Shown piece by piece: positions 1 through 48,591 of a stretch of DNA of 48,591 nucleotides; within the stretch, counting starts at the first letter, position 1; each line of letters opens with the position of its first letter. The translations under genes were made by a program, and so were the position numbers. The stretch covers positions 1 to 48,591 of the forward strand of contig JAOUMU010000009.1 of assembly GCA_029881335.1 (NCBI GenBank). The letters run 5' to 3'. The notes beneath the pieces are model-generated. The model searched no databases. It was not told the origin of the DNA and saw only the letters and a program-made list of their open reading frames with translations. The stretch is from Nitrospinota bacterium. GTDB taxonomy: Bacteria > Nitrospinota_A > UBA7883.

Positions 1-1
1 C

Positions 2-634
2 ATCTATGCCAACGATGACGCGGCGGCGGATAGATTCAGGGACGAAGCCAACTTCGGCGATATGCTAGAGACTGTGAAGCTGGATGTCTCCGGCTACGAG
101 GCTTGCGAGGCGTTCTACAAGACATACGAGGAGAAATACAAATCACTCGACATCCTGGTGAACTCGGCTGGTATCCGGCGAGACTCCGTGGTGGGAATGA
201 TGAAGGAGGACGACTGGCGCCGGGTGCTGGAGATAAACCTGACAGGATCCTTCAACATGAGCAAATTCGCCGTGAAGGTGATGATGAAGAAGCGTTTCGG
301 CAGGATCATATCCGTCACCAGCCCCATAGGGCGCATCGGCTTTCCAGGCCAGGCCAATTACGCCGCCAGCAAGGCGGGGCAGGTGGGCTTTTCCCGCGCT
401 TTGGCCAAGGAAGTGGCCACACGGAAAATCACCGTCAACTGCGTCTCCCCAGGATTCATAGATACAGACTTTATCGGGGACCTTCCAGAAGAGCAGAAGA
501 AGGAATATACAAAGCAGGTGCCTATGCGCCGGTTCGGATCGCCGGAGGAGGTGGCCCACGCGGTGATGTTCCTGGCCGGGAAGAAGGCGGCGTATATTAC
601 AGGCGCGACACTGGAGATATCGGGTGGGCTGTAA
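2..634 (+). CDS. SDR-family 3-oxoacyl-ACP reductase-like protein (5' truncated)
   Basis: Short-chain dehydrogenase/reductase that would reduce a 3-keto group with NAD(P)H, most like FabG of fatty acid synthesis. The frame is open from base 2, so the N-terminal glycine-rich cofactor loop lies outside the window; 210 residues are present. Seen: the NSAG motif (variant of NNAG), the INLTG asparagine, the serine region TSPIGR, the catalytic YAASK (Tyr and Lys), and the PGFIDTD loop. The C-terminus TGATLEISGGL is typical of FabG. An internal ATG at 62 is not the start, since family sequence continues upstream of it. The substrate cannot be told from sequence; a PHB-type or secondary-metabolite ketoreductase is possible. 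Confidence 0.9.
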   Translation: MYANDDAAADRFRDEANFGDMLETVKLDVSGYEACEAFYKTYEEKYKSLDILVNSAGIRRDSVVGMMKEDDWRRVLEINLTGSFNMSKFAVKVMMKKRFGRIISVTSPIGRIGFPGQANYAASKAGQVGFSRALAKEVATRKITVNCVSPGFIDTDFIGDLPEEQKKEYTKQVPMRRFGSPEEVAHAVMFLAGKKAAYITGATLEISGGL

Positions 635-722
635 GCCAGCCTGAATGAAAAGGGGGATCGCCCCAGCGCCGTGGCTCCTCCTTGCGCGTATCATGGCCGG
701 ATTATATTCACATTGATCCTGG

Positions 723-2627
723 ATGTTGGAATATAATCTGTCGATGTCGTTTACAGCACAAAATTCCCGACCCGCCCCTTCCGCAACCAGGCATTCCATC
801 CGCTGGGCTATGGCAGTGGTGTTTATCATGGCCCTGCTGCCAAGAGTCTTTCTCTATTACGAGGCCATGGAGACTCCACTCATGCCGCCTGTTTTCAACT
901 CTCAGACGGATATGTATTTTTACGACTCCTGGGCGCGGAAAATCGCCGCCGGAGACTGGTTATCAAAAGATCCCCCGCGTTTTTATTACTCCTGGAGTGA
1001 AAAAGTGGCGCGGGATTATTTCAGGCACAAGCCTTCGGATTTGGCGCGTCTTGCCCCCCTGTCGAAGGAAACTGGCCTGTCGCCGGAAGAACTGATATGG
1101 GAGGAATGGCTGGGTGGGAGTTCCCGACTGCCGTATGAACCGCTGTACTCATACATGGTGGCGATTATATATGCCATTTTCGGAGCCCAGCATCTATATG
1201 TCTACGCGCTTCAGGTTATATTAGGCGCCGCCGCCTGCGCGCTGGTGTTCAATGCCACCAATACGATGTTCGGTTATCGCGCCGCTGTATGCGCGGCCAC
1301 GCTTGCAGTTCTGAATGGAACCCTGGCATGGAGCGATATCCATCTGCTTCGGACCACCCTCACCGTTTTCATGGTTGCCCTGGCCCTGTCGGCGATAGTG
1401 TCTGCGCAGGACAATCCCACTTGGCCGAGATGGGCGATAGCCGGATTCTGTTTTGGAGTTGGGGCCATGACTCAAAGCTATTTTCTTGTGGCTGGTTTGT
1501 GCTGCTGGATATGGTGGACATGGAGGCATCGCGCCAATTTAAAAAGCACGCTCCATTGCGGCGCTGGTTTCCTTCTGGGGTTTGCCATCTGCCTTGCTCC
1601 CCTGGTATTCCGCAACGCGGTGGCTGGCGCCCCGTTGTTTTCCATGCTGGCGCGAAGGGAGTTCTTCTTCATCATAGCCAACGCGCCGGACCTCGATCCC
1701 TTTGTCATATACAATCTGCTCTCCCCGTACATAGGAGCCATCATGGCCCAGACAGGGGGGGACCCTCTCGCCACGGTGATGGTCACTATCCAGTCCCATG
1801 GTGGAGCGCTGAATTACATTATATTCATGCTCGCCAAGGCAGCCGCGCTGGTGGCGCCATATCCGGCCAATGACAACGGAATGGAGTATTCATATTACTA
1901 CCTGCATTCCATCTCCCTGAAGCTGGCCCCGGTTCATTTTTCTATTATCTTTCCATTGGCCATCGCCGGAGCTTTTTCAGAGGGACGGACCGCCAGGGCG
2001 GTTCCTCTGTACATCATGGCAGGGGTGTTTTTGTCTACAATGATTGTTTTTTTCACAATGGCAAGGTACCGGGCGCCGCTGGAGGTGGTCCTCATTCCCT
2101 TGGCCGGCGCGGCGCTGGCCCATTTGCTGGACTCCTATGGGACCAGGAAAACAGGAGCGATCCTTGTCGGCGGTTTTACGGCATTTGTCATATTGCTACC
2201 ACCTGCCATGGCTCCAACTGAATTCGCCTATAAATTCCCCGCATCCCTTTATTATCAGCCGTCAATAGACAAGGCGATCGCGGAAAAGCAATACATGGAG
2301 GCCGCCGGGATATTTGACGACATGTTTCTTTACGAAAATAATTATGGTATCAAGCCAGGCGCCATTTCCCCACCGCAGTTCAAAATCGCTAAATGGTACG
2401 CCATGCTGCTGCTAGAGCAGGCGGAAGCATATCGCCTTGCCGGGCGTCCCGGCGAGGAGCTGATGAGCAGGGAAAAGGCGAAAACCATACTTCTGGAATT
2501 GGATGACCGCGGATTCATCAATCTGAAAATGAACTCATCCCCTGCAGCAGAATCTTCAGAATCCTTTGGCGAGCGCGGCCCTATTCAACCGGAAGCGCCA
2601 GATGTTCCTTCATCCGGAAATCCCTGA
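723..2627 (+). CDS. Multi-pass membrane glycosyltransferase, GT-C / PMT (family 39) type
   Basis: A 634-residue integral membrane protein. After a short hydrophilic N-terminus there are about ten or more hydrophobic segments (for example residues 29-42, 145-175, 185-225, 235-260), then a soluble C-terminal tail from about residue 500. The first extracytoplasmic loop holds QTDMYFYDSWA, where an acidic residue is expected in GT-C enzymes that use polyprenyl-phosphate sugars. Such enzymes move a sugar from the lipid carrier to lipid A, protein or glycan on the periplasmic side; the acceptor is unknown here. The start is uncertain: ATG 723 or ATG 744, neither with a strong Shine-Dalgarno. The 3' end overlaps the convergent oleD gene by 47 bases. 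Confidence 0.7.
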   Translation: MLEYNLSMSFTAQNSRPAPSATRHSIRWAMAVVFIMALLPRVFLYYEAMETPLMPPVFNSQTDMYFYDSWARKIAAGDWLSKDPPRFYYSWSEKVARDYFRHKPSDLARLAPLSKETGLSPEELIWEEWLGGSSRLPYEPLYSYMVAIIYAIFGAQHLYVYALQVILGAAACALVFNATNTMFGYRAAVCAATLAVLNGTLAWSDIHLLRTTLTVFMVALALSAIVSAQDNPTWPRWAIAGFCFGVGAMTQSYFLVAGLCCWIWWTWRHRANLKSTLHCGAGFLLGFAICLAPLVFRNAVAGAPLFSMLARREFFFIIANAPDLDPFVIYNLLSPYIGAIMAQTGGDPLATVMVTIQSHGGALNYIIFMLAKAAALVAPYPANDNGMEYSYYYLHSISLKLAPVHFSIIFPLAIAGAFSEGRTARAVPLYIMAGVFLSTMIVFFTMARYRAPLEVVLIPLAGAALAHLLDSYGTRKTGAILVGGFTAFVILLPPAMAPTEFAYKFPASLYYQPSIDKAIAEKQYMEAAGIFDDMFLYENNYGIKPGAISPPQFKIAKWYAMLLLEQAEAYRLAGRPGEELMSREKAKTILLELDDRGFINLKMNSSPAAESSESFGERGPIQPEAPDVPSSGNP

Positions 2628-3597
2628 TCAGCCTATCCATCCCTTCCCTGTGCCCTATGGCCGGCTCCCATCCCAACTCGCGCCGCGCCTTCTCTATGCT
2701 GTAGTGATGGCTTCTGGCCATTTGTTGCGCCAGAAACCTGGTCATGACAGGCTCGCTCTCCAGCCCCAGCGCCCCATAAGCCAGTTCCATCGCCCCCCCC
2801 ACGGCGTAGGCCACGCCGAAGGGAACTTTTTGAGTCACCCGGGGCAGATCCAGCCCCTCCAGGATTTCGTTTATCCAGTCCCACAGCTTCACAGGCTCAG
2901 GCTGGGTGATGAAATACGCCGATCCCGCCCCTGGGGAACCCTCGCATAGTTTCTCCGCCGCCAGCAGATGCGCGTCCGCCGCGTTCTCCACGTAAACGTT
3001 GCTGACGACGTTGTTCCCGTCGCCGACTATTTTCACCTTCCCTTTTTTGGCCCTGTCGATCAGGCGGGGGATCAGGTTTGTGTCTCGCGGGCCCCACACA
3101 AGGTGCGGTCGCAGGGAGCAAGTCAGCAGGCCGTCCCGGCCATTGGCGCGCAAAACCTCCCGCTCCGCCATCGCCTTCGTTTCCGGATAGTGGGCCAGGT
3201 ACTTTGCGGGGTAGGGCGCAGATTCGTCCAGCAGATCATGGTCACTGCCGTCGAACACCACGCTGGGGGAGCTTGTATATATCAGCCTGGTCACGCCGTT
3301 GTGGACGCATGCTTCGATGACATTTTGCGTCCCGATAACGTTAGTCTCGTAAAACTCGCTCCAGGGGCCGCCCATCCCCACCTTTGCCGCCACGTGGAAC
3401 ACCACGTCCATATCAGCGCAGGCCGGGACCAGGGCCGCCTTGTCTGTGACGCTGGCGGTGACAGTTGGCACGCCAAGCTTCAACAGCTCCGGGTCCGGCT
3501 GGCGGGATAACGACACTACACTCCACTGCTTTTCCAGGAGTTTCTCGATGATGTACCGGCCCAGAAAGCCTCTTCCCCCGGTGACCAGGGCTTTCAT
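2581..3597 (-). CDS. oleD: OleD: NAD(P)H-dependent 2-alkyl-3-oxoalkanoate reductase
   Basis: Extended SDR of 338 residues. It reduces the beta-keto acid made by OleA to the 2-alkyl-3-hydroxyalkanoic acid that OleC then activates. Seen: N-terminal Rossmann motif TGGRGFLGRYI (GxxGxxG), a YTSS serine segment and the catalytic YPETK (YxxxK). The overall sequence resembles 3-beta-hydroxysteroid dehydrogenase/epimerase-type OleD proteins. The start is set at 3597 (MKALVTGGRG), giving an ATGA overlap with the oleC stop; an upstream in-frame start at 3642 would add 15 non-homologous residues. It is the last gene of the oleABCD operon and overlaps the convergent glycosyltransferase gene by 47 bases. 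Confidence 0.9.
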   Translation of the reverse strand: MKALVTGGRGFLGRYIIEKLLEKQWSVVSLSRQPDPELLKLGVPTVTASVTDKAALVPACADMDVVFHVAAKVGMGGPWSEFYETNVIGTQNVIEACVHNGVTRLIYTSSPSVVFDGSDHDLLDESAPYPAKYLAHYPETKAMAEREVLRANGRDGLLTCSLRPHLVWGPRDTNLIPRLIDRAKKGKVKIVGDGNNVVSNVYVENAADAHLLAAEKLCEGSPGAGSAYFITQPEPVKLWDWINEILEGLDLPRVTQKVPFGVAYAVGGAMELAYGALGLESEPVMTRFLAQQMARSHHYSIEKARRELGWEPAIGHREGMDRLIRDFRMKEHLALPVE

Positions 3598-5282
3598 ACC
3601 GCTTCCTTGGGAACCAGATGCGGGAGTTGCTTTTCCGCCCAAACTTTCAGCTTTTCGCGAAATATCTTCGCATTGTGGCGGATGTCGGTGGGGAACTCCG
3701 GATGAAAAAGCACATCCTTGATATGGAGGGTGAGCCTGCTTTTTGCGGCGAGTATTAATAGCTCCTCGGCGATTTTCTCCTCATCGGCATGGGGCCGGAT
3801 CTTGTCCAGCTCCACGATGATCACCGGCCGTTGCACCGGCCGCGGGCCCAGCCCCACCAGCGCACTGCGGGCTACGGCGGAGTGCTGGTTGAACACAGCT
3901 TCGCACGGGATAGTGAACATCACATCCTCCGGGGTCACCACCCGGTGCGCCTTGCGGCCACAGAACCAGAGCCTCCCCTTTTCGTCCAGGTAGCCCACAT
4001 CCCCCATCCTGTGCATGATGTCCCCGTTTTTGGGATCGCGGATCTTGGCCATCCTGGTGTGGTCCGGCAGCTCGAAATATTCTTTTGTCACCACCGGGCC
4101 GGAGACCACGATCTCGCCGATCTTGCCTTGGGGCAGATCCAGGAAGCCGTCCCACTCCTCCACCGGCTCTTCAGTGATCCTGATTATCTTCACACTCATC
4201 CCCGGCAATGGACGCCCCACGCATATCCCCATCCTTTGTGTGGAAGGCGAGGCGGCTTCCGCCAGCGCCTCGGCGCCCTCCATATCACACACCGGCAGCG
4301 ACTCCGTGGCGCCGAAAGGAGTATAGGTGCGTGCGTCTTCCGGCAGGATATGGTTCAGCAGGGCGTTGTGGATGCTGTTTGGCACGGGGGCCCCAGCCAT
4401 CAGAACGCGCTTGAGGCTGGGCAGCTTCACTTTGTTCCGCACACAGTAACGGCTGACGTTCTTCCAAATGGCGGGTGAACCGAAGGTGAATGTCACCTGG
4501 TTGTCGATGATCTCTTCCACTATTTGGGCCGGGTCCGCCTTTCCAGGGTTTGTGGGGTCCAGGCGGGGGATCACCACGCTCATGCCAAGAGAGATGGAAA
4601 AGAGCGCGAAGAGGGGAAAAGCCGGCAGGTCCCTGTCGTTTTCGGTGATGCTGTATTGCTCCCCGATCATCCTGGCCTGGTTGATGAAAATGCCATGGTT
4701 GTAGACCACCCCCTTGGGGACACCGGTGGAGCCGGTGGTAAACAGGATCGCGGCCATATCCTCGGCCTCTGCCATGGCGGGCAAGAAGGCCCCCTTTCCT
4801 TCACCCATGGCCCGCAGGCTCTCCAAAGTCTGGCCGCCCCAAAGCCACCGGCGGCCCACGGTCACCAAATGTTTGACGGATCCGAAGTGGCGCGGATATA
4901 TCTTGCGGGCCAGATGGGCCAGTGGAATGGCCACAAACGCTTCCGGCCTGGCGTTTTTCACACAGTCGAGCAGGTTGCTCCTCCCCATTCCAGGATCTAT
5001 GAGCACCGGGGCCGCTCCAACCTTGAATATGGCGAAAGTAAGCGCGATAAAATCGAAACCGGGGCGGACCATCAGAAGGGTTCGCGTTTCCCTGCCGATC
5101 CCCATGGTGGCAAGGCCATGGGCGTATTTATCGCTTTCGGCGTCCAACTGCCCAAAGGTCCGGCTTTCGTATTCCATCCTGCCATCGGCGCCCCGTCGGA
5201 CGGGGACGATCACCGCCGTTCTATCCTTCAGGCGCGCCGCCACTTCAGGCAGAAGCGAGGCGATGTTCATGTTTTGTTTCAT
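3594..5282 (-). CDS. oleC: OleC: beta-lactone synthetase (acyl-adenylate-forming family)
   Basis: ANL-superfamily enzyme of 562 residues. By family knowledge OleC uses ATP to convert the beta-hydroxy acid from OleD to a cis-beta-lactone, with AMP and PPi released, rather than to a CoA thioester. Seen: phosphate-binding loop TTGSTGVPKG at about residues 182-191, the TPFGATES motif, a GDVGYLDEKGRLWF segment (hinge/A8 region) and a C-terminal subdomain. It shares 4-nt ATGA overlaps with oleB upstream and oleD downstream, so the three are translationally coupled. Outside this context it might be called a fatty-acid CoA ligase; the four-gene order makes OleC far more likely. Confidence 0.92.
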   Translation of the reverse strand: MKQNMNIASLLPEVAARLKDRTAVIVPVRRGADGRMEYESRTFGQLDAESDKYAHGLATMGIGRETRTLLMVRPGFDFIALTFAIFKVGAAPVLIDPGMGRSNLLDCVKNARPEAFVAIPLAHLARKIYPRHFGSVKHLVTVGRRWLWGGQTLESLRAMGEGKGAFLPAMAEAEDMAAILFTTGSTGVPKGVVYNHGIFINQARMIGEQYSITENDRDLPAFPLFALFSISLGMSVVIPRLDPTNPGKADPAQIVEEIIDNQVTFTFGSPAIWKNVSRYCVRNKVKLPSLKRVLMAGAPVPNSIHNALLNHILPEDARTYTPFGATESLPVCDMEGAEALAEAASPSTQRMGICVGRPLPGMSVKIIRITEEPVEEWDGFLDLPQGKIGEIVVSGPVVTKEYFELPDHTRMAKIRDPKNGDIMHRMGDVGYLDEKGRLWFCGRKAHRVVTPEDVMFTIPCEAVFNQHSAVARSALVGLGPRPVQRPVIIVELDKIRPHADEEKIAEELLILAAKSRLTLHIKDVLFHPEFPTDIRHNAKIFREKLKVWAEKQLPHLVPKEAV

Positions 5283-6181
5283 CTGGACAACGAACCAAGA
5301 AAGGATTCCATCAATGGTATTATGCGCTCATGCGCGTCTTCCACCACAAAATGTCCGGCGTCCTGGAACTTGTGAACCTGCGCTTGGGGCAGAAAGTCGA
5401 GCCACCTCTCTAAATAGCTCTCCGTGAAACAGAAGTCCTTCATACCCCAGATGATTTGGCAGGGAGTTTTTTCCTTGAACTTTGCCAGCCCCACTTCTAT
5501 TCTCGTCAGCCTTTCATAGCTCACGTCCGCCGCTGATAAGGGGATGTCCTGAACAAAGCGGTGAATGGCAATCCTGTCTTCCCAGGAGCCATAGGGCGCC
5601 ATGTAACCCGCGGCCACCTCATGGGTGAACCTGTCTCTCTTGTTCGTTGCCATCGCCAGCTTTACGGCCGAGCCCAAAAATCCGTTCAGCCCCCGCACCG
5701 CCACATCACCGAACAGAGGAGCGCGGCATACCCATATCCTGAAAGGAATCTTGGACGATCTGAATGCCGCCGTGTTGAATATGGTGATGGAGCGCACTTT
5801 CTCCGGGTTTTCCACTGCCCAGCCGAAGCCGATAGCGCCGCCCCAGTCGTGAACGACCAGGCTGACGCTTGTCACACCCAGGCTCTTCACCAGCCTGCTC
5901 AGGTTGGCGATATGGTTCGACAGGGTATAGTCGTAGTCCTGCGGTTTGTCCGACAATCCGCAACCTATATGATCCGGTACGATGATCCGGTAGCGATCAC
6001 GCAGGGCCAGGATAAGCTTTCGATAGTAAAAGGACCATGTGGGATTGCCATGGAGCATAAGGATAGCTGGGGCGTCCTTCGGCCCCTCGTCCAGATAGCC
6101 TAGCAAGTGTCCATCCATATCAATGGCCTTCGGCGTGAACGGATACTCGTTCCGAATCGCGTCAAGATCCGTTTTGGTCAT
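5279..6181 (-). CDS. oleB: OleB: beta-lactone decarboxylase (alpha/beta hydrolase, haloalkane dehalogenase-like)
   Basis: Alpha/beta-hydrolase of 300 residues. OleB removes CO2 from the beta-lactone made by OleC to give the cis-olefin. Seen: HGNPTW (residues 44-49, oxyanion-hole and halide-type Trp region), nucleophile elbow VHDWGG with Asp112 as nucleophile, and the late catalytic His277 in DAGHF. An Asp rather than Ser nucleophile is what separates OleB and haloalkane dehalogenases from esterases. There is a 28-nt gap after oleA and a 4-nt overlap with oleC. A haloalkane dehalogenase would be the alternative call without the neighbours. Confidence 0.92.
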   Translation of the reverse strand: MTKTDLDAIRNEYPFTPKAIDMDGHLLGYLDEGPKDAPAILMLHGNPTWSFYYRKLILALRDRYRIIVPDHIGCGLSDKPQDYDYTLSNHIANLSRLVKSLGVTSVSLVVHDWGGAIGFGWAVENPEKVRSITIFNTAAFRSSKIPFRIWVCRAPLFGDVAVRGLNGFLGSAVKLAMATNKRDRFTHEVAAGYMAPYGSWEDRIAIHRFVQDIPLSAADVSYERLTRIEVGLAKFKEKTPCQIIWGMKDFCFTESYLERWLDFLPQAQVHKFQDAGHFVVEDAHERIIPLMESFLGSLSR

Positions 6182-6209
6182 GATAAATGACTCCTGGCGC
6201 CGCGGTTTT

Positions 6210-7256
6210 CTACCATTTGATCCCCAGCATCATGCAGTTGAGCCCAGAGCCTATTCCCATCAGCGCCACGTTGTCGCCCATGGAAAAGTGGCCCTTCTGC
6301 GCCCCGATGGCCAGGGAGGCAGGCAGAGAAACCGAACCTACGTTCCCCATGAACTCCAGGGTGGGGAAATCCTTCGCCTCGTCCATTCCCACGGTTTCGT
6401 AAAGCAGCTTTTTGTGCGCGCGGCCCACCTGGTGGGTCACCGATTTGTCTATCATATCGGCGGTCCATTCCAGTTGAGCCAGAAAGTCGCGCCAGGTTTT
6501 GCCGGCCAGTTCGCACCCAGCCACCAGCAGCCGTTCAGAATCGGTGTGCATCAAGGGAGCGGAGCCATCGCCAAATCCCTGGTCGATATCGCTTTTGCAC
6601 AGGCTCACGTCTGATGTGTCACATCTGGCCACTCCACCCAACAGACTGTGACCATCCGGGGCCAGATCCTCATGGGCCAGGATCACCGCCGCCGCGCCAG
6701 AGCCGATGGTAAGCGAAGCGAATGCGGGTTTTATGGTCTTTCGGGTAATTGTCCTGTCCACCAGCAGCGCCTCTATGGTGCTGTTGACCAAGGTCTCCCC
6801 CATCTCCCCGGCCACCACGATCCCCGCTTCTGTCTGTCCCAGCTCTATCATGTTTGCCAGGATCATCATGCCGTTTAGCACTCCCAGGCATGCGTTGGAG
6901 ACATCGAAGATCATCGCCGAAGAGGCGAGCCCCAGGCCGTTGTGGACCACATTGGCGGTGGCCGGCTCCAAAAAGTCGCGGCAGACGCTGGCATGGAACA
7001 GGGCGCCCAGTTTTTCCCTGGGCAACCCGGAGGCCTTTATCGCTTTTTCTCCAGCCATTATGGCGGCGGCGCTGGGCCTCATGCCAGGTTCCCAGAACCT
7101 TCTTTCACGGATGCCGCTCATCAGCTCCAGCCTCCCCGTGGGAAGGCCCAGCCTGTCGTAAACCGGTTTGAGCCTATCCTCTATCTCTTCAGATGTGACC
7201 ACCCGCTCCGGCAGAGCGTACGCGGCGGAGACCAGCTTTGTATGGGAGAATTTCAT
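6210..7256 (-). CDS. oleA: OleA: acyl-CoA head-to-head condensing thiolase
   Basis: KASIII/thiolase-superfamily enzyme of 348 residues that joins two fatty acyl-CoAs by a non-decarboxylative Claisen condensation to a 2-alkyl-3-ketoacid, the first step of olefin synthesis. Seen: Cys-His-Asn triad, Cys123 in SNACLGVLNG, His275 in THQVGRAHK and Asn305 in GNVGSVS. Also the glutamate Glu97 in CRDFLEPATA, which in OleA is supplied across the dimer as base. The longer open frame to 7454 is rejected: homology begins at MKFSHTKL, and a promoter (7297-7325) lies inside the extension. No strong Shine-Dalgarno is visible at the chosen ATG. First gene of oleABCD. Confidence 0.93.
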   Translation of the reverse strand: MKFSHTKLVSAAYALPERVVTSEEIEDRLKPVYDRLGLPTGRLELMSGIRERRFWEPGMRPSAAAIMAGEKAIKASGLPREKLGALFHASVCRDFLEPATANVVHNGLGLASSAMIFDVSNACLGVLNGMMILANMIELGQTEAGIVVAGEMGETLVNSTIEALLVDRTITRKTIKPAFASLTIGSGAAAVILAHEDLAPDGHSLLGGVARCDTSDVSLCKSDIDQGFGDGSAPLMHTDSERLLVAGCELAGKTWRDFLAQLEWTADMIDKSVTHQVGRAHKKLLYETVGMDEAKDFPTLEFMGNVGSVSLPASLAIGAQKGHFSMGDNVALMGIGSGLNCMMLGIKW

Positions 7257-7296
7257 GGATTGCCAATATTTTTTAAAATCACTGATGTAACTCCGC

Positions 7297-7325
7297 ATTC
7301 TACCCTGACCGCACGCCGTTTGCAA
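7297..7325 (-). promoter_or_regulatory. Sigma70-type promoter of oleABCD
   Basis: Read on the minus strand: -35 TTGCAA (7325-7320), a 17-nt spacer, and -10 TAGAAT (7302-7297; five of six consensus bases). It lies 40 bases upstream of the oleA ATG, in the 176-bp gap shared with the divergent gene at 7433. Confidence 0.55.
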
Positions 7326-7432
7326 AAGATAACAATCCAATCTTCGCCACGCCTGCCACGTTACTAATATTTGGTTGCATTCCTTTCCGGAATGACTAAA
7401 CTGGGAAAAAATTAATTGAAGGTGGGTGGCGC

Positions 7433-7945
7433 GTGAAGTATGCTCTTTTTCCAAAAGTCATCCTCCTGGCGTCTGTATTTATTGCCTCCAACGCGGCATT
7501 TTCCAGCGGCGCAAACTCCAACAAAGCGATATCGAAGGGAATCGGCAACATATTAGGGAAAAAGAAATACGACAAAAACACGCTTACGCCCGAACAGCTT
7601 GAGCAATGTATACTCCTGGAAAGGAGTATTGAGAGATCCAATACTGAGCTAAAGAAGGAACGTGAGATTTTGCAGGCGGAAGAAAAGAGCGTTCTGCAAT
7701 ACAAGGAAAAAGTTCTCGCGGAAAAAAAGACGATAGACCTGTCCGACAAGGATACTGTGGCTGGATTCAACAAGAGCGTGGAGGAATACAATGCTCGTCG
7801 GGAGAAATATAACGCCGCCGCCGACAAGTACAGGAAGCTTTCGGATGAGCAGCGGAAAATGAATCGGGGCTACAACGAACAGTGCGCCTCCAAGGGCTAT
7901 TACGAAGAGGATCGCAAAGCCGCGGAAATAAAGCTGAAGAAATAG
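7433..7945 (+). CDS. Small exported coiled-coil protein of unknown function
   Basis: A 170-residue protein not recognised as a named family. It begins with a signal peptide (MKYALFPKVILLASVFIASNAAF) followed by a mature region rich in Glu, Lys, Asn and Gln, with heptad-like helices over about residues 55-165. Only two cysteines are present. GTG at 7433 is the start, placed by AAGGTGGG about 8 bases upstream. The gene is divergent from oleA and ends in a clear terminator (7994-8014). A periplasmic location is inferred from the signal peptide; the role is unknown. Confidence 0.7.
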   Translation: MKYALFPKVILLASVFIASNAAFSSGANSNKAISKGIGNILGKKKYDKNTLTPEQLEQCILLERSIERSNTELKKEREILQAEEKSVLQYKEKVLAEKKTIDLSDKDTVAGFNKSVEEYNARREKYNAAADKYRKLSDEQRKMNRGYNEQCASKGYYEEDRKAAEIKLKK

Positions 7946-7993
7946 CAGACGGTCTGTTGCGGGTACCAGGTCCGTTTTTCCATGGCGCCGCTG

Positions 7994-8014
7994 GACCTGT
8001 TCACAGGTCTTTTT
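7994..8014 (+). terminator. Rho-independent terminator of the coiled-coil protein gene
   Basis: GACCTG, loop TTCA, CAGGTC, then five T residues: a 6-bp perfect stem with a T tract on the plus strand, 49 bases after the 7433-7945 gene. It overlaps the last codons and stop of the convergent AMMECR1 gene. Confidence 0.75.
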
Positions 8015-8561
8015 CTGAAATGATAATAGATTCGAAGACGGAGAATCTGGCGCCTTCCCGCCAACTGTCCGGGGCCAGGCCGGCTTTCCTGGCCAGGAAG
8101 GTCAAGGTCGTGGGGAGGTCCCATTTGTTTTCCGTGGCCACTTGTGGCAGAAACAGCGCCCTGGCGCCTCTCTTTTCCAGGATGATCCCATGTTTCCCTA
8201 TCTCTATCATGTCGTAAGATTCCACTGGTGATGGAGGAGTGAGCAGGGAGATCTCAATTTCCAGGTCTTGCGTCTCCTCACGGTTCACCGGCGCAAATCT
8301 GGAATCATCGAAGGCGGCGTTGGCTGCGGATCTTTGGACCCCCATCAGCAGGCTCATATCCGGCTGGATATAGCCTATGCAGCCCCTCAATAAACCTGCG
8401 GAGTGAAGCGAGACGAATACGCCCGCTTTGCTCTCCAGCGCGGGAGAAGTTGTTTCTGGCAATGGAGGCGCCTCTTCTCCCCTGGCTCTGGACTCAATCA
8501 CTTCCCTGGCGAGCTTTAAAAGAGTTCGTTTCTCTTCATCAGAAAGATTCATCTCACTCAT
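8001..8561 (-). CDS. amrA: AMMECR1-domain protein (AmmeMemoRadiSam protein A type)
   Basis: A 186-residue protein made almost wholly of an AMMECR1 domain. The invariant LRGCIGYI motif lies at about residue 58, with FDDSRFAPV and LEIEISLLTPP after it. The biochemical role of this family is not settled; in many bacteria it is encoded with a Memo-like protein and a radical SAM enzyme, but neither partner is adjacent here. ATG 8561 has GGGAGG close upstream; ATG 8552 is an alternative start with 12-base spacing. Convergent with the gene at 7433. Confidence 0.85.
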   Translation of the reverse strand: MSEMNLSDEEKRTLLKLAREVIESRARGEEAPPLPETTSPALESKAGVFVSLHSAGLLRGCIGYIQPDMSLLMGVQRSAANAAFDDSRFAPVNREETQDLEIEISLLTPPSPVESYDMIEIGKHGIILEKRGARALFLPQVATENKWDLPTTLTFLARKAGLAPDSWREGARFSVFESIIISEKDL

Positions 8562-8708
8562 CGGCCTCCCGTTCCATTATAACGGGCAATGCCCCTCATT
8601 CGCCATGCCGCTGGCGGCGATGCGGAACCCTATTCCCTTTTTTCCCATCCATATCTAAATGTAGGTTTAAAATAATAAAACAAAATAGGCAAAAAGGAGA
8701 TAATCCCA

Positions 8709-9134
8709 ATGAGCAGGAAAAGTATATTTGGGATGGCTGGAGCAGCGGCCTTCGTCATATCAGTGGTATTGGTCCAGGCCCAGACATCCAACGTAACCAA
8801 CCTTATCAGCGCCCCGGAGGCCAGGAAGATGATCGCCGAAGGGAAGTTTGACCTGGTGCTGGATGTGCGCACGCCGGAAGAGTACAACGGTCCCTTGGGG
8901 CATATTAAAGGCGCCAAGCTGATTCCCGTCCAAAACCTGGAGGCGCAACTGAAGACTATCGAAGCCTATAAGGGAAAAAAGGTGCTGGTATATTGCCACT
9001 CTGGCAAACGCTCGGACCAAAGCGCCAAGTTTCTCAAGGCCAAGGGGTTTACCAGCGTGTTCGATATGACTGGTGGAATGAGGGGGTGGAAGATCATGGG
9101 GTTTGAGTCGGAGATCGAAGTCTCCAAGAACTGA
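8709..9134 (+). CDS. Exported single-domain rhodanese-like protein
   Basis: A 141-residue protein with an N-terminal signal peptide (hydrophobic residues 7-24, ending VQAQ) and one rhodanese fold. Seen: LDVRTPEEYNGPLGHIKGA (Asp-Val-Arg and the Gly-His-Ile segment) and the active-site loop VYCHSGKRSDQ with the catalytic cysteine at about residue 97. Such proteins move sulfane sulfur, for example from thiosulfate, in the periplasm; the donor and acceptor here are unknown. AAGGAGA at 8694-8700 sets the ATG at 8709. It appears to be a single-gene unit. Confidence 0.88.
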   Translation: MSRKSIFGMAGAAAFVISVVLVQAQTSNVTNLISAPEARKMIAEGKFDLVLDVRTPEEYNGPLGHIKGAKLIPVQNLEAQLKTIEAYKGKKVLVYCHSGKRSDQSAKFLKAKGFTSVFDMTGGMRGWKIMGFESEIEVSKN

Positions 9135-9292
9135 AAACGTGGCGAAGGAGGGGCCTGGAGCCGGCCTGGCCCAGCATGATCGTTTTTGTCTCACGCTGGG
9201 GAGCGCGCTGGGGGGGGGCGATCATGAAGGGATTGCGGGCGCCGCTGTGTATGATATGCCGGCGGTAGATAATCTCAGGAGGGGAGGGGTGG

Positions 9293-10227
9293 ATGGAAAT
9301 GCGGGTACGATTTGCTTGCTCGTTCATTACAGCCACGTTCCTGGTCACGCTTTTTTCACATGACGCATTCGCTGCGGAATGCGAGCGTCCAAAGTCATCA
9401 AAAGAGGCGTGGTCGGCCACGGAATGCTGGATTTACACGCAGTCGGTGAAGGGTGAAATAGCCGACCAGAACAAAAAAGAATATGGCTTGAGTTCGGACA
9501 AATCCCGCGATCCGGAAGATGAAAAGGATTGGCCGGATGCAAGGCTGGTGCGGCCTGAGTTTCTTTACACCATTCTGTTTGAAGAGTACTATTCGAAGAA
9601 TATCCACAGAAAAGGTGTCCGGATAATTGGCGCCTTGTTCAAGGAAAAGGTTGACCTTTCAAATGGCCGCATATCCTTTATAAAACGCTAGGCGGTTTAC
9701 AAGGGAAGGAAAATGGCTCCCTTGCCGATCGGCCAGTAGGACGTATTCTGGATTTGCCTGACCGCCGATATAGGGGCGAATCCCCCCAGCCGTACCGGCA
9801 ACTGGCTGCGGTTCTCTCTGCCGAAGGGCGGGATGAAAAAGCTCGAGCTGTGGGCTATGCGATGATGGTGAAGTTGAGGAAGCAGGAAACGAACTACATT
9901 CACTGGGGGTGGATGTGGCTTCAGCATCTGTTCATGGGGTATGGCTATTACAATCTCCGGGCGCTATTGTAGATAGGGGGGATGCTGATTGTTGGTATGG
10001 TGGCGCTCCATGCATTCAGAGAAGCGAAAAGGCTGGGACTGCCTATTGGACTTGCCTACATCCTCGATATGCTGCTGCCCGTTATCAAATTGCGCGGTCT
10101 TCATTACAGCGACAAATTCGATCTTCTAAACCATCGGGCGCGATGGTATTTCTATGTTCATTAACTCATGGGTTGGGCGCTGGCACTGTTCCTCGCGGCG
10201 GGTTTATCCGGCTTGACGAAAAAGTAA
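9293..10227 (+). pseudogene. Decayed gene for an exported/membrane protein (deletion, frameshift and two nonsense codons)
   Basis: An intact start with strong AGGAGG (9278-9283) and ATG 9293 leads into a signal peptide and about 130 residues, ending at TAG 9689. A different frame then carries what looks like the C-terminal part of a larger protein: SPQPYRQLAAVLSAEG, a first membrane segment, TAG at 9970-9972 inside LRALL*IGGMLIVG, a long helix, TAA at 10162-10164 inside WYFYVH*LMGWALAL, and an end at 10227. Continuity of hydrophobic sequence on both sides of each stop, in one frame, shows these are nonsense mutations. The N-terminal part ends in a region (KGVRIIGALFKEKVDLSN) that reads like the start of a beta-solenoid-type repeat, so a central segment is probably deleted. 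Family assignment is by memory only. Confidence 0.65.
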
Positions 10228-10260
10228 CAGCGCGGTGAAGGAGAGCGGCGGGCGCGCTCC

Positions 10261-11961
10261 TCATCCGGTGTACCTTTGCACTATGGCCAGGAAGTTGTCT
10301 GATATCACCGGCTGGGCCATAAAATCGGAGGCGCCCATGCTCAATGCGGCCCGGCGCAGGTTGTTGTCCGGGTGGGGGCCTTGGCTGGGGGAATAGGCCA
10401 TGGGGGCGGTGATGATGACAGGCACCTGTGAAAGCCTGGCGTGGGACTTCATCCAGTCCAGCAGGGAAAATCCGTCCAGCCTTTGCAGGTTCACCCCGGC
10501 GATCACCAGGTCCGGGGCGATACGCTCCAGGGTTCGCAAGGCGGTCTGGCCATCTTCGGCTTCAATGACCTCCACCCCCTCCAGTTCCCGGATCATTTCC
10601 CGCATGGATCGCCGAATGGCCTCGTCGCTGTCCGCCAGCATCACAAGACGCCGGAATCCCGGCAGGATGACAGAAAAGAGGCTCCCTTCCCCTTGTGTCG
10701 ACTCCACTTCCAACTCCCCGCCATGGGCGCTTATGATGTCGTGGCTGAAGGGAAGTCCCAGGCCGGATATCCTCTCCGTGGCCCCCGGAGCGTATGGATT
10801 GGCTTTATGTTCGAACAAGCCGGGCAGAGACTCGGGGCTGATCCCCTCGCCGGTATCCCGCACGCCGATTTCATTTCTTTCCCCACCCTTGCGGAATACG
10901 CTGATGGCCCCCCCCTGTTGGGTGAACTTGACGGCGTTGGCCAACAGGTTGTGGATCACTTCGCCCAGGAGGGCAGGGTCCGCCACCACCACCATATCCT
11001 CCGGTATATCGTTGGATATGCGGACATCCTTTTTCTCCGCCAGGTGAGATATGTTGGAGATATGTTGATCCGCCAGGGACCGGATGCCGATGATTTTTTT
11101 CTGAACCGAGATTTTCCCGGTGCGGAGGGCGGAGAGCTTTAGCAACTGGCCTATCAGGTTCAACAGACCCTCGATAGTGGCCTGTATGTTGGAGAGTATC
11201 TCCTCTTTTCTTTGTGACGACAGATCGGAGGCATCGGCCGATTTCAAAAACTCCACCAGGCCCAGCACGCTGGATAGGGGGGAGCGGAGGTCGTGGGAGA
11301 CCAGAGTCACGAACTTGTCCTTTAGCCGGGTGGCGTTCACCGCCCTGATTTTTTGGCGCCGAAGCTCGAATGTCATCCTGAACTCGTTGCGCAGGTGCAG
11401 CTCCACGAAATAGTTAGCGGTGGCGCCGAAGGCGGCCATGGCGGAGAGGAGCTCCAGGTGCATGGTCAATGGCACGAACGGCTCGATGTATATACCCATG
11501 ACCATTCCGTAGCAGACGATTATTAGCAGGGAGGTGATGGCGTTCCAGATGTAGCCCTGCCAGATGATGGAGTTTGTGATTGATATCATCAAAAAGGTGG
11601 AGCCGAAGTATACCAGCTGGGCCTGGGGTGTTTGAATCAGCCCCAACAGGGCCAGGGCGCCCCCCTCCGCCGCCAGCAGCCCCAGGCTGGCCAAAGGTTT
11701 TATCCACCTGCGGGCAAAAGAAGCAAAGGAAGCAGCGGAGATGAGGAGGATAATCGGTATTACGATCATGAACCGGATCATGAAAGCCTGTTCGGTAAAA
11801 GCGGGAAAATCGCGGTAGTCGCTGAGGAAAAAGAGGCCATAGATCGCCGCGCCCAGGACACCCAGAACCCTGTAGATGAAAATCGAGTTCTCGAAGCTGG
11901 CGTCCTGGTATTTCTCCTCCATATCGGAGGAGAATCGCAGGTCAAGAAAGGACTTATTCAT
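10261..11961 (-). CDS. Membrane hybrid histidine kinase with degenerate C-terminal receiver
   Basis: A 566-residue sensor kinase. Six hydrophobic segments fall between residues 26 and 188, followed by a HisKA domain with His223 in VSHDLRSPLS and an HATPase domain with HNLLANAVKFT (N box, Asn342), DTGEG (369-373) and GLGLPFS. Residues 439-566 have a receiver fold, but the phospho-accepting Asp is Gly489 (LVIAGVN where LVxLDVN is expected) and the conserved Lys is Gln550 (DFMAQPV), so this receiver cannot be phosphorylated in the usual way. The input signal is presumably membrane-related. No response regulator is adjacent on this strand. The start at 11961 has no good Shine-Dalgarno; Met14 is possible. 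Confidence 0.88.
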   Translation of the reverse strand: MNKSFLDLRFSSDMEEKYQDASFENSIFIYRVLGVLGAAIYGLFFLSDYRDFPAFTEQAFMIRFMIVIPIILLISAASFASFARRWIKPLASLGLLAAEGGALALLGLIQTPQAQLVYFGSTFLMISITNSIIWQGYIWNAITSLLIIVCYGMVMGIYIEPFVPLTMHLELLSAMAAFGATANYFVELHLRNEFRMTFELRRQKIRAVNATRLKDKFVTLVSHDLRSPLSSVLGLVEFLKSADASDLSSQRKEEILSNIQATIEGLLNLIGQLLKLSALRTGKISVQKKIIGIRSLADQHISNISHLAEKKDVRISNDIPEDMVVVADPALLGEVIHNLLANAVKFTQQGGAISVFRKGGERNEIGVRDTGEGISPESLPGLFEHKANPYAPGATERISGLGLPFSHDIISAHGGELEVESTQGEGSLFSVILPGFRRLVMLADSDEAIRRSMREMIRELEGVEVIEAEDGQTALRTLERIAPDLVIAGVNLQRLDGFSLLDWMKSHARLSQVPVIITAPMAYSPSQGPHPDNNLRRAALSMGASDFMAQPVISDNFLAIVQRYTG

Positions 11962-12039
11962 CCGTGGAAAATATACAAAATGTTATGAGAAATATTCTTT
12001 TCCGCAATAATAGCGGAAAACAGGGGCAGTGGGAGAAAG

Positions 12040-13029
12040 TCATCTGTCATACCCATCGGGATTTTCCTTCATCCAATGCCATGCCGTTTCAATGATTATG
12101 TCGATATCGGTATATTCCGGCCGCCATCCCAAAACACGCATCGCTTTTTCGCTGGAGCTTATCAGGGTGGAAGGGTCGCCGGGCCGCCGGGGCGCTGGCT
12201 GAGTGCTTATGGAGAGTCCGGTCACCCGCCGGGCCGCCTCCACCACCTGCAGCACAGAGGAGCCTTTTCCCGCGCCCATGTTAAATGCGTCCGGAGCCCC
12301 GCCGCCGTCCAGATACTCCAGGGCTTTCAGGTGGGCGTCTGCCAGATCGGTCACATGTATGTAATCGCGCACACACGATCCGTCATCTGTGGGGTAGTCG
12401 GAGCCGAAAATGGAAACCGATTCACGCTGTCCCAGAGCGGTTTGCAGGATCAGGGGGATAAGGTGGGTCTCCGGATCGTGATCCTCGCCCAACCTTCCTT
12501 CAGGGTCCGCTCCGGCGGCGTTGAAATATCGGAGGAATACGGGCCGAAGTGTGGAAACGGCGGCCAGATCCATGGCCATTCGCTCGAAGCAGAGCTTTGT
12601 GGCCCCGTAGGGGTTGATGGGAATTTTTTGGTTTTCTTCTGTGATTGGCAAGGTCTCCGGCTCGCCATACAGGGCGCAAGTGGAGGAGAAGACCAGCTTA
12701 TTCACGCCATGGCGCTCCATCCCTTTCAATAGCTCCAATCCGGCGCAGACGTTGTTCTGGTAATACTTGGCTGGTTCGGTCATGGACTCGGCCACCTTCG
12801 AATACGCGGCGAAATGGACCACAGCGTCCACATCCCCCCCTCCGAAGACACTATCCAGAAACCTGGGGTCACCCACATTCCCTATTGCCAGAGGCAGGTC
12901 ACCGGCGGCTTTGGCATGCCCCAGACTCAGGTCATCCAATATCACCACTTCATAACCTTTGCCGGAAATGAAATGCGCGAAATGGCTACCTATATAGCCG
13001 GCGCCGCCTGTCACCACCACTTTTCTCAT
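12040..13029 (-). CDS. galE: UDP-glucose 4-epimerase
   Basis: Extended SDR of 329 residues that interconverts UDP-glucose and UDP-galactose (or the N-acetyl forms) for surface glycans. Seen: TGGAGYIGSH at the N-terminus, FSSTCALYGE (catalytic Ser), NPYGATK (Tyr-Lys), YFNAAGADP and RDYIHVTDLADAH, the classic GalE signature set. Length matches the family. AAAGGGA about 10 bases before the ATG can serve as Shine-Dalgarno. It is transcribed divergently from the LytS-like gene, with 210 bases between them. Confidence 0.95.
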   Translation of the reverse strand: MRKVVVTGGAGYIGSHFAHFISGKGYEVVILDDLSLGHAKAAGDLPLAIGNVGDPRFLDSVFGGGDVDAVVHFAAYSKVAESMTEPAKYYQNNVCAGLELLKGMERHGVNKLVFSSTCALYGEPETLPITEENQKIPINPYGATKLCFERMAMDLAAVSTLRPVFLRYFNAAGADPEGRLGEDHDPETHLIPLILQTALGQRESVSIFGSDYPTDDGSCVRDYIHVTDLADAHLKALEYLDGGGAPDAFNMGAGKGSSVLQVVEAARRVTGLSISTQPAPRRPGDPSTLISSSEKAMRVLGWRPEYTDIDIIIETAWHWMKENPDGYDR

Positions 13030-13173
13030 TAATGCAAAATCCCTTTAAAAGTAAACGTCAAACAACAATTTTAATGGAAAAGCGCCATAAGCGTGTCACA
13101 AAATCGCCCCTATGAGAAACAGAGGCGCGGATTGCCTATCTGCGGTAAAAGGCATATCATTGTATCCCAAGCG

Positions 13174-13183
13174 CCACATGTGG
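13174..13183. promoter_or_regulatory. Perfect palindrome in the galE / lytS-like intergenic region
   Basis: CCACATGTGG is a perfect 10-bp palindrome flanked by CG and GGCG, within the 210-bp divergent promoter region. It could be an operator; no regulator can be assigned from sequence. Confidence 0.25.
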
Positions 13184-13239
13184 GGCGATTATGGGTGGAA
13201 AGGTCATCTTTTGCACGAGAATCAAACTAGGTAGCTCCG

Positions 13240-14334
13240 TTGCCCAAGACAGTGATTGAAAAACTGGCCCGGTGGCCCGTATTACGCCGGGATCGTGTCT
13301 TCTATCTGGCTGTATTGCCCTTGACGGTGATGGTGGTGGGTATTACACCATATCTGTTTCAGGCGTTCTTCTTCCCCGGCCCCATCCACGGGTTGCTTTC
13401 CCTTTCGCTGAAGGTTATGGTAGGTGCGGCGCTGATGGGAGCTCTTTGCTACGGGCTCACGAGGTTGCTTTCCAATCCTCGGTTGCGGAACTGGGGGCCC
13501 AGCCGGCGACACTGGCCACTGGTGAGCCACGTGCTGATCCTGTGGATTCCCGCCGTGCTCCTGATCGACGCGCCCCTGAGGCTTTCCGAACTACAGATGC
13601 TTGGGCCTGCGGCGCTTTCCCCGGAAATTATCCCATACATCATGGGAGTCTCATTCGGCAGAGCGTTTCTGTTCGCCGGGGGGATTGTGTTCTATGAACG
13701 GCTGATCGAGGCCGCAATCCAGGCCGCCGACTATCGCCAGAAGGCTCTTTTGCTGGAAACCCAAACTCTCAAGACCTTGATCCAGCCCCACTTCATGCTA
13801 AACAGCTTAAACGCCATCCGAGCCAACATCGAGGATGCGCCGGAAGTGGCGGAACAGATGATCCTGAGCCTCACCTACATTCTGCGGATGGTGATCGAGT
13901 ATTCCGGGAAGGAGCGTATCACCCTCAAAGAAGAGATGGACCTGGTGAATGAATATGTGACCTTCATGAACCGGCGGTTCGAAAGTTCGGTCCAGCTGAA
14001 CATCGGTGACAGAGCCCGTTCCTCTGTGTCCATTCCGCCACTGATCATTTTCAGTCTGGTGGAAAACTCCTTCAAGCATGGCTTCTCCCAAAGTCGCCAG
14101 GGGTCCATCACAGTGAGCGCGGAGGCAGGAGACATGTACCGCCTGGTGGTGGATGATGACGGGACGGAGGCCGCCATCCAGGATTCCCATGGCGGTACCG
14201 GGGGCCAGTATGTGTCCAGCCGTCTGGAGCTTGCCTTCGGTGACAGGTTCGTGTTTACCCACGGCAGGCTGGATAACGGGCACTACCAGGCGGTGATAGA
14301 GATACCATGGGAAAGGGATCCTGGTGGGAATTAG
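13240..14334 (+). CDS. LytS/YehU-type membrane sensor histidine kinase
   Basis: A 364-residue kinase. Membrane segments lie at about 20-46, 52-75, 95-112 and 130-152, followed by the His_kinase (PF06580) core: LIQPHFMLNSLNAIRANI, with the phospho-accepting His184, and an HATPase domain with LIIFSLVENSFKHG (N box). This core is typical of kinases that pair with LytTR regulators, and such a regulator follows with an 11-base overlap. The G box is weakly conserved (DDDGTEAA, then HGGTGGQYVSSRLE). The start is a TTG at 13240 with AGGTAG upstream; GTG 13252 is an alternative. The stimulus is unknown. Confidence 0.88.
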   Translation: MPKTVIEKLARWPVLRRDRVFYLAVLPLTVMVVGITPYLFQAFFFPGPIHGLLSLSLKVMVGAALMGALCYGLTRLLSNPRLRNWGPSRRHWPLVSHVLILWIPAVLLIDAPLRLSELQMLGPAALSPEIIPYIMGVSFGRAFLFAGGIVFYERLIEAAIQAADYRQKALLLETQTLKTLIQPHFMLNSLNAIRANIEDAPEVAEQMILSLTYILRMVIEYSGKERITLKEEMDLVNEYVTFMNRRFESSVQLNIGDRARSSVSIPPLIIFSLVENSFKHGFSQSRQGSITVSAEAGDMYRLVVDDDGTEAAIQDSHGGTGGQYVSSRLELAFGDRFVFTHGRLDNGHYQAVIEIPWERDPGGN

Positions 14335-15028
14335 GATAGTGATCGTGGAGGATGAACCGGCCGCCGCCAGACTGCTGAAAAAGATGCTGGAGCGGACGCC
14401 TGGCCTCTCCATCGGCTCGCTGGCCATATGCTCCTCCGTGGCCGAAGCCAGGGATCATCTGGCCCGGGAGGGCGCGGATGTCGTGTTTTTGGACCTGAAC
14501 GTGCGGGGAGAATCTGGGTTCGACGCGGTGGACGATTTCATGGCGGCGCCCTTCGACACCATCATAGCCACTGCCAACCCGGAGTACGCCGTGCGAGCGT
14601 TCGAAGTGGGGGCGGCGGATTATCTGCTGAAGCCTTTCTCCCAGGAGCGGCTGGAAAAGGCGCTGGCCAGAGTGCGAGGTGAGGATAGGGAAGAATCCAT
14701 GGGACGGATTCTGGTGAAGGACCATCAGGGAATCACCGCTGTTCCGGTGGGGGATCTGAAGCTGGTGCGAAGCGCCGGAGACTATACTGAACTGCATCTT
14801 ATCGGCGGAGGTAGAAAGCTGTGCGCGAAGAGCATGGACTTTTTGGAGCGCTCCCTGCCCGCTGATTTCATGCGAGTGCACAGGAGCGCCATCGTGCGCC
14901 TCTCCATGGTCCGTAGGGTGAAAGTGGTGGCTGGCGGCAAGTACCTGGCGGAGATTGAGGGGGAAAACGAGCCTGCCCCCGTGGGGCGCACATATTACAA
15001 AGAACTGAAGGAAAGCCTGGGATTATAA
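14324..15028 (+). CDS. LytR/AlgR-family response regulator (receiver + LytTR DNA-binding domain)
   Basis: A 234-residue regulator. The receiver domain (1-115) has acidic residues in IVEDEP, phospho-acceptor Asp57 in VVFLDLN, Thr83 in IIATA and Lys103 in YLLKPF. The LytTR domain (about 130-234) has SAGDYTELH, FMRVHRSAIVRLSMV and VGRTYYKELKESL, which bind DNA through beta strands rather than a helix-turn-helix. The start is GTG 14324, inside the end of the kinase gene (11-base overlap), so the pair is translationally coupled. Targets are not evident; the divergent galE promoter region is a plausible but untested site. Confidence 0.92.
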   Translation: MGIRIVIVEDEPAAARLLKKMLERTPGLSIGSLAICSSVAEARDHLAREGADVVFLDLNVRGESGFDAVDDFMAAPFDTIIATANPEYAVRAFEVGAADYLLKPFSQERLEKALARVRGEDREESMGRILVKDHQGITAVPVGDLKLVRSAGDYTELHLIGGGRKLCAKSMDFLERSLPADFMRVHRSAIVRLSMVRRVKVVAGGKYLAEIEGENEPAPVGRTYYKELKESLGL

Positions 15029-15661
15029 ACGAAGCGGGCCGCTCCTTGTTTTTTAAAATATTGGAAAATCCCCATTCCCCGCAATTATTATTTATCAAGG
15101 GCGCAACCCACGTCGTCATTTAGACTTAAGTCCAAGTTAAACCCCTTCCGCGGTCAAAACAACTGTTGTTCCACCAATGGAACCACGGATCGCCAAACTG
15201 CTGGTAAATGATGAATATCAGGACATCTGTCCATTTTGTTCAAGTCGAGGGCAGGTATCCAGGATTATGCAAAACCTTATTCCTGTATTTCGGCTGTCGC
15301 ATAAATAGCGGTTATTACCATTGACGCGGCCGCATGGAGAGCCGCCAGTCACGATATGTTGCTCCATCGGCTGGTGTGAAGCCGCCTTCCGGATATGGCG
15401 GTGGCCAAGAGTTTTTCATACATGGAGGGCGTAGCTGGTTTACCATGAAGATTGCCAGATGTTGACCGGGGCAAGGATTAATATTCTCGAATGAATTGCC
15501 ATCTTCTTCATTGGCTATAGGGTCAGCCCAACCGCCAGCGGCCGCAGTCGAGCCTGGGTATCTGTTCCCGACTGCGCATGAGGCTATGCTGTCGAGGGTT
15601 GCTTTAATCAGTGTCCGCGCAAACGCGGGATGATCAGGTATATCTTAAATCAGGTTATTGT
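15029..15661. other. Long non-coding gap with palindromes, no gene seen
   Basis: About 600 bases between the LytTR regulator and malic enzyme without a convincing reading frame. It holds a perfect palindrome GACTTAAGTC (15123-15132), a near-perfect one AACAACTGTTGTT (15158-15170), and a short hairpin with arms CCGCC (15382-15386) and GGCGG (15397-15401). These may be regulator sites or an unrecognised RNA; I cannot assign a function. Confidence 0.3.
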
Positions 15662-17395
15662 ATGCAGCATTTTAAAAAGCGAGTGGATCGGGAGGGGAGG
15701 GAGTATCTCTCTGTCAGTATTAGCGGGGCTGACCTTTTGCACAACCCGTTGCTGAACAAGGGCACGGCGTTCCCCGCCAACGAGCGGAGCCAGCTAGGCT
15801 TGGTGGGTCTGCTTCCGCCTCATGTTTCCACCACAGAAGAGCAGATCAACAGAGTGTATGAAAACTACTCGTCCAGGCAGGACAATATGGAAAAGTACGT
15901 ATACCTTCGCTCGTTGCAGGACAGGAACGAGACTTTGTTCTACGCGGTCCTTAGAAGGTACGCCGAGGAGATGACACCGATAATATACACACCGACGGTG
16001 GGAGAAGCGGTCCGCCGGGGCAGCCATATATATCGCCTTTCCCGCGGCCTGTATGTTTCTCCGGAAAATGTGGAAATGATAGGCACGATGGCGGCCAATC
16101 TGGATTCGGAGCAGATAAAAGTTATCGTGGTGACGGACAATCAGGGCATCCTGGGCATAGGCGATATGGGGGTGGGTGGCATGGGTATCCCCATTGGCAA
16201 GCTGTCGCTGTACACCATGGGCGCGGGGATAGCCCCCTGGTGGTGTCTGCCGATTTGCCTGGATGTGGGCACGGACAACGAAGCTCTTTTAGACGATCCT
16301 CTATACCTGGGCGCCAAGAGCCGCAGGCTGGAGGGGAGGAATTATGATTTGTTCATAGACAAGTTCGTGAACCAGATCACCAGATTGTATCCCGGCGCTC
16401 TTTTGCAATGGGAGGATTTCTCCAAGCAGAACGCATATACGAACCTGGACAGGTATCGGGACAAGATACTCTCCTTCAATGACGACATCCAGGGAACGGG
16501 GGCTGTGGTGCTGGCCGGGATAATAGTGGCCATGAGGATTACAGAAGAGAGACTGGTGGACCAGAAATTCCTGATTTACGGCGCAGGCGCGGGGGGCGTG
16601 GGAGTGGCCCGGCAAATAAAAAACGCGTTGATGGAGGAAGGGCTGGATGAGGCGCAGGCTCTCTGCCGCATACTGACAGTGGATAGGCGTGGCGTGGTGA
16701 CCAAGGACCGGCCGAACATTGAATGCTACAAGCTGGAATTCGCCGCCGAGTCTGGCGCTTGCGCCGGCTGGGATGTGAAGGATAACGCCCGGATCACGCT
16801 ACTGGAAACTGTGGAGAACTGGGGGGCAACCGTGCTTTTGGGCACATCCGGCCAGCCGGGCTCCTTTACCCGCCAGGTGGTGGAGGCGATGGCCAGAAAC
16901 AACCCTTCCCCTCTGATATTTCCCCTGAGTAATCCCACATCAAAGGCGGAAGCCAAACCGGCCGATATTCTAGAATGGAGCGATGGGAGAGCCATCGTGG
17001 CCACTGGCAGTCCTTTTGACGATGTGGAAGTGGATGGAAAAAAGATTAGAATTGGCCAGGGGAATAACGTGTTTATATTCCCCGGCGTGGGACTTGGGGC
17101 CTTGGCTTCCGGCACGGGGAAAATCACCGACGAGATGTTCACTGCAGCCGCCAGAAGGCTTGCGGACATGGCCCCGCATGATTGCGCCACCAACATGGCC
17201 CTGTATCCCAAGGTGTCACAGCTGGGCAAGGTGACAGAGCAGGTGGCTCTGGCGGTTTATAATACAGCCATCCGGCAAGGCCTGGCTACCGCCCACAATG
17301 AGGGTGATGATCCACTGACCAGGATACAAAGCCTGATCTGGAAGCCTGAGTATATTCCCTACGCGCAGAGTGTGGAAGACGGCGGCCCGAAGTAA
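15662..17395 (+). CDS. maeA: NAD-dependent malic enzyme
   Basis: Oxidative decarboxylation of malate to pyruvate, in the cytoplasm. The 577 residues from ATG 15662 align throughout with the large MaeA/SfcA-type malic enzymes. Seen: NPLLNKGTAF, MTPIIYTPTVGEA, the VIVVTDNQGILGIGDMGVGG signature, the metal-binding FNDDIQGTG (Asp-Asp), the dinucleotide fold IYGAGAGGVGVA, PLSNPTSKAEA and ATGSPF. A GTG at 15611 would add 17 residues that have no counterpart in the family as I know it; neither start has a strong Shine-Dalgarno. It stands alone as a transcription unit. Together with the isocitrate dehydrogenase further on, it suggests NADPH/NADH supply from C4 and C6 acids. Confidence 0.94.
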   Translation: MQHFKKRVDREGREYLSVSISGADLLHNPLLNKGTAFPANERSQLGLVGLLPPHVSTTEEQINRVYENYSSRQDNMEKYVYLRSLQDRNETLFYAVLRRYAEEMTPIIYTPTVGEAVRRGSHIYRLSRGLYVSPENVEMIGTMAANLDSEQIKVIVVTDNQGILGIGDMGVGGMGIPIGKLSLYTMGAGIAPWWCLPICLDVGTDNEALLDDPLYLGAKSRRLEGRNYDLFIDKFVNQITRLYPGALLQWEDFSKQNAYTNLDRYRDKILSFNDDIQGTGAVVLAGIIVAMRITEERLVDQKFLIYGAGAGGVGVARQIKNALMEEGLDEAQALCRILTVDRRGVVTKDRPNIECYKLEFAAESGACAGWDVKDNARITLLETVENWGATVLLGTSGQPGSFTRQVVEAMARNNPSPLIFPLSNPTSKAEAKPADILEWSDGRAIVATGSPFDDVEVDGKKIRIGQGNNVFIFPGVGLGALASGTGKITDEMFTAAARRLADMAPHDCATNMALYPKVSQLGKVTEQVALAVYNTAIRQGLATAHNEGDDPLTRIQSLIWKPEYIPYAQSVEDGGPK

Positions 17396-17425
17396 TTCGG
17401 CGCAGGGAAAAGGCTGGCATTTCAA

Positions 17426-17442
17426 CAGCCCGTTAGGGGCTG
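17426..17442 (+). repeat. Short hairpin after the malic enzyme gene
   Basis: CAGCCC, loop GTTAG, GGGCTG: a 6-bp perfect stem 30 bases after the stop. No T tract follows, so it may only protect the 3' end of the mRNA or assist Rho-dependent termination. Confidence 0.35.
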
Positions 17443-17621
17443 CCGGGCAGGATAGTGTGCGCAGCGATGGCATTTGCCCGACACTCCACCACGCCGAGAT
17501 TGCTGCTTATGCGGTTTCTTTCGTTCTCCTTTCCACGGCCGGTCGCCAGCCAGGGATAACAGGGAGAATCTTGATATAATCAAGGCGTTGCATTACATGA
17601 TAGGTAAGTGAATAGAAAATC

Positions 17622-18206
17622 ATGAAGAAATATGATCTGGTGTTGGCTTCCTCCTCTCCCAGGCGCAGAACCTTGCTGCAGGAGGCGGGAGCCCGGTTCA
17701 TCGTGTCGGCGCCGGAATTGGACGAGGAGTTCCATCCGGACCTCTCCCCGGAGAGCAACACGGAGAACACCGCCATGGATAAAGCCAGGGCCGTTTGCGG
17801 CCTATACCCGGACGATCCGGTGCTGGCTGCGGATACCATAGTGGCTCTGGATGGCGAAGTGATCGGCAAACCGGCCAGCGGGGAGGAAGCGGAGCGTATG
17901 CTGCAAAGCTTGTCCGGTCGCGAGCACAGCGTGGTGACAGGTGTTGCCCTGGCTCATCAGGGGAGGGGGGTATATTGGAAATCGAGCGTAGTGTCAAAAG
18001 TACGATTCAGGACGCTACCCCGGGACTGGATCCGGGAATATGTGGCGGGTGGCGAACCTATGGACAAGGCGGGGGCATACGCCATCCAGGGAGGGGCGGC
18101 CGCGTGGATAGAATCATACAGCGGCAGCTACACCAACATTATCGGTCTGCCCATGGAAATGGTGCGGGAGGTCATGGCGGAATTCGGTTATGACATATTC
18201 ATCTAG
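17622..18206 (+). CDS. maf: Maf family nucleoside triphosphate pyrophosphatase
   Basis: A 194-residue cytoplasmic enzyme that hydrolyses non-canonical or pyrimidine NTPs (dTTP/UTP type) to the monophosphate. Seen: N-terminal LASSSPRRRTLL, the AADTIVALDGEVIGKP motif with the conserved Asp, DKAGAYAIQGGAA, and SYTNIIGLPMEMV near the C-terminus. This set is diagnostic of Maf. It lies 9 bases before coaE, so the two are probably co-transcribed housekeeping genes. Confidence 0.95.
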   Translation: MKKYDLVLASSSPRRRTLLQEAGARFIVSAPELDEEFHPDLSPESNTENTAMDKARAVCGLYPDDPVLAADTIVALDGEVIGKPASGEEAERMLQSLSGREHSVVTGVALAHQGRGVYWKSSVVSKVRFRTLPRDWIREYVAGGEPMDKAGAYAIQGGAAAWIESYSGSYTNIIGLPMEMVREVMAEFGYDIFI

Positions 18207-18215
18207 GAGCCCGGT

Positions 18216-18818
18216 ATGGCTCCACTGATGGGCCTGACCGGGGGTTATGCCTCAGGGAAAAGCCTGGTGCTCTCCATCTTCCAGGATATGGGCGCCTACG
18301 TGATCGATTGCGACCAAATCGCGCGCCAAGTGGTTGAAAAAGGGAGCGAAGGGCTGGCGCGGATCCGGGAAACCTTCGGAGAGGAGGTGATGAAAGATGA
18401 CGGCTCGCTGGAGCGGGGGAGGCTTGCCGAGTTGGTCTTCACCCACGAAGAGAGAAGAAGGGAGCTGGAGGGTATTTTACATCCTTTAATAATACAACGG
18501 GTTTTTGACGAGGCGGAGGAGGTCCAGGGCCGGGAACCTGGCCGGATTGTGGTGGTGGATACCCCTTTATTGTTCGAAACCGGCCTGGACCAGAGAATGG
18601 ATAAAATCGTGGTGGTGGTATGTGGCCAGGAGGAGAGCATCCGGCGTGGGATGGATCGCGATGGGCTGACCCGCGACCAGGCCATGGCCCGGATCAATGC
18701 CCAGGAACCTTTGGAAGAGAAAGCAAAAAAAGCTGACTGGGTGGTGGATAATTCCGGGAACATGGAAACGACCCGGCAAATTGCGGCCGATGTTTGGGGA
18801 AAAATCAAAAGGCTATAG
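18216..18818 (+). CDS. coaE: Dephospho-CoA kinase
   Basis: Last step of coenzyme A synthesis: ATP-dependent phosphorylation of the 3'-OH of dephospho-CoA. The 200 residues have the P-loop GLTGGYASGKS at the N-terminus, the VIDCDQIARQ acidic segment, LHPLIIQRV, VVVDTPLLFETGLD, and the lid region RDGLTRDQAMARINAQ. TAGGAG 9 bases upstream supports ATG 18216. Directly downstream of maf. Confidence 0.96.
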   Translation: MAPLMGLTGGYASGKSLVLSIFQDMGAYVIDCDQIARQVVEKGSEGLARIRETFGEEVMKDDGSLERGRLAELVFTHEERRRELEGILHPLIIQRVFDEAEEVQGREPGRIVVVDTPLLFETGLDQRMDKIVVVVCGQEESIRRGMDRDGLTRDQAMARINAQEPLEEKAKKADWVVDNSGNMETTRQIAADVWGKIKRL

Positions 18819-18925
18819 AAACATTCTCCAAGAGGCAATAATATATGAAATAATACCCCATGAAAGTTATGGGGAGAATATCGCCGTAAGTCAGACAAGC
18901 GGTACGCCGAGGGAAAGGTTGGGAA

Positions 18926-20494
18926 ATGGTCACGAATAACTATTCGAAGATGAATAAAGCTGATCTGCTGAAAAAGGCCAGAGGTAGGAAAGTAAATGTC
19001 AGTTCCGGCATGTCGCGGGAGGAGTTGATCAAAGCTATCGAATCGGCTGAGAAAAAAACCGGAGTGGCAAAACCAAAGGCTGTCGCCAAACCGAAGGCCG
19101 TCGCCAAACCGAAGGTCGTCGCCAAACCGAAGGCCGTCGCCAAACCGAAGGCTGTCGCCAAACCGAAGGCCGTCGCCAAACCGAAGGCCGTCGCCAAACC
19201 GAAGGCCGTCGCCAAACCAAAGGCCGTCGCCAAACCGAAGGCCGTCGCCAAACCAAAGGCCGTCGCCAAACCAAAGGCCGTCGCCAAACAGAAGGCCGTC
19301 GCCAAGCCGAAGGCCGTCGCCAAACCGAAGGCTGTCGCCAAGCCGAAGGCCGTCGCCAAACCGAAGGCCGTCGCCAAACCGAAGGCTGTCGCCAAACAGA
19401 AGGCCGTCGCCAAACCGAAGGCTGTCGCCAAGCCGAAGGCCGTCGCCAAGCCGAAGGCCGTCGACAAACCGAAGGTCGTCGACAAACCGAAGGTCGTCGA
19501 CAAACCGAAGGCCGTCGCCAAACCGAAGGCCACGCCCTCCATCTCCAAGAAACTGGCGGTTCAGGCCCCTGGGATTTCTGCAAGTCGGGCTGAGGCCCAC
19601 AGGGCTGGGCCAGTATCCAAAAAAGCCTCCGCAATCAGCAAGAAGTGGGAAATCAAACCGGATGCGAAGAAATTTTTCTCACAAGACGAGCGGGAGGATT
19701 ATGAGGTTGGTCCTTCCCACACAGGGTCCGATGAGCTGCCCAGCAGGTACGGGGAGACGGGTATCTCCGCCATGTCCAAGGGACCCGGCTCCATGTACAT
19801 TTATTGGGAGGTAACCCCTGAAAGAGCTGACGAAGCCCAAAAAACCATAGGCAAGCATTGGAGCCTTGTCCGTTGGGTTGTGCGGATTTACGATGCGACG
19901 GATAGCGAGGACACCCAGGTGGGAAAGCCGTTGTTTTACGATTTCATAGTAGAGTCCGGGGCTGGCTCGATATATGCGGACCTGCCAAAGGCGGAACGTA
20001 CTTACATGTCGGCAATAGGCTTGCTGGATAATGAGGGGAGGTTCTGTCCTGCGGCGTTTTCAAATAAAGTGACATTACCCGGGGCTCAAGTGGGAGGAAT
20101 TACTGCCGAAGGACTCTCCAAGCTGATGGACCATACAGCCACCATGGCAGTGGCTCCAGGTTCACCCTTCGGCTGGAGCCTGGAATCGCAAGAATCCTCT
20201 CTGGCCAACGCCGGCCTCCTGTCTGGCGCTGGTTTTTCCACCACGAGTGGCGCATCGGTGAGCGAGGGGCGGTTGTGGTTGAACACCGAATTGACGTTGT
20301 ACGGCGGAGCGACCCCTGGCGCGACCATTATTCTTGGCGCCAGGGAGATCAAGGTAGGGCCGGAAGGGTTCTTCACTGCAAAGATATTGCTTCATGATGG
20401 ATTGACTGAAATACCAGTCCGGGTGATGCTAAAAGAGGGAGGGGACATGGAGACCGACATTACCATCTCCCGCGAAATACGGGTGGTGCGCTAG
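18926..20494 (+). CDS. DUF4912 protein with N-terminal SAP/Rho-N-like domain and lysine-rich tandem repeat
   Basis: A 522-residue protein with three parts. Residues about 8-42 (MNKADLLKKARGRKVNVSSG and on) resemble the small SAP/Rho-N helical domain that binds nucleic acid. Residues 47-201 are 26 copies of a six-residue unit, mostly AVAKPK, highly basic and Pro-rich like histone H1 tails. Residues about 270-400 form a DUF4912 domain (ELPSRYGETGISAMSKGPGS, MYIYWEV, RIYDATD, and a beta-rich end), with a further beta-rich C-terminal domain. The GH57 branching enzyme gene follows, a pairing known for DUF4912, which suggests a glycogen-related carbohydrate-binding role. How the nucleic-acid-like and glycan-like parts fit together is unclear. 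Confidence 0.8.
   Translation: MVTNNYSKMNKADLLKKARGRKVNVSSGMSREELIKAIESAEKKTGVAKPKAVAKPKAVAKPKVVAKPKAVAKPKAVAKPKAVAKPKAVAKPKAVAKPKAVAKPKAVAKPKAVAKPKAVAKQKAVAKPKAVAKPKAVAKPKAVAKPKAVAKPKAVAKQKAVAKPKAVAKPKAVAKPKAVDKPKVVDKPKVVDKPKAVAKPKATPSISKKLAVQAPGISASRAEAHRAGPVSKKASAISKKWEIKPDAKKFFSQDEREDYEVGPSHTGSDELPSRYGETGISAMSKGPGSMYIYWEVTPERADEAQKTIGKHWSLVRWVVRIYDATDSEDTQVGKPLFYDFIVESGAGSIYADLPKAERTYMSAIGLLDNEGRFCPAAFSNKVTLPGAQVGGITAEGLSKLMDHTATMAVAPGSPFGWSLESQESSLANAGLLSGAGFSTTSGASVSEGRLWLNTELTLYGGATPGATIILGAREIKVGPEGFFTAKILLHDGLTEIPVRVMLKEGGDMETDITISREIRVVR
19064..19528 (+). repeat. 18-bp tandem repeat, 26 units, coding for AVAKPK
   Basis: A first 15-base unit (19064-19078) and 25 full 18-base units run in one block. 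The consensus is gccgtcgccaaaccgaag. Variants include gct or gtc in codon 1, aag in place of aaa, caa-type to cag (KQK) at units 13 and 19, and gac in place of gcc (Asp) in units 23-25. All changes keep the frame; many are silent, showing selection on the protein. The block is prone to slippage, so copy number may vary between strains and may be mis-assembled. Confidence 0.97.
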
Positions 20495-20544
20495 GGCCGC
20501 CGGGCCCAGGCGCGCCTGTCAGTTTGCCCAGGCCGACTCCCCCC

Positions 20545-22131
20545 ATGATGGCCCCCAAGGCATACCTTTTGTTGCTCCTGCACGCTCATCTTCCCTTCGT
20601 ACGCCGTCCAGACCTTAAAGCCGCCCTGGAGGAAGACTGGTTATTCGAGGCGATTACCGAGACCTACCTCCCCCTCCTGGATATGTTCGACCGCCTGCAA
20701 GCAGACCGGATCCCTTTCCAGGTGACTCTTTCCATCTCCCCCACTTTATGCGAAATGCTAAGGGATCCTCTGCTGATGACCCGGTATAAAGGCCACCTGG
20801 AGCGATCGATCGCTCTGGCCCGGCAGGAGGCGCAGAGGCTGGCACATGACCAGGAACTGGCCAAAGTGGCGGGGATGTATCTGGAATGGTTCGAGAAAGC
20901 AGAGGATTTATTCACACGGCGATATCGGGGGGATCTGTTGTCCGCTTTCTCCCGGTTGTGGGAATCAGGCTCCATCACCCTGATCACCACTTCGGCCACC
21001 CACGCGTATCTGCCGCTGATAATGATGAACAGACGCGCGGCCGAGGCGCAGATTAAGGTCGCGCTTCGCTATTTCGAAGGCGTTTTCGGTAAACCGCCGG
21101 AGGGATTCTGGCTTCCGGAATGCGGCTATGAGACAGGGCTGGAGCAGATGCTGGCCGAGGAGGGAATCCGCTATTTTTTCCTGGACGCTCACGGGCTGCT
21201 GGCGGCGTCTCCCAAGCCACCCTTTGGGACCATGGCCCCGATTTCGGCCAGCTCTGGGATCACGGCGTTCGGGAGGGATCTGGAGTCGAGCCGCAGGATA
21301 TGGAACCCCCAGTCCGGCTATCCCGGCCATCCTGATTATCGCGACTTTTACAGGGATCAGGGCTACGAACTGGATATGGACTATCTCAGGGAGTACCTGG
21401 AGCCATATGGCCACAGGAAAATGACAGGGCTTAAATACCACAGAATTACCGGCGGCGGTGGCGAAAAGGATATCTACGACATCCAGGCAGGCCGCGCCAT
21501 GGCGGTGGATCATGCGGCTGATTTTTACCACTCCCGGCTGGCCCAGGCCCAGGCTGCGGAGGGACAGATGGACCGGCCACCTTTGTTCGTGGCGCCGTTT
21601 GACGCAGAGCTTTTCGGGCATTGGTGGCACGAGGGGATGGTTTTCCTGGAAGAACTGATCCGCAAGGCGGCGGAACTGAAGGCCATGGAGATGGTGACGG
21701 CGGAGGAGTATCTGACTCGCCATCCGGTTATAAGCCATGCCAAACCGGCGCCGTCGTCTTGGGGGCTGGGTGGACATTCGGAAATGTGGCTGGACGATTC
21801 CAACGACTGGATATACCGGCACCTTCACAAAGCGGCGGATCGAATGGCCACTATCGCGGGTATGTATCCCACAGCGGCGCCCCTGACCAAAAGGGCGCTG
21901 GATCAGGCCGCCCGGGAGCTGATGCTGGCGCAAAGCAGCGACTGGCCGTTCATGATGAAAACCGGGGCCATGAAGGGATATGCCATAAGAAGGGTGGAGG
22001 ATGGCCTGGCGAATTTCCACAAGTTGCTATCCCAGGCTGTGGCAGGGGCTGTGGACTCCCCGTTTCTGGAGGGATTGGAGAATGCCCACAACCTGTTTCC
22101 AAATGCGGACTTTACTCTGTTTGGCGGTTGA
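20545..22131 (+). CDS. GH57 family 1,4-alpha-glucan branching enzyme
   Basis: A 528-residue cytoplasmic enzyme that cuts and re-joins alpha-1,4-glucan chains as 1,6 branches in glycogen. Seen: GH57 motif 1 LLLHAHLPFVRRP, motif 3 GFWLPECGYE with nucleophile Glu192, motif 4 VAPFDAELFGHWW with acid Asp353, and SSWGLGGHSEMWLD. The motif order and length fit the TK1436-type branching enzymes rather than GH57 amylopullulanases. The start is uncertain: ATG 20545 or 20548, with a TTG at 20524 also open; no Shine-Dalgarno decides. It lies about 50 bases after the DUF4912 gene, probably in one operon. Confidence 0.88.
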   Translation: MMAPKAYLLLLLHAHLPFVRRPDLKAALEEDWLFEAITETYLPLLDMFDRLQADRIPFQVTLSISPTLCEMLRDPLLMTRYKGHLERSIALARQEAQRLAHDQELAKVAGMYLEWFEKAEDLFTRRYRGDLLSAFSRLWESGSITLITTSATHAYLPLIMMNRRAAEAQIKVALRYFEGVFGKPPEGFWLPECGYETGLEQMLAEEGIRYFFLDAHGLLAASPKPPFGTMAPISASSGITAFGRDLESSRRIWNPQSGYPGHPDYRDFYRDQGYELDMDYLREYLEPYGHRKMTGLKYHRITGGGGEKDIYDIQAGRAMAVDHAADFYHSRLAQAQAAEGQMDRPPLFVAPFDAELFGHWWHEGMVFLEELIRKAAELKAMEMVTAEEYLTRHPVISHAKPAPSSWGLGGHSEMWLDDSNDWIYRHLHKAADRMATIAGMYPTAAPLTKRALDQAARELMLAQSSDWPFMMKTGAMKGYAIRRVEDGLANFHKLLSQAVAGAVDSPFLEGLENAHNLFPNADFTLFGG

Positions 22132-22199
22132 GACGGGGAAAAGCTTGTATTTCAGGCATATGGGAAAAGACGTTGTCCATTTCTAAATTCAGTTATAAG

Positions 22200-22228
22200 T
22201 TGCCTGAAGATGAAAAATGTATTAGGAT
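22200..22228 (+). promoter_or_regulatory. Candidate sigma70 promoter of the CBS protein gene
   Basis: -35 TTGCCT (22200-22205), 17-nt spacer, -10 TAGGAT (22223-22228), four of six matches each, 37 bases before the ATG at 22266. Confidence 0.4.
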
Positions 22229-22265
22229 AATGCGGAAATAGAATAACTATACATTTGGGTGCGGT

Positions 22266-22655
22266 ATGTCCTCAGTCAACACTCTCCTGGCCGTCAAGGA
22301 TCTTATGAACCGCGACATCGTGAAAACCACCATGAATTCCACGGTGATTGAAGCGGCCAGGATGATTGAAGCTCACAAGGTGAGCAGTGTGATAATCGTC
22401 GACTTGAAAGATAAGATGGTCGGCATCGTCACAGATAACGATATTGTCACCAAGGTGGTGGCGGAGGCCAAGGACCCATCCAAAGTGAGTGTTGAAGAAA
22501 TCATGATCCCGGAAATCCACCTGATCAGCGGCGAGAGCTCCATTTTCGAGGCCAGGGCCCAGATGGCGAAATCCGGAGTCAAACATCTTATTGTGGAAGT
22601 GCATGGAAAGCCAATGGGGCTTATCTCTTCCACATCGCTGCTGGGCGGGTCGTAG
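22266..22655 (+). CDS. Tandem CBS-domain protein
   Basis: A 129-residue cytoplasmic protein consisting of two CBS domains. CBS1 covers about 10-65 (VKDLMNRDIVKTTMNSTV, then MVGIVTDNDIVTKV) and CBS2 about 75-127 (VEEIMIPEIHLISGES, then MGLISSTSLL). Such stand-alone CBS pairs bind adenosine nucleotides and act as energy sensors; the effector target is unknown. It is monocistronic as far as can be seen and converges on the DoxX-like gene. Confidence 0.88.
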   Translation: MSSVNTLLAVKDLMNRDIVKTTMNSTVIEAARMIEAHKVSSVIIVDLKDKMVGIVTDNDIVTKVVAEAKDPSKVSVEEIMIPEIHLISGESSIFEARAQMAKSGVKHLIVEVHGKPMGLISSTSLLGGS

Positions 22656-22744
22656 GTCCGGCGGAACTCGCCGCTTCATTCCCGGGGAGCAATCCCTCTT
22701 CGCAGGATCCGGTCCCGGCGTACAGACTGCTGACCCGACAAATG

Positions 22745-23143
22745 CTATCCCTTGTTCATCCCGATTTTTCCAGCGCCCGAAGCGTAGATATACAAAAGCC
22801 CTCCTGCCACTGCCAGGTTCTTCAGGTGCGGGCCATAATTCTTCCCTCCAAACAGAGAGCCGAGGCTCCCTCCTCCAATATCTATCTGGAGCACGAACGT
22901 GGCCAACACAAAAATGATCAGCAATCCAAGAGCCCCTTGTCGGGCGCGATATCCGGCGATCACCATGGCGGAACTGGCCACCAGCGCCACCAGGATGATG
23001 ACAAAGAAGAGCCCCGGCATGGGAAGGCCTGAGGATTTTACACCGCTCATGATCTGTGATGGATTCATCACTTCACGGATGGCGGCCCAGGCGAAAAGCC
23101 CGGCTATCAGGACTCGCCCAACAAGCTTTATCGTGTTATCCAT
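22745..23143 (-). CDS. DoxX-like small membrane protein
   Basis: A 132-residue protein with four hydrophobic segments (about residues 6-25, 44-64, 70-88, 108-124) and the DoxX-type pattern VGRVLIAGLFAWAAIREVMNP, GYRARQGALGLLI. The family is linked with thiosulfate:quinone oxidation or is of unknown function. The start is ATG 23143, placed by GGGAG 9 bases upstream; a TTG two codons earlier is less likely. Not obviously in an operon. Confidence 0.78.
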   Translation of the reverse strand: MDNTIKLVGRVLIAGLFAWAAIREVMNPSQIMSGVKSSGLPMPGLFFVIILVALVASSAMVIAGYRARQGALGLLIIFVLATFVLQIDIGGGSLGSLFGGKNYGPHLKNLAVAGGLLYIYASGAGKIGMNKG

Positions 23144-23240
23144 TTCCAAAGACTCCCAAATATGTTTTATGGCGGTTATTGTTCCTTAGTAAAACACAGC
23201 CTGTGACTTATGGCAACACTTCACCGGTTGTATTACGCTC

Positions 23241-23288
23241 AAAAAAAAAACGCGCCCGGGAAGCCGGATAGGCCTCCAGGGACGCGTT
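23241..23288 (-). terminator. Strong rho-independent terminator after icd
   Basis: On the minus strand the arms AACGCG and CGCGTT close a long stem with inner CCC/GGG and AGGCC/GGCTT pairs and a TATCC loop, followed by a run of ten T residues (23250-23241). It lies about 50 bases after the isocitrate dehydrogenase stop. Confidence 0.88.
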
Positions 23289-23336
23289 TGATATGGTCGA
23301 TCAACCTTCCCATTTGGGTTGGCCTTTTCTTTCCCC

Positions 23337-26004
<2,668 letters not shown>

Positions 26005-27288
26005 ATGATCGGAATTTCCCATCTTTATTGCGCCACAGAAAGCGAAGGGGACGCCATACGGTATGGCAAACAATCCCATGGCATGAAATCAAGGCCCAAC
26101 GCCCATATAGTGCCCAAGGCCGCCAGTGAACGTAAGCCGGTGACCGCATGGAACGTCACCCGGACCTGCAACCTGCGTTGTGTCCACTGCTATAGCGATT
26201 CGGAAGAGAAAGCCTATGAAGGTGAGCTATCCACCGCGGAGGGTAAACAACTGATCGACGACCTGGCCGAGTTCCAGATCCCGGCGCTTCTGCTATCCGG
26301 CGGCGAGCCGCTGGTGCGAAAAGACATATGGGAACTGGCCGCTCATGCCAGGCATAAGGGCCTCCGGCTGACGCTCTCCACCAACGGAGTGCTTATTGAC
26401 GACAAAACCGCCCTCCGCCTGAAGGAAATCGGTTTTAGCTATATCGGCATCAGTCTCGACGGCATCGGCGAGGTGAACGACAAGTTCCGTGGCAAGGAAG
26501 GCGCCTTCGAGAAGGCAATGCGCGGATTCAAAAACTGCGTGGCCGTGGGGCAGAAAGTTGGCCTGCGTATGACGCTGACACGCCATAACTTCGAAAACCT
26601 CCACGGCATTTTCGATTTCATCGAGGAAGCCAACATACAGCGCGCCTGTTTCTATCACCTGGTATACGCCGGCCGGGGCGAAGCGATCTCCAGCGAGGAC
26701 CTGACTCATGAGGAGACCCGAGCCGCCATGGACATCATACTGGAGCGCACCGAGGACTATCATAAGCGCGGCCTGGACAAGGACATCCTGACCGTGGACA
26801 ACCACGTGGATGGTCCGTACCTGTACCTCAAACTGTTGGAGAAAAACCCGGAACTGGCTGCGGAAGTGAAAAAACAGCTGGAATGGAACGGCGGGGGCCG
26901 ATATTCCTCCGGCGTCTCCTTCGGCGATGTCGACTTTTTGGGAAATGTCCATGGCGACCAGTTCTGGATGCACCACTCCTTCGGCAATGTCCGGGAGCGG
27001 AAATTCGGCGACATATGGCAGGACACTTCAGATCCCGTCATGAACGTGCTGAAGAACCGGCTGGATCATCTGAAGGGCAAATGCACCAGGTGCAAGTACC
27101 TCTCCATGTGTGGCGGAGCCTTGCGAGTGCGGGCGGACCTGGTGTATAACGACCCTACCGCGCCGGACCCGGCATGCTACCTCTCCGACGAGGAATGCGG
27201 CATCACCCCGGCCATTCGCGCCGAGTTGAAGGCCAAGGGGGAGGATTTCCCCGTCCCTGAAAGGCTTCTGGCTAAGTCCGAGGTGTAA
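26005..27288 (+). CDS. ahbC: AhbC-type radical SAM enzyme (12,18-didecarboxysiroheme deacetylase)
   Basis: A 427-residue radical SAM protein. By family knowledge AhbC removes the acetate side chains of didecarboxysiroheme to give Fe-coproporphyrin III in the siroheme-dependent heme pathway. Seen: N-terminal MIGISHLYC and DAIRYG, characteristic of the AhbC/NirJ group; radical SAM cluster cysteines 55, 59 and 62 in CNLRCVHC; LLLSGGEPL; and C-terminal Cys groups CTRCKYLSMCGG and CYLSDEECG for an auxiliary cluster. AAGGA at 25990-25994 supports the start. The AhbD gene follows, making AhbC more likely than the heme d1 enzyme NirJ. AhbA/B are not in the window. Confidence 0.88.
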   Translation: MIGISHLYCATESEGDAIRYGKQSHGMKSRPNAHIVPKAASERKPVTAWNVTRTCNLRCVHCYSDSEEKAYEGELSTAEGKQLIDDLAEFQIPALLLSGGEPLVRKDIWELAAHARHKGLRLTLSTNGVLIDDKTALRLKEIGFSYIGISLDGIGEVNDKFRGKEGAFEKAMRGFKNCVAVGQKVGLRMTLTRHNFENLHGIFDFIEEANIQRACFYHLVYAGRGEAISSEDLTHEETRAAMDIILERTEDYHKRGLDKDILTVDNHVDGPYLYLKLLEKNPELAAEVKKQLEWNGGGRYSSGVSFGDVDFLGNVHGDQFWMHHSFGNVRERKFGDIWQDTSDPVMNVLKNRLDHLKGKCTRCKYLSMCGGALRVRADLVYNDPTAPDPACYLSDEECGITPAIRAELKAKGEDFPVPERLLAKSEV

Positions 27289-27329
27289 ACAAAGAATCGG
27301 TGGAATCCCGCCGAAGTATGGAGTTTTTA

Positions 27330-28541
27330 ATGTCCGACAAGGAAGCAGAGAACGCCCAGGGGCGCCCCGGCCATCCCGGCGGCCATCCGGATGGCGCGGT
27401 GATAAAGGAGGTCTACGAATCGATCAAGGATTCCGGCGACGCCCCCAAGCAGGCCCATAAATACATGATGAAGGACCAGCTTCGGCTGGTGTTCTGGGAG
27501 ACCACCGCCGGGTGCAACCTGGAGTGCGTCCATTGCCGCAGGCTGGATGTCTCCCACGAACTGATGAAAAACGACCTGTCCACGGAACAGTCGAAACGTA
27601 TGATCGACGCCATCGCCGCCGAGAGCAAGTGCATACTGGTTCTATCCGGCGGGGAGCCTTTGTTTCGTCCGGACATTTATGAAATCGCCGCCTACGCCAA
27701 GTCTGTGGGCCTTATCGTGGCGTTGGCCACCAACGGTACCCTGGTTACGCCGGAAGTGGCGCAAAAGATCGTGGATAGCGGAGTGCAGCGTGTCTCCATC
27801 TCCCTGGACGGCGCAAGCGCGGCCACTCATGATAAGTTCCGCAAGCTGCCTGGCTCCTTTGACATGGCCATCGAGGGCCTCAAGAATTTGCAAGCGCTCG
27901 GCATGGAAACCCAGATCAACTCCACCATCGCAAAGCACAACGTCCATGAGGTGAAGAACCTGTATCAGAACGCCATAGACCTGGGCGTGGAGGCGCTACA
28001 TATCTTCATGCTCGTGCCGGTGGGGTGTGGAGTCCAGATCGCTGAGAGCGACATGTTGGACGCGGAGACGTACGAGGATGTGCTCAACTGGTTCTACGAC
28101 ATTTCCCAGGAGGGGAAGATACAGACGAAGGCCACCTGCGCTCCCCACTATTTCCGCATTATGCGCCAACGGGCAAAGTCTGACGGGATCACCATATCGC
28201 CGAAGACCCACGGCATGGCAGCCATGACAAAAGGATGCCTGGCCGGCCAGAGCATCTGCTTCATATCCCACAAGGGGGAGGTGTTCCCCTGCGGCTACCT
28301 TCCCGTGGAGGCGGGGCATGTGCTCAAGCAGTCGTTCTCAGATATCTGGAAGGATTCCATGGTGTTCGCCGACCTGCGGGACCAGGAGAAGCTGGGGGGC
28401 AAGTGCGGTGTGTGTGAATATAAAAAAGTGTGCGAGGGTTGCCGCGCCAGAGCCTTCTTTGAAACCAACGGCGACTATATGGCGGAGGAGCCCTACTGTA
28501 TCTACGAGCCTGTCAAGATCGAGCAGGCGAGGGAGAAGTAG
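27330..28541 (+). CDS. ahbD: AhbD-type radical SAM heme synthase (Fe-coproporphyrin III decarboxylase)
   Basis: A 403-residue radical SAM/SPASM enzyme that oxidatively decarboxylates the two propionates of Fe-coproporphyrin III to heme b. Seen: LRLVFWETTAGCNLECVHCR with cluster cysteines 62, 66 and 69, LVLSGGEPLFRPD, SISLDGA, and the SPASM cysteines in GCLAGQSICFISHKGEVFPC and CGVCEYKKVCEGC. ATG 27330 is chosen because GGAG (27320-27323) stands seven bases before it; a GTG at 27300 and ATG at 27318 are open but lack a site. It is 41 bases after ahbC and clearly in the same operon. Confidence 0.9.
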   Translation: MSDKEAENAQGRPGHPGGHPDGAVIKEVYESIKDSGDAPKQAHKYMMKDQLRLVFWETTAGCNLECVHCRRLDVSHELMKNDLSTEQSKRMIDAIAAESKCILVLSGGEPLFRPDIYEIAAYAKSVGLIVALATNGTLVTPEVAQKIVDSGVQRVSISLDGASAATHDKFRKLPGSFDMAIEGLKNLQALGMETQINSTIAKHNVHEVKNLYQNAIDLGVEALHIFMLVPVGCGVQIAESDMLDAETYEDVLNWFYDISQEGKIQTKATCAPHYFRIMRQRAKSDGITISPKTHGMAAMTKGCLAGQSICFISHKGEVFPCGYLPVEAGHVLKQSFSDIWKDSMVFADLRDQEKLGGKCGVCEYKKVCEGCRARAFFETNGDYMAEEPYCIYEPVKIEQAREK

Positions 28542-28621
28542 GATTCTATCCGCCTGGTCTGGCTGACGCGTTCACCAGGGCCATCTGGCGCGCTGAAACA
28601 ATATCTGATAAAAGGCATGTT

Positions 28622-29164
28622 ATGACCAAAGAAAATCAATTCATGAATTCAACCTGCAAGGCTCTACTTTTCGTTTTTCTGACGGCGGCTTTCACCCTAG
28701 GCGCCACTATCGCCCAGGCCACGGGCGACGAGCATTCCCCAGGCGGGGGGAAGGTGTGTGTAGTGGCGTATTCAGGCGGCGGAGACCATGAAAGCCATGA
28801 GTCCACCACACCTGGGGAATCGGCCAGGCATATCAAGAAAGTGCTCAAACACGCGGTGGATATCGGCTTGGACGATTCCCAGCAAAAGGCGGTGGGGGAT
28901 ATTTACATCAAGGCCAAAGCTGAGGAAGCATCTATTGGAGCTGAGACTGAGGTCACCATCAGCGATTATATGACCCTATACAAGCAGCGGAAGGTTACAG
29001 AGACCGCCATCGAGGATTACGCGCGGAAGATGGGAGACCTCAGGGGCAGGTTCCTGCTGAATAACCTGAAAGCTATGAATGATGTGAAGGGAGTCCTCAC
29101 AAAGGAGCAGCGCAGCAAAATTCATGAAATATACAAAACCCATGGCAAGGGGGGAAAGAAGTAA
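28622..29164 (+). CDS. Spy/CpxP-like periplasmic protein
   Basis: A 180-residue protein with a signal peptide (hydrophobic residues about 13-32, ATIAQA cleavage region), a His/Gly/Ser-rich linker (residues 35-62) and an all-helical mature domain. LDDSQQKAV and LTKEQRSKI are the two LTxxQ-type motifs of Spy/CpxP/CnrR-like proteins, which act as periplasmic chaperones or metal sensors. His residues in the linker (DEHSPGGG, DHESHES) could bind metal. It follows ahbD by 80 bases and could be co-transcribed. ATG 28622 has AAAGG upstream; Met8 is an alternative. Confidence 0.7.
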   Translation: MTKENQFMNSTCKALLFVFLTAAFTLGATIAQATGDEHSPGGGKVCVVAYSGGGDHESHESTTPGESARHIKKVLKHAVDIGLDDSQQKAVGDIYIKAKAEEASIGAETEVTISDYMTLYKQRKVTETAIEDYARKMGDLRGRFLLNNLKAMNDVKGVLTKEQRSKIHEIYKTHGKGGKK

Positions 29165-29331
29165 CGGTTTCTGACTCAAATTTGCGCAGGTTGTCCGGAG
29201 GGGAGATCTTTGGATCAATTTAGTAACGGAAACCACCCCAAGGCATTAAACCGGTCTTGTGGCTTTACATCCCCACAACCCAGGATCGCGATTAACAAGA
29301 CTCCCATCAGGATTAATATTATAGTATGGTG

Positions 29332-29368
29332 TGTCACGTCAGGCCCCTGCGGGAACGCCATCGTGACA
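29332..29368 (+). promoter_or_regulatory. Inverted repeat in the leader of the PEPCK/HPrK-like gene
   Basis: Arms TGTCACG (29332-29338) and CGTGACA (29362-29368) are perfect complements; inside them GGC/GCC and CCC/GGG can pair around a TGC loop. It lies 52 bases before ATG 29421, just after an AT-rich TATTATAG stretch, so it may be an operator or a 5' UTR structure. Confidence 0.35.
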
Positions 29369-29420
29369 TGACAAGCGCCTGAACCGGGACAACATGAATA
29401 TGGAGTAAGGGAACAGTATC

Positions 29421-31190
29421 ATGCCATCTAGAAGAAAGCCGTATTACATCACAGATCGTAAGGTCATCGTCGATTACTCCTCCGTGTTCTGCGACACCAC
29501 CGCAGGCCTGCTAAACAGCGAGTTGTTCGCTGAAGTTGTGCGCCGGTTTGTCCGGCGGGTAGTGCGCAGGCAGGACACCGTATACGAGCTTCTGGCGCTA
29601 GGCTTTCCCGGCAAGAACCAGAAACAGATGACCACAGGACTGGTCAATATCTTTCGCCTCCTGGCCACCCACTCCGCCAAGGAGATTTCCGCCATGGCGC
29701 CCGAATACCAGCGTATGCTCGAGGACCAGGTGCGGTTTATAGAACTGAAGGATCTTCTGTACAACTTCTGGCTGAAGCTGGAACGGATCGCCTATATGGA
29801 AGTGCCCAAGCGGGACACGGAGATCTACGACGACCTGCACTACGCCCAGTTCGTAAAAACCAATGAGGACTTGAAGAACGTCATCCTCCAGACCCAAAGG
29901 CGCATAAGCGATAACCTGGAGGGGAACCACCGCTCATTCCGCCAGATGCCGGCGTTCGCCAACCTTTCGATGCTGGTCCGTAAAATCGATTGGGATTGTC
30001 CGGAGAAGCTCTCATTCCTTAAGCAGATTCCCTTCGTGCGAAACACTCTCATCTACCCCCCGCTTATCCTGTATCCGGCGTCGAACACGCGCAAGGGCGC
30101 CTTTGGCCCTATCGACAAAGTGACCCCTTCCATGCTGAATATAACCGCCAGCGAATGGTTCTGCTTCCCCGCCAAGGTGGGTGATCTTCTAGCCTTCGTA
30201 TATTTCCACCGGGATTTTTCATCGCTGGCCCTTTCCATGGCGAACCTTTTCGAGATGGCGGGTAAAAACGACCTGAAGAAGAAAAGGCCGGATATGATCA
30301 TCCTGTTCGGGGTGGATCCCAAGGCGCTGCCGGAAAACACCGGCTACCATTTCATGAAGGACGAGGACGTATACCTGGGCCTGGTGGCGCACAAGGAGGA
30401 GATGGAATATTTCGGATACTTCAAGAAGATGACCCTTACCCTGCACAACCTGGAGATGATGAAACGGGGTCATCTGCCGGTGCATGGGGCAATGGTCAGT
30501 ATGGATCTAAAAGATGGAGGGACGGCCAACGTGGCTATCCTCGGTGACAGCGGAGCCGGCAAGTCTGAAACCCTGGAGGCTCTGCGTACCCTGGCCGATG
30601 AGCATATCCGGGACATGAAGATAATTTTCGACGATATGGGTTCGCTGCGCATCGGCAAGGATGGGGCGGTGCTAGGATACGGCACGGAGACCGGCGCCTT
30701 CGTACGGCTGGACGACCTGACCCCAGGCTACGCCTATGAGCAGATAGAGCGGAGCGTGTTCATGAATCCCCATATGAAAAACGCCCGTCTGGTGCTGCCG
30801 GTATCCAAATACAAGCATATTACCAAAGGCTATCCGGTGGACATCCTGATGTACGCCAACAACTATGAAAACGTGGAGAAAGGGGGCAAGGCCCTCGATT
30901 TCTTTGACAACATGAACAGTGCCCTTGACGTGTTTTCCGATGGGGCTCGCCAGGCCAAGGGGACAACCGACGAGATGGGACTGGTGCACACATATTTCGC
31001 CAATCCCTTCGGCGCCATACAGGAGAAGGAGAAGCATGCAAAGATCGCCGCGAAGACTTTTAAGGCGCTCTTTGCAAAGGGAGTGAAAGTGGGGCAGATC
31101 CGCACCCGGCTGGGAGTCATCGGCTTTGAGCAGGAAGGGCCCAAAGCCGCGTCGCTGGAACTGTTTGAAGTGATACGATCTGGCAAATAG
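29421..31190 (+). CDS. Large PEPCK/HPr-kinase-fold P-loop protein of unknown function
   Basis: A 589-residue soluble protein. The first 210 residues are helical and not recognised. The C-terminal half has a Walker A loop AILGDSGAGKSETLEAL (residues 373-388), then IIFDDMGSLRIG (metal-binding Asp pair) and GAFVRLDDL, YAYEQIERSVFMNP, a layout shared by phosphoenolpyruvate carboxykinase and HPr kinase. GDSGAGKS is closer to HPrK than to the PEPCK loop. It has no signal peptide or membrane segment. GGAG and AAGGGA upstream support ATG 29421. It converges on the RiPP cluster, so a link with it is only suggested by closeness and by the HPrK-like protein there. Confidence 0.6.
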   Translation: MPSRRKPYYITDRKVIVDYSSVFCDTTAGLLNSELFAEVVRRFVRRVVRRQDTVYELLALGFPGKNQKQMTTGLVNIFRLLATHSAKEISAMAPEYQRMLEDQVRFIELKDLLYNFWLKLERIAYMEVPKRDTEIYDDLHYAQFVKTNEDLKNVILQTQRRISDNLEGNHRSFRQMPAFANLSMLVRKIDWDCPEKLSFLKQIPFVRNTLIYPPLILYPASNTRKGAFGPIDKVTPSMLNITASEWFCFPAKVGDLLAFVYFHRDFSSLALSMANLFEMAGKNDLKKKRPDMIILFGVDPKALPENTGYHFMKDEDVYLGLVAHKEEMEYFGYFKKMTLTLHNLEMMKRGHLPVHGAMVSMDLKDGGTANVAILGDSGAGKSETLEALRTLADEHIRDMKIIFDDMGSLRIGKDGAVLGYGTETGAFVRLDDLTPGYAYEQIERSVFMNPHMKNARLVLPVSKYKHITKGYPVDILMYANNYENVEKGGKALDFFDNMNSALDVFSDGARQAKGTTDEMGLVHTYFANPFGAIQEKEKHAKIAAKTFKALFAKGVKVGQIRTRLGVIGFEQEGPKAASLELFEVIRSGK

Positions 31191-31215
31191 AGGGCGCCGG
31201 GACGCTCACATCAGG

Positions 31216-31488
31216 CTATTGCCCCTCCGTCGGCGCTAAAAGCTTTTCCGTCAGGAAATAGTCCATGCTCTCATCCACGTGCTGGGCCAGATCATCCGCC
31301 GACACGTCCTTGTAAGTTTCTGTCATATAACCTATGATAGCTTCCTTCTCCTCCCCTTCGATGGCGTGGCGCCATATTTCCGCCGCAGTGTCGTTTAGCG
31401 TGTAATACTCCCCGCTGGAAAGGTTCAGCAGAACGATTCCCGTTTTCAGATTTTTCCAGGTAATATCCTCCGGGGCCTGGTATTTCAT
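31216..31488 (-). CDS. PqqD-like RiPP recognition element (lasso B1 type)
   Basis: A 90-residue stand-alone PqqD-family protein. Seen: the three-strand region ITWKNLKTGIVLLNLSSGEY followed by YTLNDTAAEIWRHA, then the helical part with the TETYKDVSADDLAQHV segment. Such domains bind the leader of a precursor peptide and present it to the modifying enzymes and peptidase. The YxxPxI motif in the precursor at 45798 is the kind of sequence B1 proteins bind in lasso systems. It overlaps the B2 gene by 4 bases, the usual B1-B2 partnership. Confidence 0.9.
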   Translation of the reverse strand: MKYQAPEDITWKNLKTGIVLLNLSSGEYYTLNDTAAEIWRHAIEGEEKEAIIGYMTETYKDVSADDLAQHVDESMDYFLTEKLLAPTEGQ

Positions 31489-31985
31489 TGGTCGATCTCC
31501 CTTTTGATTAGTTTTTCCCGGTTAACGGGGTCGTTGTCGGGATCCGCCCAAAAGCGGATCGCCGCCTCCTTCTCTCCCAGATAAGCTGTGTAGATACGTC
31601 CTGTCTCTTCGGTTTCCCGAAACAGTTCGCCCTCCAGGGTCATCCAGCAATGGGCCATGGATCCAGTCGGGCCATCCCATCTGTATCCAAAGTTCAGCGC
31701 CACTGGCACACCCCGCGTGCGCAGAACGCAGGCCGTGGCGAATGATCGGTAAAAGCATATGCGCCGTTTCCATACAACAACAAGCCGGGTAATGAATCCC
31801 ACCAGCTTTGCGATTCTCTCCGCCGTGGGACGATCAACGACAGCCTTCAGGGCAATCTCCGGCATTGGTGGCGCCCCATTCCTATCGAAAGCGCGAAACC
31901 TGGCCGCCACCATAATGGCCGCCAGCGCCTCTCTTATGATGATTATCTTCTCCCGGAGGGTCAATCCACCGTCATCCGTTGTCAT
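31485..31985 (-). CDS. Lasso B2-type transglutaminase-like leader peptidase
   Basis: A 166-residue protein of the transglutaminase-like family (PF13471) that in lasso pathways cuts the leader from the precursor. Seen: catalytic Cys77 in RICFYRSFATACVLRTRGVPV and His112 in MAHCWMTLEGE, with acidic residues just after as the likely third member. The N-terminal 60 residues are helical. It sits between PqqD (4-nt overlap) and the ABC exporter (14-nt overlap). No asparagine-synthetase-like cyclase is nearby, so the peptidase probably serves a non-lasso peptide. Confidence 0.88.
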   Translation of the reverse strand: MTTDDGGLTLREKIIIIREALAAIMVAARFRAFDRNGAPPMPEIALKAVVDRPTAERIAKLVGFITRLVVVWKRRICFYRSFATACVLRTRGVPVALNFGYRWDGPTGSMAHCWMTLEGELFRETEETGRIYTAYLGEKEAAIRFWADPDNDPVNREKLIKREIDQ

Positions 31986-33795
31986 AGTTTTCCCGCTTCC
32001 CGAAATGTACCAGCCGTCCGTTTTCCATCCTGGCCTCGAAATCGGCGATATCCCGTATCATTTTATCATGCGTGGCCACCACGATTGTCCTTCCCTTTTT
32101 CAGGTTCAGTAATGTCTGGCGGATGGCCATCCTGCTCTCCTGGTCCAGTTGCGATGTCGGCTCGTCGATAAGCATCATCCCTGGATCGTGAAGGGTGGCC
32201 CTGGCGATAGTCAGGCGCTGCCGTTCTCCGCCGGAAAGCATATCACCTCTGTTGCCCACTTCGGTATCCAGCCCCGATGGAAGATATGAGCCTTCACCAC
32301 TCCACAGACTGGCCCTGGTGAGCGCCTCGATCATCTGGGATTCGGTGGCGTCCGGCCTGGCGTACAGCAGGTTTTCCCGGATGGCGCCGTTTATCAGCAG
32401 AGGCTCCTGGGTCACTATACCCAGGCTTTTCCGCCAGTGGATTCCATCCAGATGTTTGATATCCTCCCCGTCGATCCGCACCGCTCCCTCCCGGCACACG
32501 TCGAACTTGGCCAGCAGCGCCAGCATTGTAGTCTTGCCGGAGCCTGAAGGGCCATACACAGCCAGCATGGCCCCGGCAGGGATACTAAAGGAGATATCAG
32601 TCAGGATGTCTGTGGCGTCCACTCCATAGCTGACCTTTTCCAGCGTCACGCTCTCAAGTGGGCGGCCGACCTGCTTCTCTCCTTCGGGAAAGGGTTTTTT
32701 CTCATGGTCCAGAAACCGGAACACACGCAGAGCGCACGCCGACGACGACTGATACGATACGTAGAGGGTAGCCAGCGCTTCCAGAGGATTGGTCACCATC
32801 GGTAAAAGCAGGCTCAATTTTATCAGGTCCCCGCTGGTGATGGTCCCCTCCACCAGCACAGCCCGCCCACCGATTATAAGCAGCGCGGAAGTGGCGACGA
32901 TGAAGAGGATGTTCACCACCTGGGGCGCCATGGCGTCCATCAGCATAACCTTCACCATCAGCTTCCTGTTGGCGTCGGTTTCCCTGTCGAACTTCTTGCG
33001 CTCCATGTCCTCACGTGAAAGGGCGCGGGCCAGGATCACCGTGGAGAGGTATTCGGTGAGATGTCCCTGCACAAGGGCCACCTTCTCCATCATCCGACCC
33101 GTCAGCGAATGTATGCGGACTCCTACAATGTGAATGATGGCGCCGCCAGGCAGGAGTATGGCCAGCGCCATTAATGTAAGCTCAGGTGAGATCGACGCCA
33201 TCAGAAACATAGCCACCGCCAGGCGCATCGGCTGCATGAACACCCGATCCGCCGCGTCGATAAAAAGGTAATTGAGCTGGTTCACGTCCTGGATAAAAAG
33301 AGAAGCCACCTCGCCGGGGCGGTTGATCCTGGAAAAGGACAGATTCAGCAATGTCAACCGGGAGAATAGAGCATTTCTGATGGTGAAAAGTATCTGCTGG
33401 TTGACGCTGGCGATGATATACAGCTTCACCACCCGTATCAACGCCATCATGACGCCCAGGAGGAACAGCGCCGCCACCGAGGCCACCAGCGTTTCGTAAT
33501 GGGTGGCCCGGGTCAGCGCGCCAGCCACCGCCTGGTCCAGAAACACCGCCACCTTTCCGGAGGGGATGGCATTGGTCGAAGATGGAGAGGTGATATCCAG
33601 ACGCAGAATCTTGTTTATGAACTCCGCGCCGATCCACACAGAGACGGCCTGGATGGCGATAACCATCACGGAAATGACCCATGTGACAATTATGGCCCCC
33701 ACGTGCGGGATCAGGTATCCCCACGTCCGCAACAACACAAAAGCGACGTTGCCCAGGCCTCCCCGGCTTACTCCACGCATAGCCTCCTTCTCCAT
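31972..33795 (-). CDS. ABC exporter, fused membrane and ATPase domains (lasso D-like)
   Basis: A 607-residue half-transporter. Six membrane segments fall between residues 20 and 330, followed by an ATPase domain with Walker A GPSGSGKTTML, signature LSGGERQRLTIARA and Walker B MMLIDEPTSQLD. It has no N-terminal C39 peptidase, in line with a separate B2 peptidase. It would export the finished peptide across the inner membrane as a homodimer. The start at 33795 is three bases after the MacB-like stop; Met6, with GGAGG close before it, is also possible. Confidence 0.9.
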   Translation of the reverse strand: MEKEAMRGVSRGGLGNVAFVLLRTWGYLIPHVGAIIVTWVISVMVIAIQAVSVWIGAEFINKILRLDITSPSSTNAIPSGKVAVFLDQAVAGALTRATHYETLVASVAALFLLGVMMALIRVVKLYIIASVNQQILFTIRNALFSRLTLLNLSFSRINRPGEVASLFIQDVNQLNYLFIDAADRVFMQPMRLAVAMFLMASISPELTLMALAILLPGGAIIHIVGVRIHSLTGRMMEKVALVQGHLTEYLSTVILARALSREDMERKKFDRETDANRKLMVKVMLMDAMAPQVVNILFIVATSALLIIGGRAVLVEGTITSGDLIKLSLLLPMVTNPLEALATLYVSYQSSSACALRVFRFLDHEKKPFPEGEKQVGRPLESVTLEKVSYGVDATDILTDISFSIPAGAMLAVYGPSGSGKTTMLALLAKFDVCREGAVRIDGEDIKHLDGIHWRKSLGIVTQEPLLINGAIRENLLYARPDATESQMIEALTRASLWSGEGSYLPSGLDTEVGNRGDMLSGGERQRLTIARATLHDPGMMLIDEPTSQLDQESRMAIRQTLLNLKKGRTIVVATHDKMIRDIADFEARMENGRLVHFGKRENYDNG

Positions 33796-33798
33796 CGC

Positions 33799-35079
33799 TT
33801 ATTCGGCCCGGAGAGCGGCCAGCACATCCAGCCGCCGGGCCCGCATGGCGGGTATGGCCCCTGCCAGCGCCCCGCAAATGACGCACACCGCCAGAGGCGC
33901 CACCACACCTCCCATGGTGATCACAGGAGTAATATTGGAGGCCTCAGGTATGCGCGTAGCCAGCGCCTGTATTATCAGCGGCGCTCCAGCCACCGCCAGG
34001 AATAAACCCACCAGCCCGCCGATAAGCGATAGCGCCACGCTTTCCATCAGGACGATCAACGCCAGGTCGGAAGGCTCCGCCCCCACCGCCACCCGTATGG
34101 CAAATTCCCTGGAGCGGCGGGTGACGTTGGCCAGCATCACATTCAGCACACCAATGGAGGCGATAAGGATACTGAAGAGCGACTGGGCGGACCCGGCCAG
34201 CATGATGTTGGAGACTATCTCTTTTCTTTTGCGCACGGCGAACCTTGAGGAGGTGAGCTGATACGCTCCCGGCGCCCTCACCTCATCGAGAGCCCGTCGA
34301 ACGCTCTCCACCACCGCTTCCATTTCCTCGGGGGATCTCCAGGAAACGATGATGGCCCCGATATCGTCACCGCCGCCCCACAGCAACCTGGCCCAGCGGT
34401 ATGGGATCGCCACCCTCTCGCGCAACGGCTCGTCGGCCCCGGGTGGGTCCGGAATGATCCCCACCACCTGGCATGGATAAGCGCCCACCGCCACCCGCGG
34501 CAATGGCTCGGCGGCGGCATGGAGTCTTTCGGCCATCGACCTGGTGAGCAAGCACTCCATCCTGTCTCCGGCCAATCCTTCCTGGGTGAATCCGCTTCCC
34601 ATATATTGTGTGTAAGCCGTCTCCTTCATCATGGGCTCGTCGATGCCGTCCACATGGGCCACGGTGGCTATATCGTGAAGGCTGATCCGGCTACGGTGGT
34701 AGAACATGGGGGCGATGTAACTCGCTTTTTTCGCGTGTTCCCTCACATATTCCAGGTCCTGGATGTTGAAGTGAACCAAAGGCCTTTTTTGAAGCAGCTT
34801 ATCACCAAGGCCAGGCGCAGGATACACGTCCATGCGGGAGCCCATGAGCGTGTCCAGGTCCATCCACAGATTACGCAGCGCCCCCTCCCCAAGGAACATG
34901 ATAGCCGCCAAACCAAAAGAGCCGATGGCCATAGTGGCCAGCACCAGCGCCTGCTGCCAACGGAACGCCCACATGCTCTGCACGATTATCATACCCATGC
35001 ATACGGCCCTGGACATACGGCTCGTCTCTCCCAGGCCATGCCGCGCTGCTCTATCGGCGCCCACACCCATCTTTGTCAT
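33799..35079 (-). CDS. MacB/FtsX-type ABC permease
   Basis: A 426-residue permease without its own ATPase domain. One membrane segment lies near residues 40-62, a large periplasmic domain of about 230 residues follows, then three C-terminal segments (about 295-320, 345-370, 385-410) with the FtsX-type stretch RRSREFAIRVAVGAEPSDLALIVLMES. In the MacA-MacB-TolC design this protein works by mechanotransmission to push periplasmic substrates out. It overlaps the ATPase gene by 4 bases. Its partners, adaptor and channel, are in the same operon. Confidence 0.88.
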   Translation of the reverse strand: MTKMGVGADRAARHGLGETSRMSRAVCMGMIIVQSMWAFRWQQALVLATMAIGSFGLAAIMFLGEGALRNLWMDLDTLMGSRMDVYPAPGLGDKLLQKRPLVHFNIQDLEYVREHAKKASYIAPMFYHRSRISLHDIATVAHVDGIDEPMMKETAYTQYMGSGFTQEGLAGDRMECLLTRSMAERLHAAAEPLPRVAVGAYPCQVVGIIPDPPGADEPLRERVAIPYRWARLLWGGGDDIGAIIVSWRSPEEMEAVVESVRRALDEVRAPGAYQLTSSRFAVRKRKEIVSNIMLAGSAQSLFSILIASIGVLNVMLANVTRRSREFAIRVAVGAEPSDLALIVLMESVALSLIGGLVGLFLAVAGAPLIIQALATRIPEASNITPVITMGGVVAPLAVCVICGALAGAIPAMRARRLDVLAALRAE

Positions 35080-35753
35080 CCTTCCACCATGGTCCCGTCG
35101 ACAATATGAGCGATCCGATCCGCCAGCAGCGCAAGGTCTGGCTGGTGCGTCACCAGCACCAGGGCGGTAGAGAGCCCCACCATGCCGAAAAGAAGGTCCG
35201 ATATGATCCGGCCGTTGACCGAATCCAGGCTCCCTGTAGGTTCATCAGCCAGCAGGATGGAAGGATTTGCCACCAACGCCCTGGCTATAGCCACCCGCAT
35301 GCTCTCCCCGCCGGAAAGCTGACTGGGGTGGTGACCAAGCCTGTGACCCATCCCCACCGCTTCCAGCGCTTGTGTAGCCAGTTTTTTCTGGCGGTGCGGC
35401 CACACACCGATGTGCATCAGCGGCGCCTGGACGTTCTGCAACGCGCTCAGGCCGCCTATCAGCTTGGCGTCCTGGAAAATGAATCCGAACATCCGGCGCA
35501 TGCCGATCGCCTTACGCCGGTCCTGGCCCACCCGCTCACCGGCCACCCGGACATGCCCCACGGTGGCGGGAGTCAGAAGCCCCATCACATGCATGAGTGT
35601 TGACTTTCCAGATCCGCTGGGACCGGTGACCGCGATAGACTCGCCAGCGTTTACCGTCAATGAAACGCCTTTGAGTATCTCCACTGTCCTATCCCCACTG
35701 CCGACGGACTTATGGATGTCCACCAGTTCCACGAGAGGGGCTTGACCGGTCAT
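35076..35753 (-). CDS. MacB/LolD-type ABC transporter ATPase
   Basis: A 225-residue ATPase subunit. Seen: Walker A TGPSGSGKSTLMHVMGLL, Q loop FGFIFQDAKLI, signature QLSGGESMRVAIARALV, Walker B ILLADEPTGSLDS and switch His in VTHQPDLA. It energises the FtsX-type permease encoded next (4-nt overlap) and follows the adaptor gene with another 4-nt overlap. Confidence 0.93.
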   Translation of the reverse strand: MTGQAPLVELVDIHKSVGSGDRTVEILKGVSLTVNAGESIAVTGPSGSGKSTLMHVMGLLTPATVGHVRVAGERVGQDRRKAIGMRRMFGFIFQDAKLIGGLSALQNVQAPLMHIGVWPHRQKKLATQALEAVGMGHRLGHHPSQLSGGESMRVAIARALVANPSILLADEPTGSLDSVNGRIISDLLFGMVGLSTALVLVTHQPDLALLADRIAHIVDGTMVEG

Positions 35754-36670
35754 CGGCTCTCGTCCCGCCCCTCCTCTGCCGCCAGTTTAACAGACACCAC
35801 CATCCCCACCAGAAGCCCGCTGTCTGGTGAGACGATCCGTACCGTCACCGGGAATTTGGGAAAATCCCGCAGGCCTGGGCTGGCCATGGGTGGCTCGATA
35901 CCGGTCACTACTCCTTCCAGGTTTGTCTCTCCATAGAAATCGGGATATATCCGGGCTTTCTGCCCCACTTTCACATATGGAATCTGGTGCTGCCACAAAT
36001 CCACCCGCACAGCAAGGGTGGTCTCGTCACGCACCTCCAGGGCCATCATGGGGGACGTCAGGCTTTCCGCGTCTTTGGTCACGGAACGGGCAACTCCGTC
36101 GAATGGCGCCACCACATCCAGGGCACCGAGCTGCTTATTCAGCAGACCCAGGCTTTCGTCGATCAACTTCATCGCTTCCCGCAACGCCCCTTTCTCCGCT
36201 CCGCTATTCTCCTTGCGCGCCTTTAGGGTTCGCAATCTTTCGGATACTTTGCGCTTCTCTTCTTTCAGGCGCGTCGCTGTTGGTCCGTCCTGCAGTTCAG
36301 GTTTGCCCAGTTGCTCCATGATCCTGGCCATGTTCCTCTCTTCCTCGGCCAGTTCCTGGTCCAGGGCGGCCAGGTTTTCCATCTCCCGCAGATACCATAT
36401 TTTGCTTTGGCGCAGCCCGACCACCTTGGAGACCAGGTCCACGTTGGCCAGCCGCAAAAGCCGGTCCCCTTTTCTGACTCGGGAGCCCTCGGTCACGTAT
36501 AGCTCCAGCGCAATGTCGCCCGGCTTTAGGCGGTATGCGAACAAACGCGCCGGCTCCACCACACCCCTGCCTTCTATCGCTTGTCCGGCAAAGGCGATGG
36601 AAGAGCTATATGGTCCCGCCACCACCGCAAAAACCGCCACCAGCGCCGCTTTCAGGATATTGAATTTCAT
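35750..36670 (-). CDS. MacA/HlyD-like periplasmic adaptor protein
   Basis: A 306-residue protein. A signal peptide (residues 1-28, ending AFAGQA) is followed by a lipoyl/barrel-sandwich half (EGRGVVEPARL, LYVTEGSRVRKGDRLLRL), a long coiled-coil hairpin (about residues 85-180) and the second barrel half (LDVVAPFDGVARSV, LEVRDETTLAVRVDLWQHQI). It would link the MacB-like permease to the TolC-like channel across the periplasm. It is shorter than most adaptors (about 370 residues). It starts 33 bases after the nucleotidyltransferase gene. Confidence 0.88.
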   Translation of the reverse strand: MKFNILKAALVAVFAVVAGPYSSSIAFAGQAIEGRGVVEPARLFAYRLKPGDIALELYVTEGSRVRKGDRLLRLANVDLVSKVVGLRQSKIWYLREMENLAALDQELAEEERNMARIMEQLGKPELQDGPTATRLKEEKRKVSERLRTLKARKENSGAEKGALREAMKLIDESLGLLNKQLGALDVVAPFDGVARSVTKDAESLTSPMMALEVRDETTLAVRVDLWQHQIPYVKVGQKARIYPDFYGETNLEGVVTGIEPPMASPGLRDFPKFPVTVRIVSPDSGLLVGMVVSVKLAAEEGRDESR

Positions 36671-36703
36671 GATTTGCCTACCCTACATTATCAGATGATC
36701 CGG

Positions 36704-37957
36704 CTATGGCCGCATGGCAAAACGCTTGCCGGAAAAAAGAACGCCTTCAACAATCCGCGACAAGGGCCATATCAACAGCGCCGCCACCCATTGTATTACT
36801 TTTATCAAGAACCGGAAATCGAACCCAAACCCCCGGGCGTATCTGGCCGCCATCCAACGTGCCGCGTTAGAGCGGAGCGCTCCTGCGAATCCCGCCTTAT
36901 CACCAATCAGGAAGTAGAGAACAAGGTACACCATATACAACATTCCGTTTTTAAGGGGGGTTACATACTGCGGCCCCAGAGCGCGGTTGAACACCACTTC
37001 ATGGTTCATCATCACCAGCAAAAACCCCCGTCGCCCGCGTTCAATCTTCCCCAGGCAGGGGAAAGAGGGATCGATCCATGTCTGGATAAAAGCGGACATG
37101 TTCCCCGCCGTTCCGGAAAGCTCCAGCGCCTTTAGCTCCTCCACTATCCAAGGCATGTCCAAAGAGCCTTGGTCGTGCAGGGCCACCAGGTCCATCCACC
37201 ATATCAGCCGGGCGCACAGGTGATGTGTCAGCATGTGCAGCAGAAGGTATACGAAGTGAGCGGAGGGATCCGGAGACAACAGGCCTGCGCCGAACAGACG
37301 GTCATGGCGCCGGTGAAATAACTCCAGCATGGGATCGGACGGCGCCCCCTCCAGGCATGTGATCTCCAGCAAAAAGCTGTCGAAGTCCGCTTCTATCTTG
37401 CCGGGGTTTTGCAGACGCGACCAGAATCCGGAGCCGTCCATCAACCTGGCGGATTCCGCGGCGCCGATGGCCTCCAGCAGCAGCCAGGCTTCCTTTTGCG
37501 AAGGGATGAACAGATCTATGTCCCCATACTGTCGAGCGGACTGGCCGCCATACGCCTGGCCCACAAGCGTTGGCCCCTTTAGCGCCACCACATGGAGGCC
37601 TCCGGATTGGGCCGCTTGTTCTATCTTCGCGCATACCTTAATGGCCCGCTCATGGCGGATCATTCCGGAGAAATAAATATCACTTGCTTGGTCGGTCACT
37701 TTACCAGGATCATCACCCATCTCCAGCCCCACCGCTCCCGCCACCGCCCCCAGCCCATGAAGCCCGGCATAATGCCACAGCTTTTCCGGATCCGCCGCTT
37801 TTCCAAGGCCCCATGGTTTATTCCGGCGCCAGCATTTCATCAGGTCGAAAAGCGCCATCCCATCTTCTTCGGAGAGGGCGCCAAACGCTGAGGCCTTCTT
37901 TTGCAGTGGGCGTATGGTCCACATCGTCTCCACATCGGGTGACCGCGTATCGTTCAC
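36704..37957 (-). CDS. NTP_transf_5-type nucleotidyltransferase-family protein
   Basis: A 417-residue protein. Seen: VVALKGPTLVGQAYGG and ARQYGDIDLFIP, the Lys-Gly and Asp-x-Asp motifs of the nucleotidyltransferase family PF14907, often found in lasso and related RiPP clusters beside HPrK-like kinases and B2 peptidases. The C-terminal 80 residues hold two or three hydrophobic stretches that may attach it to the membrane. The chosen start is GTG 37957, which forms a GTGA overlap with the TolC-like stop; ATG 38014 is also open. It might nucleotidylate the peptide or a carrier; no activity can be claimed. Confidence 0.72.
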   Translation of the reverse strand: MNDTRSPDVETMWTIRPLQKKASAFGALSEEDGMALFDLMKCWRRNKPWGLGKAADPEKLWHYAGLHGLGAVAGAVGLEMGDDPGKVTDQASDIYFSGMIRHERAIKVCAKIEQAAQSGGLHVVALKGPTLVGQAYGGQSARQYGDIDLFIPSQKEAWLLLEAIGAAESARLMDGSGFWSRLQNPGKIEADFDSFLLEITCLEGAPSDPMLELFHRRHDRLFGAGLLSPDPSAHFVYLLLHMLTHHLCARLIWWMDLVALHDQGSLDMPWIVEELKALELSGTAGNMSAFIQTWIDPSFPCLGKIERGRRGFLLVMMNHEVVFNRALGPQYVTPLKNGMLYMVYLVLYFLIGDKAGFAGALRSNAARWMAARYARGFGFDFRFLIKVIQWVAALLIWPLSRIVEGVLFSGKRFAMRP

Positions 37958-39369
37958 TGTTCGTTTCCAGCCCCATGGGCGGGGACGCAAGCTCCGCCGG
38001 TGACATCTTTCCATCCCAGGATGGAGCGGCGGAGGGTATACCGCGATTTCGCCAATGCCATCCGGGAGTTAACGTGGGCAATCCTCGTCTGGATCTCCTT
38101 CTCCTCGCTCCCTCTTCCGGCAGAGGTCAAAAGCTCCTGCTCCTTTCGCAGGGCGGCCATGGCGCTATCCAGCTCTTCTCGCCCGTTTACCAGTTCTCTT
38201 TCCGCTTCCATGGCTTCGGCGGCCCTGCTAATGTTGCTGGCCATCTTCCGCGCCAGCTCCTGAACCTCCAGCCTTTTCTCGTCCCGCAGGATATTGGCCC
38301 TCCGCTGGTTGCGCGATGAAGCGCCCGCGTCGAACAAGGGTACGCTCATGCCCAGCCCCACCACGAAATTTTTCTCCTCTCGGTCCTTCTGCAGAATTAT
38401 GGAGCCCAGTCCCATCGAGATGTCTAAAGTGGGTATCCTGTCTCGCCACGCTGTTCTGGCGTTAATTTCCGCAGCCATCAACTGGTCCATCAACGCGGCC
38501 ACTTCCGGGCGATTTTTCCACGCCTCCAACACAGCCCGATTAATATCAATCGGCGCCGGGGCTCCATCTATGGAAAATTGGGCAAGGTGTATATTGGTCT
38601 CTCCGACGCCGGTTGCATTGATCAGCTCCCGCAGCTCATTCATGGCAATTCGCTTTTCCCGAGACACACTCCCGCACTCCAGCCTGGTAGCCACCGCTTC
38701 GGCTCTCCATTCTGCGCCCTGGCCCGCTCCATCTCCACCTATCGCCCTCAAAGCCGTGGCGATCCGCCCCGCCTGGGCTACGTATTCCAGCTTCTCCCCG
38801 CACAGCCGCTCGTTCTCCATCAGATATTCCAGTCGCGCCACTTTTTCCCGCAGGTCGAAGCATATCCTCATTTTCCTGGCTTCCATGTTCATGGCCGTGG
38901 CGTGGGCGGCCAACTGGGCCACGGCTGCGCTGTCGCCGGCGAAGAGCGCGTCCTTGAAGCTGTATCTGAAATAGACTCCGCCGAAGACCGTATCCTCCGC
39001 GGCGGCGGGATCGGAGATAGGCCATTCCACATTCGACTGGATGTCCAGGCGGGGCCATAGCCCGCTATCGGACTCCTCCTTGGAGATCATCGCTTTCGCC
39101 ACGGAAAGCTCCATCTTTTTCAAATGGAGATCCCGCTTATAGGCTCTATTCAGCGCTTCGTCCAAAGTGATTTTCACATCTCCTGTCAGAGGTGGATTCT
39201 CCAGGCCAGAACCAGGCGCGCCCGGCGCCGTCTGCTCTGTGATTATTCTATCCATCCACAACTCAGAAGCATTGGCCGCTTCATTCCGGGCAGAGCAGGA
39301 CGCCAGCGCTGTCCATAATATCGGCCCCAGCAAGAGGGCTATATGCAAGCCTAGCGGCCGCTGGATCAT
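37954..39369 (-). CDS. TolC-like outer-membrane efflux lipoprotein
   Basis: A 471-residue outer-membrane channel subunit. It begins with a lipoprotein signal (MIQRPLGLHIALLLGP, then TALASC) in which the LASC lipobox gives lipid attachment. ITLDEALNRAYKRDLHLKK is typical of OEP domains, and two long helical repeats follow (about 90-260 and 280-450). It would form the exit duct for the MacAB-like pump in the same operon. ATG 39369 forms an ATGA overlap with the radical SAM stop; ATG 39378 and a further upstream start at 39432 are open too. Confidence 0.85.
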   Translation of the reverse strand: MIQRPLGLHIALLLGPILWTALASCSARNEAANASELWMDRIITEQTAPGAPGSGLENPPLTGDVKITLDEALNRAYKRDLHLKKMELSVAKAMISKEESDSGLWPRLDIQSNVEWPISDPAAAEDTVFGGVYFRYSFKDALFAGDSAAVAQLAAHATAMNMEARKMRICFDLREKVARLEYLMENERLCGEKLEYVAQAGRIATALRAIGGDGAGQGAEWRAEAVATRLECGSVSREKRIAMNELRELINATGVGETNIHLAQFSIDGAPAPIDINRAVLEAWKNRPEVAALMDQLMAAEINARTAWRDRIPTLDISMGLGSIILQKDREEKNFVVGLGMSVPLFDAGASSRNQRRANILRDEKRLEVQELARKMASNISRAAEAMEAERELVNGREELDSAMAALRKEQELLTSAGRGSEEKEIQTRIAHVNSRMALAKSRYTLRRSILGWKDVTGGACVPAHGAGNEQ

Positions 39370-40523
39370 TCGGCGCATAGGATGTCGAACGACCTTCTGG
39401 CTATTCCCTCCACTTTTTTCGCAAAGTCGCACCCATTGGCGTGATTAAGTGAAAGCCCCATCCCGGGAGTGGCCGCCAGGCATCCCCCTTGGCAAGCGGG
39501 GCCAGCATGGCATCCGGCGCAGGAGGAGGCCAGCGCATCCGCCACCAGCCGAAAATCAAAGAGCCGTTTGCGGTTCAACACTCCGGATGTGTCTCCCATG
39601 ATCCAATTGTCACTGCCGATGAATTTTTCGCAGGGTAACAGCCTTCCCCGAACGTCAATGGCCATCACGCTGATCCCCGCTCCGCAAGAGCCGTGGGAGC
39701 GCTCGAAAAAGAGAGTCGTCCAGATATCGAAAAGAGATTTGGGCCCCCGGTACTCCGACAGGAAGAACGGGACGGAAAGCTTCCGGGCCTGCTCCATGGC
39801 CAGCTTTTCAAAAGACTCCAGATAACGGATTCTCCTGGCTTCCCATCGCTCCATTTCCTCCAGGCCGGATGCGAACGGTGGCTCCGCCACCAGGTCCAAA
39901 AAAACCTTCTGCTCCCTCTCCCGCCAGAACCGGGCCACTTCGTACAGATCGGAGCTGTCCGATATCACGCTTTGCACACTCACCGATGGTGGATCTGGCA
40001 AGGTGGCGGTTATTTGCCTATACTTCTCCCAGTTGGCCATGGCGGCGGCGAAGGCGCCATCACCGGCAATATTCACTCGATTGGCGTCGTTGATTTTGGC
40101 GGGGCCGTCGATACTGAATGTGAGAAAGACCCGGCGCTTGGCCAAGGCCTCCATTTTCTTCTCGTCCAGCAGGACGCCGTTGGTGGTCACTTCGCATGTG
40201 ACCTGGACCTGGGCCTTGTGGGCCCGCTCATACAGATGGTCCACAGCATCGATGAAACGGCCGAAATGCAGGAAAGTCTCGCCACAGCCAAAGGAAAATC
40301 CTTTTTTACTTCCTGGCTGGGCGTCGTCGATGGCCAAAGACACAAAGTCGCGCCACACCTGAGGCGTCATCGCCGCTGGCGGGTCACCCATGGCGCCGTG
40401 CCCCGTAACGCAATATCGGCACCGCAGGTTACAATCCTGGGTGAATGCCACATGCCAGGAGCTGATCCCTTCCAGCATTCTTCCGGTCATGGCGCCCGGC
40501 TGGGGCTGGCTGCTGGTTTTCAT
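39366..40523 (-). CDS. Radical SAM/SPASM enzyme 3 of the RiPP operon
   Basis: A 385-residue enzyme. Radical SAM cluster cysteines 31, 35 and 38 lie in DCNLRCRYCVTGHG. FSFGCGETFLHF takes the place of the usual GGEP motif: the glycine-glutamate pair is kept as CGE. The C-terminal SPASM part has CGAGISVMAIDVRGRLLPCEKF, then SSCAGCHAGPACQGGC and CDFAKK. Enzymes with this plan install thioether or carbon-carbon cross-links in peptides. The start at 40523 gives an ATGA overlap with the GT9 gene; the open frame upstream to 40667 is not homologous. Confidence 0.88.
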   Translation of the reverse strand: MKTSSQPQPGAMTGRMLEGISSWHVAFTQDCNLRCRYCVTGHGAMGDPPAAMTPQVWRDFVSLAIDDAQPGSKKGFSFGCGETFLHFGRFIDAVDHLYERAHKAQVQVTCEVTTNGVLLDEKKMEALAKRRVFLTFSIDGPAKINDANRVNIAGDGAFAAAMANWEKYRQITATLPDPPSVSVQSVISDSSDLYEVARFWREREQKVFLDLVAEPPFASGLEEMERWEARRIRYLESFEKLAMEQARKLSVPFFLSEYRGPKSLFDIWTTLFFERSHGSCGAGISVMAIDVRGRLLPCEKFIGSDNWIMGDTSGVLNRKRLFDFRLVADALASSCAGCHAGPACQGGCLAATPGMGLSLNHANGCDFAKKVEGIARRSFDILCAE

Positions 40524-41467
40524 GGTGATCCCCCCATAGCGTGGACACGCGTCCTGGCTTCGATCAGGTTTAACACCGCATCCACCACCACCCCAGGATC
40601 GATGGACTCCATGCACACATGCCGTTGGCATTTCTTTCTTCTGGGAGTGTCCGCGCATGATGGGCATGCGCCGGAGGATATGTTATAGCCGTTGTCGTGA
40701 CCGAACACCTCCGGATTGGACGCTCCGAACAAAGTCACGGCCGGTGTCCCCACCGCTGCCGCCAGGTGCTGGGGGAATGAATCGACAGAGAGGACGCAAT
40801 CCACTCGCTTCATGATTTCCGCCAGTGCCCGCAATCCCGGCGCCGGACATATGACATGAGCAGGGTCAACACCCTCCGCGCAATCCTGTGCCGATATGAG
40901 CCGAACCTTCCCCTCAAGCAACCGAGCCACTTCCCTGTATTTGTCCGCGGGGTACTGCTTTTCCACAAAATTAGACGATGTGTTTATGTAAAGAACAGGC
41001 CTGGAGTCATCCTCGCTGAACAATCCCCGGGCGAATTGGATATCCTCCGGCGTGGTGTGTATCTCCATAGCCGCATCCTCTCCGGAAAGCTCCATACCGG
41101 CCATCTGGGCAACCTGGGCGATAATTGGCCGCCCCACGGGATTTGGCGCCATCACTGGCTCCACCCTCACGCTAAAGGGGTTCTCCCTCTCATGGCTGCG
41201 AACGTCGATATATGGCGCGAACAGATCCGCGTCCGGCTCTTCCAGAGCCCACATGAAAAGGTCATCCCCGTGGCATGGCGCCAGGTGATCCAGGTGGGGA
41301 TTGTGGTCGTATATCTGGACGGCGTTTTTCTGGACCGCCACAGTGATAGCTCCGTACTTTCCGGAGCGGCGCAGCGCGCGCAGAAACGGGGTTAGCAAAA
41401 GACAGTCGCCCAAGCCGCCGGAAGCGACAAACACCAGACGTCGGCCGTCACCGGTGAGCTTTATCAT
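40520..41467 (-). CDS. GT9-family (heptosyltransferase-like) glycosyltransferase
   Basis: A 315-residue GT-B-fold enzyme. Seen: N-terminal VFVASGGLGDCLLLTPFLRALR, VLSVDSFPQHLAAAVGTPAVTLFG in the donor-binding C-terminal domain, and a CPSC, CQRHVCM cysteine-rich end. The family adds heptose or related sugars in LPS assembly. Its place inside the RiPP operon, with 4-nt overlaps on both sides, suggests glycosylation of the peptide or of a carrier, but this is inference. No signal peptide; cytoplasmic. Confidence 0.85.
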   Translation of the reverse strand: MIKLTGDGRRLVFVASGGLGDCLLLTPFLRALRRSGKYGAITVAVQKNAVQIYDHNPHLDHLAPCHGDDLFMWALEEPDADLFAPYIDVRSHERENPFSVRVEPVMAPNPVGRPIIAQVAQMAGMELSGEDAAMEIHTTPEDIQFARGLFSEDDSRPVLYINTSSNFVEKQYPADKYREVARLLEGKVRLISAQDCAEGVDPAHVICPAPGLRALAEIMKRVDCVLSVDSFPQHLAAAVGTPAVTLFGASNPEVFGHDNGYNISSGACPSCADTPRRKKCQRHVCMESIDPGVVVDAVLNLIEARTRVHAMGGSP

Positions 41468-42909
41468 CGCCCGCCACTACCCAATCCAGCGGCTAGCCGC
41501 TCGGCCAGACACACACCATGGCACACTCCGGTGTAGAACATTATACACTCCCCACACTCGGGCAGGGAATTGGTCGACTGAAGTGACCGGATGAATTCAC
41601 CAGATACTTTCCCCAGTGCGGCTATGGAGCCGGAGTTTTTTATATCGCCTGTGGCTTTGGCTACGCCATTGCATGGGTAGACGCTCAGGTCCGGATTAAT
41701 GGTCAGGTTCTGGGTGTAGCCAGAGTTGGCCACGGTGCAGCAACTGTATATGGCCCCGGAGCGAACCGCTCGTCGGAGCGTCTCCTTCGACACCATACAC
41801 AGGGGAAACGGCTTGCTCTGATGCAGCCCAAGCCCCGCCTGGGCCACATCCTTCATGAAGCGTGTGAACAACGTGTCGAAGCTGACCTGGTCCACGGTGG
41901 AGAAATCGAAATGGCTGTTATCTCCATAGGCGTTCCGGAACGCGAAGCCGTAGTTGAGCCTTTTGGCGCCAGCTTGGCCAGCCGCGTCTATCACACGGCC
42001 CCACTCCTCCGGGCCGCTCTCCCTGGTGAGCGTGTATCGGAAAACGAGGGGTACACCGGAGGCTGCGGCCTGGGTTACGTTGTCCATGAACAGGCGGCGC
42101 CTGGGCTCCCTGGAGGATAGCGATTCCTGGTCGTAATGGGCGATCAGCTCCCGGATATATTTTGGCGTGACCAGACGGCGGACTTTTTCCGGGTATAGGC
42201 AGTTGCTAGTGAGCCACACCGAAATCCCCTTATCCTTCATCCCTTCCAGCAGATACTCAAGCCGTGGATATATGGTCGGTTCCCCACCGGAGAGCTGGAC
42301 CAGGTTCACTCCGTTTTCCTTCATCCATGCCAGGGCGAAATCCAGATCCTCCGGGCTCATGGATCCGGGAAACGATTTTTTGTCCCACCCCTTGGAGTAG
42401 CAATAGGAGCAGTCTATGTTGCATCCGTATGTGGGGGCGATAAGAGCCTGCCGCGCTCCCCTCTGGGCTCCGCCATGTATGGCCATGGCCCTGCGCAAGG
42501 TTTCGGCTCCTTCTGCCTCCCCGATACGATCCAGGGCCGCCGCCACATCAAGCGCCGCTCCTGGTAGACGCAGCCACCGTTTTATCATCTCCTCTGTTTT
42601 GTTTCCCGCCCATTCTTTCAAGAAGAGATCGATACCGGAAATCAGACACCTCCATTGCCTGCCTTCAGGAGAAGAGAGGGAATCCAACGTTGGCTCCATG
42701 CGTATATATGGCTCCAGCCCCAGCCATGGGAGCTTGTGGAGTATGCCATCCAGCGCGGCGGACCATGTGTCAGGATCCCCCGACGCCACCAGCCGGGCCA
42801 GTATGGAGAGCGCCTCCGGCTCCTGGGCCTCCGCCAGGATCGCCACTGAGGATCGTTGGGCTTCGGGACGGCTATCCTCCGCGAAGCTGATCCCGATTTC
42901 AAGAGTCAT
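41464..42909 (-). CDS. Radical SAM/SPASM enzyme 2 with N-terminal helical domain
   Basis: A 481-residue enzyme with an N-terminal 150-residue helical region rich in Ala, Leu and Glu (HEAT/ARM-like repeats by look), then a radical SAM domain with cysteines 163, 167 and 170 in GCNIDCSYCYSKGW and QLSGGEPTIYPRL. The SPASM part has YSCCTVANSGY, NPDLSVYPCNGV and CGECIMFYTGVCHGVC. The N-terminal extension is unusual and may dock onto the peptide, the exporter or the HPrK-like partner, whose gene overlaps by 4 bases. Confidence 0.87.
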   Translation of the reverse strand: MTLEIGISFAEDSRPEAQRSSVAILAEAQEPEALSILARLVASGDPDTWSAALDGILHKLPWLGLEPYIRMEPTLDSLSSPEGRQWRCLISGIDLFLKEWAGNKTEEMIKRWLRLPGAALDVAAALDRIGEAEGAETLRRAMAIHGGAQRGARQALIAPTYGCNIDCSYCYSKGWDKKSFPGSMSPEDLDFALAWMKENGVNLVQLSGGEPTIYPRLEYLLEGMKDKGISVWLTSNCLYPEKVRRLVTPKYIRELIAHYDQESLSSREPRRRLFMDNVTQAAASGVPLVFRYTLTRESGPEEWGRVIDAAGQAGAKRLNYGFAFRNAYGDNSHFDFSTVDQVSFDTLFTRFMKDVAQAGLGLHQSKPFPLCMVSKETLRRAVRSGAIYSCCTVANSGYTQNLTINPDLSVYPCNGVAKATGDIKNSGSIAALGKVSGEFIRSLQSTNSLPECGECIMFYTGVCHGVCLAERLAAGLGSGGR

Positions 42910-44006
42910 GGCTTCGCCTCTAAAAGCATTTTCTCAAAAACCTCCGGCAAGGAGTTGATATGGGGCGCCAGGGTGGCCCGGACCACCACCGCCTGGGCCA
43001 GCAGTGCGATGGCTATTTCCAGATGAAATTCCCTACGGCTGACGTTTGATGGATCTATAAGCAAACCCATGATCTGCTCCAGGGCTTCCGCCTCTTCAAG
43101 AATGTCGAACCTGTGCTCCGGGGGTCTATGATCGGTCTTCTCCAGGATCACCACCATCGTCGGGGTGGTATCGGCCATTGGCTGAGCTTCCATGAAACTC
43201 TCTAGGGCGGCGTGGCCACGGCTTTTCCATGTGGCGCCGTTGCCGGCCAAACCAGCCTCCAGTTCCTCCAGCGTGGCGGGAGCCTGGCCAACAAAGTTTG
43301 GTGGAGTTAATAATCCGGCGCAGAGAACCCCATGGCCGGATGGGTCCATACCGAGGGCGCACAAGTCGTCTGCCGCGTATTTGGCTCCGGCGCGCAACAT
43401 GGAAAGACAGGCGGTGGTTTTTCCCGCTCCGCTCTCGCCGCCAATCATCACACTAGCTCCTTTCCAGCGAAACATGCCGGCATGCAACAGCACCCTGCCT
43501 GCGTCTCTGGCGAATGCTCCCGCCGCGATGTCGGCCACCAGTTCCCAATCGAACTCATCACCATCCGCCTTGACGCGCAGCCGATCCGCTTCCCGTGGGT
43601 GGATGGCCTCATCCAGACCATGGGCCACCACCACCCGGCCGCAACTTCCGTCCTCCGGTGTGAAGTCCACCATCATATTCGGCGGCCACCAGAGGTATTC
43701 GCGGCGGTCTGTGGTGGAAATATGGATAAAATCCCCCGCTCCCGTCCGCACTCGGCGAGAAGGTTTGGCCAGGATATGATCGAAATATTCCCGCGACCGC
43801 CGTGCGTGGATGATCTCCATGGTTCTGGCGTTGGAGCCATTCCCCACCATTGGGTAATACCTGAACTTGTCGCGAAGGGCAACGATGGCGCTCTCAACAT
43901 TGGAGCTGACACTTAGCGAGCCGAAAGGGAACGAAAAGTCTGCTGAAAACTCAGCGGCCTGATCGCCGCCCAAGTTCGACCGGTCCGGTCTTATCGAGTT
44001 GGCCAT
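42906..44006 (-). CDS. HPr-kinase/phosphorylase-like protein of the RiPP operon
   Basis: A 366-residue protein with a P-loop MIGGESGAGKTTACL (about residues 187-201) and KYAADDLCALG after it, as in HPrK-like kinases of lasso and other RiPP clusters. Some of these phosphorylate a serine of the precursor. The first 150 residues are not recognised. ATG 44006 with AAGGA ten bases before it is chosen; this overlaps the upstream exported-protein gene by 56 bases, longer than other overlaps here. A TTG at 44048 is also open. Confidence 0.78.
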   Translation of the reverse strand: MANSIRPDRSNLGGDQAAEFSADFSFPFGSLSVSSNVESAIVALRDKFRYYPMVGNGSNARTMEIIHARRSREYFDHILAKPSRRVRTGAGDFIHISTTDRREYLWWPPNMMVDFTPEDGSCGRVVVAHGLDEAIHPREADRLRVKADGDEFDWELVADIAAGAFARDAGRVLLHAGMFRWKGASVMIGGESGAGKTTACLSMLRAGAKYAADDLCALGMDPSGHGVLCAGLLTPPNFVGQAPATLEELEAGLAGNGATWKSRGHAALESFMEAQPMADTTPTMVVILEKTDHRPPEHRFDILEEAEALEQIMGLLIDPSNVSRREFHLEIAIALLAQAVVVRATLAPHINSLPEVFEKMLLEAKP

Positions 44007-44652
44007 TTGAGATATTGTCCTTGTTGTCTTCTGATTCCTGGTCGACAATCAACCGCAGATCGTCGACATACCTGCGTTCCAGTTCGGCGGATGTTTTAAG
44101 ATTCATGGGCATGGATACTCTGGGTCGGGATTTGCCGTCCAGGAGTGTCATCACTGCGGCGATCTCTTGCAGTGGGGTGTAGAGAAGGCCGATCATCCTG
44201 TCGCGGAAATCACCAAAAACGGCCTCCGTTTCCGGATTCAGGACCCTGTGGGCTTTGTATGACCTGTCATTCTCAATTCCCCTGGCCGAGGCCACCTGTT
44301 CCAGGATATCCACCTGCAGCCTTAGCCAGTAAATTATCTTTCGTGGGCATTCGGGGACCCTGGAGGAGAGATCGCCGGTGGAGGCAAGTATGGCCATTTG
44401 CGGCTCCTCCGTCTGCGCCGTGGCCACTCCCGCATCAGCCAGGAGCCTCATGTTTGCGCTATCCAAGTCGAAAAGAAGATTGGCTATCTCATCACGGGCG
44501 CCCGATGAGAGGAGGCATTGGCCTCTCAATATGGAGTCATACAAGGTCCGGGATCCGGGCCGGACAATGCGTTGATCATCCGCAAAAGCCGAGGCGCCCA
44601 AGATAGCCGCCAGGAGCATAGCCATGGCGGCGCCATACTTCCCCGGCCTCAT
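43951..44652 (-). CDS. Exported protein of unknown function in the RiPP operon
   Basis: A 233-residue protein with a clear signal peptide (MRPGKYGAAMAMLLAAILGA, then SAFA) and a mostly helical mature part. No family is recognised. Two cysteines (in RGQCLLS and PECPRK) could form a disulfide. ATG 44652 forms an ATGA overlap with the radical SAM 1 stop and gives the signal peptide at the true N-terminus; the open frame upstream to 44775 is the wrong start. It might be an immunity, chaperone or maturation factor in the periplasm, but nothing in the sequence decides. Confidence 0.7.
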   Translation of the reverse strand: MRPGKYGAAMAMLLAAILGASAFADDQRIVRPGSRTLYDSILRGQCLLSSGARDEIANLLFDLDSANMRLLADAGVATAQTEEPQMAILASTGDLSSRVPECPRKIIYWLRLQVDILEQVASARGIENDRSYKAHRVLNPETEAVFGDFRDRMIGLLYTPLQEIAAVMTLLDGKSRPRVSMPMNLKTSAELERRYVDDLRLIVDQESEDNKDNISNGQLDKTGPVELGRRSGR

Positions 44653-45659
44653 GACACCGGCGCCTTTATCCTGGAGGCGATATTCTTGGCTCCGGATTTC
44701 TCCCAGTTCCGTATGGTCCTTCCCACGCAACCGCCGCAGCATTGGCCCCGCTTCATGTATTTGCAATCGATGCATTCATCCATGCTGCCCATCTGGCGTA
44801 AGGGGGCCATGGTCTTTTCATATGCTTCCACCATGCTGCTCCTGTCCGGGAAAGCGTCCAGCGTGGTGTTGGCCACCTTGGTGAGAGGAAAGCAGGGCCA
44901 CACGGAAAGATCCGCTCCCACATCTATGATCGGCTCGCATATGGATATGAACCCGGTGGTGCAGGTGATCAGCGCGGCATAATCCGCTTCGTCGAACATG
45001 CACAAGGGAAATCCACAATCAAAGGCGGAGAGAATATCGCGGCGTTCCAACTGGCGCATTTGGGTCACCAGCCTCTTGCCCATCGCATTCAGGGAGGTGT
45101 CGGCCGGATAGGCGTTCTCCGCCCCCACCACAGGGTGGGCCAGACCCAGGCGGATTTCCTTTTTCAGGGCAAATTTCTCGATCAGGTCCCCGGCGAAAAG
45201 CAGATCGAAATCATCGTTGTAGATATTGAAGCTCAGGCGGGCTCTGCGGCCAACCACAGCCAGGCTTTTCTCCTGCAGGACCGTTTCCCGCTCTTTCTGA
45301 ATGCTCCGCTCGTTTACATTGATCAGAAAATCCACGCTGGCGGTTTTCTCTTCCTTGAAAAATGATCTGACGGCCGAGGACCATATTCCGTTGGAGAAAA
45401 CCGATACATGGAACCCCTCCGCCAGGCCGGTGGATACCAGCTTGATAAATTCGGGATGCGCAGTAGGTTCGCCACCCAGAAGTTTCAGTTTTTTCTCGCC
45501 ACTTCGTTTTAAAAACTCAAGACACCGCCGGAAGTTTTCCATGGAGATATAGTGGCCATTGTCGTTATCCGGTTCCCCGTTTTTGGGGAGGGACATTTTG
45601 AGGGAAGCAAAACAATATGGGCATGAACGGTTACACACATCGCAGATGATAATATTCAT
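44649..45659 (-). CDS. Radical SAM/SPASM enzyme 1 of the RiPP operon
   Basis: A 336-residue enzyme that starts directly in the cluster-binding strand: cysteines 9, 13 and 16 in VCNRSCPYCFA. LKLLGGEPTAHPEF is the SAM-binding GGEP motif. The C-terminal SPASM region has CGFPLC, GADLSVWPCFPL and CIDCKYMKRGQCCGGC, enough for auxiliary [4Fe-4S] clusters. It is the first enzyme gene after the precursor, so it is the best candidate for the first modification. It overlaps the exported-protein gene by 4 bases. Confidence 0.9.
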   Translation of the reverse strand: MNIIICDVCNRSCPYCFASLKMSLPKNGEPDNDNGHYISMENFRRCLEFLKRSGEKKLKLLGGEPTAHPEFIKLVSTGLAEGFHVSVFSNGIWSSAVRSFFKEEKTASVDFLINVNERSIQKERETVLQEKSLAVVGRRARLSFNIYNDDFDLLFAGDLIEKFALKKEIRLGLAHPVVGAENAYPADTSLNAMGKRLVTQMRQLERRDILSAFDCGFPLCMFDEADYAALITCTTGFISICEPIIDVGADLSVWPCFPLTKVANTTLDAFPDRSSMVEAYEKTMAPLRQMGSMDECIDCKYMKRGQCCGGCVGRTIRNWEKSGAKNIASRIKAPVS

Positions 45660-45725
45660 ATTTCACACAACCTGCAGGATGGCCGCTGCGTCCGGGAGAA
45701 CATTGTGAAGAGAGGGGCGACACCG

Positions 45726-45758
45726 GCGGAGCCGAGCGCAAAAGCGCCCGGCCCTCGC
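45726..45758 (-). terminator. Strong hairpin between precursor and radical SAM 1 (attenuator or stabiliser)
   Basis: On the minus strand GGGCCGGGCGC, loop TTTT, GCGCTCGGCTC form 11 pairs (two G-U), then after one bulged A three more (GCG/CGC). It begins 39 bases after the precursor stop. No T tract follows, so it is more likely a partial stop or a 3' stabiliser that raises the ratio of precursor to enzyme mRNA. Confidence 0.7.
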
Positions 45759-45797
45759 CAATTTCATATAACCCTAAATCAGGATAAACTGCTGCTT

Positions 45798-45950
45798 TTA
45801 GTGGTAGTAGGTGCTACCCACGGTGCGGGCGACATAGTTGCTGCAGCCGGAGCTACCAGAGCCCGACGCCACAACCGCCACCGGTTTAGTCTTCTTGATT
45901 ACGGGTTTGGAGTAGGCCTTTTTCTCCTCGGTCTTTCCCAGATTGTCCAT
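45798..45950 (-). CDS. RiPP precursor peptide (50 residues)
   Basis: A small gene at the head of the operon. ATG 45950 is preceded by AAGGGG at five-base spacing, and a consensus-like promoter lies just upstream. The N-terminal half is charged (MDNLGKTEEKKA) and contains Y13-S-K-P16-V-I18, matching the YxxPxL/I leader motif that PqqD-like B1 proteins bind in lasso systems. A hydrophobic PVAVVA stretch (23-28) leads to a Ser/Gly linker and the likely core GCSNYVARTVGSTYYH (residues 35-50), with a single Cys36, three Tyr, two Thr and a C-terminal His. No stop-to-start coupling with the next gene; a hairpin follows. The cleavage site and modifications are not known. Confidence 0.82.
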   Translation of the reverse strand: MDNLGKTEEKKAYSKPVIKKTKPVAVVASGSGSSGCSNYVARTVGSTYYH

Positions 45951-45986
45951 TTTAACCCCTTAGTAAAGTTGTTCATTGTTGGCACA

Positions 45987-46015
45987 AATCTAATACAGGC
46001 TCACATGTTTGTCAA
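45987..46015 (-). promoter_or_regulatory. Sigma70-type promoter of the RiPP operon
   Basis: Minus strand: perfect -35 TTGACA (46015-46010), 17-nt spacer, -10 TAGATT (45992-45987; four of six). The predicted transcript would start about 30 bases before the precursor ATG. Confidence 0.65.
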
Positions 46016-46053
46016 TTATATTTATATGAGTTTGTTACAGAAAATATGTTCTT

Positions 46054-46078
46054 GCGCTTATGATATTCGTCATAGCGC
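46054..46078. promoter_or_regulatory. Inverted repeat upstream of the RiPP promoter
   Basis: GCGC, T, TATGA, spacer TATTCG, TCATA, GCGC: nine paired bases per arm with one unpaired T. It is about 40 bases upstream of the -35 box of the RiPP promoter and 106 bases before the plus-strand gene at 46184. It fits an operator for either, or a small hairpin. Confidence 0.4.
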
Positions 46079-46183
46079 GCAGACCTGCTCCTGCGTGAGC
46101 ATGGTGTGGTAACATCGTACAGGTTGTAACCGGCGCGGCTGACAAATTGGCTGCGCCTTTTGATTTTTCTGTCAGGAGTATCA

Positions 46184-46753
46184 ATGGACAAGTTTGGAAA
46201 GCTCTTTGTTAAAGCCTCGGTGATTTATCTTTCGCTAGGAGCGCTGTTCGGCCTGCATATGGCGGTGGCCGACCATGGCTACACGCAGTTAAGATTCATC
46301 CACGTGCACTTCATGCTCATCGGCTTCATGGCCATGATGATTTTCGGCGTGGGGTACCATATTCTACCCCGCTTCAACGCCAAGCCTCTGCCATACCCCG
46401 CCTTGGTCCCAGTCCACTTTTGGCTGGCCAACGCGGGGCTTATGGGCATGGGAGCGCTATACGTGGCAGGCGCGTTTTCTGAAACCGGCGCGCCCAGGAT
46501 GCTGTTTGGTCTGTTCGGCTTGATGGAAGCCTCCGGCATGTTCATCTTCACCGCTAATATATACAGCGTGCTCACCGAGGAGAAAAGGCCCGAGCCTTTC
46601 ACGGTGGCCACTGCGGCCCAGAGTGGCCAGGCGCCCAAGTCGGTGGAAAATGCGGCGATGGCCCAGGAGGTCAAGCTTTCTCCGGCCATGAAAATCTCCG
46701 AGATATTGGAAAAATACCTCACCTGGAGGAAGCCATGGCCGAGGAGGGATTAG
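46184..46753 (+). CDS. Small heme-copper-oxidase subunit I-like membrane protein
   Basis: A 189-residue protein with four membrane segments (about residues 8-28, 35-58, 72-92, 100-122) and a soluble C-terminal tail. FIHVHFMLIGFMAMMIFGVG and YHILPRF resemble the heme-ligand helices of cbb3/NorB-type subunit I, with His residues suited to binding heme. It is far too short for a full oxidase. Such short proteins are found with nitric oxide or redox-stress genes. AGGAG (46174-46178) fixes ATG 46184. The next gene overlaps by 19 bases. Confidence 0.7.
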   Translation: MDKFGKLFVKASVIYLSLGALFGLHMAVADHGYTQLRFIHVHFMLIGFMAMMIFGVGYHILPRFNAKPLPYPALVPVHFWLANAGLMGMGALYVAGAFSETGAPRMLFGLFGLMEASGMFIFTANIYSVLTEEKRPEPFTVATAAQSGQAPKSVENAAMAQEVKLSPAMKISEILEKYLTWRKPWPRRD

Positions 46754-47163
46754 GCGATGTGGTGAATCCCGCTGTCCGGCAGACGGCGGCCACGTTGGTG
46801 ACCCTGGGGATGGCGGCCAAGAAAGCCGGCCTGGAGCCTTACCCGCTGATGGCCCGGCTGGAGGGGAAGCAGCTGATCAGCGCTTCAGACAAGCCAAAGC
46901 CGGCCTCGCAGCCTGGAGAGGATGGCGTCTTGGGCAAGGGGATAAAGCGAGGTGAGATGGCCACTATGGATACGCTGGTAGGGGGCCTTTTGGAGGCCTA
47001 TCCGGAGACAAAGAAGGTGATGGAGGCCCACTATGGCGCGGCATGCTTCACCTGCCCCGGACAGAATACCGAAACCATAGAGCAGACCGCCTCCATCCAC
47101 GGGACATCGCCGCAGAATATCCTCGACGAGATCAACGGAATAATAAAGGAGGCTATAAAGTAG
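46735..47163 (+). CDS. DUF1858-domain protein
   Basis: A 142-residue soluble protein. The C-terminal half is a DUF1858 domain (MDTLVGGLLEAYPETKKVME, then ACFTCPGQNTETIEQTASIHG) with the CFTC cysteine pair, as in the N-terminus of ScdA and in proteins linked to hybrid-cluster proteins. The N-terminal half (residues 10-55) has a second, weaker copy-like region without cysteines. Coupled to the heme-copper-like gene, which suggests a joint role in nitrosative or redox stress; that is inference. Confidence 0.78.
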   Translation: MAEEGLGDVVNPAVRQTAATLVTLGMAAKKAGLEPYPLMARLEGKQLISASDKPKPASQPGEDGVLGKGIKRGEMATMDTLVGGLLEAYPETKKVMEAHYGAACFTCPGQNTETIEQTASIHGTSPQNILDEINGIIKEAIK

Positions 47164-47190
47164 GCGTGCCCTGCTGGGCGCAAGGGAGGG

Positions 47191-48576
47191 CTATTTCCTG
47201 GCCACGTCCCATTTCTTGTCGTACATGGTCACAAGATTGCGCCCCATCTCCTTGGAGCGGTATAGCGACTTGTCCGCCTTTTCGATGATGTCTATTGAGT
47301 CGAGCGAATCCTCCGGATAGGTGGCCACCCCCACGCTTACGCTGATCTTACCCAGGGGTTGGCGATCCGCACCGGGGAAAAAGGTCTCCTCCACCTCCTT
47401 GCGGATACGTTTGGCCACCATCTCCGCCTTCTCGCGGGGAGTCTCCGTGAGGATCAGGGCGAACTCTTCACCGCCCCATCTGGCCACGATATCCGTGTCC
47501 CTGGCGGAGCGTTTCAGGATGTCGGCCAGGGTGGTGAGTATGACGTTTCCCTGGACATGGCCGAAGGTGTCGTTGAAGTTTTTGAAGTGGTCCACATCCA
47601 CCATCAGAACGGCCATGGTGGAGCTGTATCTCTGGCACCGGCGGACTTCCTTGTCCAGCGCCCTGGTGAAGAACCGATGGTTGTATAGCTTGGTCAGGCC
47701 GTCGGTGACAGCCATCAGCTCCGCCCTTTCCAGAAGCAACGCCTTGTCTATGGCGGCGGCGGCCTGCAACGCCAACAGGCTCAGGATGTTTATCTCTCTC
47801 GGAGTAAACTTGCGAGTCCTGAAGTCGTCCACATAGAGGATTCCCACGATCTTCCCCGTCACCTTCAGAGGCGTGGCGATGAGGGAGCGTACTCCGATAT
47901 CCTTGAGTGGCCGAGTTTCAAATTCGGTCACAGCTTCGATATCCTCTATTACCGTCGGATGGTTATTGGAGAGGATATGGCCAGTGAGCCCGCCGGGACG
48001 AAGCCTCCATTCAAAACCTATCGGCAGTGCGTCCTCCTGAAAGCCGAGGCTGGCCCTTATCGTCATGGCGCTCTCCTCCTCGGTGTAGAGGGCCAGAGTC
48101 CCGGCGCTCATATCGAGAATGTTCAGGGCGGACTCCATGATCAGGTCCAGCGTCTGGCGGGTGTTGGCTGCGGATGCCAGCATGACTCCGGCGCTGTAGA
48201 GCACCTGTTGCTCGGTCAGATTGCGAGCCGTTTCCCGCTCCCGGGTTTTACTCTCCTCCAAAAGCCTCCACAGCAGCCATGTCCCCAGGGGGGGGAGCAG
48301 TTGGGCTTTCGATTTCTTGTCGTTTTCCAGATATTTCTCCACATCGGGGCTCCCGGAGACATCGATGAGAATCTCGATATCCGGCGCCTCGGCCAGGTCC
48401 CTGAAATCCTTATACAGCTCTATGCCGAGCTTTTTCGCTTCGACGATAGCGGGTCTGTTTTCGGAGCGGTGGGCGATCCCAGCGATCTTGGTCTCAGGGT
48501 TGTCCTTGAGGATTTCCATAAGAAAGCTGGCGCCTTCACCGGCGCCGATGATGCCCACACTCACCTTACCCTTCAT
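47191..48576 (-). CDS. Diguanylate cyclase with N-terminal Rossmann and GAF domains
   Basis: A 461-residue protein. Residues 4-90 form a dinucleotide-binding type Rossmann domain (VSVGIIGAGEGASFLMEIL, IAGIAHRSENRPAI, IEILIDVSGSPDVEKYL). Residues about 125-280 form a GAF domain, and 285-455 a GGDEF domain with the active GGEEF (368-372) and inhibitory RDTD (359-362) exactly five residues before it. It makes c-di-GMP from two GTP, under product inhibition. The Rossmann part suggests control by NAD(P)(H) or a related ligand. No membrane segment. GGAG nine bases before ATG 48576 supports the start. Confidence 0.9.
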   Translation of the reverse strand: MKGKVSVGIIGAGEGASFLMEILKDNPETKIAGIAHRSENRPAIVEAKKLGIELYKDFRDLAEAPDIEILIDVSGSPDVEKYLENDKKSKAQLLPPLGTWLLWRLLEESKTRERETARNLTEQQVLYSAGVMLASAANTRQTLDLIMESALNILDMSAGTLALYTEEESAMTIRASLGFQEDALPIGFEWRLRPGGLTGHILSNNHPTVIEDIEAVTEFETRPLKDIGVRSLIATPLKVTGKIVGILYVDDFRTRKFTPREINILSLLALQAAAAIDKALLLERAELMAVTDGLTKLYNHRFFTRALDKEVRRCQRYSSTMAVLMVDVDHFKNFNDTFGHVQGNVILTTLADILKRSARDTDIVARWGGEEFALILTETPREKAEMVAKRIRKEVEETFFPGADRQPLGKISVSVGVATYPEDSLDSIDIIEKADKSLYRSKEMGRNLVTMYDKKWDVARK

Positions 48577-48591
48577 TCCGACTCCACTAAT

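Follow-up and report, generated by a model that had tools for sequence, protein, structure and literature searches.

The window analysed here is a stretch of 48,591 nucleotides from a little-studied bacterium of the Nitrospinota (assembly GCA_029881335.1, contig JAOUMU010000009.1). ORF analysis of the window places fifteen co-directional genes on the minus strand, running from 45950 to 31216 and led by a gene for a 50-aa peptide. An earlier note, made from the sequence alone, had described this run of mostly overlap-coupled genes with a small peptide first, and the layout was borne out. The features are as follows, from the upstream end.

45987..46015, minus strand: promoter-like site TTGACA-17-TAGATT, 36 bp ahead of the precursor gene
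45798..45950, minus strand: precursor peptide, 50 aa (60% identical same-genus homologue; analogues in loci L035, L030 and L079)
44649..45659, minus strand: rS1, radical SAM protein, proposed tyrosine-tail maturase (PF04055 over cut-off)
43951..44652, minus strand: probable exported protein, 233 aa, signal peptide by eye (52% identical in the same genus)
42906..44006, minus strand: HPrK-like kinase, start uncertain (Hpr_kinase_C, E 1.7e-4)
41464..42909, minus strand: rS2, radical SAM protein, paralogue of rS1 (PF04055 over cut-off)
40520..41467, minus strand: GT9-family glycosyltransferase (PF01075, 70.5 against 22 bits)
39366..40523, minus strand: rS3, radical SAM/SPASM protein of the PapB/CteB/QhpD neighbourhood (PF04055 over cut-off)
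37954..39369, minus strand: TolC-like outer-membrane efflux protein (PF02321, 49.8 against 22 bits)
36704..37957, minus strand: NTP_transf_5 protein, GTG start (PF14907, 71.2 against 31.2 bits)
35750..36670, minus strand: HlyD-type membrane fusion protein (PF13437 over cut-off)
35076..35753, minus strand: ABC ATPase of a MacB-like pair (PF00005 over cut-off)
33799..35079, minus strand: MacB/FtsX-type permease (PF02687 and PF12704 over cut-off)
31972..33795, minus strand: ABC exporter, membrane plus ATPase (PF00664 and PF00005 over cut-off)
31485..31985, minus strand: B2 leader peptidase (PF13471 and NF033537 over cut-off)
31216..31488, minus strand: B1/PqqD-type RiPP recognition element (PF05402 over cut-off)

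Using adjusted starts, nine of the 14 junctions are overlaps of exactly 4 bp, and the other five measure +138 (precursor to rS1), -56, +33, +3 and -14 bp. Five starts (exported protein, kinase, rS3, efflux protein and NTP_transf_5 protein) were moved downstream from those of the longest ORFs, a placement favoured by homologues, by signal peptides or by the overlap. The domains that passed their Pfam cut-offs were three Radical_SAM, GT9, OEP, NTP_transf_5, HlyD_3, two ABC_tran, FtsX/MacB_PCD, ABC_membrane, Transglut_core3 (B2) and PqqD. Between the window and the same-genus genome G021, pN/pS was 0.19-0.50 at pS 0.48-0.64 across 14 genes, the efflux gene being left out because it is split between contigs in that genome. 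The operon is not a product of chance, and its genes are under purifying selection. The promoter-like site is the sole match in the window, with 0 matches in 100 shuffles, and identical hexamers and spacing precede the same-genus precursor gene. A hairpin conserved in the gap from precursor to rS1 was considered and dropped, given z-scores of -1.6 in the window and -0.7 in the relative, and folds that differ.

The window precursor has a leader with YSKPVI, a Ser/Gly-rich core with one Cys, and the C-terminal end STYYH; its same-genus homologue keeps the leader and varies the core. A YxxP-type motif and a tyrosine-containing end were found in all five precursors (window, G021, L035, L030 and L079), with two to ten tail tyrosines each. 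The tail of the G020 precursor holds eight. The YxxPx(I/L) motif of the earlier note held in its YxxP part but not in its last position, which is I, V or F. No Asp or Glu follows the motif in the window, L035 and L030 precursors, while both G021 and L079 have one or the other. PMC10885120 places Thr at position -2 of lasso leaders; in the G021 precursor, Thr is absent from the stretch that runs from the motif to SRTSG, close to the end of the peptide. The features that look more unusual are the tyrosine tail and the family to which rS1 belongs, neither of which the earlier note mentions.

B2 scored 35.4 against 33 bits with NCBIfam NF033537 (lasso_biosyn_B2), keeps its Cys and His in an alignment of four loci, and is the sole PF13471 match in the window's genome (G000). 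B1 is the sole PqqD match there, and the NCBIfam lasso PqqD models fell under their cut-offs (42.7 against 70 and 32.2 against 80). Domain matches confirmed the B1, B2, HPrK-like kinase, NTP_transf_5 protein and ABC exporter named previously, the kinase below its Pfam cut-off (21.6 against 33.3) with the His-Lys-Asp-Asp (HKDD) residues kept in the alignment. The NTP_transf_5 protein keeps its DxD in four loci, and the efflux protein has a lipoprotein-like signal by eye. The earlier note was silent on the GT9 glycosyltransferase, which recurs in other rS1 loci, and on the exported protein without a known family, which had no Pfam or NCBIfam match and was not found in L030 or L035.

A lasso cyclase was not found by PF00733 on the operon's contig (C52 of G000) or beside the clusters, and in G021, a genome 94% complete, Asn_synthase matches were only short and weak (best 4.0e-5), none full-length. 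The cyclase's absence, as claimed beforehand, is upheld in the clusters and the same-genus genome, and none lies just outside such loci, which had been named as counter-evidence; in one relative from the Acidobacteria, an ORF of this kind sits roughly 32 kb off on the same contig. Phosphorylated or glycosylated lasso clusters (paeninodin, pseudomycoidin), as described in PMC9266682, resemble the window in B1/B2, a kinase and a nucleotidyltransferase-annotated sugar enzyme. The window differs from them in having no cyclase, three radical SAM enzymes and a tyrosine tail in place of a C-terminal Ser, and its type in that three of the five precursors have no acceptor Asp/Glu. The proposal that B1 and other lasso-cluster parts are merged with radical SAM enzymes stands as architecture, but PqqD and YxxP are not lasso-specific; around 300 lasso-type discrete RREs adjoin radical SAM enzymes (PMC7470986) and W/Y/LxxP-like motifs occur across RiPP classes (PMC12710340). 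Less expected is the combination of B2, kinase, NTP_transf_5 and GT9 with three radical SAM enzymes.

All three enzymes previously called radical SAM/SPASM are radical SAM proteins, but SPASM was supported by a model only for rS3 (TIGR04085 40.8 against 27, over; Pfam SPASM 14.4, under its 21.5). In rS1 and rS2, Pfam SPASM was unmatched at E 0.1, NCBIfam models were covered to the best 25 matches listed for each, and the C-terminal cysteines are conserved. rS3 matched rSAM_PapB at 1.3e-36 (126.5 bits against a cut-off of 340), with the other listed maturases also below theirs, and its best PDB sequence match was 5wgg (1.8e-25), which we take to be CteB, a thioether former. Ranthipeptide CteB/PapB and QhpD resemble the window in rS3's nearest families and PDB sequence and in the Cys found in four of the five precursors, whereas the window type departs from them in an rS3 far under curated cut-offs and in one to three core Cys (three true-rS3 cassettes). 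The ranthipeptide/sactipeptide trait of a radical SAM enzyme with SPASM plus an RRE is present (rS3, B1). rS3 occurs with Cys in the window, G021 and L035, L030 is without both, and in Cys-rich L079 the sole candidate is a distant rS3-like protein. Few loci support the rS3-Cys link. Homologues of rS2 were found in G021, L030, L035, L079 and L080, and a scan of genome contigs with the single rS2 sequence returned no relative. Its model, with a helical N-terminal domain, was of low confidence (mean pLDDT 59) and was kept out of the fold search. The count of 0/298 for rS2 in a Gemmatimonadota sample had no positive control and is uninformative, and a G654 match to the rS2 profile turned out to be an rS1-type protein.

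Scanning genome contigs with the rS1 alignment yielded 20 relatives, and the rS1 family has no curated model and spans several phyla. The AF2 model of rS1 (pLDDT 87) had the RiPP maturases SuiB (streptide synthase) as best and SkfB as also nearest predicted fold match by Foldseek, at 14-19% identity and TM-scores of 0.5-0.6 and with other substrates; unlike them, rS1 begins directly at the radical SAM domain, without an N-terminal RRE. With a threshold of seven or more Tyr within a 25-residue stretch, Tyr-dense ORFs lay near rS1 relatives in 14/23 loci and then 0/2 (L033, L081), or 14/25, and a later Bacteroidota draw gave 3/3. The nine of 23 under threshold were L034, L035, L038, L040, L048, L050, L051, L052 and L032, the first two belonging to the window's own type. 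Control loci elsewhere gave 0/42, in GC-richer genomes (0.60 vs 0.42); same-genome controls, added for that reason, gave 2/24, neither ORF being a repeat protein. In the later control set, 14 of 15 places were earlier control places with longer flanks.

Twin-arginine-like signals and long Tyr repeats were observed in rS1 loci of Bacteroidota, Ignavibacteria, Gemmatimonadetes and Aminicenantes, where the second enzyme is a radical SAM/SPASM protein whose closest matches are DynA, sulfatase maturases and DarE, with cyclophane formers next. The window and G021 cores, with three tyrosines each, are far below these repeat proteins. A Thiodictyon plasmid relative of rS1 sits in a YcaO/TfuA cluster without a Tyr-dense ORF. 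The recurrence of rS1 relatives beside Tyr-dense proteins points to an unrecognised tyrosine modification.

Gene order is kept in the same-genus genome, spread over two contigs. Most of the genes also occur in an Acidobacteriaceae MAG and in a same-family genome, both of which carry a YxxP peptide of their own. The loss of a conserved small peptide in homologous loci, which the earlier note had named as counter-evidence, was not what these relatives showed. The MAG's rS1 groups with the window's (support 98/99), excluding that of the same-family genome; because the same-family rS1 is left outside, the cassette has probably moved horizontally. L080 (G361) has rS2, NTP_transf_5, ABC exporter, MacB-type permease and ABC ATPase on a contig that breaks off, and no precursor was found. 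The open-access literature, a scope outside which most subscription journals fall, held no description of this architecture or of rS1 with Tyr-rich targets, and the words tyrosine and repeats are absent from PMC10352776 on Bacteroidales RiPPs.

Direct observations cover the genes, how they are conserved and ordered, the motif, the tails with their tyrosines and the missing cyclase. We infer the chemical steps, their order and the product's role, and consider it fairly probable that the operon makes a non-lasso RiPP. B1 would bind the YSKPVI leader and pass the bound peptide on to the enzymes that modify it; rS3 would form a thioether at a core cysteine, and rS1 and its paralogue rS2 would oxidatively modify the tail tyrosines, most likely by cross-linking. 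The HPrK-like kinase may phosphorylate a hydroxyl of the core or of the tail, and sugar may come from the NTP_transf_5 protein and GT9, kinase and PsmN-type sugar addition having lasso-cluster precedent (PMC9266682). B2, aided by B1, would then cut off the leader, and the ABC exporter plus the MacAB-TolC-like system would export the product, possibly a new peptide class. Against the tail-tyrosine reading, the window and G021 tyrosines are few, 11 rS1 loci fall under the Tyr threshold, and two same-genome controls pass it.

More tentatively, and with somewhat less than an even chance of being right, rS1 may represent an unrecognised radical SAM family acting on tyrosine tracts regardless of leader type (B1/YxxP, twin-arginine-like or NHLP-type). 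On that view the operon would stand for a new RiPP class in which a single peptide carries a cross-linked tyrosine tail, a thioether and a phospho-sugar, and the repeat proteins would be radical-cross-linked, glycosylated surface polymers. This offers a testable enzyme-substrate pair, a radical SAM family without a curated model and tyrosine tracts, in several phyla and with three leader types. If true, the tyrosine chemistry would be new to RiPP biosynthesis, the lasso leader-handling module could serve radical chemistry, and rS1 plus a Tyr tract would be a mining handle missed by searches on lasso cyclases or known maturases.

The DynA-like enzyme of the repeat loci could itself be the one acting on tyrosine, as in triceptides, and we regard as rather unlikely that rS1 is an accessory there and that rS2 or rS3 carries out the main chemistry in the window. 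The nearest relatives of the DynA-like enzyme, given above, favour this, as do the YSN/YSD repeats, which we take to look like triceptide motifs; triceptide radical SAM enzymes were reportedly found by Sugiyama in 2022 to act on motifs with Tyr or His. Window-type loci, however, have rS1 and tyrosine tails with no tblastn-detected relative of the DynA-like enzyme, and in L083 rS1 accompanies a Tyr-repeat precursor that carries an NHLP-type leader, with no second radical SAM enzyme seen on the short (4.65 kb) contig. Triceptide systems also differ from the window in helper genes, and the cyclophane models stayed below cut-off with rS3 (YhhB 64.3 against 445, GrrM/OscB 38.8 against 310) and were absent among the matches listed for rS1 and rS2.

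A redox cofactor made from C-terminal tyrosines would account for PqqD, radical SAM enzymes, a glycosyltransferase and a C-terminal tyrosine, all features of PQQ or mycofactocin systems. We consider it improbable, as the models fell far below cut-off among the matches listed (PQQ TIGR02109 with rS1, 18.8 against 381; mycofactocin TIGR03962, at most 38.1 against 265), two species of a single genus do not share the same core, and the peptides with their two to ten tail tyrosines come with two export systems. A lasso cluster with radical SAM tailoring and its cyclase encoded elsewhere is very improbable. In its favour, B1, B2, kinase and nucleotidyltransferase also occur in lasso clusters (PMC9266682), two long Asn_synthase matches lie elsewhere in G000, on contigs C85 and C102, and G024 has an Asn_synthase ORF about 32 kb off on the cluster's own contig. 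Against it, G021 holds the operon with only its short, weak matches, and the window, L035 and L030 precursors, which lack Asp/Glu beyond the motif, cannot close a lasso ring.

The SynChlorMet cassette resembles the window in combining PqqD-like, HPrK-like and two radical SAM proteins with a peptide; its models lie far under cut-off in the window, with ScmC at 15.1 against 125 and ScmF at 19.9 and 24.4 against 400.

The window is contig C52 of a draft genome of 3.09 Mb, and the operon's fifteen genes run on the minus strand from 45950 down to 31216. Their order is precursor, rS1, a probable exported protein, an HPrK-like kinase, rS2, GT9, rS3, an outer-membrane efflux protein, NTP_transf_5, HlyD, an ABC ATPase, a MacB-type permease, an ABC exporter, B2 (leader peptidase) and B1 (PqqD-type RRE), where rS1 to rS3 are the radical SAM proteins. 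With five gene starts set downstream of the longest-ORF start, 4-bp overlaps were found at 9 of the 14 junctions, bearing out the earlier note's description of a co-directional, mostly overlap-coupled operon led by a small peptide gene. A TTGACA-17-TAGATT site, the only one in the window, lies 36 bp upstream of the precursor and was also found at the locus of the same-genus genome G021. Two features were observed beside the operon:

26005-28541, plus strand, outside the operon: two radical SAM genes whose nearest models are AhbC/NirJ1 and AhbD, of the heme or heme d1 pathway
29421-31190, convergent with B1: protein of 589 aa containing a P-loop and weakly similar to PEPCK, all family matches being below cut-off

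In G021, the same gene order was read across two contigs, C136 (precursor through part of the efflux protein) and C354 (part of NTP_transf_5 through B1). Across 14 genes, amino-acid identity to the window was 0.52–0.83 and pN/pS 0.19–0.50, and the precursor kept its leader while its core varied, which is the behaviour of RiPP precursors. An Acidobacteriaceae locus (L035) carries B2, B1, precursor, kinase, rS2, rS3 and rS1, with the MacB-type permease, ABC ATPase, HlyD, NTP_transf_5 and efflux protein on the opposite strand. Between its rS2 and rS3, 52 residues encoded at 8200-8355 match the end of the window GT9, probably a gene remnant that shows an older gene order. The same-family locus L030 (genome G020) has rS1, a sub-threshold kinase, B2, B1, precursor, rS2, ABC exporter and NTP_transf_5, together with a B12-binding radical SAM protein. 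L079, from genome G103, holds rS1, rS2, two PqqD-like proteins, two additional radical SAM-like proteins, a Cys-rich precursor and a protein distantly similar to rS3, with no B2 found there by tblastn. The G103 genome (8.1 Mb) gave twelve PqqD-type matches, compared with one to five in five other genomes searched. A tree of rS1 proteins groups those of the window, G021 and the Acidobacteriaceae locus with support (98/99) and places G020 outside, a sign that the cassette has probably been transferred horizontally. The system is rare among the genomes surveyed: of 24 from the window's phylum, three have strong rS2 relatives at E < 1e-30 (the window's own genome G000, G021 and G020), and of 396 from the phylum of the Acidobacteria relative, three have relatives at E < 1e-25 (L035's genome G024, G103 and G361).

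The claimed absence of a lasso cyclase also held, as no Asn_synthase match was found on C52 and the whole G021 genome gave only short, weak ones. The single PF13471 match and single PqqD match in G000 both fall in the operon. The L035 contig also has, ~32 kb away from the cluster, an Asn_synthase-like ORF that may serve it. In three precursors (window, L035 and L030) the YxxP leader motif (YSKPVI in the window) is followed by no Asp/Glu, so a lasso ring could not close; some Asp/Glu follow the motif in the G021 and L079 precursors.

Among the modifying enzymes, an alignment of 21 rS1 sequences showed C9, C13, C16, C215, C220, C241, C256, C296, C299 and C307 to be invariant and C311 nearly so, a pattern that would be expected of a radical SAM core with auxiliary clusters. 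The fold nearest to the predicted rS1 model (pLDDT 87) was SuiB (TM 0.59–0.63), ahead of SkfB (0.51) and others; these matches favour a RiPP maturase fold and imply no particular reaction. Among the matches listed, rS1 stayed below the cut-off of every NCBIfam model, and the precursors of the window, L035 and L030 matched no model. rS2 is an rS1 paralogue with a helical N-terminus, and rS3 falls in the PapB/CteB/QhpD neighbourhood, far under curated cut-offs. In this small sample, Cys is present in the precursors of rS3-bearing cassettes and absent from that of L030, the sole cassette lacking rS3. The kinase retains His-Lys-Asp-Asp, with Asp-Glu in L035. According to PMC9266682, such kinases phosphorylate lasso precursors at a C-terminal Ser, and PsmN, an annotated nucleotidyltransferase, is required for hexose addition; by analogy, the window NTP_transf_5 may act like PsmN.

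All five precursors end in tyrosines, two to ten per tail (STYYH, GGYYH, NQYYY, SQWYYYYYYYWY and SYYTYYQTYYQTYYVYYS). Scanning genome contigs with the rS1 alignment gave 20 loci from several phyla, and many loci with rS1 relatives hold Tyr-dense ORFs, often with SRR(E/D)ALKR-like, twin-arginine-like starts, one of which falls short of the TIGR01409 cut-off (15.5 vs 16.7 bits). An ORF of 40–299 aa within 5 kb of rS1 was counted as Tyr-dense if any 25-residue stretch had 7 or more Tyr, a threshold picked after the sequences had been viewed. Such ORFs were found at 14 of 23 rS1 loci (the 20 plus L079, L083 and L032) and were absent at two additional weak relatives (L033 and L081), or 14 of 25 in total; peaks of at least 10 occurred at 8 of the 23. 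A later draw from the Bacteroidota relative's phylum found rS1 in 5 of 395 genomes, two already in the set. The three new loci all had Tyr-dense ORFs (peaks 11, 9 and 9). Two of them are near-copies, and the ORF of the third, at 323 aa, is over the length limit and was scored separately.

At other radical SAM loci, Tyr-dense ORFs numbered 0/41 with ~1.5-kb flanks (131 kb) and 0/15, even at 6 Tyr, with 5-kb flanks where contigs allowed (147 kb); 14 of the 15 places are among the 41, making 42 together. Because these sets came from GC-richer genomes, same-genome controls were added, using the best two listed other radical SAM places in each of 12 of the 17 genomes behind L037–L053; the five omitted (L040, L048, L050, L051, L052) have loci without a Tyr-dense ORF. 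These controls (195 kb; GC 0.44 vs 0.42 in rS1 loci) passed at 2/24 places at 7 Tyr, 1/24 at 8 and 5/24 at 6. The two passing ORFs were 56 aa without repeats and 192 aa, non-repetitive, with a maximum count of 9. The association thus stands, but a count of 7 Tyr is occasionally reached by chance in Bacteroidota-like DNA. By tblastn with the window protein, GT9 was found at 9 of 27 rS1 loci (26 distinct) and 0 of 15 controls, the nine including the L035 fragment and two near-copies.

PMC7470986 (RRE-Finder) describes ~300 lasso-type discrete RREs adjoining radical SAM enzymes, and PMC12710340 describes W/Y/LxxP-like recognition across several RiPP classes; the pairing of B1 with radical SAM enzymes is thus known in outline. 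In the open-access literature searched, neither the combination of B2, kinase, NTP_transf_5 and GT9 with three radical SAM proteins nor Tyr-repeat proteins paired with rS1 were found described. Where the earlier note had proposed a new peptide class, what stands is a real, conserved, non-lasso RiPP operon assembled from known part types, its chemistry a proposal from the genes; one enzyme family and a substrate signature look new.

Very Tyr-rich proteins, mostly with twin-arginine-like N-termini, were observed near rS1 relatives at ten loci:

L037, 13842-14192
L039, 8954-9412
L041, 5578-6021
L043, 6351-6949
L044, 7376-8035
L045, 12898-13500
L046, 4357-4632
L047, 6907-7634
L053, 8505-9230
L086, 4269-5144

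Most of these loci add a ~285-aa protein without a radical SAM motif and a DynA-like radical SAM/SPASM protein, and some have GT9; they are likely a separate peptide-modification system. In its C-terminal part the L086 protein is similar to the last section of a collagen-like adhesin model (60.8 vs 500 bits), a hint of a surface role. At L033, 13576-19653 is a Candidatus Thiodictyon plasmid cluster of PqqD, radical SAM, amidohydrolase, YcaO and TfuA-like genes. At L083, the ORF at 1554-1967, directly upstream of an rS1-type radical SAM gene with a C-terminal extension, has an NHLP-type leader (NF038399, 29.8 vs 40 bits) and, after it, a YPIF repeat.
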